From Terrabacter aerolatus (GTDB lineage Bacteria > Actinomycetota > Actinomycetes > Actinomycetales > Dermatophilaceae), in NCBI RefSeq assembly GCF_007991735.1, contig NZ_BJYX01000002.1, forward strand, positions 186,001 through 250,000: DNA of 64,000 nt, read 5' to 3'. Position numbers and translations under genes: made by a program. Numbering within the stretch: position 1 is the stretch's first letter; each line of letters starts with the position of its first letter. The notes beneath the pieces are model-generated. The model did no database searches. It was not told the DNA's origin and saw only the letters and a list, made by a program, of their open reading frames with translations. Positions 1 through 64,000 of this stretch are shown in pieces.

Positions 1-966
1 GACCAGGTGATCCTCAAGGCCGACGGGTTCCCGACCTACCACCTCGCCGTCGTCGTCGACGACCACCTCATGGGCATCACGCACGTCGTGCGCGGTGAGG
101 AGTGGATCAGCTCGACGCCGAAGCACATCCTGCTCTACCGCTGGCTCGGCCTCGAGGCGCCGAAGTTCGCGCACATGCCGCTGCTGCGCAACACCGACAA
201 GTCGAAGATCTCGAAGCGCAAGAACCCCGCCGCTCGCCTGACGTGGTTCCGCGAGGAGGGCTACCTGCCCGAGGCCCTCGTGAACTTCCTTGCGCTGCTT
301 GCCTATCCGCCGCAGCAGGACGCCGAGGGTGCAGACGTCGAGGTCTTCACCTTCGACGACTTCAGCCGCACCTTCGACTGGGCCAAGGTCAACCCGATCG
401 GCCCGATCTTCGACCTCAAGAAGCTCGACTGGCTCAACGGCGTCTACATCCGCTCCCTCGACGTGGGCGAGTTCGCGAGCCGCCTGCTGCCCTACCTCGT
501 CGCCGACGGGGTCCTCGGCGAGACTCAGTCCCTCGGTGAGCTGGCCCGCCTCAAGGCGGTCGCCGAGCTCATCCAGACGCGGATGGCGCACCTGACCGAG
601 GCGCCCGCGCTCGTGCGCCCCTTCTTCGTCGCCGACGACGAGCTCGTCATCGACGACGACGCCCGTGCCCAGCTCAAGGACGACGCCCCGGCCGTGCTCG
701 ACGCGGCCCTGAAGGTCCTCGGCGACATCGACGACCACGGCGCCGGGGTGCTCGGCACCGGCAGCGCCTGGAACGCCGCCGGGATCGAGGAGGCGCTGCG
801 CGCCGCGATCGTCGACGGGCTGGGGATCAAGCCGCGCTTCGCCTTCGGCCCGTTGCGCACCGCGGTGTCGGGTGCCCGGATCTCACCGCCGCTCTTCGAG
901 TCGATGGAGATCCTCGGCAAGACCTCGACCCTGGGCCGCCTGCGGTCGCTGCGCGACTCGCTCTGA
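1..966 (+). CDS. gltX: Glutamyl-tRNA synthetase, C-terminal part (5' end outside window)
   Basis: Charges tRNA-Glu with glutamate in the cytoplasm. Many bacteria lacking GlnRS also use this enzyme to mischarge tRNA-Gln. The frame is open from base 1, so about 320 C-terminal residues of a protein usually near 490 are present. Visible are the class I signature around DKSKISKRK (a KMSKS-type loop, residues about 65-73 of the visible part) and the stretch GEEWISSTPKH that precedes it in GluRS. The C-terminal anticodon-binding domain runs to a TGA at 964. An acetyltransferase and a HAD phosphatase follow closely, then tRNA-Gln and tRNA-Glu genes, so the enzyme lies beside its likely substrates. 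The identification is firm; the true start lies upstream. Confidence 0.96.
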   Translation, partial: DQVILKADGFPTYHLAVVVDDHLMGITHVVRGEEWISSTPKHILLYRWLGLEAPKFAHMPLLRNTDKSKISKRKNPAARLTWFREEGYLPEALVNFLALLAYPPQQDAEGADVEVFTFDDFSRTFDWAKVNPIGPIFDLKKLDWLNGVYIRSLDVGEFASRLLPYLVADGVLGETQSLGELARLKAVAELIQTRMAHLTEAPALVRPFFVADDELVIDDDARAQLKDDAPAVLDAALKVLGDIDDHGAGVLGTGSAWNAAGIEEALRAAIVDGLGIKPRFAFGPLRTAVSGARISPPLFESMEILGKTSTLGRLRSLRDSL

Positions 967-977
967 GGCCGCCGGGC

Positions 978-1637
978 ATGGGGGACTGGTCCTGGCCGCT
1001 GCACGGCATTCGCCTGCGCACGGCCGACCTCGACCTGCGGGTCATGACCGAGGCCGACCTGCCCGCCCTGGCGGCCCTGCTCCCCGACGACGTGGAGATG
1101 AACCCGCACGCGACGAGGTATGCCGGACTCGACCTCCGCGCGAACCGTCGGGCCGTCCTCGCGCAGGGCTACTGGCGCGCCCTCGGTCTGTGGTCGCCCG
1201 ACGACTGGGCGCTGCCGTTCGTCGTCCGCAGGGACGGCGTGGTCGTCGGTGCGCAGTGGCTCGAGGGGCCGGACTGGCGTACCGACCGCACGGTCGACTC
1301 CTCGTCGTGGCTCGTCGTGGCGGCGCGGGGGAGGGGCCTCGGCACGCAGATGCGCGCGGCCGTGCTGGCCCTCGCCTTCGGCCCGTTGCGGGCCGAGGCT
1401 GCGGTCAGCTCGGCCGTCCTGGGCAACGCGGGCTCCCTCGGCGTCTCCCGGTCGCTCGGCTACCTCGACACGCACCGGTCCGTGCTCGAGCACTCGGGTG
1501 AGACGTTGCAGCACGTGCGCCTCACCCGTACGGCGTGGTCGGCGTCCGGCCGCGGCGGCACGGACGGCCCGCACGGCGTCGTCGTCGACGGCGTGACGCC
1601 GGCCCTGCCCCTCTTCGGGATCGAGGGCCGCCCGTGA
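978..1637 (+). CDS. GNAT-family N-acetyltransferase
   Basis: A 219-residue acetyl-CoA-dependent acetyltransferase of the RimJ/RimL type; the acceptor cannot be told from sequence. The fold is supported by an N-terminal region LRVMTEADLPALAALLP, a central strand VVRRDGVVVGAQWLEG, and the acetyl-CoA loop ARGRGLGTQMR (about residues 117-127), followed by AVLGNAGSLGVSRSLGY, typical of the last helix and strand of the GNAT fold. ATG at 978 lies 12 bases after the gltX stop. The stop overlaps the next start as GTGA (1634-1637), so translational coupling with the HAD gene is likely. No dedicated promoter is visible, so the gene is probably part of the gltX transcript. Confidence 0.85.
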   Translation: MGDWSWPLHGIRLRTADLDLRVMTEADLPALAALLPDDVEMNPHATRYAGLDLRANRRAVLAQGYWRALGLWSPDDWALPFVVRRDGVVVGAQWLEGPDWRTDRTVDSSSWLVVAARGRGLGTQMRAAVLALAFGPLRAEAAVSSAVLGNAGSLGVSRSLGYLDTHRSVLEHSGETLQHVRLTRTAWSASGRGGTDGPHGVVVDGVTPALPLFGIEGRP

Positions 1638-2386
1638 GCGGCCGGTCACTCGTCGAGACGCTCCACGGGGTCCGGGCGCTCGTGCTCGACGTCGACGACA
1701 CGATCGTCGACACCCGCGAGGCGATGGTGGTCGCGGGCACCCACGCTGCGGCGTCCGTCTGGCCCCACCGCACCGGTGAGCACCGCGCCATGGCGCAGCG
1801 CTACTACGACGATCCCCAGGGCTGGTTCCCGCGCTATGCCTCAGGTGACGTCGCGTTCGAGGTGATGCGGGCCGGGCGGCTGTCGGAGGTCGCTGCGGCC
1901 TTCGGTGTCGAGGTCCCCGAGGGCGCCCACCGCTCCTACGAGGAGGCCTACGCGCCCGCCTTCCGAGGCGCCCAGCGGCTCTTCCCCGACGTGCCGGACC
2001 TGCTCGCGGCCGCCGAGGGCGAGGGCCTGCCCATCGCCCTGCTCACCAACTCCGCGCACGCCCCCACCCGGGTCAAGCTCGAGGCGCTCGACCTCGTCGG
2101 GCGCTTCGACGTCGTCGTGACCACCGACACCCTCGGCTTCGGCAAGCCCGACCCCCGGGTCTACCTCGAGGCGTGCCGGCTGCTCGACGTGGAGCCCCAC
2201 GGAGCCGTCTGCCTCGGCGACAACCTCGAGTGGGACGTGCTGGGCGCCGAGGCGGCCGGACTCCGTGCCGTCTGGCTCGACCGGGAGGGCCGTGGGACCT
2301 CCGAGGCGGTCGCCTCCGTGCGCGGTCTGGACGAGCTGACACAGGCGCTCGGGCGCCGATTTGGGCCACCGGTCACGGACCGGTAG
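1634..2386 (+). CDS. HAD-superfamily hydrolase (phosphatase)
   Basis: A 250-residue haloacid dehalogenase-like phosphatase, substrate unknown. Motif I is LVLDVDDTIVDT near residue 15 (nucleophile D plus acid/base D), motif II is ALLTNSAH, and the motif III/IV region is GFGKPDPRVYLEA followed by VCLGDNLEWDVLGAEAAG, a canonical acidic pair. The reading frame is open further upstream, but the GTG at 1634 is preferred because it overlaps the upstream stop by four bases and puts motif I at the usual distance from the N-terminus. It ends 57 bases before tRNA-Gln. Phosphoglycolate or sugar phosphates are possible substrates; nothing here decides between them. Confidence 0.86.
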   Translation: MSGRSLVETLHGVRALVLDVDDTIVDTREAMVVAGTHAAASVWPHRTGEHRAMAQRYYDDPQGWFPRYASGDVAFEVMRAGRLSEVAAAFGVEVPEGAHRSYEEAYAPAFRGAQRLFPDVPDLLAAAEGEGLPIALLTNSAHAPTRVKLEALDLVGRFDVVVTTDTLGFGKPDPRVYLEACRLLDVEPHGAVCLGDNLEWDVLGAEAAGLRAVWLDREGRGTSEAVASVRGLDELTQALGRRFGPPVTDR

Positions 2387-2443
2387 TATTCCCATTCGGT
2401 TCACCCCGTACGGGTCGCAAGGCCAGCTCGGAGTGAAACCCCT

Positions 2444-2515
2444 TGGGGTATGGTGTAATTGGCAACACTACGGTTTCTGGTTCCGTCATTCTAGGTTCGA
2501 GTCCTGGTACCCCAG
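2444..2515 (+). tRNA. tRNA-Gln (anticodon CTG)
   Basis: A full cloverleaf can be folded by hand. The acceptor arm TGGGGTA (2444-2450) pairs with TACCCCA (2508-2514), with discriminator G at 2515. The D-stem is GTGT/ACAC. The anticodon stem is ACGGT/TCCGT with anticodon CTG at 2477-2479, and the T-loop TTCGAGT is present. The 3' CCA is not encoded. It is followed 91 bases later by tRNA-Glu. Confidence 0.95.
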
Positions 2516-2579
2516 CTCTGGTCCACGGCAACGTGGTCCGATTCGGAGAAATCCAGCCTTCACGGTAAGGTTTCTTCTC

Positions 2580-2599
2580 GTGCCGAGTCCGCTCGGCAC
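2580..2599 (+). terminator. 8-bp perfect hairpin between the two tRNA genes
   Basis: GTGCCGAG (2580-2587) and CTCGGCAC (2592-2599) form a perfect stem with a TCCG loop, just upstream of tRNA-Glu. There is no T-tract. It may be a weak terminator or a processing hairpin separating the tRNAs; its role is uncertain. Confidence 0.4.
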
Positions 2600-2606
2600 C
2601 GCTCAC

Positions 2607-2679
2607 GGCCCCGTTGTGTAGCGGCCTAGCACGCCGCCCTCTCAAGGCGGTAGCGCGGGTTCGAATCCCGTCGGGGCTA
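2607..2679 (+). tRNA. tRNA-Glu (anticodon CTC)
   Basis: The acceptor arm GGCCCCG (2607-2613) pairs with CGGGGCT (2672-2678, including a terminal G-U), with discriminator A at 2679. The D-stem is GTGT/GCAC. The anticodon stem is CCGCC/GGCGG with the loop CTCTCAA giving anticodon CTC at 2641-2643. The T-loop TTCGAAT is canonical. CCA is not encoded. It is next to gltX, whose product charges it. Confidence 0.95.
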
Positions 2680-2700
2680 CGTGACGCTCGAGAGAGCAGC

Positions 2701-2735
2701 AGAAGACCCCGGTCCACACGGACCGGGGTCTTCTT
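2701..2735 (+). terminator. Strong intrinsic terminator after the tRNA pair
   Basis: A stem of about 15 bp (arms 2701-2715 and 2720-2734, containing GACCCCGGTCC and its complement) surrounds a four-base ACAC loop, and the right arm ends in TCTTCTT. It lies 22 bases after tRNA-Glu and separates the tRNA unit from the hydrolase gene. Confidence 0.8.
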
Positions 2736-2812
2736 GCATGTCAGGGGTGCCCTCCCGCAGGCCGTCCTATGCTCGGCTCGTCATAGGCCACGCCGAGCAA
2801 GGAGCAGAAGCC

Positions 2813-4540
2813 ATGACCGCACCGACCACCGCTGCCCCTCCGGCGGTCCATGCCGGGAGCCGCCCGTGGCGGCCCTCCCTCGGCGCCCCGCGACGGGTGT
2901 TCGACACGACCTTCTCCGGGGTCGGGCTCACCGTCGCGGCCTGGTTCTTCGCCCTGTCCCTCCTGCCGTCGCTCCTCCCGCGGGGGGCCATGGTGCAGGG
3001 CATCGCGTCCGGCGTGACCGTGATGATCGGCTACGGCCTCGGGGCCGGCGCGCAGGCCCTCTGGCGCTACCTCGGCATCCCCGGCGTGCCCGGACGCGCG
3101 CGCCGGGTGCTCGTGGCGATCTTCGTGGGGCTCGGGCTCTGGGCCGCGGTCTTCACCGGGTGGCGACAGGTCGGCTGGCAGAACGAGATCCGGACGCTCT
3201 ACGGGATGGAGCCCGCGTCGCCCACCGTGTGGCCGGTCATCATCGCGCTCACCCTGCTGCTCGCCGTCCTCATCCTCGTCGCGGCCCGGAGCCTGCGCCT
3301 GCTCTTCCGCACCGTCTTCGGATGGCTGGGGCGTCGTCTCCCTCGGCGGGTGGCGGTCGTCGTCGGCTCGGCAGTCCTCCTGGCCCTCATCTGGTCGCTG
3401 CTGACCGGCGTCCTCGTCAACGGCTTCTTCGCCGTCGCCAACAACATCTTCGCGCCGCGCGACACCCTCATCGCCGAGGACATGCGACGACCGAAGGAGC
3501 CCGAGCGCTCGGGCAGCCCCCAGTCCCTGTCGAGCTGGGAGCTGCTCGGCCGGCAGGGCCGCTACTTCGTCGGCGGCGGGCCCACGGTGGCCGAGCTCGA
3601 CGCGGCGAACGGCGGCGGAGCCAAGGAGCCCATCCGTGTCTACGCCGGCCTCCGCTCGGCCGACACCGTGCAGGGACGGGCCGACCTCGTCCTCGCCGAG
3701 CTGAAGCGCACGGGCGCCTTCGACCGCAAGGTCCTCGTCATCGCCACGACGACGGGAACCGGGTTCCTCGACCAGAACGGCACCGACCCGCTCGAGTTCC
3801 TCTGGAACGGCGACACGGCCATCGCCGGCGTGCAGTACTCGTACCTGCCTTCGTGGATCTCGCTGCTCGCCGACCAGGACGCGGTGCGCGAGACGTCGCG
3901 CGTCGTCTTCGACACGGTGCACCAGTACTGGTCGACCCTACCCGAGGCCAGCAGGCCCAAGCTCTACCTCTACGGGCTGTCGCTCGGGTCCCTCGGCGTC
4001 GAGAGCATCCTCAGCTCGATCAACGTCATCAACGAGCCCATCGACGGCGCCCTCATGTCGGGGCCGCCGTTCGTCAACGAGCTGCACGCCCGGCTCACGG
4101 CGCAGCGCCAACCCGACAGCCCGGCATACCTGCCCGTCTACGAGCAGGGGCGCACGGTGCGCTTCACCGCCGAGCAGAACGGCCTCGGCCGCGGAGGACA
4201 GGTGTGGGGACCCACCCGTCTCGTCTACCTCCAGCACGCCAGCGACCCCATCGTCTTCTTCTCCCCGAGCCTGGCGTTCACCGCGCCCGAGTGGCTCAAG
4301 GACGGCGAGAGGGGGCCCGACGTCTCCGCCCGGATGGGCTGGTTCCCGCTCGTCACGATGTGGCAGGTCCTGCTCGACCTGCCCGGCGCCGGCAGCATCC
4401 CGATGGGCTACGGCCACCTCTACTCGGCCACGTCGAACCTCGAGTCCTGGGTCGCCGTGACGAACCCACCGGGGTGGACGCCCGAGAAGACGGCCAGGCT
4501 GGGCTCGCTCCTCGAGAAGCGGCCCTACAAGGACACCTGA
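2813..4540 (+). CDS. Membrane alpha/beta hydrolase (Abhydrolase_9 / DUF2319 type), possible aminoacyl-lipid hydrolase
   Basis: A 575-residue protein. The N-terminal third carries several hydrophobic segments (about residues 35-55, 60-80, 100-120, 145-165, 180-205). A soluble catalytic part follows, with the nucleophile elbow YGLSLGSLGVES (about residue 390) and a histidine late in the protein (MGYGHLYSA) as the likely catalytic base. This layout matches the actinobacterial DUF2319 hydrolases. ATG at 2813 is preceded by AGCAAGGAG, a good ribosome-binding site; the frame is open earlier but overlaps the terminator. It converges with, and overlaps by 16 bases, the MprF-like gene. Relatives encoded beside MprF homologues (AhyD type) remove amino acids from lipids, so that role is inferred here, not proved. 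Confidence 0.78.
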   Translation: MTAPTTAAPPAVHAGSRPWRPSLGAPRRVFDTTFSGVGLTVAAWFFALSLLPSLLPRGAMVQGIASGVTVMIGYGLGAGAQALWRYLGIPGVPGRARRVLVAIFVGLGLWAAVFTGWRQVGWQNEIRTLYGMEPASPTVWPVIIALTLLLAVLILVAARSLRLLFRTVFGWLGRRLPRRVAVVVGSAVLLALIWSLLTGVLVNGFFAVANNIFAPRDTLIAEDMRRPKEPERSGSPQSLSSWELLGRQGRYFVGGGPTVAELDAANGGGAKEPIRVYAGLRSADTVQGRADLVLAELKRTGAFDRKVLVIATTTGTGFLDQNGTDPLEFLWNGDTAIAGVQYSYLPSWISLLADQDAVRETSRVVFDTVHQYWSTLPEASRPKLYLYGLSLGSLGVESILSSINVINEPIDGALMSGPPFVNELHARLTAQRQPDSPAYLPVYEQGRTVRFTAEQNGLGRGGQVWGPTRLVYLQHASDPIVFFSPSLAFTAPEWLKDGERGPDVSARMGWFPLVTMWQVLLDLPGAGSIPMGYGHLYSATSNLESWVAVTNPPGWTPEKTARLGSLLEKRPYKDT

Positions 4541-6687
4541 TCGTCCCGGCGCGACGCCAGGCCGGCCCGGGCCAGGTCGCGCAGGGAGGCGCCCGGCAGG
4601 TAGGCCGACGTCAGGGCCAGACCGATCCGGGGGAGCGCCGCCTCGTCGGAGAAGACGAGGCTCACCGGCTCGTGCCGCGGACGGAACTTCTGCTTGAAGC
4701 TGTCGAGCGAGCGGAAGCCGTAGAGCGGCTCCATCGCCTCGCCGAGCTGGTCGAGCAGTCGCTCGAGGGCCGCTCTCTCGGCCGATCCGTCACCGGAGTG
4801 GGCCAGAGGCGCGCCCGAGAGCGAGACGAGCTGCGCGCCCTCGTCGCGGAAGGACAGGCACGCGCTCGCGATGAGGAACTCGGTGACGGGCCGGAACCCG
4901 TCCGGCAGCCGGCGCATGACGTCGAGGGTCCAGCCGCGGACCTCGCCACCGGGAGAGTGGACCGGCAACCAGGACGTCACCCCGTGGACCGTCATGTCCT
5001 CGTCGACGGCCAGGCCGACCACCGTGTCCGGATCGAGGGCCTCGTCGACCCCGCCGAGCGTGAAGCCCATCTCGGGCAGGCCCTTGTCCGAGACCCAGAG
5101 CTCGGAGATCGCACGGACCTGGGAGAGCAGGCCCCGCGGCATCTCGGCCAGGTGCCCCTCGCGATACGTGATCCCGTCCTTGGTGGCGCGGTTGAGGGCA
5201 GTCCGGACGCTCTGCCACGACCTGCCCTTGAACTCGAGGTCGGGCAGGTCGATGATCGCCTCCTCGGCCACGAGCACGTCGCGACGACCGTGCCGACGGC
5301 CCCAGCCGACGACCTCCGGGGTGACCGAGAAGAAGCAGACCTTGAGGCCGTGCGTCTCCTCCTCGTCGACGAACGCCTGCAGCACGGCAGCCCGGCTCGC
5401 CGCGTCCGCTGCCACGGGGTCGCCGAGGGCGATGGCGGTGCCGCGATGCACCTGGAACGCGACGTAGCCCAGCGGCGACCCGTCCGGGTCGCGGTGGATG
5501 AACCAGTGGTTGTCGGGCCACGTGCCCATCCACGACATGGTCGTCCCGCCATGGGTCTTGAGCAGCGCGACGGCGGTGTCGCGGTCGCTCGCGCCGGCGG
5601 CGAGGTCGGCGCGGCGTCGGCGACCCGAGCGGGCCTGGAACGCCGCCCGACCGGCGACCAGGACGACGAGCTGCAGGAGCCAGAGGAGGCTGTCCACGAC
5701 GAGCTGCGGCACCGACGAGACGACATCGCCCTGAGCGTCGAGCCGGTCGGGGGCGAGGAGCTCGAGGACGAGCGCCGTGAGCCCGACGAGCACCGAGAGC
5801 GTCGCCAGGGCGCCGGCCACCTGCCACGTGCGCCGGGACCCGCGGCCGAGTCCCCAAGCGAGGGCGAGGGAGATCGCCGCCCCCACGAGGACGGTCATGG
5901 CGTCCGAGTCGGCGGTGGCGGCGCCCAGCGGACCGTCGGAGGGGGTGAAGTACAGCAGGATGCGCACGACGGCGGAGACGACGAAGAGCGTCGAGGCGAT
6001 GATCCGCCACTCGTGTCGGCTGAAGGTCGGCAGGTCGAGCCGGGGGCGTCTCCCGAGCAGCACCGGACCGAGACCGAGCCCCGCCAGGATCGCCAGCAGG
6101 TGCTCCAGGTCCCAGAGCAGCCCCACGTAGAGCAGGGCCAGGCCGCCGTACAGGGTGAGCACCAGCCGCAGCCGTCCGCGCCATGGCGGCCCGAGCGTCG
6201 CGCTGGCCGCTGCGACCGCGGCCAGGGCGCCGGCGCTGAAGCCGACGTCGAGCACGGCGGCCGTGCGGTCGGCCCAGGCCCACGCCGTCCTCGACAGCAC
6301 GAGCAGCACGAACGAGGCGCCGAGGACCCCGACGAGGTGACCGGTGACCGACGCCACGGCGACGCGCCGCGTGCCGAGACGCACCTCGGACCACCCGAGG
6401 AGCAGCAGGGCGCCTCCCGCCACCGGGAGGTACTGCGCCGGGACGAGCGCGAAGAACGCGCCGCTCACGGGCGTCCACCAGCGGCCGTCCTGCAGGGCCG
6501 GGAGCCCGTAGGCCACCGTGTCGAGCAGGTCGCTGTCCTGCAGCGGTGACCACAGCGACTGCGTCAGCACCCCGAGGGCCACCATGGTCGCGACGATCCC
6601 CACGGTGAAGGGCACGCGCCGCGCCATCCGGGACAGCCGGACCGCCGTCGACTCGCCCGTGGTCTCCACGGCAGAACCTTCGGGCAT
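4525..6687 (-). CDS. MprF-like aminoacyl-lipid synthase: membrane domain plus LPG_synthase_C (DUF2156)
   Basis: 720 residues. The N-terminal half (about 25-340) is a multi-helix membrane domain with rhomboid-like layout (WWTPVSGAFF near residue 72). The C-terminal half (about 380-690) is the cytoplasmic tandem-GNAT transferase that moves an aminoacyl group from tRNA to a membrane lipid; visible family marks are FKGRSWQSVRTALNRA and LYGFRSLDSFKQKF. Which amino acid and lipid are used cannot be read. The product changes surface charge in characterised relatives. It is convergent with the hydrolase at 2813-4540, which overlaps its 3' end. ATG at 6687 was taken; no strong ribosome-binding site is visible. 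Confidence 0.83.
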   Translation of the reverse strand: MPEGSAVETTGESTAVRLSRMARRVPFTVGIVATMVALGVLTQSLWSPLQDSDLLDTVAYGLPALQDGRWWTPVSGAFFALVPAQYLPVAGGALLLLGWSEVRLGTRRVAVASVTGHLVGVLGASFVLLVLSRTAWAWADRTAAVLDVGFSAGALAAVAAASATLGPPWRGRLRLVLTLYGGLALLYVGLLWDLEHLLAILAGLGLGPVLLGRRPRLDLPTFSRHEWRIIASTLFVVSAVVRILLYFTPSDGPLGAATADSDAMTVLVGAAISLALAWGLGRGSRRTWQVAGALATLSVLVGLTALVLELLAPDRLDAQGDVVSSVPQLVVDSLLWLLQLVVLVAGRAAFQARSGRRRRADLAAGASDRDTAVALLKTHGGTTMSWMGTWPDNHWFIHRDPDGSPLGYVAFQVHRGTAIALGDPVAADAASRAAVLQAFVDEEETHGLKVCFFSVTPEVVGWGRRHGRRDVLVAEEAIIDLPDLEFKGRSWQSVRTALNRATKDGITYREGHLAEMPRGLLSQVRAISELWVSDKGLPEMGFTLGGVDEALDPDTVVGLAVDEDMTVHGVTSWLPVHSPGGEVRGWTLDVMRRLPDGFRPVTEFLIASACLSFRDEGAQLVSLSGAPLAHSGDGSAERAALERLLDQLGEAMEPLYGFRSLDSFKQKFRPRHEPVSLVFSDEAALPRIGLALTSAYLPGASLRDLARAGLASRRDDQVSL

Positions 6688-6829
6688 CCGAACCGCCCCC
6701 TACGCGTCGGTGATCGAGCGCTCCCTGACCTGGATGCTAGTGGCCGGGGTCCCTCCGCGGGGGTGTCGGAAGGGGTCCGCAGGCGTCCTCGCCGGGTCCG
6801 GGCGGACCCTGCGACGTCGGTGGGGCGGA

Positions 6830-7837
6830 TCAGCCGAGCTCGCGCAGTCCGGGGAGGACGTCTGTGGAGAACTGGTCGAGGAAGCGTGCCTGGTCGTGGC
6901 CGGGAGCGTGGAAGACGACGTGGTTGAAGCCCCAGTCGACGTACTGGCGCACCGCGTCGACCGCCTCCGCCGGGTCGCTCGTGACGATCCAGCGCTTGGC
7001 GATCTCCTCGTCGGAGAGCTCGTCGGCGAGCCGCTCCATCTCGACCGGGTCCTCGACGCCGTGCTTCTGCTCGGCACTGAGGGACAGCGGCGCCCAGAAG
7101 CGCACGTTGTGCAGCGCCTGCTCGGGGTCGCGGTCGTAGGACAGCTTGATCTCGATCATCCGGTCGATGTCGTCGCGCGTGCGGCCTGACTTCTCGAGGC
7201 CCTCGTCGACGGCGGGAAGCAGCTTGTCCTCGTAGAGCTCGCGTCCCTTGCCGGAGGTGCAGATGAAGCCGTCACCCGACCGGCCGGCATACCGCGCGAC
7301 GAGGGGACCACCCGCGGCGACGTAGACGGGGATCGGCTGCTCGGGACGGTCGTAGACCGTCGCGGCGTGCGTGCGGTAGTAGTCGCCCTCGAAGTCGACC
7401 CGCTCCTCGGTCCAGAGGCGCCGCATCAGCGTCACCGCCTCGCGCAGCCGGGCGAAACGCTCCTTGAACTCCGGCCACGGCGAGCCCGCCGCGCCGACGG
7501 CCACCTCGTTGAGGGCCTCCCCGGTGCCGATGCCGAGGACGATGCGGCCCGGGTTGAGGGCTCCCAGCGTGCCGAAGGCCTGCGCCACGACGGCCGGGTT
7601 GTAGCGGAACGTCGGCGTCATGACCGACGTGCCGAGCTGGATGCGCTCGGTGCGCTCTCCGACGGCCGCGAGCCAGCTCATCGCGAACGGTGCGTGCCCC
7701 TCCTGGTGGCGCCAGGGCTGGAAGTGGTCGGAGATGAACGCGGAGTCGAGTCCGACCTCCTCGGCGTGGGCCGCCAACGTGACGAGGTCGCGTGGACCGA
7801 ACTGCTCCGCGGACGCCTTCCAACCAACCTTGAGCAC
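6830..7837 (-). CDS. fgd: F420-dependent glucose-6-phosphate dehydrogenase
   Basis: 335 residues, the usual Fgd length. It oxidises glucose-6-phosphate to 6-phosphogluconolactone while reducing coenzyme F420, supplying F420H2 to reductases. The sequence follows mycobacterial Fgd1 nearly end to end: KASAEQF near the start, [10 protein letters not shown] (active-site His and Trp region), [47 protein letters not shown] and [16 protein letters not shown] at 7837 has GAAGGAGTCG just upstream, with a possible -10 TAGGCT about 30 bases before the start. The F420 biosynthesis gene cofC lies 5 kb away, in line with F420 use. The L,D-transpeptidase gene lies upstream in the same direction. Confidence 0.93.
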
Positions 7838-7901
7838 ACCGACTCCTTCGGGCCTTGGGGGAGTGACCCCGTCAGCCTACGTCGGGGTGCTCGGCGGCCC
7901 C

Positions 7902-8918
7902 TCACCAGTGGACGACGACCTTGTCGCCGACGCGCACCTCGTTGTAGAGCTGGATCAGCAGGGGCTTGTTGCGCACGTTGACGCACCCGTGCGACGCGCC
8001 GGCGTAGCCGAGCCTGGCGAAGTTCGAGGAGTAGTGCACCGCCTGGCCGCCGGAGAAGAACATCGAGTACGGCATGGGCGTGTGGTAGAGGTTCGAGATG
8101 ACGTCGACCTGCTTCTTGTAGACGGAGAAGACGCCTTCGCGGGTGGGCAGCTCGTCGCTGCCGAACCGGACGTCGAAGCCGTACTGGGGCACGCCGTCGA
8201 CGACCCAGGTGAGCTGTCTGGTCGTCTTGCTGACGCACATGACGCGGCCCTTCAGGCATCGCTCGTCGACGTCCCACGAGAGGGCGCCGGGCTTCGGCTG
8301 CACCGGGGTGGGCCGGACGTTCGCGAGCTCGTCGGTGGTCGGGGCGTGGGTCATCGCCACGAGCTTGTCCCACGTGCGTTCGTCCAGGACGCCGGTGGCG
8401 TCGAAGCCGCGCTTGGCCTGGAAGCCGCGCACGGCCGTCGTCGTCCTCGCCCCGTAGTCGTTGTCGACGTCGCCCTCGAGCCAGCGGAGCTGACGCAGGC
8501 GGGCCTGGAGCGCGCGGACCTTCGGGCCCGAGTCGCCGGGGCGGAGCACGACGACGGGGGCGGGCGGGGGGACGGCCGTCGCCGTGGGGTTCGGCGCCGT
8601 CCGGGTGGGGGCCGCGGAGGACGGCGGCGCTGCCGTGGTGGGGGTGCTCGCGGGACGGCCCGCGGGCACGCTGGAGTGGGTGCTCGTCGGAGGGCTCGAG
8701 GGCCCGGTGCTCGCGCTGGCGGACGGGGTCGTCGTCGAGGGCGCGTCAGGCGTACCGCTGGCCGGGACGTGGGTCACCGGCCCGCCGGCGGCCGGGGCGC
8801 CCTGCTGGTCGGGGGTGCACGCGGTCGACGCGACGACCAGCGCGACGGCGCCTGCGAGCACGAGGGTGCGCCGCACCCGTGCGGTGGCGCGGGACGGTGA
8901 GCTGGCAGCCTGCATCAT
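7902..8918 (-). CDS. Lipoprotein L,D-transpeptidase with peptidoglycan-binding domain
   Basis: 338 residues. A basic N-terminus and hydrophobic segment (17-30) lead to a cysteine at residue 34, a likely lipoprotein attachment site. A Pro/Ser/Thr-rich linker (about 38-110) spans the wall. A PG_binding_1 repeat follows (RPGDSGPKVRALQARLRQL ... GFQAKRGFDATGVLD), then a YkuD catalytic domain ending in SHGCVNVRN with nucleophile Cys312. The enzyme forms 3-3 cross-links in peptidoglycan or acts on nascent peptides. ATG-ATG at 8918/8915 has AAGGGG directly upstream. It is 64 bases upstream of fgd in the same direction, possibly co-transcribed. Confidence 0.92.
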   Translation of the reverse strand: MMQAASSPSRATARVRRTLVLAGAVALVVASTACTPDQQGAPAAGGPVTHVPASGTPDAPSTTTPSASASTGPSSPPTSTHSSVPAGRPASTPTTAAPPSSAAPTRTAPNPTATAVPPPAPVVVLRPGDSGPKVRALQARLRQLRWLEGDVDNDYGARTTTAVRGFQAKRGFDATGVLDERTWDKLVAMTHAPTTDELANVRPTPVQPKPGALSWDVDERCLKGRVMCVSKTTRQLTWVVDGVPQYGFDVRFGSDELPTREGVFSVYKKQVDVISNLYHTPMPYSMFFSGGQAVHYSSNFARLGYAGASHGCVNVRNKPLLIQLYNEVRVGDKVVVHW

Positions 8919-9091
8919 GACCCCTTGTCCGAAACGCGACGTGCCGTGCGTCGTTGCACTGCACCGAGAGTGACGCGATGAGGGGGTCCGTGGTTGTCAC
9001 GGCCGTCGTCGGAGCGCGGATCGTGACCGATCCGTTGCGCAGGCAAGGTCCAGGTCCAGGTCGGCCGGCCAGGACCGGCAGCCGGTGCCGG

Positions 9092-9844
9092 TCAGGCGTT
9101 GTGCTGCTGCTGTTGCTGCTGCTGCATCGCGTGGTGGCGGCGCAGCACCTCGGTCAGCTTGTTGGCACCGGCGACGACCGTCGCGGCGTGGAGGCGACCG
9201 GGCTGGCGCGACAGGCGCTCGATCGGGCCGGAGATGGAGACGGCGGCGACGACGCGGCCCGACGGGCCCCGGACGGGCGCCGACACCGATGCGACGCCGG
9301 CCTCGCGCTCGGCCACGCTCTGGGCCCAGCCGCGTCGCCGGACACCGGAGAGCGCGGTCGCGGTGAAGGCCGCGCCCTGCAGGCCGCGGTGCAGCCGGTC
9401 CGGCTCCTCCCAGGCGAGCAGGACCTGCGCGGCGGAGCCGGCCAGCATCGAGAGCGTGGCCCCCACGGGGATCGAGTCACGCAGCCCGACGGGGCGCTCG
9501 GCCGCAGCGACGCAGATGCGCTGGTCGCCCTGGCGGCGGAAGAGCTGCGCGCTCTCGTTCGTGTGGTCGCGCAGCGCTCCGAGCACGGGGCCGGCAGCTG
9601 CGAGCAGTCGGTCCTCGCCGGCGGCGGAGGCCAGCTCGCCGAGCCGTGGGCCGAGCACGAAGCGGCCCTGCATGTCGCGTGAGACGAGGCGGTGGTGCTC
9701 GAGCGCGACCGCCAGGCGGTGGGCGGTCGGTCGCGCGAGCCCGGTGGCGCCGACGAGCTGGGCGAGCGTGGCCGGTCCGGCCTCGAGGGCGCCCAGCACG
9801 GTGGCGGCCTTGTCGAGAACGCCGACCCCAGAAGAGTTGTCCAT
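9092..9844 (-). CDS. ndgR: IclR-family regulator, NdgR/LtbR-like, of leuCD
   Basis: 250 residues. An N-terminal winged helix-turn-helix (about 1-65, [20 protein letters not shown]) is followed by the IclR effector domain. In Streptomyces (NdgR) and Corynebacterium (LtbR) the orthologue sits divergently next to leuCD and represses it, with wider amino-acid control; the same arrangement is seen here. ATG at 9844 is chosen over the frame extension to 9880 because the extension runs through the palindromic operator and the family begins near [20 protein letters not shown] box lies six bases upstream, suggesting a leaderless message. The C-terminus ends in a run of seven glutamines encoded by CAG/CAA repeats, which is unusual. 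Confidence 0.88.
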
Positions 9845-9852
9845 GCACTGAT

Positions 9853-9881
9853 ATTGACGTCTCAGGCACTGAGACGTCAAT
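9853..9881. promoter_or_regulatory. Perfect palindrome, candidate NdgR operator
   Basis: Arms ATTGACGTCTCAG (9853-9865) and CTGAGACGTCAAT (9869-9881) are exact reverse complements around a GCA spacer. The site lies nine bases upstream of the regulator start and over the candidate leuC -35, so one bound dimer or tetramer could repress both genes. Assignment to NdgR rests on position and on known leuCD control. Confidence 0.65.
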
Positions 9882-9897
9882 CCACCTCACCCATAAA
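9869..9897 (+). promoter_or_regulatory. Candidate leuC promoter
   Basis: CTGAGA (9869-9874), 17 bases, then CATAAA (9892-9897), in a locally AT-richer stretch. The -35 falls inside the right arm of the palindrome. The leader to the leuC ATG would be about 95 bases. Confidence 0.4.
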
Positions 9898-9997
9898 AGG
9901 TTCAGTCTTTGCAAAGAGCGATGTCGCGACCCGGTCCTCGATGGCGCGCGCCGCTCGGGCATCGGAACGCCGTCGCGGAGGGAAGTCAGAGGGAGTC

Positions 9998-11437
9998 ATG
10001 GCAGGGACACTGGCCGAGAAGGTCTGGGACGCACACGTCGTTCGTCGCGCCGAGGGGGAGCCCGATCTCCTCTACATCGACCTCCATCTCCTCCACGAGG
10101 TCACTTCTCCCCAGGCGTTCGACGGGCTGCGGCTCGCCGGCCGCCCCGTGCGTCGCCCCGACCTCACCCTCGCGACCGAGGACCACAACGTCCCCACGAC
10201 GCCCGGCCCGATCACCGACCCCGTGTCGAAGATCCAGGTCGAGACGCTGCGACGCAACTGCGAGGAGTTCGGGGTCCGTCTCTACCCGATGGGTGATGCC
10301 GACCAGGGCATCGTCCACGTCGTCGGCCCGCAGCTGGGCCTCACCCAGCCGGGCATGACCGTCGTCTGCGGCGACAGCCACACCTCCACCCACGGCGCCT
10401 TCGGTGCGCTCGCGTTCGGCATCGGCACCTCCGAGGTCGAGCACGTGCTGGCCACGCAGACGCTGCCCCTCAAGCCCTTCCGGACGCTGGCCGTCAACGT
10501 GCGCGGTGCGCTTCCCGACGGCGTCACGGCCAAGGACGTCGTGCTCGCCGTCATCGCCAAGATCGGCACGGGCGGTGGCCAGGGCTACGTCATCGAGTAC
10601 CGCGGCGAGGCCATCGAGGCCCTGTCGATGGAGGCCCGGATGACGGTCTGCAACATGTCGATCGAGGCCGGCGCCCGCGCCGGCATGATCGCTCCCGACC
10701 AGGTCACCTTCGACTACCTCCAGGGACGCCCGCACGCGCCCACCGGCGCCGACTGGGACGCGGCGGTCGCCGAGTGGACCGCACTGCGCTCCGACGACGA
10801 CGCGGTCTTCGACGCCGAGGTCGACCTCGACGCCGCCGAGCTGACTCCGTTCGTCACGTGGGGCACGAACCCGGGCCAGGGTCTGCCGCTCTCCGCCTCG
10901 GTGCCCGACCCCGAGGGGTTCGCCGACGAGAGCGACCGTCTCGCCGCCGCCAACGCCCTCGCCTACATGGGGCTCGAGCCGGGGACGCCGCTGCGCGACA
11001 TCAAGGTCGACACCGTCTTCGTGGGGTCGTGCACCAACGGACGCATCGAGGACCTGCGCGCCGCGGCCGCCGTCGTGCGCGGCCACCGGGTCGCCGACGG
11101 TGTGCGCATGCTCGTCGTCCCCGGCTCCGCCAAGGTGCGCCTGCAGGCCGAGTCCGAGGGGCTCGACCGGGTCTTCACGGCCGCGGGCGCCGAGTGGCGC
11201 CTGCCGGGGTGCTCGATGTGCCTCGGGATGAACCCCGACACGCTCGCCCCGGGCGAGCGGAGCGCCTCGACCTCCAACCGCAACTTCGAGGGCCGTCAGG
11301 GCAAGGGCGGTCGCACCCATCTCGTCAGCCCCCTCGTCGCCGCCGCCACCGCGGTCCGAGGCACCCTGTCGAGCCCCGCCGACCTCGACGCCGCGCACCC
11401 GGGCGAGCTCGCGTCCGCCACCACCGGAGAGGCCTGA
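9998..11437 (+). CDS. leuC: 3-isopropylmalate dehydratase, large subunit
   Basis: 479 residues. With LeuD it isomerises 2-isopropylmalate to 3-isopropylmalate in leucine synthesis. It is an aconitase-family protein with the [4Fe-4S] cysteines visible in [15 protein letters not shown] and in [22 protein letters not shown] is the substrate-binding block. ATG at 9998 follows AGAGGGA, and the frame upstream overlaps the regulatory region. LeuD begins three bases after the stop. The divergent NdgR-like gene and the palindrome between them indicate leucine/amino-acid-responsive control. Confidence 0.97.
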
Positions 11438-11440
11438 GCC

Positions 11441-12034
11441 ATGGACACGTTCGAGACCCACACCGGCGTCGGCGTCCCCCTGCGCCGCAGCAACGTCGAC
11501 ACCGACCAGATCATCCCCGCCGAGTACCTCAAGCGCGTGACGCGCACGGGCTTCGAGGACGGGCTCTTCGCCGCCTGGCGCAAGGACGAGTCCTTCGTCC
11601 TCAACAACCCTGTGTACGCGAACGGTTCGGTTCTCGTGGCCGGACCCGACTTCGGGACGGGGTCGAGTCGCGAGCACGCCGTGTGGGCCCTCATGAACTG
11701 GGGCTTCCGGGTCGTCATCAGCTCGCGCTTCGCCGACATCTTCCGGGGCAACAGCGGCAAGCAGGGGCTGCTCACGGCGATCGTCTCGCAGGACGACGTC
11801 GAGCTCATCTGGAAGTACCTCGAGAACAACCCCGGCGCCGAGATCACGGTCGACCTCGTGGCGCGCTCGGTCCGCGCAGGCGAGATCGTGGCGCCCTTCG
11901 AGATCGACGACTACACCCGCTGGCGCCTGCTCGAGGGGCTCGACGACATCGGACTGACCCTCCGACACGAGGATCTCGTCGCGGATTTCGAGTCGCGCCG
12001 CCCGAGCCACAAGCCGGTCACCAGCCCGGCCTGA
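11441..12034 (+). CDS. leuD: 3-isopropylmalate dehydratase, small subunit
   Basis: 197 residues, normal length. It forms the swivelling domain that completes the LeuCD active site. Recognisable are [15 protein letters not shown] near the N-terminus, [16 protein letters not shown] with the substrate-recognition loop, and [16 protein letters not shown] at 11441 follows leuC by three bases, so the two are translated from one message. Two hairpins lie just after the stop. Confidence 0.97.
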
Positions 12035-12044
12035 CCGTCGGCCC

Positions 12045-12063
12045 GGGACTGCTTCGCAGTCCC
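12045..12063 (+). terminator. First hairpin after leuD
   Basis: GGGACTGC (12045-12052) and GCAGTCCC (12056-12063) pair perfectly across a TTC loop, eleven bases after the leuD stop. It is followed by AAATTT, then a second longer hairpin. Confidence 0.5.
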
Positions 12064-12073
12064 CAAATTTCAG

Positions 12074-12102
12074 CGGATCCCTTTGTCTCACAAAGGGATC
12101 CG
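12074..12102 (+). terminator. Second, longer hairpin after leuD
   Basis: CGGATCCCTTTGT (12074-12086) and its exact complement (12090-12102) form a 13-bp stem with a three-base loop, followed by TTGTC. It is the probable end of the leuCD transcript, as a tandem with the preceding hairpin. Confidence 0.7.
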
Positions 12103-12215
12103 TTGTCATATCCGGCCCAGGCCGTCACGGTGGAGAGGTGTCCCGGACCCTCACCCAGGGCCGGCAAAACCCGTCAAAGTCCTTGCGACACAACGAAAAA
12201 CCCACTGAGTGGTGA

Positions 12216-12244
12216 TGGACGTGCCCGCGATGGCGGCCTAACGT
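12216..12244 (+). promoter_or_regulatory. Candidate hupB promoter
   Basis: TGGACG (12216-12221), 17 bases, TAACGT (12239-12244), giving a leader of about 70 bases that ends in a good ribosome-binding site (CTGGAGGGG). Based on box similarity only. Confidence 0.35.
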
Positions 12245-12319
12245 CGGGAAGTAGCCGGACCGGTTCCGGACTCACATCGTCGGGTCGCCTGACACCGACA
12301 GTCCTCTGGAGGGGAAGAC

Positions 12320-13096
12320 GTGAACAAGGCAGAACTGATCGACGCACTCGAGGCCAAGCTCGGCAGCAAGAAGGTCGCCTCCGACTCGCTCGAGGCGTTC
12401 CTCGACGTCGTCATCCGCGAGGTCGCCCGGGGCGGCAAGGTCGGCATCACCGGCTTCGGCACCTTCGAGCGGGCCGACCGGGCCGCGCGCACCGGCCGCA
12501 ACCCGAAGACGGGGGCGACCGTGAAGATCAAGAAGACCCGTGTCCCGAAGTTCCGCTCGGGCACGAACTTCAAGGAGGTCGTGTCGGGCGCCAAGAAGCT
12601 CTCCAAGACCGAGTCCGCCGCCTCGCGCGCCTCCGCCGGGTCCTCCACCGCTGCCGCGCCGGCCAAGAAGACCACGGCCAAGCGCACCGCCACCGCCACC
12701 AAGGCCGCCCCGGCCAAGGCCGCGGCGAAGCGGACGACGGCGACGTCCAAGGCGGCGGCGACGAAGGCTGCCCCGGCCAAGCGCGCGACCGCCACGAAGG
12801 CTGCTCCCGCCAAGGCCGCCGCCAAGCGGACGACGGCGACCAAGGCCGCCCCGGCCAAGCGCACCACGGCGACGAAGGCCACGCCGGCCAAGACGACCGC
12901 GAAGCGGACGACGGCGACGTCCAAGGCTGCGGCGACGAAGGCCGCCCCGGCCAAGCGCGCGACCGCCACGAAGGCCGCGCCCGCCAAGGCCACCGCCAGG
13001 AAGACGACGGCCACCAAGGCCGCGGGCACGAAGACGACCGCGGCGAAGAAGACGACGACCCGCAAGGCCACGACGAAGAAGGCCGCCTCCAGGTGA
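12320..13096 (+). CDS. hupB: HU-type nucleoid protein with long lysine/alanine/threonine tail
   Basis: 258 residues. Positions 1-90 are a complete HU domain: MNKAELIDALEAKLGSKKVA, GKVGITGFGTFE, the DNA-bending arm GRNPKTGATV and KFRSGTNFKE. From about residue 95 to the end is a low-complexity basic tail of PAKRTTATK / KAAPAKA repeats resembling eukaryotic histone H1 and the mycobacterial HupB tail. It compacts DNA; the tail binds DNA non-specifically and is often acetylated in relatives. GTG at 12320 follows CTGGAGGGG. The tail is encoded by near-identical DNA blocks, so length variation between strains is likely. A terminator hairpin follows. Confidence 0.95.
   Translation: MNKAELIDALEAKLGSKKVASDSLEAFLDVVIREVARGGKVGITGFGTFERADRAARTGRNPKTGATVKIKKTRVPKFRSGTNFKEVVSGAKKLSKTESAASRASAGSSTAAAPAKKTTAKRTATATKAAPAKAAAKRTTATSKAAATKAAPAKRATATKAAPAKAAAKRTTATKAAPAKRTTATKATPAKTTAKRTTATSKAAATKAAPAKRATATKAAPAKATARKTTATKAAGTKTTAAKKTTTRKATTKKAASR
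12725..12992 (+). repeat. Imperfect direct repeats encoding the HupB tail
   Basis: A block of roughly 94 bases starting at 12725 (GCGAAGCGGACGACGGCGAC) recurs at 12899, a 174-base offset, with only scattered differences. Shorter AAGGCCGCCCCGGCCAAG units fill the space between. This is a coding tandem-like repeat prone to slippage or unequal recombination. Confidence 0.7.
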
Positions 13097-13137
13097 CGAA
13101 CGGAGCGGCGCCCGCGCCGGGTCGCCGCTCGCACGAC

Positions 13138-13168
13138 GTGGGCCCGGCCGACTGACGGCCGGGCCCAC
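13138..13168. terminator. Bidirectional terminator between hupB and cofC
   Basis: GTGGGCCCGGCCG (13138-13150) pairs exactly with CGGCCGGGCCCAC (13156-13168) around a five-base loop, between the convergent ends of hupB (13096) and the cofC fusion (13211). No T-tract on either strand. Confidence 0.7.
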
Positions 13169-13210
13169 ACCCGCGTCAGGGGGTGGGCAGCGGTACGGAC
13201 CGTCCGGTCG

Positions 13211-14080
13211 TCAGCGGATCGGCTGCCCCGGACCGACTCCGACGATGCGGAGGGCGACCACGACGTCGTCGACGACCTCGACCGTGAGTCGCTGGCCGAG
13301 GCGCAGCAGCCGCAGACCGCTGGTGTCGAAAGCGAGCGCCTCGAACGCCAGCTCGACGCCGTCGTCGCGCAGCACGCTGCCGGTGTGGGTCTCGGGGTCG
13401 AAGCGGTGGACCGTGGCCTGCATGCTCCTGATCCAACCAGATGCCCGGTGGCGCAGGACGGCTCGCGTCGCCGGCCCCAGGCCGATGCCCCGGGCACGGG
13501 AGAGGCTCCGGGCGTCGTCCACGTCGGTGCGCAGGCGGGGGAGCGGCAGGTCGAGGCGCTGGGCCCCGTCGGCCTCGTGGCGCGACGCGCTGGCGGCGCC
13601 GAAGCGGGGCGTGAAGCCACGACCGCAGCGCAGCACCGTGCCGGTCCCGTCCGCGTCCGGCACGAACGACTGCTCGTGCAGCCCCGCGACGTCCAGAGCG
13701 GCCCTCAGGGAGCGGGCGTCGAGGGCGGGGACGTCGCCGAGCAGGGCCGCGACGTGGGCGCCCTCGCCGGCTGCACGCATACCGGCCCGGATGGCGTCGT
13801 TGAGCCCACTGCCCGGGTCGGGCACCACCCGAACCCCCTTGTCCCGCCACGTGGCGGACAGGACCACGTCGCTGGAGACGAGGACCAGGCGTCCCGCGCC
13901 GACGGCCTCGAGGGCGGCCGAGAGCGTGTCGGTGGCGATGGCCGCGCTGAGGTCCGCGCGGTCGGAGCCGACCGCGCGCGCGAGGCGGGACTTGCCGTGG
14001 GTCGTGTCCTTGACGGGGACCACGACGTGCCACTCGAAGGACCGGGGTGCCGTGGGGGGCGTGTGCGGTGAGGTCGTCAT
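13211..14080 (-). CDS. cofC: CofC-type 2-phospholactate/PEP guanylyltransferase fused to a cold-shock-like module
   Basis: 289 residues. Residues 1-219 are CofC/FbiD, which activates 2-phospholactate or phosphoenolpyruvate with GTP in F420 synthesis: VVPVKDTTHGKSRLA is the nucleotide-binding loop, LGDVPAL the metal site, and DVDDARSLSRARGIGLGPAT the usual C-terminal end. From Met220 (ATG at 13423) the frame continues without a stop into a ~70-residue domain, MQATVHRFDPETHTGSVLRD, of the kind normally encoded by a separate small cold-shock-like gene beside cofC in actinobacteria. The linker is about seven residues. ATG at 14080 was chosen; an upstream TTG at 14140 is less likely. AGGAG lies one base from the internal ATG, too close for an ideal site. 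Confidence 0.85.
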   Translation of the reverse strand: MTTSPHTPPTAPRSFEWHVVVPVKDTTHGKSRLARAVGSDRADLSAAIATDTLSAALEAVGAGRLVLVSSDVVLSATWRDKGVRVVPDPGSGLNDAIRAGMRAAGEGAHVAALLGDVPALDARSLRAALDVAGLHEQSFVPDADGTGTVLRCGRGFTPRFGAASASRHEADGAQRLDLPLPRLRTDVDDARSLSRARGIGLGPATRAVLRHRASGWIRSMQATVHRFDPETHTGSVLRDDGVELAFEALAFDTSGLRLLRLGQRLTVEVVDDVVVALRIVGVGPGQPIR

Positions 14081-14195
14081 GCTGGCGATATCGTCCCACT
14101 CGCCGCGGTGCTGCTCGACACCGCGCCGCGAGGTGGACAAGATGAAGCCCAGCCCACGTCGACCGGCGTGCGCACGACGAGAAGGACGTGACCAC

Positions 14196-14996
14196 GTGAC
14201 TGCCGGTGCACGCAGGAGGCGACTGCCCTGGGCCTATCGGGCCGTGGCGTTCGTGCTCCGGCCCCTCCTGATGCGGGTGACGAAGCGCGACTGGCGTGGG
14301 CTCGAGAACATCCCGGCCGAGGGCGGCTTCGTCGTGTCGACCAACCACATCTCCTACGCCGACCCGCTCGTCTTCGCGCACTTCATGTTCGACAGCGGAC
14401 GCGAGGCCTACTTCCTGGGCAAGGACAGTCTCTTCGCGATCCCGGTCGTCGGGTGGCTGCTCAAGAAGTGCGGCCAGATCCCCGTCTACCGCAACTCCGC
14501 GGCGGCGACCGACTCCTACCGCGCTGCCGTCGAGGGCGTGCGTGCCGGCAAGGCGCTCGGCATCTTCCCCGAGGGCACCATCACCCGGGACCCGGACCTG
14601 TGGCCGATGCGCGGCAAGACGGGCGCCGCGCGGGTCGCCCTCGAGACGCACTGCCCCCTGGTGCCCGTGGCGCAGTGGGGTGCCCAGGAGATCCTGTCGC
14701 CCTACGGGCACCGGCCCTCGCTCTTCCCGCGCAAGACGATGATGATGTATGCCGGTCCGCCCGTCGACCTGTCCGACCTCTACGACCGGCCGATCGACAC
14801 CAAGGTCCTCCGCGAGGCGACCGACCGGCTCATGGACCGCATCACCGGGCTGCTCGAGGAGCTGCGGGGCGAGAAGCGGCCCACGGAGCGGTTCGACCCA
14901 CGCACGCACGGTGTCCCTGAGATCGGGAACCCGTTGAAGCACCACGAGATCGGGCGGCCGAAGCCGCCGGCCGATCCGGACGGGAACGGGGCGTGA
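14196..14996 (+). CDS. plsC: 1-acyl-sn-glycerol-3-phosphate acyltransferase
   Basis: 266 residues; acylates lysophosphatidate to phosphatidate at the membrane. Motifs in order: NHISYAD (HX4D catalytic pair, about residue 46), the KKCGQIPVYRN block, FPEGTIT (glycerol-phosphate binding), and VPVAQWG. An N-terminal hydrophobic stretch (about 10-25) anchors it. GTG at 14196 is preceded by GAAGGAC at a good distance; the frame runs open far upstream on the opposite side of cofC, which is a composition artefact. The stop overlaps the gpsA start as GTGA, giving a coupled glycerophospholipid pair. Confidence 0.93.
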   Translation: MTAGARRRRLPWAYRAVAFVLRPLLMRVTKRDWRGLENIPAEGGFVVSTNHISYADPLVFAHFMFDSGREAYFLGKDSLFAIPVVGWLLKKCGQIPVYRNSAAATDSYRAAVEGVRAGKALGIFPEGTITRDPDLWPMRGKTGAARVALETHCPLVPVAQWGAQEILSPYGHRPSLFPRKTMMMYAGPPVDLSDLYDRPIDTKVLREATDRLMDRITGLLEELRGEKRPTERFDPRTHGVPEIGNPLKHHEIGRPKPPADPDGNGA

Positions 14997-15994
14997 CGAC
15001 GCAGGTCGCCGTCCTGGGCAGCGGCAACTGGGGCACCGCGTTCGCGATGATCCTGGCCGACGCCGGCTGCGACGTGACGATGTGGGCCCGCCGGTCCGAG
15101 GTGGCCGAGGCCATCAACGGGGGACGCAACGAGGCCTACCTCCCGGAGCTCGACCTGCCCCGGACGGTGCGTGCCACGGTGGATCCCGCCGAGGCGCTCG
15201 ACCGCGCCGAGGTCGTCGTGCTCGCCGTGCCCTCGCAGACGCTGCGCGACAACCTCGTCGAGTGGGGCGGTGCGATCCCGTCCGGAGCGCCGGTCGTCTC
15301 GCTCATGAAGGGCGTCGAGCTCGGGACGACGATGCGGATGAGCGAGGTCATCGCCGAGGCGGCCGACGTCGAGCAGGACCGCGTCGTCGTCGTGTCGGGT
15401 CCGAACCTCGCCCCGGAGATCGCCCGCCGGCAGCCGGCCGGTGGTGTCGTCGCCTGTCGTGACATGGCGACGGCCGAGCGGGTGGCCGCGGCGTGCGCGA
15501 CGCCGTGGTTCCGCCCCTACACCGACACGGACGTGACCGGGGCAGAGGTGTGCGGGGCGACGAAGAACGTCGTCGCCCTGGCGTCCGGGATGGCCGAGGG
15601 GATGGGCTTCGGCGACAACACCAAGGCCACGATCATCACGCGCGGCCTGGCCGAGACGACGCGTCTGGGCCTCGCGCTCGGGGCGCACCCTCAGACGTTC
15701 ATGGGCCTCGCCGGTGTCGGTGACCTCATCGCCACCTGCATGTCCCCTCTGTCACGCAACCACAGCTTCGGGGTGCGTCTCGGGCGGGGCATGACCGTCG
15801 AGGAGGCCACGGCCGAGCTGCGCACGACGACGGAGGGCGTCAAGTCGTGCGAGTCGATCCTCACGCTCGCCCAGCAGCACGACGTCGACATGCCCATCTG
15901 CGAGCAGGTGGTGGCGGTCATCCGCGACGGCCACTCGGCGAGCGAGGTCGGCCCGCGGCTCATGTCGCGTGACCTCAAGGCCGAGAAGCACTGA
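14993..15994 (+). CDS. gpsA: Glycerol-3-phosphate dehydrogenase [NAD(P)+]
   Basis: 333 residues. Makes sn-glycerol-3-phosphate from dihydroxyacetone phosphate for phospholipid synthesis. N-terminal Rossmann motif GSGNWGTAFA (residues 8-17), catalytic lysine block GATKNVVALASGMAEG, and GFGDNTKATIITRGLAE in the C-terminal helical domain. GTG at 14993 overlaps the plsC stop by four bases. The PAP2 phosphatase gene converges 61 bases downstream. Confidence 0.97.
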   Translation: MTTQVAVLGSGNWGTAFAMILADAGCDVTMWARRSEVAEAINGGRNEAYLPELDLPRTVRATVDPAEALDRAEVVVLAVPSQTLRDNLVEWGGAIPSGAPVVSLMKGVELGTTMRMSEVIAEAADVEQDRVVVVSGPNLAPEIARRQPAGGVVACRDMATAERVAAACATPWFRPYTDTDVTGAEVCGATKNVVALASGMAEGMGFGDNTKATIITRGLAETTRLGLALGAHPQTFMGLAGVGDLIATCMSPLSRNHSFGVRLGRGMTVEEATAELRTTTEGVKSCESILTLAQQHDVDMPICEQVVAVIRDGHSASEVGPRLMSRDLKAEKH

Positions 15995-16055
15995 CCGTCG
16001 GGCGTCCCCGTGCCGGCGCCGACGCGAGGGGACCGCCGGAGGACGCGTCGGGCGC

Positions 16056-16661
16056 TCAGGCCTCCCGTGCGGTGGGCGCCAGCACGCGGTCGACGACCGG
16101 GAGCGCCCGCCCGTGGTGCACGAGCCGGGTGAGCGGACGACGCACGAGCAGCCACCCGAGGCCCATGACGACGGCGCCGAGCAGGAGCCCGGCCACGACG
16201 TCGAGCGGGTAGTGCGCGCCGACGTAGACGCGCACCGCGGCCATCAGCACGGCCGCCACCGCGGCGACGGCGCCCAGCCGCCTCGAGACGAGGAGGAGCC
16301 CCATCGCGGCGGCCCCGGCCATGACCGAGTGGTCGGAGGGGAAGGACCAGTCGGTCGTCCGGTCCACGAGCACGAGGACGGAGGGGTGGCTGGCATACGG
16401 CCGGGCCTCCGCGACGAGAGCCGACACGGGCTGGTTGACCCCGACGGCGACGAGGGTTCCGAGGCCGGCCCAGACCGCGGCCGCGAGCTCGCGGTCACCC
16501 GAGCTGCGCCGCTGCCACACTCCCACGACCAGGAGGGCGGCGAACACGACGAGCCCGTACGTCGCGTAGGCGACGGCGGGGCCGTGCAGCCAGGTCGACG
16601 TCCGCGCGAAGTCGTTGACGCGCAGGAAGAGGGCGGTGCTGAGGTCGAGCAGGTTGCTCAC
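16056..16661 (-). CDS. PAP2-family membrane phosphatase
   Basis: 201 residues with about five hydrophobic segments. The three PAP2 signature blocks are present: EARPYASHPS (motif 1 region), SFPSDHSVMAG (motif 2, catalytic His) and RVYVGAHYPLDVVAG (motif 3, nucleophilic His). Members dephosphorylate undecaprenyl diphosphate or phosphatidic acid at the outer face of the membrane. Its place beside plsC-gpsA would suit either. GTG at 16661 follows AAGGACCCGCC, a reasonable ribosome-binding site. Confidence 0.88.
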   Translation of the reverse strand: MSNLLDLSTALFLRVNDFARTSTWLHGPAVAYATYGLVVFAALLVVGVWQRRSSGDRELAAAVWAGLGTLVAVGVNQPVSALVAEARPYASHPSVLVLVDRTTDWSFPSDHSVMAGAAAMGLLLVSRRLGAVAAVAAVLMAAVRVYVGAHYPLDVVAGLLLGAVVMGLGWLLVRRPLTRLVHHGRALPVVDRVLAPTAREA

Positions 16662-16759
16662 GGGCGGGTCCTTCGCGGGGGAGGCGACGGCCGCGGTCGG
16701 CCCGCGGCGAAGGGCCCACCCTTCCCGAGGATTCTGGGGAGAATCTCAGAGCGGGCGGC

Positions 16760-17845
16760 TCAGACGGCCGACAGCGCCCGGTCGAGATCGGCCCACAGGT
16801 CCTCGACGTTCTCGATCCCCACCGAGAGGCGCAGCAGGCTCTCGGGCACCTGCGTGGACTCGGACGGGTGGCGGCGGCGGCGCTCCACCTGCGACTCCAC
16901 GCCCCCGAGACTCGTCGAGTGCAGCCACACCCGGGTCGCGGCGCACACCCGCTCGGCCGCGTCGGCGTCACCCGCGACGTCGATCGACAGGATGGCGCCC
17001 GCACCGGGGTAGCGGACGCGCGCGACCGAAGGGTGTCCTTCGAGGCGGGCGGCGAGCTCGGCGGCGTTGGCGCTCGCACGCTCCAGCCGCACCGACAGCG
17101 TGCGCAGCCCGCGCAGGGCGAGGTAGACCTCCATCGGGCCGGCGATCGCGCCGTGCAGCGTGCGGTGCCGGCGCAGGCGCTCACCCAGCTCGCGCCCGCG
17201 CTCGGTGTCGCCGACGACCGTCGCCCCGAGCACGACGTCGCTGTGCCCGGAGAGGTACTTCGTCACCGAGTGCACGACGACATCGGCGCCGAGGGACAGG
17301 GGGCGGCAGAGCAACGGTGTCGACAGCGTGTTGTCGACGACGCTCGTCACACCGACCTCGCGGGCGCGCGCCAGGACGACGTCGAGCTCGATGACGTCCA
17401 TGAGCGGGTTCGTCGGCGACTCGAGCCACACGAGTTCGGCGGTGTCGAGGGCGGCGAGGAATCCGGCCGTGTCGGTGGCGTGCACCCGGACGACGGTCCC
17501 GCCGGCCTGCTCGTGGGCCGCGAGGAGGTCGCCGGTGCCGTTGTAGGTCGTGTCGGGGGCGACCACGGTGCCGCCGGCGGGCAGCAGGGACAGGGCCGCC
17601 GAGATGGCGCCCATTCCCGAGGCGTGCACGAGCGCACGCCCGCCCTCGAGACCGCCGAGAGCCTCCTCGAAGGCGTTCCACGTCGGGTTGCCCGACCGGG
17701 CGTAGTTGACGACGCCGTCCGCGGCATACGTGGACGTCAGCTCGACACCCACGTTGACCGAGGCCCCGGGGGAGCGCTCGGGACGACCGGACGCCACGAG
17801 GAACGTCTCCACCTGCAGCTGCTGCGAGTCCTCTTCCCTGACCAC
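16760..17845 (-). CDS. PLP-dependent transsulfuration enzyme (cystathionine gamma-synthase/lyase family)
   Basis: 361 residues. Family marks in order: YARSGNPTW (tyrosine and arginine of the neighbouring active site), GRALVHASGMGAISAALSL (PLP phosphate loop), VWLESPTNPLMDV, SVVDNTLSTPLLCRPL (aspartate binding the pyridine N), HSVTKYLSGHSDVV with the PLP lysine, and SLGGVESQVERRRRHP near the end. It cannot be split by eye between cystathionine gamma-lyase, gamma-synthase and related enzymes of Met/Cys metabolism. The frame is open upstream, but GTG at 17845 gives the family N-terminus and has a leaderless -10 box six bases away. Divergent from ddl. Confidence 0.88.
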   Translation of the reverse strand: MVREEDSQQLQVETFLVASGRPERSPGASVNVGVELTSTYAADGVVNYARSGNPTWNAFEEALGGLEGGRALVHASGMGAISAALSLLPAGGTVVAPDTTYNGTGDLLAAHEQAGGTVVRVHATDTAGFLAALDTAELVWLESPTNPLMDVIELDVVLARAREVGVTSVVDNTLSTPLLCRPLSLGADVVVHSVTKYLSGHSDVVLGATVVGDTERGRELGERLRRHRTLHGAIAGPMEVYLALRGLRTLSVRLERASANAAELAARLEGHPSVARVRYPGAGAILSIDVAGDADAAERVCAATRVWLHSTSLGGVESQVERRRRHPSESTQVPESLLRLSVGIENVEDLWADLDRALSAV

Positions 17846-17851
17846 GACGTC

Positions 17852-17857
17852 AGGGTA
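17852..17857 (-). promoter_or_regulatory. -10 box of a leaderless promoter (gene at 17845)
   Basis: TACCCT on the minus strand, six bases before the GTG start at 17845, with no ribosome-binding site. It fits the TANNNT pattern of actinobacterial leaderless messages. Confidence 0.5.
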
Positions 17858-17880
17858 CGAGCGGGGCCCACGAGGCGGGA

Positions 17881-17886
17881 TAGAGT
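17881..17886 (+). promoter_or_regulatory. -10 box of a leaderless promoter (ddl)
   Basis: TAGAGT, eight bases before the ddl ATG at 17895, with no Shine-Dalgarno sequence between. It is divergent from the leaderless promoter at 17852. Confidence 0.5.
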
Positions 17887-17894
17887 CTCGTCTG

Positions 17895-19034
17895 ATGACC
17901 ACGGACCAGCCCCAGCCCGACCAGCCGAGCCGCCGCCCCCGCGTCGCCATCGTCTTCGGAGGCCGCTCCTCCGAGCATGCCGTCTCCTGCGCCACGGCCG
18001 CCGGAGTCCTGCGCGCCATCGACCGGAGCAAGTACGACATCGTGCCCATCGGCATCTCCCGCGACGGCCAGTGGGTCCTCGCCGCCGACGACCCGAGCCG
18101 CTTCGAGCTGACCGCCGGGCGCACGCCCGAGGTCGAGCCGAGCGCCGCGCACGTCGTCCTGCCACTCTCGACGCGCGAGACCTCCCTGACCGTCCTCGAG
18201 AGCGGACAGCCCCCGCAGGAGCTCGGCCAGGTCGACGTCGTCTTCCCGCTGCTCCACGGCCCGTTCGGCGAGGACGGCACCCTCCAGGGCTTCCTCGAGC
18301 TCTCCGACGTGCGCTACGTCGGCTCCGGCGTCCTCGCGTCCGCGGCGGGCATGGACAAGCACTACATGAAGCTCGTCTTCGCCGGGCACGGCCTGCCCGT
18401 CGGGCCGTATGCCGTCATCACCGACCGCGCGTGGCGCACCGACCGCGCCGCGGCCATGGACGCCTGCGCCGGCCTGACCTACCCCCTCTTCGTCAAGCCG
18501 GCCCGCGCCGGGTCCTCCATGGGGATCACCCGTGTCGACGACCCCGCCGGCCTCGAGGCCGCCATCGAGGTCGCCCGCGAGCACGACCCCAAGGTGCTCG
18601 TCGAGGAGGGCATCGTCGGGCGCGAGATCGAGTGCGCGGTGCTCGAGGGCCACGGCACCTCCGGGCCGCGCACCTCCGAGGTCGGCGAGATCGCCATCCA
18701 CGACAACCACGCCTTCTACGACTTCGAGGCGAAGTACCTCGCTGAGGCCGACGTCGACCTCAGCTGCCCGGCCGACGTGCCGGAGGAGGTCGCCAAGGAG
18801 GTGCGGCGCCTGGCGGCCGAGGCGTTCGAGTCCCTCGGGTGCGAGGGGCTCGCCCGCGTCGACTGCTTCTACACCGCCGACGGCCGGGTCGTCATCAACG
18901 AGATCAACACGATGCCCGGCTTCACGCCGCACTCGATGTACCCGCGGATGTGGGCGGCCTCGGGCCTGGAGTACCCCGACCTCATCGACGAGCTCATCTC
19001 GCTCGCGCTCGAGCGCCGCACCGGCCTGCGCTGA
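17895..19034 (+). CDS. ddl: D-alanine--D-alanine ligase
   Basis: 379 residues. ATP-grasp enzyme that joins two D-alanines for the peptidoglycan pentapeptide. Visible: VAIVFGGRSSEHAVSC at the N-terminus, FPLLHGPFGEDGTLQGFLEL, KPARAGSSMGITRV (nucleotide-binding loop), VEEGIVGREIE, and the Mg-binding INEINTMPGFTPHSMYPRMW. ATG at 17895 is used; the longer open frame upstream lies over the divergent promoter. No vancomycin-resistance partners are nearby, so a normal housekeeping role is likely. Confidence 0.97.
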   Translation: MTTDQPQPDQPSRRPRVAIVFGGRSSEHAVSCATAAGVLRAIDRSKYDIVPIGISRDGQWVLAADDPSRFELTAGRTPEVEPSAAHVVLPLSTRETSLTVLESGQPPQELGQVDVVFPLLHGPFGEDGTLQGFLELSDVRYVGSGVLASAAGMDKHYMKLVFAGHGLPVGPYAVITDRAWRTDRAAAMDACAGLTYPLFVKPARAGSSMGITRVDDPAGLEAAIEVAREHDPKVLVEEGIVGREIECAVLEGHGTSGPRTSEVGEIAIHDNHAFYDFEAKYLAEADVDLSCPADVPEEVAKEVRRLAAEAFESLGCEGLARVDCFYTADGRVVINEINTMPGFTPHSMYPRMWAASGLEYPDLIDELISLALERRTGLR

Positions 19035-19090
19035 CCGACCCGGCCGCGCCTGCACCCGCCCCACGGCAGCCGGCCACCCGGCATACGCGA

Positions 19091-19537
19091 TCAGGAGCAG
19101 TGGCGCCCGTTGGCGGGCAGTGACCTCGCCACGGCCGTGAAGGCCGGCAGCAGCAGCGGCACCGCACCGTAGGTGCCGGGGGCGAGCACCTCGATGGCCG
19201 GGTCGCGGCCGTAGGTCGTGGCCGCCGACCCGTCGCTGAGCGGGCGCACCACCCAGTCGACACCGTCGACGGTGACGCAGTCCTGCGTCGTGGGTGCGAG
19301 GGGGTCCATGCCGCAGCGCGCGATGATCGCGGGGTCGCCCCAGGCGGCCACGGACGGGTCCTCGGGCTGCGTCGCCGCTCGGGTGTTCCCGCTGACGGAG
19401 GCGGGCCACGCGGCGGAGGCGCACACGGGAGCCGACGCCTGCGGGGCGAGGGCGACCTCGGGCGCGTGGGTGCACGCGGACAGCACGACGGCGGCGCCGA
19501 TGAGCGCCGCCGTCGTGGGGAACAGGCGTCCGGTCAG
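19091..19537 (-). CDS. DUF3515 lipoprotein, apparently with a non-canonical CTG start
   Basis: The body matches the short actinobacterial DUF3515 family (PVCASAAWPASVSG, IIARCGMDPLAPTT, DCVTVDGVDWVV, PAFTAVARSLPANGRHCS). The nearest ATG/GTG/TTG in frame is GTG at 19486, which would leave only four residues before the lipobox cysteine. Extending to CTG at 19537 gives LTGRLFPTTAALIGAAVVLS before that cysteine, a textbook lipoprotein signal, with GAGG about eight bases upstream of the CTG, overlapping the previous stop. I therefore place the start at 19537 (148 residues); 19486 is the fallback. Function unknown, likely on the outer membrane face. Downstream of the Lrp-like gene in the same direction. 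Confidence 0.72.
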   Translation of the reverse strand: MTGRLFPTTAALIGAAVVLSACTHAPEVALAPQASAPVCASAAWPASVSGNTRAATQPEDPSVAAWGDPAIIARCGMDPLAPTTQDCVTVDGVDWVVRPLSDGSAATTYGRDPAIEVLAPGTYGAVPLLLPAFTAVARSLPANGRHCS

Positions 19538-19547
19538 GGGGCCGGCC

Positions 19548-19781
19548 TCAGACGTGGACGACCGTGCAGGTCAGGGTCCGGGTGATGCCGGGGACGTCCT
19601 GGAGCTTCGCGATGACGAGGCGGCCCAGGTCGTCGACGTTGGCGGCCTCCACGCGGGCGATGACGTCGTAGGGACCGGTCACGTCCTCGGCGAGGGTCAC
19701 GCCCGAGATCCCGGCGATCTGCTCCGCCACGCTCGCGGCCTTGCCGACTTCGGTCTGAATCAGGATGTAGGCCTGGACCAC
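19548..19781 (-). CDS. Stand-alone Lrp/AsnC ligand-binding (RAM) domain protein
   Basis: 77 residues, only the C-terminal effector domain of Lrp/AsnC regulators and no helix-turn-helix: VQAYILIQTEVGKAASVAE, GPYDVIARVEAANVDDLG, VPGITRTLTCTVVHV. Such proteins form oligomers that bind amino acids and may modulate full-length Lrp proteins. GTG at 19781 has GAGGTGACAC upstream. The next gene (DUF3515) overlaps or nearly abuts the stop. Its target is unknown. Confidence 0.88.
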   Translation of the reverse strand: MVQAYILIQTEVGKAASVAEQIAGISGVTLAEDVTGPYDVIARVEAANVDDLGRLVIAKLQDVPGITRTLTCTVVHV

Positions 19782-19998
19782 GTGTCACCTCACTGTGTGT
19801 CGATCGTTGGTCGGCCGTGCGTGGGCGCGAGGGCCCGCACGGACCGGTCGGAACGGCAGGTCCCAGTGTGACTGTGACCGTGCCCTGACGCTACCTTGCC
19901 ATGGGGCTCCACGTCCCCTGGAAACCGGGCCCGGCGAGGGCCGTCCACCGGAAGGGTGTGTGACCGTGCCGAACGTCCGACGGCTCGAACGGGGGCCG

Positions 19999-20967
19999 AT
20001 GATGACGGGTGGCACCCCGTTGCGCTCGCTCGACGAGGACGAGCTGCTGGGACGCATCCTGCCCGGCTTCCCGGCGAGCAAGGACCTCGTCGTCGCGCCC
20101 GGTGACGACGCGGCCGTCCTGCACACCTCGGGGCGCGTCATCGCCACGACCGACACCGTCGTCCTCGGCCGCGACTGGCTCGACGCCTGGTCGTCGGGCG
20201 CCGACATCGGTCACAAGGTCGTCGCCCAGAACCTCGCCGACGTGGCGGCCATGGGTGGCCATCCCACCGGTGTCCTCGTCACGCTCGTCGCCGACCCCGA
20301 GCTCTCGCTCGAGTGGGTGCTCGACCACGTGCGCGGTCTCGCCGAGGCCTGCCTCGCGGCCGGGGTGGCGGTACTCGGCGGAGACCTGTCGTCGGCGCCG
20401 GCCGGCGTCGTCATGGTCTCGGTCACGGCCCTCGGGCGCCTCGACGGCGAGCCGGTGCTGCGCTCCGGGGCCCGGGCCGGCGACGTCCTCGCGGTCCGGG
20501 GCTCGCTGGGCCTGGCGGACGCCGGGCTGCGACTGCTCCAGGCCGACACCGTCGACCTGCTGCCAGTGGCGGTGGAGCGTCAGCGCCGTCCCGAGCCGCC
20601 GCTCGCCGCCGGTCCGGAGGCGGCCGCCGCAGGCGCCACCGCGATGCTCGACCTCAGCGACGGTCTGCTGCGCGACGGGGGCCGGATCGCGCGCGCGAGC
20701 CGCGTCGTCATCGACCTCGTCCCGCAGGCGCTCGCGCCAGACGTCGCCGCCCTGAGCGGGGCGCTCGGGGCCGAGGCCGCCCTCGACTGCGTGCTCGCCG
20801 GAGGGGAGGAGCACTCGCTGCTCGCCACCTTCCCGACCGGTTCGCTCCCGGAGGGGTGGCGAGCCATCGGTTCGGTCCGGGACCCGGCCGGGGGCGAGGC
20901 GCCCGGCATCGTCGTGGCCGGGCGCGCCGTCGCCCACACGGGGTGGGACCACTTCCGCGACGCGTGA
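19999..20967 (+). CDS. thiL: Thiamine-monophosphate kinase
   Basis: 322 residues. Phosphorylates thiamine monophosphate to the active diphosphate. PurM-like fold marks: APGDDAAVLHTS, ATTDTVVLGRDW, KVVAQNLADVAAMGG, AVLGGDLSS, DLSDGLLRDGGRIA and LAGGEEHSLLATF. The last differs from the common GGEDYEL. ATG at 19999 gives the family N-terminus (LDEDELLGRILP); GTG at 19966 or 19960 upstream is possible. No TPP riboswitch-like sequence was recognised upstream. It converges with rpmB, separated by a shared terminator. Confidence 0.92.
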   Translation: MMTGGTPLRSLDEDELLGRILPGFPASKDLVVAPGDDAAVLHTSGRVIATTDTVVLGRDWLDAWSSGADIGHKVVAQNLADVAAMGGHPTGVLVTLVADPELSLEWVLDHVRGLAEACLAAGVAVLGGDLSSAPAGVVMVSVTALGRLDGEPVLRSGARAGDVLAVRGSLGLADAGLRLLQADTVDLLPVAVERQRRPEPPLAAGPEAAAAGATAMLDLSDGLLRDGGRIARASRVVIDLVPQALAPDVAALSGALGAEAALDCVLAGGEEHSLLATFPTGSLPEGWRAIGSVRDPAGGEAPGIVVAGRAVAHTGWDHFRDA

Positions 20968-21136
20968 GCGCGAGGCGGCAGGTCCTGGATCCACCGCGAC
21001 CTGCCGACCGGCCGACCGGCCGGAGCCACGACGTGGCAGACGAGACGACGGGGTGTGCCGTGTGCGCGGAGACCTCGGCCGCCGGCCTTCGCCGGTCACG
21101 GCGTCGGTCACGGCGTCCGTCGCGCCGGATATGACA

Positions 21137-21167
21137 AGAGGCCGGCCCCTTACGGGAACCGGCCTCT
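21137..21167. terminator. Bidirectional terminator between thiL and rpmB
   Basis: AGAGGCCGG (21137-21145) and CCGGCCTCT (21159-21167) pair across a 13-base loop; on the minus strand TTGTCAT follows. It sits between the convergent ends of thiL and rpmB. Confidence 0.65.
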
Positions 21168-21187
21168 CGACGTTGGTGAGGGTTCGC

Positions 21188-21376
21188 TCAGCGAACGACC
21201 TTGCCCGCCTTGAGGCAGGAGGTGCAGACGTTGAGTCGCTTCGGCGTCACACCGTCCACCAGCGTCCGAACGCGCTGGATGTTGGGGTTCCAGCGGCGCT
21301 TGGTGCGGCGGTGCGAGTGCGAGATGTTGTGACCGAAGCTCGGTCCCTTGCCGCAGACGTCGCAGTTGGCAGCCAC
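21188..21376 (-). CDS. rpmB: 50S ribosomal protein L28
   Basis: 62 residues. Zinc-ribbon (C+) form: [18 protein letters not shown] with the first cysteine pair and [14 protein letters not shown] with the second. GTG at 21376 follows GGAGATACCC. The promoter boxes lie about 115 bases upstream, leaving a sizeable leader. It is the house-keeping zinc-binding paralogue rather than a zinc-independent copy. Confidence 0.96.
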
Positions 21377-21486
21377 GGGTATCTCCTGAAAGTTCGATGT
21401 CGACGAAATGCTGTGCTCCACCACCGGATCGGGTCGACGCACACGAGGGCGCGCGTCACCCCGCAGTGCACGGGGGGAACCGGTAA

Positions 21487-21516
21487 AGAGTAGCCGACGA
21501 CTCGCTCGGACGACAA
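21487..21516 (-). promoter_or_regulatory. Candidate rpmB promoter
   Basis: On the minus strand TTGTCG (21516-21511), 18 bases, TACTCT (21492-21487). The leader to the rpmB start is roughly 105 bases. Both boxes fit an actinobacterial housekeeping promoter. Confidence 0.5.
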
Positions 21517-21555
21517 AACGGCGATGCGGGCTGCCGCCCCAGCGCCCGGACCCGG

Positions 21556-22332
21556 TCACGCGAAGACGCGGGCCGACTCGACGAGCTGCACGGCATACGC
21601 AGGGCCGTGGGACGCCGCGTGCACCGCGAGGGGGTGCAGCTGGTGCAGCTCGACGAGCTCTCGCCACCCCCGCTCCAGCCCGGCGGCCTCCTCGTAGGCG
21701 GCGACGACACGGTCGAGGCCGGGGCACCCGAAGAGGGCGAGCATCGCGAGGTCCGTGAGCCCGTGGCCGCCGTGCGCGGCCGGGTCGATGAGGACCGCGC
21801 CCTGCGCGGTGAAGACGACGTTGCCCGACCAGAGGTCGCCGTGGATCCGGGCCGGAGCCCGGCTGTCGTCGAAGTCGCCGGCGAGGAGGCGGTCGCAGAC
21901 CCGGTCGACGATGCGCGCGCCGGCAGGCTCGAGGTGGCCGTGGTCGACGGCCCGCCGCACGAAGGGACGCACCCGCTGCTCCGCGTAGAACGCGCCCCAG
22001 GTCGGGGTGGGGTCGTTGCTCTGGCGCTGGCGACCGATCCACGCACCACTCGTCCAGCCGGCCGGCGGGGATCCGAAGGCGGGAGCGCCGGACCCGTGCG
22101 TGACCGCGAGCCCGCGTCCGAGGGCCTCCGCGGACGCAGGGGTCGGCCGCGTGGGCTGCAGTCGCGCGAGGTCGATGTGGTCGGCGGCGACGGCGCGCAC
22201 CTCGACGACCCGGGCCCCGCCGTGCAGCTCGGGCTCGGCGAGCCAGCGCAGGCCGGCCGCCTCGACCTCGAAGAAGCCTTCGGGCGCCGCAGGCCACGAC
22301 TTGCGGTGGTGGGCGGGGGACGTGCTCGACAC
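21556..22332 (-). CDS. Fructosamine kinase family protein
   Basis: 258 residues. Protein-kinase-like fold acting on glycated amines or related sugars: N-terminal [17 protein letters not shown], catalytic [14 protein letters not shown] (Brenner motif HxDxxxxN) near residue 180, and [19 protein letters not shown] with the metal-binding aspartate. Protein repair by deglycation is the known role of relatives; the bacterial substrate may differ. Of two GTG starts (22341, 22332), 22332 is preferred because a TAGCGT -10 box lies seven bases before it. Same direction as rpmB, divergent from the FakA-like gene. Confidence 0.88.
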
Positions 22333-22339
22333 GGCGACC

Positions 22340-22345
22340 ACGCTA
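22340..22345 (-). promoter_or_regulatory. -10 box of a leaderless promoter (fructosamine kinase)
   Basis: TAGCGT on the minus strand, seven bases before GTG at 22332, with no ribosome-binding site. It overlaps the alternative GTG at 22341, which argues against that start. Confidence 0.5.
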
Positions 22346-22497
22346 GCCGCACCCGGCGGCATCCACCCGGCACGGAGCGGCGCATGCGACGGTCCGGTCG
22401 AGGCGCTAGCCTGCCGAGGATCGGCAGGGCCAGCCGCCCGTCCGATCTCCGGACCGACATCCGGACGCCAGGTCCCGCACGACGAGAAGGAGGTCCG

Positions 22498-24258
22498 ATG
22501 CCCGGCGCCGAGCCGATGCCCGAAGGACCCCTCACGCTGCTCGACCTCGTCGCCGTCCGTCGGTGGGCGGTGCTGACCCGCTCGCTCTTCGCCGCCCGCC
22601 GGGCCGAGATCGATGCCCTCAACGTCTTCCCGGTGCCCGACGGCGACACGGGGACGAACCTCTACCTCACCTTCGACGGCGCGGTCGAGCGCACCCTCGC
22701 CACGAGCGACGTCACGACGGCCGACGCCCTGCTGTCGGTCTTCGCCAAGCACCTGCTGTGGACCGCCCGCGGCAACTCGGGCGTCATCCTCAGCCAGCTG
22801 GCGCGCGGTCTGGCCGAGGGGTGCGCGGGAGCCGCCGAGATCGACGGGCGGGTCCTGGCCGTGGCTCTCCGCCAGGCCGAGGCCCGGGCTCGCCAGGCGG
22901 TGACGGACCCCAAGGAGGGGACGATCCTCACGGTCGCCAGCGCGATGGCCCAGGCCGCCGAGGGCGCCTGCGCCGCGGTGGCCGACGACACCGGTGCCGC
23001 GGCCACCGCGGGCGGTGACACCGGCGGTGACGCCCCCGTCGGCGTCCACCCCGTCGCCCTGGCTGCCGTCGAGGCCTCGCGGGAGGCGCTCGCCCGCACC
23101 CCGGACCAGCTCGAGGTGCTCGCGCGTGCGGGGGTCGTCGACGCCGGTGGCGCCGGGCTCGTCGTGCTGCTCGAGTGTCTCGAGCGGGTGTGCGCCGGGC
23201 ACCGGGCCAGCTCGGGGACCGACACCACCGACCGGCGCTCCCGGCGCCGGCCCGAGACCGCGAGCGCGGCCCTCGGCGCAGGACGCCGGGGGAGCCCCGA
23301 CACCGAGGCCATCCCCGAGTTCGAGGTCATGTACCTGTTGGCCGACTCCGACGACGCCGTCGTCGAGAGCCTCCGCGCCCGACTCGTCGAGCTCGGCGAC
23401 TCGGTGCTCGTCGTGGGCGGGGACGGGGAGTGGAACGTCCACGCGCACGTCGACGACGCCGGGGCCGCCGTCGAGGCCGGCATCGAGGCGGGACGACCGC
23501 ACCGGATCCGCATCACGCGGCTCACCGACGGGCACGACACGGGAGCCCGCTTCGAGCGGGACGACGGTGCCGGCGCGACCCCGCGCTCGGGTGCCGCGAT
23601 CGTCGCGTGCGCGGCAGGCGTCGGGCTCGAGGGCCTCTTCGAGGACGCCGGCGCCGTGGTCGTGCGCTCCGGCCCCGGCCGTCGTGCCTCCACCGGTGGG
23701 CTCATCGGCGCGATCCGCGAGCAACACGCCCGGGGCGCCTCCGGGGTCGTCGTGCTGCCCAACGACGGCGACACCCTGCTCGCCGCGGCGGCAGCCGTGC
23801 GCGCCGTCGCCGACGACGGCATCGAGGCGCACCTCGTGCACGTGCGCACCGCGGTCCAGGGCATCGCGGCGCTCGCGGTCTTCGAGCGGTCGGCACCCGC
23901 CTCGGCCAACGTGCTCGCCATGCAGGAGGCCGCCTCGGCGACCCGGCACGGTGCGGTCACCGTCGCCAACCGTGCCGCCCTGACGAGCGGTGGACCGTGC
24001 GAGGCGGGGGACGTGCTCGGCGTCGTCGACGGCGACGTCGTCATCGTCGGCGCCAACCAGCTCCTCGTGACGCGGGAGGTCGTGCGTCGGCTGCTCGCGA
24101 GCGGCGGCGAGCTCGTCACCGTGGTCGCCGGCGTCGACGCGCCCGACGGGCTGCTCCAGGCGGTGGCCGACGAGGCGAGGCGCGAGCAGCACGGCATCGA
24201 GGTGTCGCTCATCGACGGCGGCCAGGCCGTCTACCCCGTCCTGCTGGGGGTGGAGTGA
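22498..24258 (+). CDS. DAK2-domain fatty acid kinase-like protein (FakA/YloV type)
   Basis: 586 residues. The N-terminal DhaL/DAK2 domain (about 1-215) carries the ADP-Mg site PVPDGDTGTNLYLTFDGAV and GNSGVILSQLARG. The middle and C-terminal domains (from about 275) match the FakA region that binds the FakB acyl carrier, with GASGVVVLPNDGD and LGVVDGDVVIVG. It probably phosphorylates exogenous fatty acids carried by DegV-type FakB proteins, none of which is in the window. ATG at 22498 follows AAGGAGG. recG starts one base after the stop, and this DAK2-recG-rsmD-coaD order is common in Gram-positive genomes. Confidence 0.88.
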   Translation: MPGAEPMPEGPLTLLDLVAVRRWAVLTRSLFAARRAEIDALNVFPVPDGDTGTNLYLTFDGAVERTLATSDVTTADALLSVFAKHLLWTARGNSGVILSQLARGLAEGCAGAAEIDGRVLAVALRQAEARARQAVTDPKEGTILTVASAMAQAAEGACAAVADDTGAAATAGGDTGGDAPVGVHPVALAAVEASREALARTPDQLEVLARAGVVDAGGAGLVVLLECLERVCAGHRASSGTDTTDRRSRRRPETASAALGAGRRGSPDTEAIPEFEVMYLLADSDDAVVESLRARLVELGDSVLVVGGDGEWNVHAHVDDAGAAVEAGIEAGRPHRIRITRLTDGHDTGARFERDDGAGATPRSGAAIVACAAGVGLEGLFEDAGAVVVRSGPGRRASTGGLIGAIREQHARGASGVVVLPNDGDTLLAAAAAVRAVADDGIEAHLVHVRTAVQGIAALAVFERSAPASANVLAMQEAASATRHGAVTVANRAALTSGGPCEAGDVLGVVDGDVVIVGANQLLVTREVVRRLLASGGELVTVVAGVDAPDGLLQAVADEARREQHGIEVSLIDGGQAVYPVLLGVE

Positions 24259-24259
24259 C

Positions 24260-26518
24260 GTGCCGGTGCTCACCGAGGACTCGCCCCTGACCAAGCTCGT
24301 CAAGAAGAACGAGGCGGAGCAGCTCGCCCGCACCAAGGGCCTGCTCAGCGTCGCCGACCTGTTCGAGTTCGTGCCCCGCCGCTACGTCAGGCCCGGCCAG
24401 CTCACCGACCTCTCGTCGCTGCACGTCGGTGAGGACGTCCTCGTCGTCGCCGAGGTCAAGACCGCCGCGACCCGGTCGATGCGCAACCGCCGGGGAAAGA
24501 TGCTCACCGTCGTCATCGGCGACGACCTGGGCAACGAGCTCGACGTCACGTTCTTCAGCGCCTACGGCCACGAGGGCAAGCTCAAGCCCGGCGTGCGCGG
24601 CTTCTTCGTCGGGCAGATCGGCGCCTACGGTCGGCGCCTCCAGCTGACCCACCCGGAGTACGAGCTGTTCGACGACGAGGAGGCCGGAGAAGCCGCCGTG
24701 GAGTGGTACCGCACCCACCGCGTGCCGGTCTACTCCACGACGGGCAAGCTCAACTCGCTGCGCCTGCGCAAGCTCGTGCACACCGCGCTCGACACGGTCG
24801 ACCGCATCCGTGAGCCCGTACCCGAGGAGGTACGCGTGGCGCGCGGCCTCGTCGACCGGGCCGTCGCGCTCGAGCTCGTCCACCGGCCCGCCGTCGACGA
24901 CCACCCGTCGCGGGGGCTCGACCGGCTCAAGTACGACGAGGCCTTCGTCCTCCAGACGATCCTCGCCCAGCGCCGCAAGGCCGCCGAGGCCGAGCTCGGC
25001 ACACCGCGGCTCCCTCGACCCGGCGGGCTGCTGGCTGCCTTCGACGCCCGCCTGCCCTTCGAGCTCACCCAGGGCCAACGTGAGATCGGTGAGGTGTTCG
25101 CGTCCGAGCTCGCGTCCGAGCGTCCGATGCACCGGCTGCTCCAGGGTGAGGTGGGCTCGGGCAAGACGGTCGTGGCGCTCCGGGCGATGCTGGCCGCCAT
25201 CGACGCGGGTGGTCAGGCCGCCCTGCTCGCACCGACCGAGGTCCTCGCGGCACAGCACCACCGCTCGATCACGGCGATGCTCGGCGACCTCGCCCAGGGC
25301 GGGATGCTCGGCGGCTCGGAGTTCGGCACGACCGTGGCCCTGCTCACGGGCAGCCAGAACGCCGGGGCCCGTCGCCGGTCCCTGCTCGACGCGGCCTCGG
25401 GCGGCGCGGGCATCGTCGTGGGCACCCACGCCCTCATCCAGAAGCACGTGCAGTTCGCCGACCTCGCACTCGTCGTCGTCGACGAGCAGCACCGGTTCGG
25501 AGTGGAGCAGCGAGACGCCCTCCGCGAGAAGGGGATCCGGCCTCCGCACGTGCTCGTCATGACGGCCACGCCGATCCCGCGCACCGTGGCCATGACGGTC
25601 TTCGGCGACATGGAGACCTCCACGCTCCGCGAGCTGCCCCGGGGGCGTTCACCGATCGCCACCCACGTCGTCGACGCCGACAAGCCCGGGTGGGTCGACC
25701 GCACCTGGCAGCGGGTGGCCGAGGAGGTCGCGAAGGGACACCAGGCATACGTCGTGTGCCCCCGCATCGGCGACGCCGACGACGAGAGCGGTTCGGGTGC
25801 CGCGACGTCCCGGGACACCTCGGACGAGGACGCCGGGTGGGACGCCCACTGGGACGACGACGGCGCGGCCCCCGAGGGCGAGCAGGACGCGCCCGCCAAG
25901 GAGCTCACCGGCGTCTACGCGATGCTCAGCACGCTGCGGGCCACACCGGCGCTCCAGGGCGTGCGGCTCGAGGTGCTCCACGGGCGCCTCGACCCCGACG
26001 CCAAGGACGCCACCATGCGCGCCTTCGCCGCGGGCGAGATCGACGTGCTCGTGGCGACCACCGTCATCGAGGTCGGCGTCGACGTGCCGAACGCCTCGGT
26101 CATGGTCGTCGTCGACGCCGACCGCTTCGGCATCTCGCAGCTGCACCAGCTCCGCGGCCGGGTGGGCCGTGGTGCGGTGCCGGGGCTCTGCCTGCTCATG
26201 ACCCAGGGCGCGGGGGAGCGGGCCGCCGAGCGCCTCGACCAGGTGGCCGCCACGACCGACGGGTTCGAGCTCGCCCGAGCCGACCTCATGCTGCGGCGCG
26301 AGGGCGACGTGCTCGGCGCGCGCCAGAGCGGTCGCGGCAACTCCGTGCGGCACCTGCGTCTCGGCCGGGTCGAGGACGAGCAGATCATCGCCGACGCGCG
26401 GGAGGACGCGTTCGCCCTCGTCGACGCGGACCCCGGGCTGCGCGAGCACCCGGCGCTCGCCGCAGCGGTGGCGATGCGCCTCGACGAGGACCAGGCCGTA
26501 TGGCTCGAGCGAGGATGA
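24260..26518 (+). CDS. recG: ATP-dependent DNA helicase RecG
   Basis: 752 residues. Reverses stalled forks and processes branched DNA. An N-terminal wedge/OB domain (about 55-150) is followed by superfamily 2 motifs: GEVGSGKTVVALRAM (Walker A), VVVDEQHRFGVEQR (DEQH box), MTATPIPRT, VATTVIEVGVDVPNASVM and QLRGRVGRG. An acidic insert of about 45 residues (around 510-555, rich in D/E/S/G) sits between the helicase lobes. GTG at 24260 starts one base after the upstream stop; rsmD follows by one base. Confidence 0.96.
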   Translation: MPVLTEDSPLTKLVKKNEAEQLARTKGLLSVADLFEFVPRRYVRPGQLTDLSSLHVGEDVLVVAEVKTAATRSMRNRRGKMLTVVIGDDLGNELDVTFFSAYGHEGKLKPGVRGFFVGQIGAYGRRLQLTHPEYELFDDEEAGEAAVEWYRTHRVPVYSTTGKLNSLRLRKLVHTALDTVDRIREPVPEEVRVARGLVDRAVALELVHRPAVDDHPSRGLDRLKYDEAFVLQTILAQRRKAAEAELGTPRLPRPGGLLAAFDARLPFELTQGQREIGEVFASELASERPMHRLLQGEVGSGKTVVALRAMLAAIDAGGQAALLAPTEVLAAQHHRSITAMLGDLAQGGMLGGSEFGTTVALLTGSQNAGARRRSLLDAASGGAGIVVGTHALIQKHVQFADLALVVVDEQHRFGVEQRDALREKGIRPPHVLVMTATPIPRTVAMTVFGDMETSTLRELPRGRSPIATHVVDADKPGWVDRTWQRVAEEVAKGHQAYVVCPRIGDADDESGSGAATSRDTSDEDAGWDAHWDDDGAAPEGEQDAPAKELTGVYAMLSTLRATPALQGVRLEVLHGRLDPDAKDATMRAFAAGEIDVLVATTVIEVGVDVPNASVMVVVDADRFGISQLHQLRGRVGRGAVPGLCLLMTQGAGERAAERLDQVAATTDGFELARADLMLRREGDVLGARQSGRGNSVRHLRLGRVEDEQIIADAREDAFALVDADPGLREHPALAAAVAMRLDEDQAVWLERG

Positions 26519-26519
26519 G

Positions 26520-27101
26520 ATGACACGGATCATCAGCGGCGTCGCCGGCGGGCGACGGCTCCAGACCCCGCCGGGGTCCTTGACGCGACCCACGTCCGAC
26601 CGCGTGCGTGAGGCGCTCTTCAGCCGTCTCGAGCACCGCGGCCTGCTCGACGGGGCCAACGTGCTCGACCTGTATGCCGGTTCCGGAGCCCTCGGCCTCG
26701 AGGCCGCGAGTCGCGGGGCGGCGCTCGTCCTGCTCGTCGAGTCGCACCAGGCCGCGGCCAAGGTCATCCGCAGCAACGTGGCGGTCGTGGGGCGTCCGGG
26801 CGTCCGGGTCCTCGCGGACACCGTCGAGCGCGCTCTGGCGTCAGGGCCGCCGGGCGGGGTGCGCATGGACCTCGTCCTGCTCGACCCGCCCTACGACGTG
26901 CCCGAGGACGCCCTGGCCTCCGTGCTCGCGACCCTCGTCGAGCGGCAGTGGCTCGCGTCCGACGCCTTCGTCGTCGTGGAGCGATCGAGCCGCTCGCCCC
27001 AGCCCACCTGGCCCGAGGGGCTCGAGCTGTCCGGCGAGAAGCGCTACGGCGAGACGGCGATGTGGTTCGCCGAGCCGCCGCCACGCGAGGTCGTGGCCTG
27101 A
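26520..27101 (+). CDS. rsmD: 16S rRNA (guanine(966)-N2)-methyltransferase
   Basis: 193 residues. Methylates G966 of 16S rRNA during 30S assembly using S-adenosylmethionine. Marks: RIISGVAGGRRLQTPPG, RPTSDRVREALFSRL, VLDLYAGSGALGLEAASRG (SAM loop) and LLDPPYD (catalytic motif IV). ATG at 26520 is one base after the recG stop. coaD follows after 36 bases with its own leaderless promoter. Confidence 0.94.
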   Translation: MTRIISGVAGGRRLQTPPGSLTRPTSDRVREALFSRLEHRGLLDGANVLDLYAGSGALGLEAASRGAALVLLVESHQAAAKVIRSNVAVVGRPGVRVLADTVERALASGPPGGVRMDLVLLDPPYDVPEDALASVLATLVERQWLASDAFVVVERSSRSPQPTWPEGLELSGEKRYGETAMWFAEPPPREVVA

Positions 27102-27124
27102 GCCGTCCGCACACAGCCGGACGG

Positions 27125-27130
27125 TAGGTT
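27125..27130 (+). promoter_or_regulatory. -10 box of a leaderless promoter (coaD)
   Basis: TAGGTT, seven bases before the coaD GTG at 27138, with no ribosome-binding site between. It suggests coaD is transcribed separately from rsmD at least in part. Confidence 0.5.
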
Positions 27131-27137
27131 GGGCCGC

Positions 27138-27626
27138 GTGACGAGCGAAGCGCGCCGCTGTGTCTGCCCCGGCTCCTACGACCCGATCACCAACGGTCAC
27201 GTCGACGTGGTGACCCGGGCCAGCAGGCTGTTCGACGAGGTCGTCGTCGCGATCCTGCACAACCCGAGCAAGCAGGGCACGTTCACCGTCGACGAGCGCA
27301 TCGACCTCATCCGGCAGTCGGTCGGACACCTGCCCAACGTCCGCATCGGGGCCTGGGCCGGCACGCTCGTCGTCGACGTCTGCCGCGAGGTCGGGGCCTC
27401 GACGATGGTCAAGGGACTGCGCGGCGGGACCGACTTCGCCTACGAGCTACCCATGGCGCACATGAACCACCACCTCACGGGCGTCGAGACCCTCTTCCTC
27501 GCGGCCGACCCGACCCTGCAGCACGTCTCGAGCTCGCTCATCAAGGAGGTCGTGCGCTACGGCGGCGACGTCAGCGGTCTCGTGCCGGACCCCGTCCTCG
27601 CGGCGCTGGGCGATCGTCTCGCCTGA
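27138..27626 (+). CDS. coaD: Phosphopantetheine adenylyltransferase
   Basis: 162 residues. Transfers AMP from ATP to 4'-phosphopantetheine, the penultimate step of coenzyme A synthesis. Nucleotidyltransferase motif PGSYDPITNGHVDVV (TxGH-type), VAILHNPSKQGTF, MVKGLRGGTDFAYE and HVSSSLIKEVVRYGGDV are all typical. GTG at 27138 is favoured over TTG at 27129 because the latter falls inside the -10 box. Confidence 0.96.
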   Translation: MTSEARRCVCPGSYDPITNGHVDVVTRASRLFDEVVVAILHNPSKQGTFTVDERIDLIRQSVGHLPNVRIGAWAGTLVVDVCREVGASTMVKGLRGGTDFAYELPMAHMNHHLTGVETLFLAADPTLQHVSSSLIKEVVRYGGDVSGLVPDPVLAALGDRLA

Positions 27627-27715
27627 TTTGGGTGCACGGCCCCCCTCCAGTACCCTTGGAGGTCGGTCCACGTCCGTCTTGGCGCGGGCCGAATCCTCTA
27701 CTGTTCGCAGGAGCC

Positions 27716-28291
27716 ATGGACCGTCCCGATCCCCGTTCTTCTCTGGTGCTCGACACCAGGGAGCTCGTTCGGCGACCGGGCACGATGCTGGAGCTCTCGC
27801 GCACGGTGACGTTGCCCGAAGACCTCGGAACCGACGTCATCTCGATCCCTGCCGGTCATCCGGTGCAGGTCGAGGTGCGGCTCGAGTCCGTCGTCGAAGG
27901 TGTCCTCGTGACGGGTTCGGTCAGTGGCACGGCGACCGGCGTCTGCGTGCGGTGCCTGGATCCCCTCGAGCTCGCTGTCGAGGGGACCTTCCTGGAGCTG
28001 TTCGCCTATGCCGACCGGGCGGCGCACCACCACGAGGTGGGCGCCGACTCGGACGAGGACGAGGTGCACGAGCTGGTCGGTGACCTCATCGACCTCGAGC
28101 CCGTGCTCCGGGACGCTGTCGTGCCGACGCTGCCGTTCCAACCGGTGTGCCGGCCGGACTGCCCGGGGTTGTGTTCCGAGTGTGGGATGCACCTCGCGGA
28201 GGACCCGGACCATCATCATGAAGTGATCGACCCGAGGTGGTCGTCCCTCAGTGGACTGCTGAGCGACGACCCGCAAGAGAAGAGGAACTGA
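27716..28291 (+). CDS. YceD/DUF177 family protein
   Basis: 191 residues. YceD proteins sit before rpmF across bacteria and are linked to 23S rRNA and ribosome assembly; the biochemical activity is not settled. Two cysteine clusters are visible, CVRCLDPL in the middle and [13 protein letters not shown] near the C-terminus, suggesting metal binding. ATG at 27716 follows GCAGGAGCC; the frame opens earlier but without a site. rpmF begins two bases after the stop. Confidence 0.88.
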
Positions 28292-28292
28292 C

Positions 28293-28487
28293 GTGGCTGT
28301 CCCGAAGCGGAAGATGTCGCGCTCCAACACCCGTTCGCGTCGCGCGAACTGGAAGGCAACGCCGACGACGCTCACCACGTGCCCCCAGTGCGGTGCGGCG
28401 ACCCAGCCGCACATCGCGTGCCCCTCGTGCGGCACGTACAAGGGCCGTCACTACTCCGTTGCCGAGCGCACCGAGCACCAGGCCTGA
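28293..28487 (+). CDS. rpmF: 50S ribosomal protein L32
   Basis: 64 residues: [20 protein letters not shown] at the N-terminus and a four-cysteine zinc ribbon, CPQCGAAT and [12 protein letters not shown] at 28293, coupled to yceD; rnc starts eight bases later. Standard yceD-rpmF-rnc order. Confidence 0.97.
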
Positions 28488-28494
28488 TCACACC

Positions 28495-29334
28495 GTGAGC
28501 AGCCCCATGAGCGACCTTGGCGCTGGGGGTGTTCCGGCGGTGCCGCAGCGGCCCGTCGATGCTCTGATCGCCCACCTCCACGAGGTGGTCGGCCAGGACA
28601 TCGACGAGCCGCTGCTCCTGCGTTCCCTGACGCACCGCTCGTACGCCTACGAGAACGGTGGACTGCCCAACAACGAGCGTCTCGAGTTCCTCGGTGACTC
28701 CGTGCTGGGCCTCGTCGTCACCGACTCGCTGTACCGCGAGCACCCGGACCTCGCCGAGGGGCAGCTGGCGAAGCTGCGCGCCGCGGTCGTCAACATGCGT
28801 GCCCTCGCGGACGTCGCGCGCACCTTCGACCTCGGGCAGTACGTCATGCTCGGCAAGGGCGAGGAGGCCACGGGCGGGCGTGACAAGGCCTCGATCCTGG
28901 CCGACACCCTCGAGGCGCTCATCGGCACGGTGTTCCTCTCGACCGACATCGACTTCGCCGCGCGCTTCGTGCACCACCACTTCGACCCCCTCATCGAGGA
29001 GGCCGCGACGCTCGGTGCCGGGCTCGACTGGAAGACCAGCCTGCAGGAGATGGCCGCGGGATCGGCCCTCGGTTCACCGGAGTACCGCGTCGCCGAGCAG
29101 GGGCCGGACCACGAGAAGGAGTTCCACGCCCGGGTCGTCGTCGGCGAGGAGGTCCTCGGTGAGGGCCACGGCCGGTCGAAGAAGGAGGCCGAGCAGAAGG
29201 CCGCCAAGGAGGCCTGGCACACCCTCGACGCCCGTCGCACGCCCGTGAACGCCGCGACCTCGGTGGGCCGCGGCAGCTCGACCGACCCGGCCGTTGAGCC
29301 GAGCGTCGGAGCCGCGGGTTCGTCCGAGGGCTGA
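28495..29334 (+). CDS. rnc: Ribonuclease III
   Basis: 279 residues. Cleaves double-stranded RNA in rRNA processing. The catalytic signature [15 protein letters not shown] lies near residue 60, with [14 protein letters not shown] carrying the second acidic site. A dsRNA-binding domain (about 180-250) ends with [19 protein letters not shown], followed by a disordered Ser/Gly tail. GTG at 28495 or ATG at 28507 could start it; neither has a clear ribosome-binding site. mutM follows five bases after the stop. Confidence 0.95.
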
Positions 29335-29339
29335 GCCGC

Positions 29340-30200
29340 GTGCCCGAGCTGCCCGAGGTCGAGGTCGTCCGTCGTGGCCTCGCCGACCACGTCGTGGGTC
29401 GGCACGTCACGCGCGCCCGCATCACCGGCGTGCGCGTGGCCCGTCGCCACGACGCCGGTCCCGACGACCTCGCGGCTCGTCTGCACGACGTGACGGTCAC
29501 CGCGGCCTCCCGCCGCGGCAAGTACCTCTGGTTGGCGCTCGACGGTGAGGACGCGCTCATCGTCCACCTGGGCATGAGCGGCCAGATGCTCGTCGAGCCG
29601 GCGGATGCGCCGCTCGAGAAGCACTGTCACGCCCAGTTCGACTTCGACGACGGCGGACCGCAGCTGCGCTTCGTCGACCAGCGCACCTTCGGCGGTCTCG
29701 CGCTCTCGCCGCTGCGCCCGGACGGCATCCCCGAGTCGGTCGCCCACATCGCGCCCGACCCGTTCGAGTCCGCCTACGACCAGGCCTCGGTCGTGCGCCG
29801 GATGAAGCAGCGTGAGAGCGCCGTCAAACGCGCCCTGCTCGACCAGTCCCTCGTCTCGGGCATCGGCAACATCTACGCCGACGAGGCCCTGTGGCGCGCG
29901 CAGGTGCACGGCGAACGGCTCTGCTCGGCGCTGACGAAGCCGACCCTGTCACGCATCCTCGACCACGCCCGGGAGGTGATGGCCGAGGCGCTCGGGCACG
30001 GGGGGACGAGCTTCGACTCGCTCTACGTCAACGTCAACGGCGCGAGCGGTTACTTCGACCGCTCGCTCCACGCGTACGGCCGGGCCGGCACCCCGTGCGA
30101 CCGGTGCGGCACCATCATGCGGCGCGAGCACTTCATGAACCGCTCGTCGTTCTCCTGCCCGGTCTGCCAGCCACGACCGAGACGCCGCAGCCCGTCCTGA
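29340..30200 (+). CDS. mutM: Formamidopyrimidine-DNA glycosylase (Fpg)
   Basis: 286 residues. Removes 8-oxoguanine and other oxidised bases. After Met removal the N-terminus is [13 protein letters not shown] with the catalytic proline and glutamate. [15 protein letters not shown] is the H2TH region, and the C-terminal zinc finger is [13 protein letters not shown] ... FSCPVCQ. GTG at 29340. The last codons and stop lie inside a terminator hairpin. Confidence 0.97.
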
Positions 30201-30229
30201 CCGTCGAGGACGGGGGACGGGCTGCGGCG
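30183..30229 (+). terminator. Terminator overlapping the mutM stop codon
   Basis: A 15-bp perfect stem (30183-30197 with 30215-30229, core GCCGCAGCCCGTCC) encloses a 17-base loop that contains the mutM TGA and a nested CCGTC/GACGG stem. The left arm encodes the last residues of mutM. It is the likely end of the rpmF-rnc-mutM transcript. Confidence 0.65.
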
Positions 30230-30264
30230 ACCTCTGGCTGCCCCGGCGGTCTGCCGGGTGGGCG

Positions 30265-30597
30265 TCAGTGGCCCGAGGGGCGACGCTTCGGGGCGGGGCG
30301 CACCGGGTCGTCGTCGGGCGGCTCGACGTGCTCGGGGACGACGATGGGCTTGATCCGCGCCCACACGACGAAGAAGGCGCTGACGACGACCAGCGCGATG
30401 CCGGCATACAGGTTGGCGTTGACGCCGCCCGTCTTGTCGAGCGACTGGTCACCGAAGATCCCCATGACGAGCAGGATGATGCCGTAGAGGCCGAGCAGCG
30501 CCCCGATGAAGTTGCGGATGTCGAAGGCGCCCGCGGTGTGCTGGCCCTCGTGCTTCCCGTCGCGGGTGGGAGCGCCGCGATCGTGCTTTTCGCTCAT
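30265..30597 (-). CDS. Small two-helix membrane protein next to a sodium/solute symporter
   Basis: 110 residues. A polar N-terminus (MSEKHDRGAPTRDGKHEGQH) is followed by two hydrophobic segments (about 28-48 and 63-83) and a proline-rich charged tail. It begins 13 bases after the symporter stop, in the same direction, and has no family I recognise. Small partner subunits of SSS symporters (DUF4212, YhdT type) occupy this position in other bacteria; that role here is inference from context only. ATG at 30597. Confidence 0.7.
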   Translation of the reverse strand: MSEKHDRGAPTRDGKHEGQHTAGAFDIRNFIGALLGLYGIILLVMGIFGDQSLDKTGGVNANLYAGIALVVVSAFFVVWARIKPIVVPEHVEPPDDDPVRPAPKRRPSGH

Positions 30598-30610
30598 GTC
30601 GAGGCTCCTG

Positions 30611-32371
30611 TCAGAACAAGAAGTTGAGGATGAGGACGAGGACGAGCGAGATGCCGGCGAGGGGCAGCGTGCGGCGGAACCACGGGAGCTTGCGCTCCTC
30701 GGGGTCCACGAGGTCCTCGCGCGGGGTCTCGGAGTAGACGAGTCCGCGCAGCTCGCTCGCCGGCTTCGGCTCGGTCATGAGCGAGACGACGACGCTGAGC
30801 ACGATGTCGACGACGAAGGCCACCGAGGCCGCGACGAACGCGGCGCCCTGCCCGCCGAGCGGGATGATGCCGAGGCTCAGGGTCCCGAAGGCGTCCTTGC
30901 TGAGGAGGGCGACGGCGACGGCCGACAGCGTGCCGGCCGAGAGGCCCACCCATCCGGCGGTCGCGGTCATCCGCTTCCAGAACATGCCGAGGATGAACGT
31001 CGCGAAGAGCGGGGCGTTGAAGAAGCCGAACAGCGTCTGGAGGTAGTCCATGACGTTGCTGAACGAGCTCGCGACGATGGCGGTGAAGATCGCGATGACG
31101 GTCGCGCCGACCGTGGCCAGGCGCCCGATGCGCAGGTAGTAGTCGTCGCTGTGGTCCTTGCGGATGTAGCGCTGCCACAGGTCGTAGCTGAAGACGGTGT
31201 TGAACGCCGAGATGTTGGCGGCCATGCCCGCCATGAAGGCCGCGAGCAGCCCGGCGATGGCGACGCCGAGCAGGCCGTTGGGCAGCACGTCACGCATGAG
31301 CAGCAGGAGCGAGTCGTTGAACTTCACGCCTTCCCCGGAGGCGCCGCCGGGGGGCGAGCCGCCGGCCTTGAGCTTGGTGATCTCGGGGACGAGCACCGCG
31401 GCCACCATGCCGGGGAGGATGACGATGAAGGGGACGAACATCTTGGGGAACGACCCGATGATCGGCGTCTTGCGGGCCGCGGAGATCGAGTTCGACGCCA
31501 TGGCGCGCTGGACCTCGACGAAGTTCGTCGTCCAGTAGCCGAAGGAGAGCACGAAGCCGAGCCCGAAGACGATGCCGATGACCGACCACACCGGTGAGCT
31601 GAACCCCGAGAGGGCCTCGCCGGGCCAGGAGTGGAGCTGCTGGTCGGCCGACGGCACCTTCGCGGCTGCGGCGGCGGGGCTCGCCGCGAACTCGGTGATC
31701 TTGTCCTTGAGCCCTTGGTAGCCACCCACCCGGTGCAGGCCGATGAGGGTCAGCGGCAGCAGCGCGGCCACGATGACGAAGAACTGGAGCACCTCGTTGT
31801 AGATCGCCGCCGAGAGGCCGCCGAGGGTGATGTAGGACAGCACGATCGCGGCCGCGACGAGCAGGGCCACCCACAGGGGCCAGCCGAGCAGCGCGTGCAC
31901 GATCGAGCCGAGCAGGTAGAGGTTGACGCCGGCGATGAGCAGCTGGGCCACGGCGAAGCTGATCGCGTTGACGAGGTGCGCGCCCGTGCCGAAGCGGCGG
32001 AACATGAACTCCGGGACCGAGCGCACCTTCGAGCCGTAGTAGAAGGGCATCATCACGACGCCGAGGAAGAGCATGGCGGGGATGGCGCCGACCCAGAAGT
32101 AGTGCACGGTCGAGATGCCGAGCTCGGCACCGTTGGCCGACATGCCCATGATCTCGACGGCACCGAGGTTCGCCGAGATGAAGGCGAGGCCGGTGACCCA
32201 GGCCGGCAGCGACCGGCCGGAGAGGAAGAAGTCGATCGAGTCGGACACCGCGCGCCTCGCCATGACCCCGATGCCGAGGACGAAGACGAAGTAGAGGGCG
32301 ATGATGAGGTAGTCGACCGGTTTGGCGCTGATGAGGGTGTCCGCGGTGGGCAGACCCGCCAGTGCGTGCAT
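30611..32371 (-). CDS. Sodium:solute symporter (SSS family, sugar-type)
   Basis: 586 residues with about 14 hydrophobic helices, as in SGLT-type transporters. Typical blocks: FLSGRSLPAWVTGLAFISAN, LGAVEIMGMSANGAELGIS, SYITLGGLSAAIYNEVLQF, SFGYWTTNFVEVQRAMAS and ANISAFNTVFSYDLW. The length and a final helix at the C-terminus fit the SGLT/MIOP branch, so a sugar or polyol cotransported with sodium is likely but not proved. ATG at 32371 has GAAGGGA upstream and a TAGCGT box about 30 bases further. The small membrane gene follows after 13 bases. Confidence 0.9.
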   Translation of the reverse strand: MHALAGLPTADTLISAKPVDYLIIALYFVFVLGIGVMARRAVSDSIDFFLSGRSLPAWVTGLAFISANLGAVEIMGMSANGAELGISTVHYFWVGAIPAMLFLGVVMMPFYYGSKVRSVPEFMFRRFGTGAHLVNAISFAVAQLLIAGVNLYLLGSIVHALLGWPLWVALLVAAAIVLSYITLGGLSAAIYNEVLQFFVIVAALLPLTLIGLHRVGGYQGLKDKITEFAASPAAAAAKVPSADQQLHSWPGEALSGFSSPVWSVIGIVFGLGFVLSFGYWTTNFVEVQRAMASNSISAARKTPIIGSFPKMFVPFIVILPGMVAAVLVPEITKLKAGGSPPGGASGEGVKFNDSLLLLMRDVLPNGLLGVAIAGLLAAFMAGMAANISAFNTVFSYDLWQRYIRKDHSDDYYLRIGRLATVGATVIAIFTAIVASSFSNVMDYLQTLFGFFNAPLFATFILGMFWKRMTATAGWVGLSAGTLSAVAVALLSKDAFGTLSLGIIPLGGQGAAFVAASVAFVVDIVLSVVVSLMTEPKPASELRGLVYSETPREDLVDPEERKLPWFRRTLPLAGISLVLVLILNFLF

Positions 32372-32431
32372 GCGTTCAGTCCCTTCGTTGGGCGACGACT
32401 CACGCTAGCGCAGCCCCGGACGGCGGGCGCG

Positions 32432-33706
32432 TCAGGCTGGGCGGGTGTCTCGTGCCCCGGTGATGAGCCGTTTGAGCGGGACGGAGGAGTCCGCCGCCGA
32501 GTCGGCCTCGATCGTCATACCCTTCTCGAGCGCGCGTTTCACAGCCAGGTAGTCGGCGGGGACACCGAGCGACTCGACGGCGATGAGCAGGCCGTCTCGG
32601 TAGCTGAGGATCGAGAACCGCTCTGACGCAACGTCGCCGCGGACCACCGTGCGGTCGGCGCCGTGCGGGAGGCCCGCCATCTGGAGCCGGAGGTCGCCCT
32701 GGTCGCTCCAGAACCACGGCACGCTGTCGTATGCCGTGTCGTGCCCGGCGAGGGTCGCCGCGGCCACGCGTGCCTGGTCCGTCGCGTGCGGGACGCTCTC
32801 GAGCCTCGCGGGACCGGGCTCGCCGCGGGTGAACGGGTTGGGCCCGACCGCACAGTCACCGGCTGCGACCGTCAGGCCGTCCGAGGCGCGGGCTCGCTCG
32901 TCGACGACGATCCCGAGCGGCTCGACGAGCAGTCCGAGCTGCTCGGCGAGCTCGGTGCGTGGGACCGCTCCGATGCCGACGACGACGAGTTCGGCCGGCA
33001 GGACCGTGCCGTCGGCGAGCTCCACTCCCGTGACGGCCCCGTCGTGGCCCACGACGCGGACGGCCCCGGCCTGCAGCAGGATCCGGGTGCCGCGTCGGAG
33101 GTGGGCGTCCCGGACGGCGTCGGACAGCAGGGGGCTGACGGCCCGGCCGAGGAGACGGTCGGTCAGCTCGACCACCGTCACGGCGGCACCGAGCGACCGG
33201 GCCCCTGCTGCGATCTCGAGCCCGATGAAGCCACCTCCGACGACGACGACCTCACGAGCGGCGCGGATCCGTGGCGCGAGCCGGTCGGCGTCGGCCAGGG
33301 TCCGCACCGAGTGGACGCCGTCGAGGTCGGCGCCGTCGAGCGGCAGCTTCCGGTCGGTGGCTCCCGTCGTGAGGGCCAGCCGGTCGAAGGCGAGCGTGCG
33401 CCCGGACGCCGTCGTGGCGCTGCCACCCGAGGCGTCCCGCTCGATCGACTCGACCCGGTCGCCGGTCACGAGCTCGACGCCGAGGTCGGCGAACCAGGCC
33501 GCGTCGTGGAAGACGAGCGAGTCTCGCTCGTGGTCGCCGCGGAGGTAGCCCTTCGACAGGGGCGGCCGCTCGTAGGGCGGCTCGGGCTCGTCGCCGACGA
33601 GCACCACGGGAGCGGTGTCGCCGAGCTCGCGGAGCGCGGTCACGAGCGAGATGCCGGCCTGGCCGGCCCCGACGACGAGGGTCACGGCGCGCTCGTCACT
33701 GGACAT
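32432..33706 (-). CDS. FAD-dependent ferredoxin/rubredoxin reductase
   Basis: 424 residues. Two nucleotide-binding motifs are visible: VVGAGQAGISLVTALRE at the N-terminus for FAD and VVVGGGFIGLEIAAGA (about residue 155) for NAD(P)H. Between them is YERPPLSKGYLRG, the hallmark of the ferredoxin reductase branch, and ATD-type GDCAVGPNPF later on. The C-terminal region (from about 320) matches the reductase C domain. It would pass electrons from NAD(P)H to a ferredoxin for a P450 or oxygenase; no partner is encoded here. The ATG at 33706 is only 23 bases from the divergent gene's start. Confidence 0.88.
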   Translation of the reverse strand: MSSDERAVTLVVGAGQAGISLVTALRELGDTAPVVLVGDEPEPPYERPPLSKGYLRGDHERDSLVFHDAAWFADLGVELVTGDRVESIERDASGGSATTASGRTLAFDRLALTTGATDRKLPLDGADLDGVHSVRTLADADRLAPRIRAAREVVVVGGGFIGLEIAAGARSLGAAVTVVELTDRLLGRAVSPLLSDAVRDAHLRRGTRILLQAGAVRVVGHDGAVTGVELADGTVLPAELVVVGIGAVPRTELAEQLGLLVEPLGIVVDERARASDGLTVAAGDCAVGPNPFTRGEPGPARLESVPHATDQARVAAATLAGHDTAYDSVPWFWSDQGDLRLQMAGLPHGADRTVVRGDVASERFSILSYRDGLLIAVESLGVPADYLAVKRALEKGMTIEADSAADSSVPLKRLITGARDTRPA

Positions 33707-33713
33707 GGTGGCC

Positions 33714-33719
33714 AGCCTA
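33714..33719 (-). promoter_or_regulatory. -10 box of the reductase gene, overlapping the divergent -10
   Basis: TAGGCT on the minus strand, seven bases before the ATG at 33706. It shares two bases with the plus-strand TAGGGT at 33718; the two together read AGCCTAGGGT. Confidence 0.55.
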
Positions 33720-33723
33720 GGGT
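33718..33723 (+). promoter_or_regulatory. -10 box of a leaderless promoter (gene at 33730)
   Basis: TAGGGT, six bases before the ATG at 33730, no ribosome-binding site. It overlaps the opposing -10 box of the reductase gene. Confidence 0.55.
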
Positions 33724-33729
33724 GGGCCC

Positions 33730-35025
33730 ATGACGTGGTCGCCTGCGAACCCCGAGTCCGTCTTCACCTACGGCGCCCCGCAGCTGAAGTTCGGCCCGGG
33801 CGCTGCCGACGAGGTCGGCCACGACCTGCTCGCTCTCGGCGCACGCCGGGTCCTCCTCGTCACCGACGCCGGTGTGCTGGCCACCGGCTGGCCGGACCGG
33901 GTCGCCGAGGGCATCCGAGGCTTCGGGATCGAGGTGGTGGTCCACGACTCGGCGCACGTCGAGCCCACCGACGCGAGCCTCGACGCCGCCGTCGAGCGCG
34001 CCCGGTCGGACGGGCCGTTCGACGGCTTCGTCGCCGTCGGTGGCGGCTCGGCCATCGACACGGCCAAGGCGGTCGACCTGCTGCTCAGTGACGGCGGCGA
34101 CCTCATGGACTACGTCAACGTCCCGGTGGGTGCGGGCCGGGCCCCGACCCGTCGGCTCGCGCCGCTCGTGGCGGTGCCGACGACGACGGGGACGGGCGCC
34201 GAGAGCACGACGATCTGCGTGCTCGACGTCCTGTCGCTCAAGGTGAAGACCGGCATCAGCCACGTCCGGCTCCGCCCGAGCCTGGCCGTCGTGGACCCCC
34301 GCCTGACGGCGAGCCAGCCGGCCGGCGTCACGGCCAGCGCGGGCATGGACATCCTGTGCCACGCGCTCGAGAGCTGGACGGCCCGGCCGTACTCGAGCTA
34401 CGAGCGCAAGCAGCCGGGGGAGCGTGTGCCCTACTGCGGTCGCAACCCGATCTCGGACATGTGGTCCGAGCGGTCGATGTCGTTGCTCGCCAAGGCCTTC
34501 CGCGCCGCGGTGCGCGACGGGTCGGACGAGGCCGCCCGCGGCGACATGGCCCTGGCGGCGACGTTCGCCGGACTCGGCTTCGGCAACGCCGGGGTGCACG
34601 TGCCGCACGCCAACGCCTACCCGATCGCCGGTCGGGTGCGTGGCTTCCACCCGGACGGCTACCCCCGCGACGAGCCGATGGTGCCCCACGGGATGGCGGT
34701 CGCGCTCACCGCGCCGGAGGCGTTCCGGTGGACCTTCGAGTCCGACCCGGAGCGGCACCTCGCGGCCGCCCGGCTGCTCGACCCGGCCCACGGCGACCGG
34801 TGGGACTCCGACCCCCGGGACGTGCTGCCCGGCGTCCTGGCCGACCTCATGCGCGACATCGGCATGCCCAACGGGCTGGCGGCCGTGGGCTACGACGAGC
34901 ACGACGTGGCCGACCTCGTCGACGGCTCGCTCAAGCAGCAGCGGCTCCTGGCCACGAGCCCGCGCGAGGTCGGGCCCGACGACCTCAGCGGCATCCTGGC
35001 GCGCTCGATGCACCTCTGGGACTGA
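33730..35025 (+). CDS. Iron-containing alcohol dehydrogenase, hydroxyacid-oxoacid transhydrogenase-like
   Basis: 431 residues. Group III iron alcohol dehydrogenase: GGGSAIDTAKAVDLLL (nucleotide loop), PTTTGTGAESTTICV, and metal ligands in GMDILCHALESWTA and VPHGMAV. The long insert around RNPISDMWSERSMSLLAKAF and GFGNAGVHVPHANAYPI matches the mammalian ADHFE1 / hydroxyacid-oxoacid transhydrogenase branch rather than ordinary Fe-ADHs. That enzyme oxidises 4-hydroxybutyrate while reducing 2-oxoglutarate, with tightly bound NAD. The exact substrate here is inferred. Leaderless ATG at 33730; an M3 peptidase gene follows with its own promoter. Confidence 0.85.
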   Translation: MTWSPANPESVFTYGAPQLKFGPGAADEVGHDLLALGARRVLLVTDAGVLATGWPDRVAEGIRGFGIEVVVHDSAHVEPTDASLDAAVERARSDGPFDGFVAVGGGSAIDTAKAVDLLLSDGGDLMDYVNVPVGAGRAPTRRLAPLVAVPTTTGTGAESTTICVLDVLSLKVKTGISHVRLRPSLAVVDPRLTASQPAGVTASAGMDILCHALESWTARPYSSYERKQPGERVPYCGRNPISDMWSERSMSLLAKAFRAAVRDGSDEAARGDMALAATFAGLGFGNAGVHVPHANAYPIAGRVRGFHPDGYPRDEPMVPHGMAVALTAPEAFRWTFESDPERHLAAARLLDPAHGDRWDSDPRDVLPGVLADLMRDIGMPNGLAAVGYDEHDVADLVDGSLKQQRLLATSPREVGPDDLSGILARSMHLWD

Positions 35026-35054
35026 GGGTTCCACTCCCGGCGCGGTCGGCGGCA

Positions 35055-35060
35055 TACAGT
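35055..35060 (+). promoter_or_regulatory. -10 box of a leaderless promoter (M3 peptidase)
   Basis: TACAGT, seven bases before GTG at 35068. It overlaps the dispersed heptamer GGCATAC (35051-35057). Confidence 0.45.
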
Positions 35061-35067
35061 GCCGTCT

Positions 35068-36993
35068 GTGACGACCGAGCCCACCCACCTGCCCCTGCCT
35101 CTCGAGAGCGACTGGCTCGACTGGGTCGGCGCCCGTGGCGAGCAGCAGCTCGCGCTGGCGCGTTCCCTCGTCGAGGGACTGCGCAGCGACCCGCCCCGTG
35201 AGCCCCTCGAGGTGCTGCGGGTCTGGAACGAGGCCCAGACCGCGCTGTCCAACGCAGCCTCGGTCGGTTCGCTCTTCTCCGAGGTGCACCCCGACGCGGC
35301 CGTGCGCGAGCGCGCCGAGGCCGTCGCCCAGCAGGTGCAGAAGCTCGACACCGACCTCGGTCTCGACACGCAGCTGTATGCCGTCCTCGCCGGTGTCGAC
35401 GCGAGTGGCCTCGACGCCGACGCGTCACGGGTCCTCGAGCGCACGCTGCGCGACTTCCGCCGTTCGGGTGTCGACCAGGACGACGCGACGCGCGACCGGC
35501 TGCGTGAGCTGAGCGAGCGGGCCGTCCTGCTCAGCCAGGAGTTCAGCAAGAACATCCGCGAGGACGTGCGCAGCATCCGGCTGACGCCGGACCGGCTCGA
35601 CGGGATGCCGCAGGACTGGGTCGACGCGCACCCCGTCGACGACGAGGGGCTCGTCACGGTGACGACCGACTACCCCGACGTCGTCCCGTTCCGCACCTTC
35701 GCCCGTGACGCCCGGGCCCGACGCGACCTCGTGACCGAGTTCCTCACCATCGCCTGGCCGGCGAACGACCGGGTGCTGCAGGAGCTCTTCGCGGTGCGCC
35801 GCGAGCACGCCGCCCTGCTCGGCTACGCGTCCTGGGCCGACTACGACGCCGAGGTCAAGATGATCGGCAGCGGCAAGGCCATCGGCGAGTTCATCGACCG
35901 CATCACCGAGCTGTCGACCGCCAGCGCCGAGCGCGACAAGGCGGTCCTGCTCGAACGCCTGCGGCAGGACCGTACGGAGGCCGACGAGATCGACGGGGCC
36001 GACGTGTCGTACTACGCCGAGCTCGTCCGCAAGGAGCAGCTGGCGGTCGACGCCCAGCAGGTGCGCACCTACTTCGCCTTCGAGGCGGTGCGCCAGGGGC
36101 TGCTCGACGTCACGGGGCGCCTCTTCGGCCTCGAGTGGTCGCCCGTGCCGCGCGAGGACGCCCGCACGTGGCACGAGGAGGTCGCGACCTACGACGTGTC
36201 GTTCCAGGGCGAGCGGATCGGGCGGATCCACCTGGACCTGCACCCGCGTGAGGGCAAGTACAAGCACGCCGCCCAGTTCGACCTCGCCCGGGGCGTCGCC
36301 GGCACGCAGCTGGTCGAGGGTGTGCTCGTGTGCAACTTCAACCGGGGGCTCATGGAGCACGACGAGGTCGTCACGCTGTTCCACGAGTTCGGTCACCTCG
36401 TGCACCACGTCCTCGCCGGTCGCACCGACTGGGTCCGCTTCTCGGGCGTGGCGACCGAGTGGGACTTCGTCGAGGCGCCGAGCCAGATGCTCGAGGAGTG
36501 GGCCTGGGACGCCGACGTCCTCGCGACCTTCGCCCGCAACGCCGCCGGAGAGACCATCCCCGCCGAGCTCGTCCGGGCGATGCGCCGGGCCGACGACTTC
36601 GGCAAGGGCTACGACGCCCGCACGCAGATGTTCTACGCCGCGCTGTCCTACGACTTCCACGTCAACCAGAGCGACGACCTGACGGCCCGGCTGCGCGAGC
36701 TCATGGGCCGGTACTCGGTGTTCCCGTACCTCGCGGGCACCCACATGCAGTGCCACTTCGGGCACCTCGACGGCTACAGCTCCGCGTACTACACGTACAT
36801 GTGGTCGCTCGTCATCGCCAAGGACATGTTCTCCGCCTTCGACCGCGACGACCTCTTCGACCCCGAGGTGGCCGGCGCGTACCGCGACAAGGTGCTCGCC
36901 CAGGGCGGGCGCCGCGACGCGGCGGACCTCGTCGAGGACTTCCTCGGCCGGCCCTACACGTTCGACGCGTATGCCGCGTGGCTGGCGGAGTGA
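35068..36993 (+). CDS. M3-family zinc oligopeptidase
   Basis: 641 residues, the usual size of thimet/oligopeptidase-type enzymes. The catalytic motif VTLFHEFGHLVHHVLAG (HExxH, about residue 437) and the downstream glutamate in EAPSQMLEEWAWD complete the zinc site; YDARTQMFYAALSYDFH is also family-typical. No signal peptide is seen, so it is cytoplasmic and degrades short peptides. GTG at 35068 is used, because the alternative GTG at 35059 overlaps the -10 box. The MOSC gene follows after three bases. Confidence 0.93.
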   Translation: MTTEPTHLPLPLESDWLDWVGARGEQQLALARSLVEGLRSDPPREPLEVLRVWNEAQTALSNAASVGSLFSEVHPDAAVRERAEAVAQQVQKLDTDLGLDTQLYAVLAGVDASGLDADASRVLERTLRDFRRSGVDQDDATRDRLRELSERAVLLSQEFSKNIREDVRSIRLTPDRLDGMPQDWVDAHPVDDEGLVTVTTDYPDVVPFRTFARDARARRDLVTEFLTIAWPANDRVLQELFAVRREHAALLGYASWADYDAEVKMIGSGKAIGEFIDRITELSTASAERDKAVLLERLRQDRTEADEIDGADVSYYAELVRKEQLAVDAQQVRTYFAFEAVRQGLLDVTGRLFGLEWSPVPREDARTWHEEVATYDVSFQGERIGRIHLDLHPREGKYKHAAQFDLARGVAGTQLVEGVLVCNFNRGLMEHDEVVTLFHEFGHLVHHVLAGRTDWVRFSGVATEWDFVEAPSQMLEEWAWDADVLATFARNAAGETIPAELVRAMRRADDFGKGYDARTQMFYAALSYDFHVNQSDDLTARLRELMGRYSVFPYLAGTHMQCHFGHLDGYSSAYYTYMWSLVIAKDMFSAFDRDDLFDPEVAGAYRDKVLAQGGRRDAADLVEDFLGRPYTFDAYAAWLAE

Positions 36994-36996
36994 CGG

Positions 36997-37848
36997 GTGC
37001 CCGGGACAGATCGCGTGCACGTGACGGCGCTGACGGCATACCCCGTCAAGTCGCTCGCGGGTGTCTCCCTCGAGGCGGCGGCCGTCGAGGCGCAGGGACT
37101 CAGGGGCGACCGCCGGTGGGCGGTCGTCGACCCGGACGGCACCAAGGTGACGGCCCGTGAGGAGCACGCGCTGCTCGGGCTGCGGGCCGAACCGCTCGAC
37201 GACGGGGGCGTGCGCCTGCTCGCTCCGGGGGCTGACCCCGTCGAGGTGGCGCCACCCCGGGACGCGGCGCCCGTGAGGGTGGGCTTCTCGGGCCAGGACC
37301 GGGCCCGACCTGCGGGCTCCGTCGCCGACGACTGGCTGACCGGCCGGGTCGGGCGCTCGCTCCGCCTCGTGTGGCAGGACGACGGGACGCAGCGCCCGAT
37401 CCGGCCCGACCTCGGTGGCGAGGACGGTGACCGCAACTCGCTCTCGGACGCCGCCCCGGTCCACGTGACGTCGGAGTCGTCCCTCGCCCGGCTCAACGGC
37501 TGGGTCCTCGAGACCGCTCTCGAGCGCGGTGAGGAGCCTCGGGACGCCCTGCGGCACGAGCGGTTCCGGCCCAACGTCGTCGTGGCGGGCAGTGAGCCCT
37601 TCGTCGAGGACACGTGGTCGACGGTGCGCATCGGGGCCGTCGCCTTCCGGACGACGATGGTGTGCGACCGCTGTGTCATGACGACGATCGGACGCGACGA
37701 CCTGAGGACCGGCAAGGAGCCGATCCGCACCCTGGCTCGGCACCGCAGGTGGGAGGGTGCCACCTGGTTCGGCATCCGCCTGACCCCGGTGCTGCCGCTC
37801 GTTCCCGGTGCAACGCTCCGGGTCGGGGACGAGGTCGTGCCCGGCTGA
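36997..37848 (+). CDS. MOSC-domain protein (mARC/YcbX-like)
   Basis: 283 residues. An N-terminal MOSC_N beta-barrel (TALTAYPVKSLAGVSLEAA, about 8-120) and a C-terminal MOSC domain with the conserved cysteine in TTMVCDRCVMTTIGRD, which in relatives binds molybdenum cofactor. YcbX and mARC reduce N-hydroxylated compounds. There is no fused ferredoxin domain, so an electron donor must come from elsewhere. GTG at 36997 lies three bases after the peptidase stop, implying co-transcription. Confidence 0.87.
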   Translation: MPGTDRVHVTALTAYPVKSLAGVSLEAAAVEAQGLRGDRRWAVVDPDGTKVTAREEHALLGLRAEPLDDGGVRLLAPGADPVEVAPPRDAAPVRVGFSGQDRARPAGSVADDWLTGRVGRSLRLVWQDDGTQRPIRPDLGGEDGDRNSLSDAAPVHVTSESSLARLNGWVLETALERGEEPRDALRHERFRPNVVVAGSEPFVEDTWSTVRIGAVAFRTTMVCDRCVMTTIGRDDLRTGKEPIRTLARHRRWEGATWFGIRLTPVLPLVPGATLRVGDEVVPG

Positions 37849-37854
37849 GCCGCG

Positions 37855-39915
37855 TCAGGGGATCGGGAGCTCCTTGAGCACGACCTTCGTGCCGGTGTTG
37901 CGCTCGGAGAGGTCGGCCAGCGCCTGGCGGACCGTCTTGGAGAAGAGGTGCGCGCCCCTGATCGTCGGGTGGATCCGGTCGGACTGCACCTGCTCCGGAT
38001 GGGCCCGGATGGCGTCGGCCCAGTCGGCCACGGCGACGTTGGGCCGGCCCTTGGCGATGAGGTCGAGGGTGGCGTTGTCGCTGTCGACGCGCGAGAACGG
38101 ACCCATGATGTTGACGAGGACGACCATGCGGTCGGGCCCGAGGACGTCGAGCACCTGCTTGACGCGATCCTCGTCGACGCCCGCGTTGGTGCCGAAGGCG
38201 AGGATCACCGCGCGCCGGTTGGCGGTGCCGCGGGCCGAGACCTCGGTGAGCCCGTCGGACCACCGGCGGTTGGACTTGGCGTCGATGCGGATGCCGGGGA
38301 AGTAGTACTGCAGCGCCTGCAGGCTGCCGACCATGATCGAGTCGCCGTAGGCGTCGATCTCCGGGCCCGAGGGCATCGTGAACGACGCGTTCTGTGCCGA
38401 CGCGGTCCGCGACGCGGACGAGCCCGACGCCGTCGGGAGCACCGAGGCCGACCCCGACGTCGAGCCGGGGGCCGCGGGGGCCGGTGCCCCCGTCGGTCCG
38501 CCCGCGGTCGTCGGACCGGCGGTCGGCGCGGTGTCGGCGGCAGCCTCGTTGGCCGCGAGCATGCGGGCGGTCTCGCTCTGGTCGGGGGCGGTGAGCACGA
38601 TGACGGCGGTGACGACGGCCAGCACCGAGAGGACGCCCGCCAGTCCACGCTTGCCGCGGAGGGTGAGTGTCGACAGGGCTCGTCGCACCGTCGAGGCCAC
38701 CCCGCGGAAGCCGAGGGTGCGGAACGGCGACTCGACGAACCGGAAGGTCAGGTCGGCCAGGGCGAGCGTCACGAGCACGCACCACAGCCGGGTCAGCAGG
38801 TGCGACGTCGTGCCGGGAGCCGAAGGGCTGTCGAGGGCGACGAGGAGGATGACCGGCCAGTGCCAGAGGTAGATGGAGTAGGACCGGGCGCCGACCCAGC
38901 TCGCGGCGGGGTGCCGCACCAGCCGCTGGGTCCACGTCACGCCGGCCGGTCGGTGCTCGATGACACCCATGACGAGCACGGCGGTCGCGAGCGACGCCAC
39001 GACGATGCCGCCGCGGAAGGTGAAGGTCGACTGCTCGTCGAGGAGGGCCATCTCGGCCAGCAGGACCACGAGGGCCAGCGGCACGGCATACGACCCGAGG
39101 CGGCCCCAGCGGGACGGCGCCACGCGCCGCGCGAGCTGGGGGCTCGCCCACGCGAACGCGAGGGCCGCGCCGGCCATGAGCCCCATGACGTGGGTGTCGG
39201 TGCCGTAGTAGACGCGGGTCGCGTCGGTGCCCGGCGTGAAGAGCGCCGCCATGAGCACCGAGGACGCGAGCCCGACGGCGACGGCGACGCCCACCCGCAC
39301 GCGGCTCGACACGGCGAGCAGGGCCAGGGTCATGAGCGGCCAGAGGAGGTAGAACTGCTCCTCGACGGCCAGCGACCAGAAGTTCATGAACAGCTGGGGC
39401 GCGGTCTGGTCGAAGTAGCTGCTGCCCGCGGTGATCTCGATCCAGTTCGTCGAGAAGGTGAGCGCACCGACCATCTGGCGCCCCACGTCGACGAGCAGGT
39501 CCTCGCTGACGGCCCGCGCGATGAGCACGCTCGTCAGGACGCAGAGGACGAGGGCCGGCAGCAGACGCCGGGCCCGGCGCACCCAGAACTGCGACAGGGC
39601 GACGCGCCCCGTGCGCTGGTGCTCGCGCACGAGCAGCGTCGTGATGAGGAAGCCGGAGACGACGAAGAAGACGTCGACGCCGAGGAAGCCGCCCGGCAGC
39701 CACGACGCGTTGAGGTGGTAGACGACGACACCGACGATGGCGAGGGCCCGCAGACCGTCGAGGCCCTCGATGCGGCCGCCGCGACCCGAGGAGGCGGCGT
39801 CAGGACCGGCCGACCCGCGGCGAGGGCGGGCGCGGCCCGATGTCGGTCCGGCCTCCGTGGCCTCCTCGGCGGTCTGGCTCCTGCCAGCCGCCCGTGAAAT
39901 CGCGGACGTCGTCAC
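37855..39915 (-). CDS. OafA-type membrane acyltransferase with extracytoplasmic SGNH domain
   Basis: 686 residues. Acyltransferase_3 domain (about 45-425) with roughly eleven hydrophobic helices: RIEGLDGLRALAIVGVVVYH at its start, GGFLGVDVFFVVSGFLIT, FWVRRARRLLPAL and FWSLAVEEQFYLLWP. A low-complexity Ala/Ser/Thr/Gly linker (about 435-510) leads to an SGNH hydrolase-like domain with YGDSIMVGS (serine) and SDRIHPT (Asp/His). Such proteins acetylate cell-wall or surface polysaccharides. GTG at 39915 has GGAAGGAGCG upstream. Its 3' end is six bases from that of the MOSC gene. Confidence 0.9.
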   Translation of the reverse strand: MTTSAISRAAGRSQTAEEATEAGPTSGRARPRRGSAGPDAASSGRGGRIEGLDGLRALAIVGVVVYHLNASWLPGGFLGVDVFFVVSGFLITTLLVREHQRTGRVALSQFWVRRARRLLPALVLCVLTSVLIARAVSEDLLVDVGRQMVGALTFSTNWIEITAGSSYFDQTAPQLFMNFWSLAVEEQFYLLWPLMTLALLAVSSRVRVGVAVAVGLASSVLMAALFTPGTDATRVYYGTDTHVMGLMAGAALAFAWASPQLARRVAPSRWGRLGSYAVPLALVVLLAEMALLDEQSTFTFRGGIVVASLATAVLVMGVIEHRPAGVTWTQRLVRHPAASWVGARSYSIYLWHWPVILLVALDSPSAPGTTSHLLTRLWCVLVTLALADLTFRFVESPFRTLGFRGVASTVRRALSTLTLRGKRGLAGVLSVLAVVTAVIVLTAPDQSETARMLAANEAAADTAPTAGPTTAGGPTGAPAPAAPGSTSGSASVLPTASGSSASRTASAQNASFTMPSGPEIDAYGDSIMVGSLQALQYYFPGIRIDAKSNRRWSDGLTEVSARGTANRRAVILAFGTNAGVDEDRVKQVLDVLGPDRMVVLVNIMGPFSRVDSDNATLDLIAKGRPNVAVADWADAIRAHPEQVQSDRIHPTIRGAHLFSKTVRQALADLSERNTGTKVVLKELPIP

Positions 39916-40011
39916 GTCGCTCCTTCCGTGGGCGTGCGGTGAGTGGAGTCACCGGTGTGCCTGCCGTGAGCATAGTGACGGGTGGTACCGACACGGCGGC
40001 GCCACGCGGCA

Positions 40012-40017
40012 TACCGT
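40012..40017 (+). promoter_or_regulatory. -10 box of a leaderless promoter (acylphosphatase)
   Basis: TACCGT, six bases before GTG at 40024. It overlaps the dispersed heptamer GGCATAC (40008-40014). Confidence 0.45.
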
Positions 40018-40023
40018 GTCGGG

Positions 40024-40338
40024 GTGGACGAGCGATCGAGCGGACCGGTGGGCGAGACCGTGAGGCGCACGATCTTCGTGCGTGGCGCGGTGCAGGGGGT
40101 CGGCTTCCGGTGGTGGACACGGGCGCGCGCCCTCGAGCTGGGGCTCGTCGGTCACGCGCGCAACACGGCCGACGGCCGGGTCGAGGTCGTGGCCCAGGGG
40201 CCGGCCGAGGCGGTCGACGCGCTGGAGGCGCTGCTGCGCGAGAGCCCCACGACGACGCGCCGGCCCGGCCACGTCGAGAGCGTCGTCGTGCAGGCGGGCG
40301 TTCCGAGGGACGGGACCACGGGTTTCGTCGAGCGCTAG
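40024..40338 (+). CDS. acyP: Acylphosphatase
   Basis: 104 residues. Hydrolyses the carboxyl-phosphate bond of acyl phosphates. The family motif VRGAVQGVGFRWWTRARAL holds the phosphate-binding arginine, and GHARNTADGRVEVVAQG holds the catalytic asparagine. GTG at 40024 fits the leaderless promoter; GTG at 40048 or 40060 would give a shorter N-terminus closer to the usual ~90 residues. acyP is often near smc in actinobacteria. Chorismate mutase gene follows after 18 bases. Confidence 0.92.
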   Translation: MDERSSGPVGETVRRTIFVRGAVQGVGFRWWTRARALELGLVGHARNTADGRVEVVAQGPAEAVDALEALLRESPTTTRRPGHVESVVVQAGVPRDGTTGFVER

Positions 40339-40344
40339 GCCACC

Positions 40345-40350
40345 TAGGCT
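40345..40350 (+). promoter_or_regulatory. -10 box of a leaderless promoter (chorismate mutase)
   Basis: TAGGCT, six bases before GTG at 40357; no ribosome-binding site. A second TAGGCC lies just upstream. Confidence 0.5.
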
Positions 40351-40356
40351 GACCGC

Positions 40357-40659
40357 GTGAGCGACGTGCCAGAGGTCCCTGCCGAGCTCGCTCGGCTGCG
40401 CAGCAGCATCGACAACATCGACGCCGCCCTCGTGCACCTGCTGGCCGAGCGCTTCAAGTGCACCCAGCAGGTCGGGCGGCTCAAGGCGGAACAGCACCTG
40501 CCCGCAGCGGATCCCCAGCGCGAGGAGCGGCAGATCGCCCGGCTCCGTGCACTCGCCGACAGCGCCGGCCTCGACCCGGTCTTCGCCGAGGCGTTCCTCA
40601 ACTTCATCATCGCCGAGGTCATCCACCACCACGAGCGCATCGCCAACGGCGACGCGTAG
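40357..40659 (+). CDS. Chorismate mutase (AroQ class)
   Basis: 100 residues, all-helical AroQ fold. Converts chorismate to prephenate for Phe and Tyr. Active-site residues can be aligned in LRSSIDNIDAALVHLLAERF (first helix arginine) and TQQVGRLKAEQHLPAADPQREE (lysine and glutamate/arginine), ending with AEAFLNFIIAEVIHHHERI. No signal peptide, so it is cytoplasmic. Small free-standing mutases of this type can need DAHP synthase as a partner; that is not shown here. Confidence 0.9.
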   Translation: MSDVPEVPAELARLRSSIDNIDAALVHLLAERFKCTQQVGRLKAEQHLPAADPQREERQIARLRALADSAGLDPVFAEAFLNFIIAEVIHHHERIANGDA

Positions 40660-40689
40660 GCGCGCCTGGCCCCGGGTGGCGCAGCGGCG

Positions 40690-41349
40690 TCAGTAGAGCG
40701 TCGCCTCCTGGCGCTCGGGAAGGGCCGCGTCGTAGGCAGCCGCCTCCTCGTCGGAGGAGAAGCCCCCGGCCTCGCGGGTCATGGTGCCCGCCGTCGGCAG
40801 GGACGCGGGGTCGACGCGGGCATCGCTGTCCCACAGGTGACTCCGCCTCACCGCTCGGGCGCACTGGAAGTAGATGCGCTCGACCGTGACGACGAGCACC
40901 GAGGCCGGCAGGACGCCACGCACCTCGTGCCGGGCCAGCTCCTCCGGGTCGGTCGAGACGACCGCGGTGCCGCGCACGCGCAGCTCCTCGCCGAGGCCCG
41001 GCACGAGGAAGATCAGCCCGACCCGAGGGTCGGCGACGACGTTGCGCAGGGTGTCGAGGCGGTGGTTGCCCCGCCGGTCGGGGATGACGAGGGTCCGCTC
41101 GTCGCGCACGGCGACGAAGCCCGGGGCGTCGCCCCTCGGCGACTGGTCGAGTCCGCCGTCGCCCACCGTCGCCACGACGACGAACGGAGCGGCGCCGATG
41201 ATGCGTGCGTGGCTCGGGGTGATCGTCCGCGACTCCTTGGCGAGGCTGTTGGCCGCGGGCGTGCCCGGGTAGACCTCGAGCAGGCGCTCGAGCGAGGTGA
41301 CGGCATGCTCGTCGGTCAGGTGAGGGGTCACGGGGTCCTGGGCGTCCAC
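40690..41349 (-). CDS. PPOX-class FMN-dependent protein (DR_2398-like)
   Basis: 219 residues. Pyridoxamine 5'-phosphate oxidase-like split barrel: FVVVATVGDGGLDQSPRGD, TLVIPDRRGNHRLDTLRNVV, PRVGLIFLVPGLGEELRVRG and the tail region IYFQCARAVRRSHLWD closely follow the DR_2398 subgroup, whose physiological substrate is unknown. FMN is the likely cofactor. GTG at 41349 has a TACCGT -10 box six bases away, supporting this start over in-frame codons further upstream. Convergent with the chorismate mutase gene, 30 bases between ends. Confidence 0.85.
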   Translation of the reverse strand: MDAQDPVTPHLTDEHAVTSLERLLEVYPGTPAANSLAKESRTITPSHARIIGAAPFVVVATVGDGGLDQSPRGDAPGFVAVRDERTLVIPDRRGNHRLDTLRNVVADPRVGLIFLVPGLGEELRVRGTAVVSTDPEELARHEVRGVLPASVLVVTVERIYFQCARAVRRSHLWDSDARVDPASLPTAGTMTREAGGFSSDEEAAAYDAALPERQEATLY

Positions 41350-41355
41350 CCGTCC

Positions 41356-41361
41356 ACGGTA
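41356..41361 (-). promoter_or_regulatory. -10 box of a leaderless promoter (PPOX protein)
   Basis: TACCGT on the minus strand, six bases before GTG at 41349, without a ribosome-binding site. Confidence 0.5.
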
Positions 41362-41531
41362 GGCCGTCGGGTGTCGTCGTGCGCTGTCGTGTGAGCCGTC
41401 GTGGGGCAGCGGTATGCCGTCACGCCGGCGCCCGTGCGAACGCGCACGGCGCTCGCCTCCCCGGAGCAGCACCCACCGGCTAGTACGCTGACCGGGATCG
41501 CTGGCTGGCTGGACAAAGGATTTCTCGGGTC

Positions 41532-44500
41532 GTGTACGTCAAGAGCCTCACCCTAAAGGGCTTCAAGTCCTTCGCCTCGGCGACCCACATGCGTCTCGAG
41601 CCCGGCATCACCTGCATCGTCGGCCCCAACGGCTCCGGCAAGAGCAACGTCGTCGACGCGCTCGCCTGGGTCATGGGGGAGCAGGGGGCCAAGTCCCTGC
41701 GCGGCGGCAAGATGGAGGACGTCATCTTCGCCGGCACCTCCGGCCGCGCGCCCCTCGGTCGCGCCGAGGTCGCGCTGACGATCGACAACACCGACGGTGC
41801 GCTGCCGATCGACTACACCGAGGTGACGATCGCCCGCACGATGTTCCGCAACGGCGGCTCCGAGTACGCCATCAACGGCACGCCGTGCCGCCTGCTCGAC
41901 GTGCAGGAGCTGCTGTCCGACAGCGGCATCGGGCGCGAGATGCACGTCATCGTCGGCCAGGGGCAGCTCGACACCGTCCTGCGGGCCACCCCGGAGGAGC
42001 GCCGCGGCTTCATCGAGGAGGCGGCCGGCGTCCTCAAGCACCGCAAGCGCAAGGAACGCGCGCTGCGCAAGCTCGACACGATGGAGGCCAACCTCACCCG
42101 GGTGCACGACCTCACCGGTGAGATCCGCCGCCAGCTCGGCCCCCTCGGCCGGCAGGCGGAGACGGCGCGCAAGGCGGCCGTCATCCAGACCGACGCCCGC
42201 GACGCACGGCTGCGCCTCCTCGCGGACGACCTCGTCCAGCTGACCTCGACGCTCGAGCAGGAGGTCGCCGACGAGTCGGCCCTCATCGAGCGACGCGCCG
42301 AGGTCGAGGAGTCCATCGGGGACCTCGCCCACCGGCTCTCCACCCTCGAGGAGGCGGCGGAGGCCGCCCGTCCGGCCCTGACCCGAGCCCAGGACGAGTA
42401 CGTCTCGCTGGGCCGGCTCGTCGAGCGCATGGCGTCCACGCGGTCGCTCGCCGCCGAGCGGGTGCGCCTGCTCAGCGAGGACGACGAGTCGGCGGCCGCA
42501 GGCCAGGGTCGCGACCCCGAGCAGCTGCGTGCCCAGGCCGCGGAGGTCCGCGAGCAGGAGGCGTACCTCCTCGAGGAGATCGCCGAGGCCAAGGCAGCCC
42601 TCGAGGAAGCCGTCCTGAACCGCACCGACGCCGAGCGCGGCCACGCCGAGGAGACCGCACGTCTCCAGCGCGAGGCCCGTGCCGCCGCCGACCGCCGTGA
42701 GGGTCTCGCCAAGCTCGGGGGCCAGGTCGGCGCCCGGGCCTCGCGCATCGAGGCCCGCGAGGCCGAGGTCGGTCGTCTCCGGAGCACCATCGAGGCCGCC
42801 CAGGCCCGGGCTGCCGACGCCGAGCACGAGTTCTCGCGCCTCGAGTCGAGCGTGGCGCAGGACGAGGAGGGCGAGGAGGGTCTCGACACCGCCTACGAGG
42901 AGGCCGCCGCGCGCCTCGAGGCCGCCGAGGCCGAGCTGGCCCGCTGGAAGGAGGCCGAGGCCACCGCCGAGCGCGCCCGCACCACGGCCGCCGCCCGCGT
43001 CGAGGCCCTCGGCCTCAGCCTGCGCCGCAAGGACGGCGCCGCCGCCCTGCTCGCCGCCGCCGACGACGGCCACGAGATCCTCGGGTCCGTCGCCTCGCTC
43101 GTCACCGTCGAGCCCGGTCTGGAGAATGCCGTCGCCGCCGCGCTCGGGTCCGCCGCCGAGGCGCTCGCGGTCGGCTCCCTCGATGCCGCGGCCGCCGCGC
43201 TGGACGCCCTGCGGGACGGCGACAACGGCCGCGCCAGCCTGCTCGTCGCGGAGTCGGCCACCGGGGTCGACCACGCGTCCTGGCCCGCCCTGCCCGACGG
43301 GGCCCGCTGGGCCCGGGACGTCGTCGAGTGCCCCGGTTCCGTGCGTCCGGCCGTCGAGCAGGTGCTCGAGCGGGTCGCCCTCGTCACCGACGGCTCGGCT
43401 GCTCGCGCGCTCGTGCGCCGCCACGCCGGAGTCACGGCGGTGACGCGCGGCGGCGACGTCTACGCACCCGGCGCGGTGCGCGGCGGCAGCACGAGTGCGC
43501 CCAGCCTGCTCGAGCTGCAGGCCGCGCTCGACGACGCGCAGGACGCGATGGCCCGGGCCACTCGCGAGGGCGAGGAGGCCCGCTTCCGCGTGGCCGGCGC
43601 CGAGGCCAACCGGGCCGAGCTCGCCGACGCGGTCGAGACCGCCCTGGAGCGGCTCAACGAGAGCGATGCGCGGATGGCCGCGATCGCCGAGAAACTCGGC
43701 TCGCTCGGACAGACCCTGCGGGCCGCCCGCGCCGAGGTCGAGCGCACCGAGAAGGCCATCGCCGACGCGATGACGGCCCTCGAGGCCGACCAGACCGAGC
43801 ACGCCGCCCTGCTCGAGCGGCTCGAGGCCGCGAGCGGTGAGGGTGACTTCGCCGACGAGCCGTCGACCGAGGAGCGCGACCGCCTCGAGGCCGTGGCCCG
43901 CGAGGCCCGGGCCTCCGAGACCGAGCTGCGCCTGGCGCTGCGCACCCGTGAGGAGCGGGCGCGTGCCCTCAAGGACCGGGGGGACGCGCTCGAGCGCAGC
44001 GCCCGGCACGAGGAGGAGACCCGCCGGCGCCTCGCCGAGAAGACCGCGCGCCGCGCCCGCGAGGCCGCGGTCGCCGATGCCGTGCGCACGGCTGCGACGT
44101 GGGCCCACGAGCTGCTCGTCGATTCGGCCGAGCAGGCCGGGCAGGCCCGCGCCGCCGGCGAGGCCGAGCGCACCGAGCGTGACGCCGAGCTGGCCATCGT
44201 GCGCCGGGACATCGCGGTCCTGCAGGCCGAGCTGCGCGAGCTGACCGACACGGTCCACCGCGACGAGGTCGCCCGCACCCAGCAGCGCCTGCGCATCGAG
44301 CAGCTCGAGACCAAGGCCGTCGAGGAGCTCGGCATCGCGCCGTCCGACCTCGTCGAGGAGTACGGGCCGCACCAGCTCGTCCCGCCCGTGCCCGACCCCG
44401 ACGCCGACCCCGACGCGCCCCGGCCGGACCCCGTGCCCTTCGTCCGCGACGTCCAGGAGAAGCGCCTGCGCCAGGCCGAGCGCAAGCTGGGCGCCCTCGG

Positions 44501-45110
44501 GCGGATCAACCCGCTCGCGCTCGAGGAGTTCACCGCGCTCGAGGAGCGCCACAAGTTCCTCACCGAGCAGCTCGAGGACCTCAAGAACTCCAAGCGCGAC
44601 CTGCTCGACATCGTCAAGGAGGTCGACGAGCGCGTGGAGCGCGTCTTCGCCGAGGCCTTCGCGGACACCGCCGTCCAGTTCGAGCGCGTCTTCCAGCGGC
44701 TCTTCCCGGGCGGCGAGGGCCGGCTCGTGCTGACCGACCCGTCCAACATGCTGACCACCGGCCTCGAGGTCGAGGCCCGGCCTCCGGGCAAGAAGATCAA
44801 GCGGCTGTCGCTGCTCTCCGGTGGCGAGCGCTCGCTCGTCGCGGTGGCCCTGCTCGTCGCGATCTTCAAGGCCCGCCCTTCGCCCTTCTACATCATGGAC
44901 GAGGTCGAGGCCGCCCTCGACGACGCCAACCTCGGCCGGCTCATCACCCTCTTCGAGGAGCTCCGCGACAGCTCCCAGCTCATCGTCATCACGCACCAGA
45001 AGAAGACGATGGAGATCGCCGACGCCCTCTACGGCGTCAGCATGCGCGGCGACGGGGTCACGACGGTCGTGAGCCAGCGTCTGCGCGACGTCTCCGACCG
45101 CTCGGCCTAG
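41532..45110 (+). CDS. smc: Chromosome segregation protein SMC
   Basis: 1192 residues, full length. Head N-lobe: LTLKGFKSFA and Walker A GPNGSGKSNVVDALAWVMGE (about residue 32). A coiled coil from about 165 to 500 is rich in E/A/R heptads. The hinge spans about 505-670 (GSVASLVTVEPGLENAVAAA ... GDVYAPGAVRGG). A second coiled coil follows, then the head C-lobe with LLSGGERSLVAVALL (about 1095) and Walker B FYIMDEVEAALDD. It condenses and aligns chromosome arms with ScpAB, not encoded here. GTG at 41532 follows AAAGGA. The antisense strand is open over nearly the whole gene, a composition effect. Confidence 0.97.
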   Translation: MYVKSLTLKGFKSFASATHMRLEPGITCIVGPNGSGKSNVVDALAWVMGEQGAKSLRGGKMEDVIFAGTSGRAPLGRAEVALTIDNTDGALPIDYTEVTIARTMFRNGGSEYAINGTPCRLLDVQELLSDSGIGREMHVIVGQGQLDTVLRATPEERRGFIEEAAGVLKHRKRKERALRKLDTMEANLTRVHDLTGEIRRQLGPLGRQAETARKAAVIQTDARDARLRLLADDLVQLTSTLEQEVADESALIERRAEVEESIGDLAHRLSTLEEAAEAARPALTRAQDEYVSLGRLVERMASTRSLAAERVRLLSEDDESAAAGQGRDPEQLRAQAAEVREQEAYLLEEIAEAKAALEEAVLNRTDAERGHAEETARLQREARAAADRREGLAKLGGQVGARASRIEAREAEVGRLRSTIEAAQARAADAEHEFSRLESSVAQDEEGEEGLDTAYEEAAARLEAAEAELARWKEAEATAERARTTAAARVEALGLSLRRKDGAAALLAAADDGHEILGSVASLVTVEPGLENAVAAALGSAAEALAVGSLDAAAAALDALRDGDNGRASLLVAESATGVDHASWPALPDGARWARDVVECPGSVRPAVEQVLERVALVTDGSAARALVRRHAGVTAVTRGGDVYAPGAVRGGSTSAPSLLELQAALDDAQDAMARATREGEEARFRVAGAEANRAELADAVETALERLNESDARMAAIAEKLGSLGQTLRAARAEVERTEKAIADAMTALEADQTEHAALLERLEAASGEGDFADEPSTEERDRLEAVAREARASETELRLALRTREERARALKDRGDALERSARHEEETRRRLAEKTARRAREAAVADAVRTAATWAHELLVDSAEQAGQARAAGEAERTERDAELAIVRRDIAVLQAELRELTDTVHRDEVARTQQRLRIEQLETKAVEELGIAPSDLVEEYGPHQLVPPVPDPDADPDAPRPDPVPFVRDVQEKRLRQAERKLGALGRINPLALEEFTALEERHKFLTEQLEDLKNSKRDLLDIVKEVDERVERVFAEAFADTAVQFERVFQRLFPGGEGRLVLTDPSNMLTTGLEVEARPPGKKIKRLSLLSGGERSLVAVALLVAIFKARPSPFYIMDEVEAALDDANLGRLITLFEELRDSSQLIVITHQKKTMEIADALYGVSMRGDGVTTVVSQRLRDVSDRSA

Positions 45111-45243
45111 CTGCTCGGCCTGACGCCGCCCGGCCGTCCCCTGCCCCAACGCCCGTTCGGGTCGGGGACGGGCGCTTTGGAGTTGCCAAATCGTCACTTC
45201 ATGCTATTTGCGCCACGCCAGTCACATGCGTCACTCTTGTCAC

Positions 45244-45426
45244 ATGGTCTTCCTGGTCATCTCGATGCTCGTCGTCACCGTGCTCGGTGTCGCGGTCGTC
45301 GGCGTCGTCGCGGTGCCGGCGCACCGTGGCGGCCGCGACCTGCTCACCTCGAAGGGGGAAGGGGTCGCGCGCTCGGCACGTCGCCGCGCCGCCACCCTCG
45401 GTCGACCGCGCGCCCGCACCCACTAG
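45244..45426 (+). CDS. Small single-pass membrane protein between smc and ftsY
   Basis: 60 residues from ATG at 45244: a hydrophobic helix (MVFLVISMLVVTVLGVAVVG, extending to about residue 24) followed by a strongly basic tail rich in arginine. Two earlier in-frame ATGs (45226, 45208) exist. The upstream DNA is unusually AT-rich for this window and carries possible promoter boxes TTGCCA (45183-45188) and TATTTG (45205-45210), the latter preceded by TGC. No family recognised. Position between smc and ftsY and the composition of the helix make a real gene likely but unproved. Confidence 0.55.
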   Translation: MVFLVISMLVVTVLGVAVVGVVAVPAHRGGRDLLTSKGEGVARSARRRAATLGRPRARTH

Positions 45427-45638
45427 GGCCGCAACCGACCGCCTGCCCACCACCCTCGACCACCGGCGCCCACCGGTGGTCGAGCCGTATCCGGGCATCG
45501 CGGCCCGGCCTCCGCCACCGCCTCGGCCGTGCCTCCGCGGCACCCTCCCGACGCTCGCTGCAGGTCCTCGGCACGCGCCGGCCACAGCCTCTCCGCCCGG
45601 CTCGCGGGCGGACAGGAGGCCGCCGCGGCCGTGGTTGG

Positions 45639-46847
45639 ATGGCTGACGTGGACACAGTCTTGATCTACGTCATCCTCGGCGTCGCCATCGTGCTCGGAGC
45701 CGTCGGCTACGGCGTCAGCCTCCTCCGCGGACGCGGCCGCACCCTCGAGCGCCAGGCGCCTCCCGCGCGGCCGGGCCTGCCCGCCGAGGACCTCGACCGC
45801 CGACCACCCACCGCAGGCACCGACACCGTCGAGGCGCCCGAGGCGCCGGGTGCGCCGGGTGCACCGGCTGAGGTCGAGCAGCCGACCGCACCCACCGCCC
45901 CCGAGCCGACCCTCGAGCGCCCCGAGTCGGCGCGCGGGCGCCTGCAGCGCCTCCGTGCGCGGCTCGCGCGCTCCAACTCCTCCATCGGCCAGGGCCTGCT
46001 GGCCCTGCTCTCGCGCGGCAAGCTCGACGAGCAGGCCTGGGAGGAGGTCGAGGACACCCTCATCTCCTCCGACCTCGGGGTCGAGGCGACGATGGAGCTC
46101 GTCGACTCGCTGCGCACCCGCGTCAAGGTCGACGGGACGACCGACGAGGCCACCGTCCGGGCTTGGCTCCGTGAGGACCTGCTCGCCCTCGTCCAGCCCG
46201 ACATGGACCGCCGGATCGCGAGCAGCCGCGTCGGTGACCGGCCCGCCGTCATCCTCGTCGTCGGCGTCAACGGCACCGGCAAGACGACGACCGTCGGCAA
46301 GCTGGCGCGCGTCCTCGTCGCCGAGGACCGTGAGGTGCTGCTCGGCGCCGCCGACACCTTCCGCGCCGCGGCGGCCGACCAGCTCGAGACCTGGGGCGCC
46401 CGTGTCGGCGTCGCGACCGTCCGCTCCGACAAGGACAACGCCGACCCCGCCGCCGTCGCCTTCGACGCGGTCAAGGCCGGCATCGACGAGGAGGTCGACG
46501 TCGTCATCATCGACACGGCCGGCCGCCTGCACAACAAGGTCGGCCTCATGGACGAGCTGGGCAAGGTCAAGCGCGTCATCGAGAAGCAGAGCGAGATCGA
46601 CGAGGTCCTGCTCGTCCTCGACGCCACGACCGGCCAGAACGGGCTCCAGCAGGCCAAGGTCTTCTCCGAGGCGGTCGACGTCACCGGCATCGTGCTGACC
46701 AAGCTCGACGGCACCGCCAAGGGTGGCATCGTCGTCGCGGTCCAGCGCCAGCTCGGCGTCCCGGTCAAGCTCGTCGGTCTCGGTGAGGGACCCGACGACC
46801 TCGCACCCTTCGACCCCGAGGCCTTCGTCGACGCCATCGTCATGTGA
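45639..46847 (+). CDS. ftsY: Signal recognition particle receptor FtsY
   Basis: 402 residues. Docks SRP-ribosome complexes at the membrane. An N-terminal transmembrane segment (about 6-28, VLIYVILGVAIVLGAVGYGV) is followed by a Pro/Ala/Glu linker (about 45-105) and the NG domain: G1 VGVNGTGKTTTVGKLA, the insertion-box region GAADTFRAAAADQL, G3 VVIIDTAGRLHN and G4 VLTKLDGTAKGG. ATG at 45639 is used. The membrane anchor, absent from E. coli FtsY, is usual in actinobacteria. A terminator built from the dispersed octamer follows. Confidence 0.95.
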   Translation: MADVDTVLIYVILGVAIVLGAVGYGVSLLRGRGRTLERQAPPARPGLPAEDLDRRPPTAGTDTVEAPEAPGAPGAPAEVEQPTAPTAPEPTLERPESARGRLQRLRARLARSNSSIGQGLLALLSRGKLDEQAWEEVEDTLISSDLGVEATMELVDSLRTRVKVDGTTDEATVRAWLREDLLALVQPDMDRRIASSRVGDRPAVILVVGVNGTGKTTTVGKLARVLVAEDREVLLGAADTFRAAAADQLETWGARVGVATVRSDKDNADPAAVAFDAVKAGIDEEVDVVIIDTAGRLHNKVGLMDELGKVKRVIEKQSEIDEVLLVLDATTGQNGLQQAKVFSEAVDVTGIVLTKLDGTAKGGIVVAVQRQLGVPVKLVGLGEGPDDLAPFDPEAFVDAIVM

Positions 46848-46880
46848 CTCTGCCGGTCGCGACGCCACGTCGCCACCCCG

Positions 46881-46913
46881 CGTATGCCGTCCGGCCCAGC
46901 CGGGCGGCATACG
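46881..46913 (+). terminator. ftsY terminator formed by an inverted pair of the dispersed octamer
   Basis: CGTATGCCG (46881-46889) and CGGCATACG (46905-46913) are exact complements. Inside them CCGGC/GCCGG continues the stem after a T-G wobble, leaving a CCA loop: about 15 bp in all. No T-tract. It lies 33 bases after the ftsY stop. Confidence 0.7.
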
Positions 46914-46994
46914 TGCGCCCCGCGGGGCGTCCGGTGTGCGGGACCGTCCAGCGGGCGGTCGGGGGAGTCCACGATCCGGACGTCCACGGAGGGG

Positions 46995-47041
46995 GAAACC
47001 ATCCGCTAACACGGCCCACCCGTTGTTGACATGCCTGTAAC
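46995..47041 (+). promoter_or_regulatory. Candidate GlnR-type nitrogen control site upstream of amt
   Basis: GAAAC (46995-46999), six bases, CTAAC (47006-47010), then TTGAC (47026-47030), six bases, GTAAC (47037-47041). The five-base half-sites and six-base spacing resemble the gTnAC-n6-GaAAC layout of actinobacterial GlnR boxes, with mismatches. It lies 46 bases before the ammonium transporter start in a relatively AT-rich patch. Confidence 0.4.
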
Positions 47042-47086
47042 AAACGGCGCCGTCGCCCGACATCCGGCCCGTCCATCGTTCTCGCC

Positions 47087-48888
<1,802 letters not shown>

Positions 48889-48960
48889 GCGTCGGCGCAC
48901 CACTCGGCACGACACCGAAGACCACCACACACGCACCACAAGGGGACGGCGAGACCTGAC

Positions 48961-51333
48961 ATGACGGATGTGACCTCACGACGTCTCGACCTCGCCGGCA
49001 CCCGCACCTTCGCGACGCCCGGCGCCGGCCAGACCCGGCGCCGGGCGCTCGCGGAGTTCGGGTTCGGCTGGCTCCAGGAGCTCTGGCGCGAGGCCTGCGC
49101 CGGACGCCGGCACGAGGGCGTCGCCCTCGCCGCCGTCGGCTCCCTGGCCCGCGGCGACGGCGGACCGCTCAGCGACTACGACCTGGTGCTCGTGCACCAC
49201 CCGCGTGGCCTGTCGGGCAAGGAGGTCGGCGCCTTCGCCGACAAGCTCTGGTACCCGATCTGGGACGCCGGGGTGCGGCTCGACCACAGCGTCCGCACCG
49301 TGGCCGACTGCCGGGCCGTCGCGTCCGACGACCTGTCGGCCGCGGTCGGACTGCTCGACCTGACGCACGTGGCGGGTGACGCCGACGTCGTCAACGCCGC
49401 CCGCTCGACGGTGGCGCACGACTGGCGGGCCAACGCCCGCACCCGTCTCGGCGAGATGCAGGACTCGGTGGTCCAGCGGCACGCCCGCCAGGGAGATCTG
49501 GCCCACCTCATCGAGCCGGACCTCAAGGAGGCCCACGGCGGGCTGCGCGACATGTCGGTCCTGCGGGCCCTGACGGCGGCGTGGCTGACCGACCGGCCCC
49601 ACGGTGAGGTCGACGAGGCCTACGAGCGCATCCTCGACGTGCGAGACGCCATCCACGTCGTCACCGGGCGCGGCCGGGACCGGCTGACCCGCGACGACCA
49701 GGACGCGTGCGCCGCGCTGCTCGGCTACACCGACGCCGACGACCTCCTCACCGACCTCTCGACCTCGGCCCGCACGATCGCGTATGCCGTCGACGGCACC
49801 CTGCGTCGCGCCATGCAGTCCCAGCGGGCGAGGACGCTGCGTGTCGGGCCGAGGCGCCCGCAGCTCGCGCCGCTCGGCTACGGCCTCTACCGGCACGACG
49901 GCGAGGCGGTCCTCGGGCCGTCGGCCGACCTGTCGTCGGACCCGATCATCCCGATGCGCGCCGCCGTCGTCGCCGCCCGAAGCGGCATCCCGCTGTCGCC
50001 GACGACGCTGAAGAACCTCGCCGCGACCGCGCCGGGCCTGCCGGAGCCCTGGCCCGAGGTCGCCCGCAACCTCTTCGCCGACCTGCTGGCCTCTGGCCCC
50101 GGGCTCGTCACCGTCTGGGAGGGCCTCGACCTCGCCGGCGTCGTCGAGCGGTGGATCCCGGAGTGGCAGGCGGTCCGCAGCCGGCCGCAGCGCAACGCCG
50201 TCCACCGCCACACCGTCGACCGGCACCTCATCGAGACCGTCGTCGCGGCGAGCGGCATGGTCCGTGACGTCGCGCGCCCCGACCTGCTCATGCTCGCGGC
50301 GGTCCTCCACGACATCGGCAAGGTGCCGGGGTCGCAGGACCACTCCGTGACGGGGGCCGAGCTCGCCGACACGGTGCTCCAGCGGATGGGCGTCACGGAC
50401 GCCGACCGCCGGATCGTCGTGAGCCTCGTGCGCGAGCACCTCACCCTCGTCGAGCTCGCCACCCGCCGGGACCCCGAGGACCCCGCGACCATCACCGCGC
50501 TGTCCGACGCCGTCGGCGGCTCGGCCACGACCCTCGACCTGCTGCGCGCCCTCACCGAGGCGGACGCGTCGGCGGCCGGCCCCAAGGCCTGGAGCGACTG
50601 GCGAGCCGGACTCGTCCAGCGGCTCTACGAGGCCTGTCGCACGGCCCTGACCGCCCAGAGCAACCAGACCGAAGGAGAGGGGGCGCTCGTCGTGGAACCG
50701 ATCGAGACCCTGTCGCTCTCCGACGACGCCCTCGACCTGATCGCGTCCGGAGAGCCCTACGTCACCGTGTCGTCCCTCGGTGGCGCACACCGCATCGACA
50801 TCATCGACCGCGACCGCGCGGGCCTGTTCGCCGACACCGCGGGCCTGCTCGCCGCACACGGCTTCGTCGTGCGGTCGGCCATCGTGCGCACCGTCGACGG
50901 CCTCGCGGTCAACGAGTGGTGGGTCGACTCGCCGGGCGGCGAGACGCCGCTGCCACCGGTCATCGCCCGCGACCTCGTACGGGTCGGCAAGGGCGACCGC
51001 TCACCGTTGGGCAAGCTCCAGCGGCGCAAGTCCAGCGGGGTGCGCAGCCCCGGCTCGGGTTCGGTCGACTCGACGCGGGCCATGGTCATCAGCAGCGCGT
51101 CCGAGAGCGCGACGGTCATCGAGGTCCGCGCGACCGACCGGCCGGGGCTGCTCCAGGACATCGGCATCACGCTCGCCCGGGCGTCGCTGTCGGTGCGCTC
51201 GGCCCACATCGCCACGTATGCCGGCCAGACGCTCGACACGTTCTACGTGACCGAGTTCGGCGGGGGACAGCTCGCGCCGGCCCGGGCTGCGCAGGCGGTC
51301 GCGATGATCATCGACACCTGCGACGCCGACTGA
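48961..51333 (+). CDS. glnD: PII uridylyl/adenylyltransferase and removing enzyme
   Basis: 790 residues. The N-terminal nucleotidyltransferase has GSLARGDGGPLSDYDLVLVH (GSX9-11DXD). A central HD domain (LMLAAVLHDIGKVPGSQDHS, about residue 440-460) performs de-modification. Two ACT domains sit at the C-terminus (ITIDRDRAG-type stretch from about 605 and DRPGLLQDIGITLARASLSV near 725) and sense glutamine. In actinobacteria GlnD adenylylates GlnK rather than uridylylating it; this cannot be told from sequence. ATG at 48961. It is the last gene of the amt-glnK-glnD operon; a long hairpin follows. Confidence 0.95.
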   Translation: MTDVTSRRLDLAGTRTFATPGAGQTRRRALAEFGFGWLQELWREACAGRRHEGVALAAVGSLARGDGGPLSDYDLVLVHHPRGLSGKEVGAFADKLWYPIWDAGVRLDHSVRTVADCRAVASDDLSAAVGLLDLTHVAGDADVVNAARSTVAHDWRANARTRLGEMQDSVVQRHARQGDLAHLIEPDLKEAHGGLRDMSVLRALTAAWLTDRPHGEVDEAYERILDVRDAIHVVTGRGRDRLTRDDQDACAALLGYTDADDLLTDLSTSARTIAYAVDGTLRRAMQSQRARTLRVGPRRPQLAPLGYGLYRHDGEAVLGPSADLSSDPIIPMRAAVVAARSGIPLSPTTLKNLAATAPGLPEPWPEVARNLFADLLASGPGLVTVWEGLDLAGVVERWIPEWQAVRSRPQRNAVHRHTVDRHLIETVVAASGMVRDVARPDLLMLAAVLHDIGKVPGSQDHSVTGAELADTVLQRMGVTDADRRIVVSLVREHLTLVELATRRDPEDPATITALSDAVGGSATTLDLLRALTEADASAAGPKAWSDWRAGLVQRLYEACRTALTAQSNQTEGEGALVVEPIETLSLSDDALDLIASGEPYVTVSSLGGAHRIDIIDRDRAGLFADTAGLLAAHGFVVRSAIVRTVDGLAVNEWWVDSPGGETPLPPVIARDLVRVGKGDRSPLGKLQRRKSSGVRSPGSGSVDSTRAMVISSASESATVIEVRATDRPGLLQDIGITLARASLSVRSAHIATYAGQTLDTFYVTEFGGGQLAPARAAQAVAMIIDTCDAD

Positions 51334-51358
51334 CCCGCCGGAGCGCGTGGACGAGGCG

Positions 51359-51425
51359 GTTGACGGGACGCAGGGCCGTGAGGCGCGCTCCACCGGGCGT
51401 GGCTCGCCCTGACCGTCCCGTCAAC
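51359..51425. terminator. Long imperfect hairpin after glnD
   Basis: GTTGACGGGACG (51359-51370) pairs exactly with CGTCCCGTCAAC (51414-51425); CAGGGC (51371-51376) continues the stem with GCCCTG (51406-51411) after a two-base bulge. The 29-base apical loop may fold further. It lies between the convergent ends of glnD and the Nudix gene, so it could end both transcripts. Confidence 0.55.
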
Positions 51426-51442
51426 GGTCCCGGCTCGACGCC

Positions 51443-51471
51443 GGTCGATCGGTCGATCGGTCGATCGGTCG
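51443..51471. repeat. Tandem octanucleotide repeat GGTCGATC
   Basis: Three perfect copies (51443-51450, 51451-51458, 51459-51466) and a partial fourth, immediately before the Nudix stop codon. Each unit contains the palindrome GATC. A simple-sequence repeat, noncoding. Confidence 0.8.
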
Positions 51472-51873
51472 TCAGTCGACGAGGTCGGCCTCGCGCAGGT
51501 GCTCGAGGACGAGCCGGTTGGCGGGCGAGACGCGATCGGCGTCGGCCGAGCCGAGCCACGCGATCTCCTCGATCTCGCGGGACGGCGCGACGTCGCCGGC
51601 GTGGTCGGCGGTGTAGCATGTCAGCCGCACGACGCGGCTGTCCGGACGCGCGTCGGCCGGTGCCTCGACCGTGAGCCGGTGGACGGCGCTCGCGGGGTCG
51701 ATCCGGACCCCGAGCTCCTCCCCGATCTCGCGGACGAGCGTCTCGGCGTCGCTCTCGCCCGCCTCGCGCTTGCCGCCCGGCACGTAGAACAGCTCGCGCC
51801 CGGCGCTCCGCGCGACGAGCAGCCGCCGGTCGACGACGTGGATCCATGCGATCTTGTCGATGAGCTCAGCCAT
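51472..51873 (-). CDS. Nudix hydrolase
   Basis: 133 residues. The Nudix box is complete: GGKREAGESDAETLVREIGE followed by ELGV, near residues 37-60, preceded by ELFYVPGG. It hydrolyses a nucleoside diphosphate linked to another group; MutT-like clean-up of oxidised nucleotides is possible but unproved. ATG at 51873 has a TACGTT box six bases upstream, indicating a leaderless message. Divergent from ffh, with starts 94 bases apart. Confidence 0.9.
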   Translation of the reverse strand: MAELIDKIAWIHVVDRRLLVARSAGRELFYVPGGKREAGESDAETLVREIGEELGVRIDPASAVHRLTVEAPADARPDSRVVRLTCYTADHAGDVAPSREIEEIAWLGSADADRVSPANRLVLEHLREADLVD

Positions 51874-51879
51874 CGGACC

Positions 51880-51885
51880 AACGTA
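51880..51885 (-). promoter_or_regulatory. -10 box of a leaderless promoter (Nudix)
   Basis: TACGTT on the minus strand, six bases before ATG at 51873. Confidence 0.5.
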
Positions 51886-51955
51886 ACCGGCGTGCGTCAG
51901 GGCGCACACGGCATACCTCCTCGGGCGTCGGGTCGGACCCACGCGCCGGAGCGGA

Positions 51956-51961
51956 TAGCCT
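51956..51961 (+). promoter_or_regulatory. -10 box of a leaderless promoter (ffh)
   Basis: TAGCCT, six bases before GTG at 51968, without a ribosome-binding site. Confidence 0.55.
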
Positions 51962-51967
51962 TGCCCG

Positions 51968-53599
51968 GTGTTTGCATCCCTGTCTGACCGCCTGACCGCG
52001 ACGTTCAAGAACCTCCGCGGCAAGGGCCGGCTCACGGAGTCCGACGTCAACGCGACGATCCGCGACATCCGCCTGGCCCTGCTCGACGCCGACGTCGCGC
52101 TGCCCGTCGTCAAGCGCTTCACCGGCTCGGTGCGCGAGCGTGCCCTCGGTGCCGAGGTCAGCCAGGCGCTCAACCCGGCCCAGCAGGTCGTCAAGATCGT
52201 GCAGGAGGAGCTCGTCGGGATCCTCGGCGGGCAGACCCGCACCATCCGCTTCGCCAAGCAGCCGCCGACCGTCATCATGCTCGCGGGCCTGCAGGGCTCG
52301 GGCAAGACGACCTTCGCCGGCAAGCTCGGCAAGTGGCTCAAGGACCAGGGTCACACCCCGCTCCTCGTGGCCGCCGACCTCCAGCGCCCCAACGCCGTCA
52401 CGCAGCTCGAGGTCGTCGGCGAGCGCGCCGGCATCCCGGTCTTCGCGCCCGAGCGCGGCAACATGGGCGGCCACGACGCCGTGCTCGACTCCGGCGAGGG
52501 CACCCGGTCGTTCGGTGACCCCGTCTCGGTGTCGCGCCTGGGCATCGAGCAGGCCCGCGCCAGGCAGTACGACGTCGTCATCGTCGACACCGCCGGCCGG
52601 CTCGCCGTCGACGCCAACCTCATGCAGCAGGCCGGCGACATCCGCGCGGCCATCGCGCCCGACGAGGTGCTCTTCGTCCTCGACGCGATGATCGGCCAGG
52701 CCGCCGTCGAGACCGCCCAGGCCTTCCACGAGGGCGTCGCCTTCACCGGTGTCGTGCTCTCGAAGCTCGACGGCGACGCCCGCGGTGGTGCCGCCCTCTC
52801 GGTCGCCGAGCTCACCGGCGAGCCGATCATGTTCGCCTCGACGGGTGAGAAGGTCACCGACTTCGAGGTCTTCCACCCCGACCGCATGGCGAGCCGCATC
52901 CTCGACATGGGTGACGTGCTGACGCTCATCGAGCAGGCCGAGAAGGCGTTCGACAAGCGCCAGGCCGACGAGATGGCGCGCAAGTTCCTCGCGGAGGAGG
53001 ACTTCACCTTCGAGGACTTCCTCCAGCAGATGAACGCCATCAAGAAGATGGGCTCGCTCAAGTCGATGCTCAAGATGATGCCGGGCATGCAGGGGATGCG
53101 CGACCAGCTCGACGCCTTCGACGACCGCGAGTTCGACCGCGTCGAGGCGATGGTCCGCTCGATGACGCCGTTCGAGCGCACGCACCCCAAGCAGATCAAC
53201 GGCTCGCGCCGGGCCCGCATCGCCAAGGGCTCCGGCGTCACGGTCACCGAGGTCAACCAGCTGCTCGAGCGCTTCGGCCAGGCCCAGAAGATGATGAAGT
53301 CGATGGCCCGCGGTGGTGGCGGCGGTCTGCCGGGCATGCCCGGCATCCCCGGGGCCGGCAAGCGCGGCAAGCAGCAGCCGCAGCGCAAGAAGAGCAAGAG
53401 TGGCAACCCCGCCAAGCGTGCCGCCGAGGAGCGGGCCGCCGCGGAGAAGGCCGCCTCGGGCCGTGCCGCGTCGGCCGCGAGCGCGTTCGGTGCTCCGGGC
53501 CCCGACTCCGACGGTGCGGGGCAGGACGCCGACCCGCTGGCCGGTTTCGACCCGTCGAGCCTGCCCAAGGGTTTCGAGAAGTTCCTCGGCGGTCGCTGA
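51968..53599 (+). CDS. ffh: Signal recognition particle protein Ffh
   Basis: 543 residues, longer than the usual ~450 because of a C-terminal extension. N domain LSDRLTATFKNLRGKGRLTE; GTPase motifs AGLQGSGKTTFAGKLGKWL (G1, about residue 107), VIVDTAGRLAVD (G3) and LSKLDGDARGGAALS (G4). The methionine-rich M domain (about 325-450) ends in MMKSMARGGGG, with SGVTVTEVNQLLERF binding 4.5S RNA. From about 460 a Lys/Ala/Gln-rich extension ends in DPSSLPKGFEKFLG. Partner of FtsY. GTG at 51968. Confidence 0.96.
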   Translation: MFASLSDRLTATFKNLRGKGRLTESDVNATIRDIRLALLDADVALPVVKRFTGSVRERALGAEVSQALNPAQQVVKIVQEELVGILGGQTRTIRFAKQPPTVIMLAGLQGSGKTTFAGKLGKWLKDQGHTPLLVAADLQRPNAVTQLEVVGERAGIPVFAPERGNMGGHDAVLDSGEGTRSFGDPVSVSRLGIEQARARQYDVVIVDTAGRLAVDANLMQQAGDIRAAIAPDEVLFVLDAMIGQAAVETAQAFHEGVAFTGVVLSKLDGDARGGAALSVAELTGEPIMFASTGEKVTDFEVFHPDRMASRILDMGDVLTLIEQAEKAFDKRQADEMARKFLAEEDFTFEDFLQQMNAIKKMGSLKSMLKMMPGMQGMRDQLDAFDDREFDRVEAMVRSMTPFERTHPKQINGSRRARIAKGSGVTVTEVNQLLERFGQAQKMMKSMARGGGGGLPGMPGIPGAGKRGKQQPQRKKSKSGNPAKRAAEERAAAEKAASGRAASAASAFGAPGPDSDGAGQDADPLAGFDPSSLPKGFEKFLGGR

Positions 53600-53655
53600 C
53601 CCGGAACGGTCCGCAGGTCGGGCACGGCGTCCTCGGACGGGCGTCGCTCGGAGGT

Positions 53656-53661
53656 TAGGGT
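53656..53661 (+). promoter_or_regulatory. -10 box of a leaderless promoter (amidohydrolase)
   Basis: TAGGGT, seven bases before ATG at 53669; no ribosome-binding site between. Confidence 0.5.
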
Positions 53662-53668
53662 CGGTGCC

Positions 53669-54757
53669 ATGAGTGCACCGGTGCTCCACGTCCGCGGTCG
53701 GGTGCTCGTCGGGCCCGACGAGGTCGTCGACGAGCTGTGGGTCGTCGGTGGCCGGATCTCCTTCACGCCACCGGCCGACCGCAGCGACGTGCAGACGCTG
53801 GAGGGCTGGGTGCTCCCCGGCCTCGTCGACGCCCACTGCCACGTCGGGCTGGGTCCGCACGGCGCCGTCCCGCGCGAGGAGGCCGAGCAGCAGGCGGTCA
53901 CCGACCGGGACCGGGGCACCCTCCTCATCCGCGACGCGGGCCAGCCGGGTGACACGCGCTGGGTCGACGAGCGCGAGGACCTGCCGAAGATCATCCGCGC
54001 CGGCCGCCACATCGCCCGGACCCGGCGCTACATCCGCAACTACGCGCACGAGGTCGAGGAGGAGGAGCTGGCCCGCCACGTCCGCCTCGAGGCCCACCGG
54101 GGCGACGGCTGGGTCAAGCTCGTCGGCGACTGGATCGACCGCGACGTGGGCGACCTGGCCCCGAGCTGGTCGCGCCAGGCCGTCGCCGACGCGATCGCCG
54201 CAGCCCACGAGGAGGGCGTGCGCGTCACCGCCCACTGCTTCGGCGAGGAGTCCCTGCGCGACCTCGCCGCCGCCGGCATCGACTGCATCGAGCACGCGAC
54301 CGGCCTGCAGGAGGACTCCATCGACACCTTCGCGGCCCAGGGCATCGCCATCGTGCCGACCCTGGTCAACATCGCTCAGTTCCCGGACCTCGCGGCGCCG
54401 GCGAAGGAGAAGTTCCCCGACTACCACCGCCACATGCTCGACCTGCACGAGCGGCGCTACGCCACGGTCGGCGCGGCGCACGAGGCCGGCGTGCCGATCT
54501 ACGTCGGCACCGACGCCGGCGGCAGCCTCCCGCACGGGCTCGTCGCGCAGGAGATGGTCGAGCTGACCAAGGCAGGACTGAGCGGCACGGAGGTCGTCTC
54601 CGCCGCCACGTGGGGGGCTCGCGACTGGCTCGGCCGCCCCGGTCTGGCCGAGGGCGAGGACGCCGACCTCGTCGTCTACGCGTCCGACCCTCGCGCCGAC
54701 GTCACCGTCGTCGCCGACCCGCTCGGTGTCGTCCTGCGAGGCCGCGTTGTCCGCTGA
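53669..54757 (+). CDS. Amidohydrolase family protein
   Basis: 362 residues. Metal-dependent hydrolase of the imidazolonepropionase-like branch. Metal ligands are visible in VLPGLVDAHCHVGLGPHG, the lysine block GDGWVKLVGDWIDRD, VTAHCFGEESLRDLAAAG, CIEHATGL and the catalytic aspartate in VGTDAGGSLPHGL. The N- and C-terminal strands form the composite beta-sandwich (VLHVRGRVLVGPDEVV; LVVYASDPRADV). Substrate unknown; prolidase- or imidazolone-like substrates are possible. The next gene starts inside its last codons, so the two are coupled. Confidence 0.87.
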   Translation: MSAPVLHVRGRVLVGPDEVVDELWVVGGRISFTPPADRSDVQTLEGWVLPGLVDAHCHVGLGPHGAVPREEAEQQAVTDRDRGTLLIRDAGQPGDTRWVDEREDLPKIIRAGRHIARTRRYIRNYAHEVEEEELARHVRLEAHRGDGWVKLVGDWIDRDVGDLAPSWSRQAVADAIAAAHEEGVRVTAHCFGEESLRDLAAAGIDCIEHATGLQEDSIDTFAAQGIAIVPTLVNIAQFPDLAAPAKEKFPDYHRHMLDLHERRYATVGAAHEAGVPIYVGTDAGGSLPHGLVAQEMVELTKAGLSGTEVVSAATWGARDWLGRPGLAEGEDADLVVYASDPRADVTVVADPLGVVLRGRVVR

Positions 54758-55691
54758 GCACCCGTCGGAGCCGGCCGCCGACGACCCGCCGTTCACGGCG
54801 ACGGGGGAGCGCGTCGAGGTACGCCCGCCCTCGACGGCCGACATCGGGGCGTACACCGCCGCCGTCACCCTCTCGCAGCGGAGACTCTCCGACTTCGCCA
54901 TGCCCGACCCGCACAACCTGCCGGTCGTCCTCGACAACCAGTCGGCGACGTACCGCACCTTCATGGTCCACGCGCTCGACCCCGAGGGCTCGCACGGGCT
55001 CGTCGGTCGCATCAACGTCGCCAACGTCGTCGGCGGGTCCTTCCGCAGCGCGAGCGTCGGCTACGACTCCTACGACCCGTATGCCGGCCGCGGCCTCTTC
55101 TCCGAGGGACTGCGGCTCACGCTCGACCTCGTCTTCGCCGACCCGCCCCAGGGCATGGGGCTGCACCGGGTCGAGGCGAACATCCAGCCGGCCAACCACC
55201 GTTCGGCCGGGCTCGTGCGCTCGCTGGGTTTCGTCCACGAGGGCTTCTCCCGCGACTTCCTGCACCTGCCGGGCATCGACGGACGCCGTGACTGGCGCGA
55301 CCACGAGCGGTTCACCATGCTCTCGAGCGACTGGCCCGCCGTGCCCTACCGCCCGCTCGGACATCGCCGGATCGCCTGTGTCGTCATCGGTTCCGGCGGG
55401 GCGGACCACGGCTACGGCGGCACGAGCCTCGCCGCCGCCCTGGCCGCCGAGCTCGGCATCCCACTCTTCTCCTCGACCGTCGTCGACAGCACTGCCGCGC
55501 TCTTCGAGCTGCTCCGCTGCTCGCCGGTCGGGGGAGTCCTCGAGTGCCGCCTGCCCGCTCCCGAGCTGCGCATGGGTCTCGCCCGGGCCGGCTACGAGCC
55601 GTCGGGCGTGCCGGTCCTCGACCACGCCGTCGACGTGGCGCGACCGGAGGTCGTGAGGCACGCGCTCGCGGTCCGCGCCGCCCACGCCTGA
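54747..55691 (+). CDS. GNAT acetyltransferase fused to a degenerate P-loop kinase-like domain
   Basis: 314 residues. The N-terminal part (about 25-200) is a RimJ-type acetyltransferase: RVEVRPPSTADIGAYTAAVT, SVGYDSYDPYAGRGLFSEGL and HRVEANIQPANHRSAGLVRS. From about 206 a second domain begins with a strand RRIACVVIGSGGADHGYGG and a helix TSLAAALAAELGIPLFSSTV, which has the shape of a P-loop kinase start, but the usual GK[ST] is missing. The enzyme may therefore bind without hydrolysing. TTG at 54747 is chosen because GAGG lies six bases upstream; GTG at 54726 is the alternative. It overlaps the amidohydrolase stop. Confidence 0.72.
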   Translation: MSAEHPSEPAADDPPFTATGERVEVRPPSTADIGAYTAAVTLSQRRLSDFAMPDPHNLPVVLDNQSATYRTFMVHALDPEGSHGLVGRINVANVVGGSFRSASVGYDSYDPYAGRGLFSEGLRLTLDLVFADPPQGMGLHRVEANIQPANHRSAGLVRSLGFVHEGFSRDFLHLPGIDGRRDWRDHERFTMLSSDWPAVPYRPLGHRRIACVVIGSGGADHGYGGTSLAAALAAELGIPLFSSTVVDSTAALFELLRCSPVGGVLECRLPAPELRMGLARAGYEPSGVPVLDHAVDVARPEVVRHALAVRAAHA

Positions 55692-55754
55692 CGAGGCGGA
55701 CGGCATACGCCCCCCGACGTCCTCACGAGGGCGTGTCCGGAGCACCCCCTCGCG

Positions 55755-55765
55755 TCTGGCAGAAT
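55755..55765 (+). promoter_or_regulatory. Candidate rpsP promoter element
   Basis: TCTGGCAGAAT; CAGAAT is the presumed -10. Almost the same 11-mer lies upstream of rplS at 59298. The leader to rpsP would be about 115 bases and can fold a GTCC/GGAC stem. Confidence 0.45.
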
Positions 55766-55887
55766 GGAGGGCTGTACCCGTCCGGCCCCCTCTCGGCTGG
55801 ACCGGACGCCTACACACCGAGCGTCGGCACCCCGGCTGAACCCAGTCGGTCTCGCCGCGCTCACTACTGGTTGAGGAGACCGCCACC

Positions 55888-56355
55888 ATGGCAGTCAAGA
55901 TCCGTCTGAAGCGCATGGGCAAGATCCGTGCACCGTTCTACCGCGTCGTCGTCATGGACTCGCGCACCAAGCGCGACGGCCGTGCGATCGAGGAGATCGG
56001 CAAGTACCACCCCACCGAGCAGCCGTCGCTCATCGACATCGACATCGAGCGCGCGCACTACTGGCTGGGCCAGGGCGCGCAGCCGACCGAGGCCGTGGCC
56101 GCGCTCATCAAGATCGTCGACGAGGGCAAGCTCCAGACCAAGGAGCCGAAGACCCCGAAGAAGGACCTCTACGAGGCCGCGATCGCCGCTGCCGGTGGCA
56201 AGAACGACTCCGGCACCGAGGGCTCGACCCCGCGCAAGAAGGCCGCGAAGAAGGCCGAGCCCAAGGCCGAGGCCAAGGCTGACGACAAGGCCGGCGACAA
56301 GGCTGACGAGAAGGCCGAGGCTGCTGCCGACGAGTCCGCGAAGGCCGAGGCCTGA
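55888..56355 (+). CDS. rpsP: 30S ribosomal protein S16
   Basis: 155 residues; the conserved S16 core is residues 1-85 ([50 protein letters not shown]). The remaining ~70 residues are a Lys/Ala/Glu/Asp-rich extension ([20 protein letters not shown]) common in actinobacterial S16 but of unknown role. ATG at 55888 follows GAGGAGACC. First gene of the rpsP-khpA-rimM-trmD cluster. Confidence 0.96.
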
Positions 56356-56357
56356 GC

Positions 56358-56600
56358 ATGCTCGAGGAGGCGCTCGAGCACCTCGTCAAGGGCATCGTCG
56401 ACCACGACGAGGACGTCGTCGTGCGCCGCAAGGAGCTGCGTCGCGGTGAGCTGCTCGAGGTCCGGGTCCACCCCGACGACCTCGGCCGTGTCATCGGCCG
56501 CTCCGGCCGGACGGCGAGCGCGCTGCGCACCGTCGTGGGCGCCCTCGCGGGCAACAACAACGTGCGCGTCGACATCGTCGACACCGACCGCGCACGCTGA
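56358..56600 (+). CDS. khpA: KH-domain RNA-binding protein (KhpA type)
   Basis: 80 residues, a single KH domain with the nucleic-acid loop VIGRSGRTASALRTVVGALA. KhpA works with KhpB/Jag in Gram-positive bacteria in RNA control of cell division; its place between rpsP and rimM is conserved. ATG at 56358 follows the rpsP stop by two bases. A strong hairpin separates it from rimM. Confidence 0.93.
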   Translation: MLEEALEHLVKGIVDHDEDVVVRRKELRRGELLEVRVHPDDLGRVIGRSGRTASALRTVVGALAGNNNVRVDIVDTDRAR

Positions 56601-56626
56601 GCGCCGACGACTCCACCCGAGTCACC

Positions 56627-56663
56627 GAGAGGGGCGTCCCGGATCTTCCGGGGCGCCCCTCTC
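56627..56663 (+). terminator. Strong hairpin between khpA and rimM
   Basis: GAGAGGGGCG (56627-56636) pairs with CGCCCCTCTC (56654-56663), and the stem continues through a U-G pair into CCCGGA/TCCGGG, leaving a TCT loop: about 17 bp, no T-tract. It may attenuate or end the ribosomal-protein transcript before rimM-trmD. Confidence 0.7.
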
Positions 56664-56731
56664 GTCGTGCCCGACACCACCTCCCGGCCCGTTGGTCTCC
56701 GGTGCGCGCGAGAACTGAGAGGATTCGGCCC

Positions 56732-57259
56732 ATGAACGTCGTCCTGGCCCGCATCGGCAAACCCCACGGCCTGCAGGGAGAGGTGACGGTCCAGCTGCAC
56801 ACGGACGACCCCGAGACGCGGTTCGCCGTTGGTACCGTCATCGCGACCGAGGCCGAGGCGGGGTCCGGGGTGCCGGTCACGCTCACGGTCGCCTCGACGC
56901 GCGTGCACCGCGGCATCTGGCTGCTCACCTTCGAGGAGATCCCCGACCGCACCGGGGCCGAGGGCCTGCGGGGCACCCGGCTCGTCCTGCCCGAGTCCGA
57001 TCCCCAGGCCGAGGACGAGGCCTACTACGAGGAGGACCTCGTCGGGCTCGAGGTCCGCGACCCGAACGGCGAGACGGTCGGCACCGTGAGCGGCCTCGAG
57101 ATCGGTCCGGCCCAGGACCGCCTCGTCGTCACGCTCACCGACGGGGTCACCGCCTACGTCCCCTTCGTCAAGCGCATCGTGCCCGTCGTCGCCGACGACC
57201 ACGTCGTCGTCGACCCGCCGGCCGGACTCTTCGACCTCTACCGCGAGGGCACCGAGTGA
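56732..57259 (+). CDS. rimM: Ribosome maturation factor RimM
   Basis: 175 residues. Assists 30S head assembly by binding S19. N-terminal RimM domain [20 protein letters not shown] and C-terminal PRC-barrel (about 100-170; [29 protein letters not shown]). ATG at 56732 follows GAGAGGATT. The stop overlaps the trmD start (TGATG), implying coupling. Confidence 0.95.
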
Positions 57260-58470
57260 TGGGCGCCGAGCCGCAGGCGCCGGCCATGCGCGTCGACGTC
57301 GTCACGATCTTCCCCGACTACCTCGCACCGCTCGACCTGTCGCTCATCGGCAAGGCACGCGAGGACGGGCTGCTCGACGTCCGGGTGCACGACCTGCGCG
57401 ACTTCACCCACGACCGGCACCGCACGGTCGACGACACGCCCTACGGCGGCGGGGCGGGCATGGTCATGAAGCCGCAGCCGTGGTCGGAGGCGCTCGACCA
57501 CGTCCTCGCGCAGGACAACCCGTCTGGGGCGAAGCCGCGTCTCGTCGTCCCGGGTCCCGGCGGCCAGCCGTTCACGCAGGCACTCGCGCGCGAGCTGGCC
57601 CGGGAGCCGTGGCTCGCCTTCGCGTGCGGGCGCTACGAGGGCATCGACGAGCGCGTCTACGACCACGCCCGCGAGGACCTCGGCCTCGAGGTCTCCGTCG
57701 TCAGCCTGGGCGACTACGTGCTCAACGGCGGCGAGGTGGCCGTGCTCGCCATGGTCGAGGCCGTCGGTCGTCTCGTGCCCGGCGTCATCGGCAACGCCGA
57801 GTCGCTCGTCGAGGAGTCCCACGAGGACGGGCTGCTCGAGTACCCCATCTACACCAAGCCGAGCTCGTGGAACGGCCGCGAGGTGCCCCCGGTCCTGCTC
57901 TCCGGCAACCACGGCGCCATCGCCGAGTGGCGCCACGCGCAGCGGCTGGCCCGCACGGCGGCCCGCCGGCCGGACCTGCTCCACGCCTCGCACGCGACCG
58001 ACGGCCGCGACGTCGAGATCAGCGCGGCGACGGCGGGCGACGTGCCCGAGCTCGCCGTGCTGACGCGCGCCTGCTGGGTGCAGGAGGCCCTCGCCAACGA
58101 CACCCTCGACATCCCCGCGCTGCACGAGAGCCTCGAGGACGTCAGGGCCGCGATCGACACGACGCAGACCTGGCTCGCCCGCAGCGGCGGGCGCCTCGTC
58201 GGTGCCGTACGCACCTCGCCGGGGTCCTCCGACACCGACTGGTTCATCGGTCGCCTCTGCGTCGTGCCCGACCTGCAGGGTCGTGGGCTCGGCCGACACC
58301 TGCTCGAGCACGCCGAGGGGACCGCGCCGGGCGGCATCCGCACGTTCACCCTGGTGACCGGCGCACGCAGCGCCGACAACCTGCGGATGTACAAGAAGGC
58401 GGGCTACCGCGTCGCGGAGGCCGCGGCCCCGATCCCCGGCGCGGTCACGCTCGTCAAGCGCCGCCGCTGA
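57259..58470 (+). CDS. trmD: tRNA (guanine37-N1)-methyltransferase TrmD fused to a GNAT acetyltransferase
   Basis: 403 residues, much longer than typical TrmD (~240). Residues 1-250 are Trm[36 protein letters not shown], the knot region [16 protein letters not shown] and [15 protein letters not shown], and [13 protein letters not shown]. It methylates G37 of tRNAs to prevent frameshifting. From about 252 a complete GNAT domain follows: [40 protein letters not shown] (acetyl-CoA loop) and [19 protein letters not shown]. Its substrate is unknown. ATG at 57259 is coupled to rimM; ATG at 57286 fits the family N-terminus and is an alternative. Confidence 0.92.
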
Positions 58471-58476
58471 GACGGC

Positions 58477-59235
58477 TCACGACACGAGGGCGGTGCCGAG
58501 GTCGACCGGCAGCAGGAGGCGACGGCGGATCAGGGCGGCCTGCACCCCGGCGGTGATCGACTGGGTGGCCATGATCGCGAAGAGCACGAGCACCTGCGCC
58601 GTCGCGGCCTGGACGGCGCTCCCGCCGCCGAGCATGACGCCGATGAAGGCGCCCGGGAGCGTGACGATGCCCGAGGTCCGCACCTGGTCCAGGCTGGGGA
58701 CGATGCCCTCGGGCACGCGTCGGGCGATGATCTCGTCGATCGCCTGGCTGGAGGTGAGTCCGAGCGAGAGGGCGGCCTCGTACTGCCCGTGCTCCTCGCG
58801 CAGGGCCGCGAACGTGCGGCGCCCCACGAGCGTGTGCACGGTCATGGTGTTGCCGATGACGATGCCCGCGACCGGGATGACCGCGATCCCCGTGAGTGGC
58901 ACCGACCCCGTCGCCAGCACGACCGCGACCACCGGGACGATGCCGCACGCCATCGCCGCGGCCGCCCACGGCCAGGTGCCCGGGGCGCCGACCCGCTTGG
59001 ACGTCGTCGCCACGGCCGTCGCGAACATCGCGGTCACCGCGACGAACGACCACCAGAGCGACCCGACCACCGCGGTGATGACGAGGGCGACGAGCGAGAG
59101 CTGCACGACGGCGCGAGCGCCTGCGACGGCCGACTGCCGGCCCAGGCCGATGCCGCTGACGCGGTTGGCGACCACCGTCACGAGGAGGAGGATGGCGAGA
59201 CAGAGGTACACGGGCCAGCCGGGGGAGACGCTCAC
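58477..59235 (-). CDS. FetB/UPF0014-type ABC permease without an adjacent ATPase
   Basis: 252 residues, about six or seven hydrophobic helices. The UPF0014 pattern is clear: GLGRQSAVAGARAVVQLSLV, AVIPVAGIVIGNTMT, EAALSLGLTSSQAIDEIIAR and TSGIVTLPGAFIGVMLGGGS. E. coli FetAB exports iron with FetA as ATPase; no ATPase gene is next to this one, so its partner must lie elsewhere or its role differs. GTG at 59235 has a TAGCGT box six bases away. Convergent with trmD, six bases apart. Confidence 0.86.
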   Translation of the reverse strand: MSVSPGWPVYLCLAILLLVTVVANRVSGIGLGRQSAVAGARAVVQLSLVALVITAVVGSLWWSFVAVTAMFATAVATTSKRVGAPGTWPWAAAAMACGIVPVVAVVLATGSVPLTGIAVIPVAGIVIGNTMTVHTLVGRRTFAALREEHGQYEAALSLGLTSSQAIDEIIARRVPEGIVPSLDQVRTSGIVTLPGAFIGVMLGGGSAVQAATAQVLVLFAIMATQSITAGVQAALIRRRLLLPVDLGTALVS

Positions 59236-59241
59236 GGGCCC

Positions 59242-59247
59242 ACGCTA
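59242..59247 (-). promoter_or_regulatory. -10 box of a leaderless promoter (FetB-like)
   Basis: TAGCGT on the minus strand, six bases before GTG at 59235. Confidence 0.5.
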
Positions 59248-59279
59248 GGGCACGGCCGGCCTGCGCCCGTCCCACCGAT

Positions 59280-59308
59280 TTCTGGTATGCCGTGTGCTCT
59301 GGCAGACT
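59280..59308 (+). promoter_or_regulatory. Candidate rplS promoter
   Basis: TTCTGG (59280-59285), 17 bases, CAGACT (59303-59308), within TCTGGCAGACT, nearly identical to the element before rpsP. The spacer contains the dispersed heptamer GTATGCC (59285-59291). The leader to rplS is about 150 bases. Confidence 0.45.
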
Positions 59309-59463
59309 TGCTCCTTGCGTCCGGCACACGACGGCCCCTGCCACAGGGGGAGTCGGGTCACCACCCCGCACGACCCAGCAGCACCGGTGACTCGACGCGG
59401 CCCGACGGACGCGTCCACATCTTGTGACGAGGTGGCCTGTGGCACCCAGGAAAGCGAAGCATC

Positions 59464-59838
59464 ATGCACACGTTTGACGACATCAACGCTGCGTCGCTGC
59501 GCTCGGACGTTCCCGAGTTCCGCGCCGGCGACACCCTCAAGGTCCACGTCAAGGTCATCGAGGGCACGCGCTCGCGTGTCCAGGTGTTCCAGGGCATCGT
59601 CATCCGTCGCCACGGCGGCGGCATCGGCGAGACCTTCACCGTCCGCAAGATCTCCTTCGGTGTCGGCGTCGAGCGCACCTTCCCGGTGCACACGCCCGTC
59701 ATCGACAAGATCGAGGTCGTGACCCGCGGTGACGTCCGTCGCGCCAAGCTCTACTACCTGCGTGGCCTGCGCGGCAAGGCTGCCAAGATCCGCGAGAAGC
59801 GCGACAGCATCCCGGCCAAGGCCGGCGCGAAGAGCTGA
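59464..59838 (+). CDS. rplS: 50S ribosomal protein L19
   Basis: 124 residues, normal length. Core [40 protein letters not shown] and [15 protein letters not shown] are typical. ATG at 59464 has AGGAAAGC upstream. Follows trmD as in most bacteria, except that the convergent FetB-like gene is inserted between them. Confidence 0.97.
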
Positions 59839-59880
59839 CGACCTGCTGACGCAGCCGTCCGTCCAGTGACGCGAGGCGCG

Positions 59881-60654
59881 ATGGGCCCCGAAGGGGACGC
59901 CCCGGAGACATCCGGGACGACCTCGACCTCGGGGTCCACCGCGCCTTCGTCGCGTCCGGGGGAGTCCGCGGCGACCGACACCCGTGCGGCAGGGCGCGGC
60001 GGGGCGTATGCCGCGGCCCGGCGTCACCGGTGGCTGCTCGGTCCCGCGCTGCTGCTGCTCGCGGTCGTCGTGGTGCGCGCCTTCCTCGTGACGCCGTTCG
60101 GCATCCCGAGCCAATCGATGGAGGACACGCTGCTCATCGGCGACCGCATCCTCGTGAGCCGGACCACCGCGCCGACGGACCTCCAGCGGGGCGACATCGT
60201 CGTCTTCGACGCCTCGCAGGCCTTCAACCTGCGCGTGCCCGAGCGGGGCGTCGTCCAGACGCTCGTCGAGGCCGTCGAGAGCCTGGCCGGCAAGGGCCAG
60301 CCCACCGACTACGTCAAGCGCGTCATCGGCGTGCCGGGCGACCACGTGCGGTGCTGCTCGGCCGACGGCCGGCTCGAGATCAACGGGGTCGCGGTGACCG
60401 AGCCGTACATCGCCCCGGGCCAGAAGCCGAGCAACCTCACCTTCGACGTGACGGTCCCACCCGACCGGTTCTGGGTCATGGGAGACAACCGGGGCTCGTC
60501 GTCGGACTCGCGTGCGCACCTCGGGGATCCGGGTGGCGGCATGGTGCCGGGGGACGACATGATCGGCAAGGTTTGGGTGCGATACTGGCCGCTCGATCGG
60601 CTCGGACCGGTCGACCAAGGACAAATTGCCTCCGTCCCACGAAATGGTGAGTGA
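59881..60654 (+). CDS. lepB: Signal peptidase I (first copy)
   Basis: 257 residues. A Ser/Thr/Gly-rich cytoplasmic N-terminus (to about 45), one membrane helix (about 51-70), then the catalytic domain: nucleophile Ser79 in IPSQSMEDTLLIGDR, general base Lys146 in DYVKRVIGVPGDHV, and MGDNRGSSSDSR near the C-terminus. It removes signal peptides on the outer face. ATG at 59881 is preferred over GTG at 59866 because GCGAGGCG is just upstream. The stop overlaps the start of a second lepB. Confidence 0.93.
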   Translation: MGPEGDAPETSGTTSTSGSTAPSSRPGESAATDTRAAGRGGAYAAARRHRWLLGPALLLLAVVVVRAFLVTPFGIPSQSMEDTLLIGDRILVSRTTAPTDLQRGDIVVFDASQAFNLRVPERGVVQTLVEAVESLAGKGQPTDYVKRVIGVPGDHVRCCSADGRLEINGVAVTEPYIAPGQKPSNLTFDVTVPPDRFWVMGDNRGSSSDSRAHLGDPGGGMVPGDDMIGKVWVRYWPLDRLGPVDQGQIASVPRNGE

Positions 60655-61538
60655 TGTCGCAGTACACCGGACGCCCCGAAGACCCGACGCGCGGGCGCAC
60701 TGCTGACGACACCGACGAGCTGGACGACGACCTCGACGACGACTACGACGACGAGCCCCGCAGCTTCGGCGCGGCGGTCCTGGCCGGCATCAAGGAGCTC
60801 GTCATCGTCGTCGTGCTCGCCATGGCGCTCTCGTTCGTCGTCAAGACGTGGCTCTTCCAGGCCTTCTACATCCCGTCCGGCTCGATGGAGAACACCCTCG
60901 TCAAGGACGACCGCGTCATCGTCAGCAAGCTGACGCCGGGCCCGTTCGACCTCAAGCGCGGCGACGTCGTCGTCTTCGAGGACCCGGGCGTGCCCAGCCC
61001 CTGGCTCGGTGACCTGAGCGCCCAGCACAGCACGGTCGGCGGTCCCTTCCACGACGCGCTCGTCTTCGTCGGACTCCTCCCCGAGGACTCCGAGAACCAC
61101 CTCATCAAGCGCGTCATCGGGCTGCCCGGCGATCACGTCCAGGCCGACGGCGACACGGGCAAGATCAAGGTCAACGGCGTCGAGATCACCGAGCCCTACG
61201 TCAAGCCGGGCGACTACCCCAGCGAGGGCAAGAAGTTCGACATCACCGTCCCGGCGGGCCGCATCTGGGTCATGGGTGACCACCGCAGCGACTCGTCCGA
61301 CAGCCGCTGGCACGACGACGGCACCGGCGCCACCGGCTCCGTCCCGATGGACAAGATCGTCGGCCGGGCCCTGTTCGTCGTGTGGCCCATCGACCACGTG
61401 ACGTGGCTCGGCGTCCCCGAGCGCACCTTCTCCCAGGTTCCGACGGCCACGACGCCGTCGACGTCGCCGACGAAGAAGGCCACGGTCAACCCCGGCCAGG
61501 GCAGCAAGCCGAGCGCGTCGACGACGAAGGCCGGCTGA
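60654..61538 (+). CDS. lepB: Signal peptidase I (second copy)
   Basis: 294 residues. The N-terminus is strongly acidic ([15 protein letters not shown], about 21-35), unlike the Ser/Thr-rich first copy. One membrane helix (about 44-66), catalytic Ser77 in [15 protein letters not shown] and Lys152 in [14 protein letters not shown]; the box [14 protein letters not shown] has His in place of Asn. A Thr/Ser/Lys-rich tail ends the protein. ATG at 60654 overlaps the first lepB stop (TGATG). Tandem copies suggest division of labour among exported substrates. Confidence 0.93.
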
Positions 61539-61555
61539 TCGGCAGCCCCCGCACC

Positions 61556-62329
61556 ATGGCACGTCCCGCACCCTCCACGAAACCCTCGCTCCGGGTCGAG
61601 CGCGCCCTGCAGCGCTCCGGGCACCGACTGCTCGCCGGCATGGACGAGGTCGGTCGCGGCGCCCTCGCAGGCCCCGTCAGCGTCGGTGTCGTCGTCATCG
61701 ACGAGACGGTGCGGTCGGCGCCGATCGGGGTCAAGGACTCGAAGCTGCTGACCGAGAAGGCCCGCACCGTGCTCCTGCCCCGCATCCAGCGCTGGGCCGT
61801 GGCCCACGCCGTCGGCCATGCGAGCGCCGACGAGATCGACGAGATCGGCATCATGAGGGCGCTGCGCCTGGCCGGCACGCGGGCCCTCGGCGCGCTCGGT
61901 GTCGTGCCCGACCTCGTCATCCTCGACGGCAACCACGACTGGCTCACCGACCCCGGCGAGGTCGGTCTCCTCGCCTTCGCCGGCGAGGGTGCAGGGCCGT
62001 GCACGCCCCCGGTCACGACGATGATCAAGGCCGACATGAAGTGTTCGTCGGTCGCCGCGGCCAGCGTGCTGGCGAAGGTGGAGCGCGACGCCATGATGGT
62101 GGCGCTCTCGGCCGAGCACCCGGCATACGCCTGGTCGCTCAACAAGGGCTACTCGGCGCCCGAGCACATGGATGCCCTCGCGCGCCTCGGGCCGTGCGAG
62201 CTGCACCGGCGGTCGTGGCGACTGCCCGGGGTCCACGTGGACGGGCCGGTCGGGGTGTTGAATGAGGGGACGGAGAACCTCGCTCCGGTGCCCACGACGG
62301 CAGAGCAGACAGGGACGGCGATCAGGTGA
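61556..62329 (+). CDS. rnhB: Ribonuclease HII
   Basis: 257 residues. Cuts RNA within RNA-DNA hybrids, including single ribonucleotides. Acidic catalytic residues lie in [30 protein letters not shown], and [20 protein letters not shown]; the C-terminus has [10 protein letters not shown] followed by an extra ~25-residue tail. ATG at 61556. Its stop overlaps the DUF2469 start as GTGA. Confidence 0.95.
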
Positions 62330-62646
62330 GTTCGGAAGATCTCGAGAAGTACGAGACCGAGATGGAGCTCCAGCTCTACAAGGAGTACCGCGACGTCGTC
62401 GGCCTCTTCACCCATGTCGTCGAGACCGAGCGCCGCTTCTACCTCGCCAACTCCGTCGACGTGAAGGTGCGCAGCGACGGGGGTGAGGTCTTCTTCGACG
62501 TCACCATGGCCGACGCCTGGGTGTGGGACATCTACCGTCCGGCGCGCTTCGTCAAGAACGTGCGCGTCGTGACGTTCAAGGACGTCAACGTCGAGGAGCT
62601 GCCCAAGCCCGACATCAAGCTCCCGGAGAGCGGCGACTTCAGCTGA
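62326..62646 (+). CDS. DUF2469 family protein
   Basis: 106 residues, highly conserved in actinobacteria and always near rnhB and yraN, function unknown. Acidic helix [20 protein letters not shown] at the N-terminus, then [20 protein letters not shown] and a compact C-terminal part [23 protein letters not shown] at 62326 overlaps rnhB by four bases. No catalytic motif is apparent. Confidence 0.92.
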
Positions 62647-62757
62647 CGCCGGGCTCCGCGTCCGGCTCGTCCACACCCCCTCACCGGTCACGTATGCCGT
62701 CCACAGCCTGCCCCTGGGCGGTGTCCTCGCTGGGGTGGCGCCGCGAGGGTGGTCGTC

Positions 62758-63123
62758 ATGGACCTCTCCACCCGTGCCCTCGGCGACTACGGTGAACGCC
62801 TCGCGTGCCGCTACCTGCTCGCGCAGGGGCTGACGATCCTCGACCGCAACTGGCGGTGCGCCCGCGGCGAGATCGACGTCGTCGCCGTCGAGGGCGGCGA
62901 GCTCGTCGTCTGCGAGGTCAAGACCCGCACGAGCGAGGCCTACGGCGCCCCGTTCGAGGCGGTGACGTGGCGCAAGCAGCGACGCCTGCGACGTCTGGCC
63001 GGCCTGTGGCGCGACGACCACGACGCCCTCGCGCGAGGTCTCGCGCTGCGCATCGACGTCATCTCCATCCTGAGGCCGCCGGCAGGACGGGCGAGCCTCG
63101 AGCACCTGAGGGCGGTGTGCTGA
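62758..63123 (+). CDS. yraN: UPF0102/YraN endonuclease-like protein
   Basis: 121 residues. Restriction-endonuclease-like fold: GDYGERLACRYLLAQGLTIL, NWRCARGEIDVVAVEGGELV and VCEVKTRTSEAYGAPFEAVT hold the E...D...ExK active-site pattern. Cellular role unclear; it co-occurs with comM and rnhB. ATG at 62758 has GAGGGTGG upstream. The stop overlaps the comM start (TGATG). Confidence 0.92.
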   Translation: MDLSTRALGDYGERLACRYLLAQGLTILDRNWRCARGEIDVVAVEGGELVVCEVKTRTSEAYGAPFEAVTWRKQRRLRRLAGLWRDDHDALARGLALRIDVISILRPPAGRASLEHLRAVC

Positions 63124-64000
63124 TGGCCCTCGGACGCACGCGCTCGGTCGGGCTGCGCGGGGTGCACGGTTTCGTCGTCGACGTCGAGGCGCACGTGACC
63201 CAGGGTCTGCCCGGCTTCGCCATCAGCGGCCTGGGTGACTCGGCGGTGAAGCAGTCGTCGGACCGCATCCGGGCCGCGGCCGCCCTCATCGAGAAGATGC
63301 CGGTGAGCCAGCGGCGGGTCACCGTCAACCTGTCGCCGGCGGGGGAGCGCAAGGTGGGCACCGGCTTCGACCTCGGCATCTTCATCGCCGTCGCGGCGGC
63401 GATGGACCTCGTGCAGGTGGGCGTCGTCCGCGACGTCGTGCACATCGGCGAGGTGGGCCTCGACGGGACGGTCCGTCCGGTGCCGGGTGTGCTCCCGCTC
63501 GTGCGCGCCGCCTCGCTGGTCGGGGTGCGTCACGTCGTCGTCCCGGTCGCCAACGCCGGCGAGGCCCGCCTCGTCTCGGGGGTGCACGTGCACCCCGTCG
63601 CCGACGTCACCGAGCTCGTCCGCCGCTACGGCGCGCTCGGCAAGGGGCACGGGGTCGAGGAGGTTCCGGTGCCCCTCGTCGCCGCCGCACCACCGGAGCC
63701 GGTGCGCGACCTCAGCGAGGTCATGGGGCAGGCCGACGCGAAGCTCGCCCTCGAGATCGCGGCGGCCGGCGGGCACCACCTGCTGTTCGCCGGGCCGCCC
63801 GGAGCCGGCAAGACGATGCTGGCCGAGCGGCTGCCGGGCCTGCTGCCGGCTCTCGGCGAGGCCGAGTCGATGGAGGTCACGGCCATCCACTCGGTGCTCG
63901 GGACGCTCGGCTCCGGCCACGAGGCGCGCCTCATCTCCCGTCCTCCGTTCGTGGCGCCCCACCACGGGGCGTCGCAGGCTGCGGTCATCGGCGGCGGCAG
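63123..64000 (+). CDS. comM: ComM/YifB-type Mg-chelatase-like AAA+ protein, 5' part (runs off window)
   Basis: 292 residues visible of about 510. N-terminal domain ALGRTRSVGLRGVHGFVVDV, GLPGFAISGLGDSAVKQSSD, RVTVNLSPAGERKVGTGFDL (Lon-protease-like S5 fold), then the ATPase domain with Walker A FAGPPGAGKTMLAERLPGL. In Haemophilus and Vibrio ComM is a branch-migration helicase that extends recombination during natural transformation; orthologues occur widely in non-competent bacteria too. ATG at 63123 overlaps the yraN stop. There is no stop before the window end; dprA would normally follow. Confidence 0.94.
   Translation, partial: MALGRTRSVGLRGVHGFVVDVEAHVTQGLPGFAISGLGDSAVKQSSDRIRAAAALIEKMPVSQRRVTVNLSPAGERKVGTGFDLGIFIAVAAAMDLVQVGVVRDVVHIGEVGLDGTVRPVPGVLPLVRAASLVGVRHVVVPVANAGEARLVSGVHVHPVADVTELVRRYGALGKGHGVEEVPVPLVAAAPPEPVRDLSEVMGQADAKLALEIAAAGGHHLLFAGPPGAGKTMLAERLPGLLPALGEAESMEVTAIHSVLGTLGSGHEARLISRPPFVAPHHGASQAAVIGGG

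Follow-up and report, generated by a model that had tools for sequence, protein, structure and literature searches.

The octamer GTATGCCG is strongly over-represented in the genome of Terrabacter aerolatus and in many of its relatives in the family Dermatophilaceae, where it is partly replaced by related words. The best explanation, to which we give a probability of roughly 0.7, is that in these Gram-positive bacteria it serves as the core of a DNA-uptake sequence that comes in dialects. The word was first noticed in a sequence-only reading of one stretch of 64,000 nucleotides (here called the window), which listed candidate roles without ranking them. That observation was correct and turns out to be stronger than had been noted; among its candidates, an uptake sequence is favored and a RecBCD Chi site is unlikely. 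The literature matches listed include no report of GTATGCCG or of uptake sequences in the Dermatophilaceae, nor any uptake or competence data for the family.

The word in the 64-kb window

The heptamer GTATGCC occurs 31 times in the window, 15 times on the plus strand and 16 times on the minus strand, at all the positions originally noted. In dinucleotide-preserving shuffles of the window, it occurs 1.45 times on average and never more than 5 times. Of these heptamers, 29 are completed to GTATGCCG, which is the top-ranking 8-mer in the window (29 copies, where a second-order Markov model predicts 0.86). The chance expectation given at first, six heptamers and two octamers, was thus too high. 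The two incomplete copies, already recognized as exceptions, are both on the minus strand within genes: one at 16392..16398, where the next base is A, and one at 25744..25750 in a recG-like gene, where the next base is T.

Genes predicted by a simple self-trained gene finder make up 89.4% of the window, and 12 of the 31 heptamers lie outside them, close to the initial estimate of about ten. On the plus strand, these are found at 41412..41419 (upstream of smc), 59285..59292, 60006..60013 and 62692..62699, and on the minus strand at 19079..19086, 21591..21598, 35050..35057, 40007..40014, 51909..51916 (upstream of an ffh-like gene) and 55701..55708. The remaining two form the left (46882..46889, plus) and right (46905..46912, minus) arms of a terminator-like hairpin downstream of an ftsY-like gene. 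This inverted pair (46882..46912) has a 14-bp stem and a 3-nt loop, with a folding energy of -28.5 kcal/mol (z = -4.7 vs. shuffles).

Copies within genes are located on the plus strand at 1118..1125, 14747..14754, 18407..18414, 26672..26679, 32729..32736, 35376..35383 (M3 peptidase gene), 36969..36976 (end of the same gene), 49782..49789 and 51216..51223 (both in a glnD-like gene) and 55079..55086. On the minus strand, complete words lie at 4122..4129, 7285..7292, 17722..17729, 30402..30409, 37034..37041 (inverted relative to the copy at 36969), 39084..39091 (acyltransferase gene) and 62121..62128. All 19 in-gene heptamers share a single phase and are read as TAT-GCC or GCA-TAC, the unusual codons to which attention had been drawn.

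The flanks are also constrained. The claim that A never precedes the word holds in the window (0/31) but not in a larger sample of 464 kb, where A precedes 2% of 254 copies. A following GTATGCCG is equally avoided in those copies (1.6% vs. about 25% after GCCG generally). Among 75 intergenic copies, T follows in 63%, and A is nearly absent on both sides. The weak extended consensus around the core differs among genera; that of the complete relative G173 (sample genomes are denoted by G numbers) is unlike the one in T. aerolatus.

Abundance, placement and conservation

A genome-wide count had been proposed as a check on the excess, and there it persists: the T. aerolatus genome contains 2163 copies of GTATGCCG (1072 forward and 1091 reverse), while the reversed word, used as a control, is 11-fold rarer with 195 (90 and 105). 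In a 484-kb sample, 263 copies were found vs. 1.8 expected when the word copies were masked from the background. The density is 1.55/kb between genes and 0.43/kb within them, a 3.6-fold difference, and is highest, 3.2/kb, in the gaps between convergent genes. Close pairs tend to face each other (10 of 13). Within genes, the word overrides normal codon choice: tyrosine is encoded by TAT in 111 of 122 cases in word context, vs. 54 of 2138 elsewhere. The sites are also conserved. Across nine congeners, GTATGCCG is kept exactly in 406 of 546 ordered pairs, vs. 36% for neighboring 8-mers, or twice as often. Word density is unrelated to G+C content (r = -0.05 over 92 bins of 5 kb), so base composition gives no indication of islands poor in the word.

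The words of five other genomes of the family (G173, G087, G178, G064 and G098), not all of which use GTATGCCG, are likewise more frequent between genes than a Markov model predicts. In G042, for which 20 kb were analyzed, the density is equal within and between genes. The close pairs of G173 are mixed (7 inward, 6 outward and 2 direct), and that genome shows no preference for gaps between convergent genes. Its 304 copies are divided between the leading (145) and lagging (159) strands without replichore bias, with the replichores of this one genome defined by the located dnaA and a terminus assumed to lie opposite. One-mismatch copies of each genome's word, counted with the word copies masked since these inflate the background, number 313 vs. 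222 in T. aerolatus, 299 vs. 213 in G173, 224 vs. 172 in G178 and 681 vs. 484 in G098, but 104 vs. 111 in G064.

Dialects and uptake genes in the Dermatophilaceae

All nine Terrabacter genomes contain between 1423 and 2358 copies of GTATGCCG, and at least 394 copies are present in 107 of 186 Dermatophilaceae genomes. In other families of the Actinomycetales, the word was abundant in none of 273 sampled genomes, with a maximum of 177 copies. Words besides GTATGCCG were counted within the Dermatophilaceae and in a few named loci of 14-24 kb outside the family. Two of them, GGATGCCG (7 of 186 genomes) and GAAGGGGG (19 of 186), behave as dialect words: together with GTATGCCG, they are nearly exclusive of one another, are distributed by clade on a ComEC/ComEA tree and each have an intergenic excess over Markov expectation. 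The tree was built from 24 of 33 loci; the other nine were left out for lack of a ComEA or ComEC among their predicted proteins. On this tree, GGATGCCG appears at two separate places, G026/G178 and G044. Mixed-dialect genomes also occur in the family, and 45 of the 186 genomes fall below every cut-off for all words tested.

Less surely, GTACGCCG represents a further dialect word. GTACGSCG reaches at least 1800 copies in 11 of 186 genomes and is enriched between genes in G098 (27 vs. 2.2), weakly so in G023 (6 vs. 0.9) and G010 (5 vs. 1.2) and not in G022 (2 vs. 1.6), while in G092, GTACGGCG is largely a 12-bp palindrome. Because of this uneven enrichment and the palindrome, the GTACGSCG counts were not accepted wholly as a dialect. 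Another candidate, TTGCCGTT in G162 (14 vs. 0.38), was dropped, as most of its copies share a single coding phase and five close pairs of it are overlapping tandem copies. More likely than not, this one family of Gram-positive actinobacteria has a self-recognition code for natural transformation, made up of three or more octamer dialects (perhaps as many as five) that fit the pattern GnAnGnnG. Its receptor would not belong to a type IV pilus and would probably be linked to the Tad pilus.

Genes for uptake are widespread. ComEC is present in 180 and TadE in 181 of the 186 genomes, and in T. aerolatus, ComEA adjoins ComEC. PilM, a marker of type IV pili, is present in seven genomes and was not found in the other 179, T. 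aerolatus included, which makes a ComP-like type IV minor pilin an unlikely reader of the word. ComEC and TadE also occur in word-less genomes, so neither discriminates; indeed, none of the three (the first two nearly everywhere, PilM in few) separates word-rich from word-poor genomes. No extra gene marks word-rich genomes at the comEA-comEC locus in the 13 compared. The helix-hairpin-helix of ComEA looks alike across dialects, suggesting that ComEA is probably not the reader.

Possible functions and known systems

In the proposed mechanism, a surface receptor on competent cells would prefer fragments bearing the word. What we observe is the word's abundance, distribution, conserved positions and dialects, together with genes for ComEA/ComEC and TadE; from these we infer the receptor, the competent state and the biased uptake. 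Among exported proteins, a minor pilin belonging to the Tad pilus is one conceivable receptor. The preferred fragments would be imported via ComEA/ComEC and then recombined into the chromosome. Such biased import would gradually spread the word, chiefly where it does little harm: in intergenic DNA, in inverted pairs that can double as terminators and at Tyr-Ala or Ala-Tyr pairs in genes. A drift in receptor preference would shift the word and thereby produce genus-specific dialects.

An intracellular DNA-binding protein, involved in chromosome architecture or compaction, might instead read the word, with selection keeping the sites spread out. In T. aerolatus, the copies are in fact evenly spaced, with a variance/mean ratio of 0.52 vs. 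1.05 and none of 2000 simulations as low. The extended consensus, the strong conservation of positions and the lack of polarity in G173 are also consistent with such a protein. However, the copies in G173 and G098 are not evenly spaced, and word switches between related genera, mixed-dialect genomes and patchy absence would better fit a surface specificity factor than a core chromosome protein. An intracellular role of this kind appears unlikely.

It is considerably less probable that the word is a site for a DNA methyltransferase or other modification, maintained by biased repair or by protection from an endonuclease, in a manner comparable to HIP1 of cyanobacteria. A sharply defined word of 8 bp that almost never has A on either side would suit an enzyme of this type, and mobile modification genes can have a similarly patchy distribution. 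However, the word is not palindromic, and the weak outer consensus, the intergenic inverted pairs and the stepwise dialects would be left without explanation.

A Chi-like recombination signal for a helicase-nuclease of the RecBCD/AddAB type is slightly more doubtful still. Its size and abundance are as expected of such an octamer, and Chi words differ among taxa as well. However, RecC (PF04257) is missing from eight of the nine Terrabacter genomes yet occurs in genomes with few copies of the word, G016 among them, and GTATGCCG is denser between genes. T. aerolatus itself is among those lacking RecC, and the copies in G173 favor neither strand; a RecBCD Chi site is therefore improbable. A polar site like the KOPS of FtsK is disfavored, as there is no terminus-directed polarity in G173, the one genome considered.

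Codon or dipeptide bias, the refutation foreseen in the sequence-only reading, is excluded as the cause, as is mutational bias: the single phase of the in-gene copies would suit a by-product of this sort, but the intergenic excess, the reversal of tyrosine codon choice in the exact word context, the rarity of the reversed word and the conservation of the sites all contradict it.

If the uptake reading is correct, the existence of separate dialects in Gram-positive bacteria would point to more than one origin of self-specific uptake. It would also imply a sequence-reading receptor in bacteria without a recognizable type IV pilus, and it would predict both which soil actinobacteria are transformable and the tag to be used. 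The 186 genomes, with their natural word switches, provide material for a receptor search.

Over-represented octamers are known from other systems, including HIP1 of cyanobacteria, which is palindromic, and Chi, which is strand-polar. GTATGCCG resembles both in its over-representation, but differs from HIP1 in not being a palindrome and from Chi in that a RecBCD reader would here be without RecC. Self-specific DNA uptake has been described for the Neisseriaceae and Pasteurellaceae. Parts of PMC3630211 describe dialects, inverted pairs, one mixed-dialect genome and word-less members for the DNA-uptake sequences (DUS) of the Neisseriaceae. The system in the Dermatophilaceae agrees with that account in having a short, abundant word that is also found between genes and often in inverted pairs, dialects that track the phylogeny, a two-dialect genome and family members with none. 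It differs in the word itself, in its Gram-positive actinobacterial hosts and in the general absence of PilM; genes for ComEA/ComEC and TadE are present.

The uptake signal sequences (USS) of the Pasteurellaceae have a core flanked by a weaker consensus and show no preferred orientation, according to sections of PMC1939737, and form two dialects along the phylogeny, according to sections of PMC12616744. GTATGCCG likewise has a core with weaker flanks, occurs in both orientations and has dialects, but it is flanked by G+C-rich sequence where the USS have A/T tracts, and the machinery differs. In the actinobacterium Micrococcus luteus, transformation proceeds via a Tad/Flp pilus, and the species has comEA, comEC and tad genes but lacks a comG cluster, as stated in portions of PMC4322843 and PMC6370729; the terms “uptake sequence”, “uptake signal” and “sequence specific” are absent from PMC4322843. 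With their ComEA/ComEC and TadE genes, the actinobacteria of the Dermatophilaceae resemble M. luteus in part.

The octamer in the window and its genome

All 31 GTATGCC heptamers listed in the sequence-only reading are present in the window, and 29 of them extend, as had been claimed, to the octamer GTATGCCG; dinucleotide-preserving shuffles of the window give a mean of 1.45 heptamers. In the whole genome (G000; 4.42 Mb in 62 contigs), GTATGCCG is present 1072 times on the forward and 1091 times on the reverse strand, compared to 90 and 105 times, by strand, for the same word spelled backwards. When the background was computed with word copies masked, 263 copies were observed in G000 against 1.8 expected, and one-mismatch copies numbered 313 against 222 expected. 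The SMC protein encoded in the window has its best match in Terrabacter tumescens (96% protein identity), which places the window in Terrabacter or a very close relative.

In 464 kb of G000, 75 of 254 copies are intergenic (1.55/kb) and 179 lie within predicted genes (0.43/kb), with the highest density in convergent gaps (3.2/kb) and the lowest in divergent gaps (0.9/kb). Ten of the 13 close pairs (≤60 bases) in this DNA face inward (binomial P ~1e-4). One such inverted pair, 3' of an ftsY-like gene at 46882-46912, folds into a hairpin of -28.5 kcal/mol. The smc-ftsY stretch at 41420-46881 is the second-longest gap without the word in the window (5.5 kb). Intergenic copies in G000 have a flank consensus weaker than the core, roughly G..G.C-GTATGCCG-TgtGGC. 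Over all 254 copies, an adjacent A is almost absent (2% before, 1.6% after).

The sequence-only reading had named, as an outcome that would refute it, a full explanation of the word by dipeptide and codon-pair bias with no excess between genes. Within the context xxG-TAy-GCC-Gxx, however, tyrosine is encoded by TAT in 111 of 122 cases, against 54 of 2138 elsewhere, and this reversal, together with the intergenic excess, rules out such bias as the source of GTATGCCG.

G173, a one-contig relative from another genus that was sampled as 20 evenly placed 20-kb stretches, has a smaller intergenic excess than G000 (1.2 vs 0.7/kb in genes). A preference for convergent gaps was looked for in this sample and not seen, and its close pairs are inward (7), outward (6) or direct (2). 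The flank consensus, g-GTATGCCG-CGgG, is unlike that of G000. Copies in G000 are spaced more evenly than expected at random (variance/mean 0.52 vs 1.05; none of 2000 simulations as low). In G178, such evenness is of borderline significance (0.51, P 0.05); G087 does not reach significance (0.67, P 0.15), and G173 (1.05) and G098 (1.14) show no evenness.

Conservation and dialects in the family

Stretches of 15 to 20 kb surrounding comEC were aligned with MAFFT for nine members of the genus, with part of the G000 stretch poorly aligned. Of 546 ungapped ordered pairs, 406 (74%) retain GTATGCCG exactly in the other genome, compared to 16627 of 46573 (36%) for neighboring 8-mers; this is an effect size rather than a P value, as the pairs are non-independent. 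At several aligned sites, the species differ by the single step GTATGCCG/GTACGCCG.

The family, which from its named neighbors Janibacter, Serinicoccus, Phycicoccus and Flexivirga we take to be Dermatophilaceae/Intrasporangiaceae, is represented by 186 genomes: 107 with 394 to 4724 copies of GTATGCCG and 79 with 7 to 361. Across an even draw on the order, the 273 genomes belonging to other families have 0 to 177 each. Word-poor and word-rich genomes are found side by side within single genera (word-poor G016 in g4, G122 in g42 and G092 in g33).

K-mer counts in word-poor genomes revealed other dialect words. GGATGCCG reaches 2099 to 4480 copies in seven of the 186 genomes (genera g9, g15 and g51; ≤1336 in the remainder), and GAAGGGGG reaches 1017 to 2069 in 19 (16/16 of g27, 3/3 of g36; ≤182 in the remainder). 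Two named Janibacter loci of 23.6 kb each hold 11 copies and one copy of GAAGGGGG. Both words show an intergenic excess in sampled DNA (19 vs 0.92 expected in G178, 9 vs 0.66 in G064), and both close pairs in each of these genomes face inward. A 20-kb sample of G042 has 33 copies of GGATGCCG, at the same density within genes as between them.

GTACGSCG-type words have at least 1800 copies in 11 of the 186 genomes. When tested for intergenic excess, G098 gives a convincing result (GTACGCCG, 27 vs 2.2 expected), G023 and G010 a weak one and G022 a negative one. In G092 (stretches L124-L127 and L234-L243), GTACGGCG occurs 173 times in 280 kb against 40 expected, mostly as half of a frequently intergenic 12-bp palindrome, CGCCGTACGGCG, and may be a further dialect or a palindromic repeat in its own right. 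Other words, distinct from the octamers studied and built around TCTCGATA and CTACTCGA, recur between genes in both G098 (L224-L233, L196, L197) and G022 (L186, L187, L208) and may be parts of a longer repeat; the same G022 stretches have intergenic C runs (CCCCCCCC, 24 in 46 kb vs 1.7 expected).

GTATGCCG, GGATGCCG or GAAGGGGG reaches these cut-offs in 131 of the 186 genomes, or 141 when GTACGSCG is added, leaving 45 with none. Dialects are mixed in G044 (1217 GTATGCCG, 2195 GGATGCCG) and G045 (1189 and 2099). In G152 and G155, GTATGCCG (625, 836) and GTACGSCG (1829, 1611) are both elevated, as if these genomes were switching dialect. The dialect words share G, A, G and G at positions 1, 3, 5 and 8. 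In a tree built from ComEC/ComEA at 24 of the 33 loci, GAAGGGGG forms a single clade and GGATGCCG falls in two places; GTATGCCG, which may be the ancestral word, is scattered throughout.

Machinery and possible functions

ComEC was detected in 180 and TadE in 181 of the 186 family genomes; in G000, ComEC adjoins a ComEA that has SLBB and helix-hairpin-helix domains. PilM, of type IV pili, was detected in seven, G000 not among them. Since none of ComEC, TadE and PilM discriminates word-rich from word-poor genomes among the 186, and the ComEA helix-hairpin-helix is, by eye, similar across dialects, the specificity factor is probably encoded elsewhere.

The main rival to an uptake function is an intracellular chromosome protein that uses the word. 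A KOPS-like function requires polarity, and none was seen in G173, where GTATGCCG occurs 151 times forward and 153 times reverse, and 145 times leading versus 159 times lagging (P 0.46; dnaA at 2.77 Mb, terminus assumed opposite). RecC is the subunit that reads Chi. It is patchy in the family (89 of 186 genomes, word-poor G016 included) and is absent from eight of nine genomes of the genus, among them G000, the exception being G006; this pattern and the lack of strand bias in G173 make it unlikely that the word is a Chi site of RecBCD.

Comparison with known uptake sequences

We consider it fairly probable (about 0.7) that GTATGCCG functions like a DNA uptake sequence. Among the open-access matches listed, no such word is reported for the family. 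The known cases in Neisseriaceae (DUS) and Pasteurellaceae (USS) rely on a type IV pilus, of which PilM gives little sign here, and for this reason among others GTATGCCG is classed as a candidate rather than a proven member. In Micrococcus luteus, ComEA/ComEC plus tad genes are reported for transformation (PMC4322843, PMC6370729), and ComEC and TadE are likewise found in nearly all genomes of this family. The uptake-sequence reading stems from the combination of traits: an exact dispersed core that is weakly conserved in its flanks and occurs in both orientations, inverted pairs between genes, conservation of position, clade-wise dialects, genomes with mixed dialects and relatives without the word. 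This combination is close to the descriptions of the DUS of Neisseriaceae (PMC3630211) and the USS of Pasteurellaceae (PMC1939737, PMC12616744).
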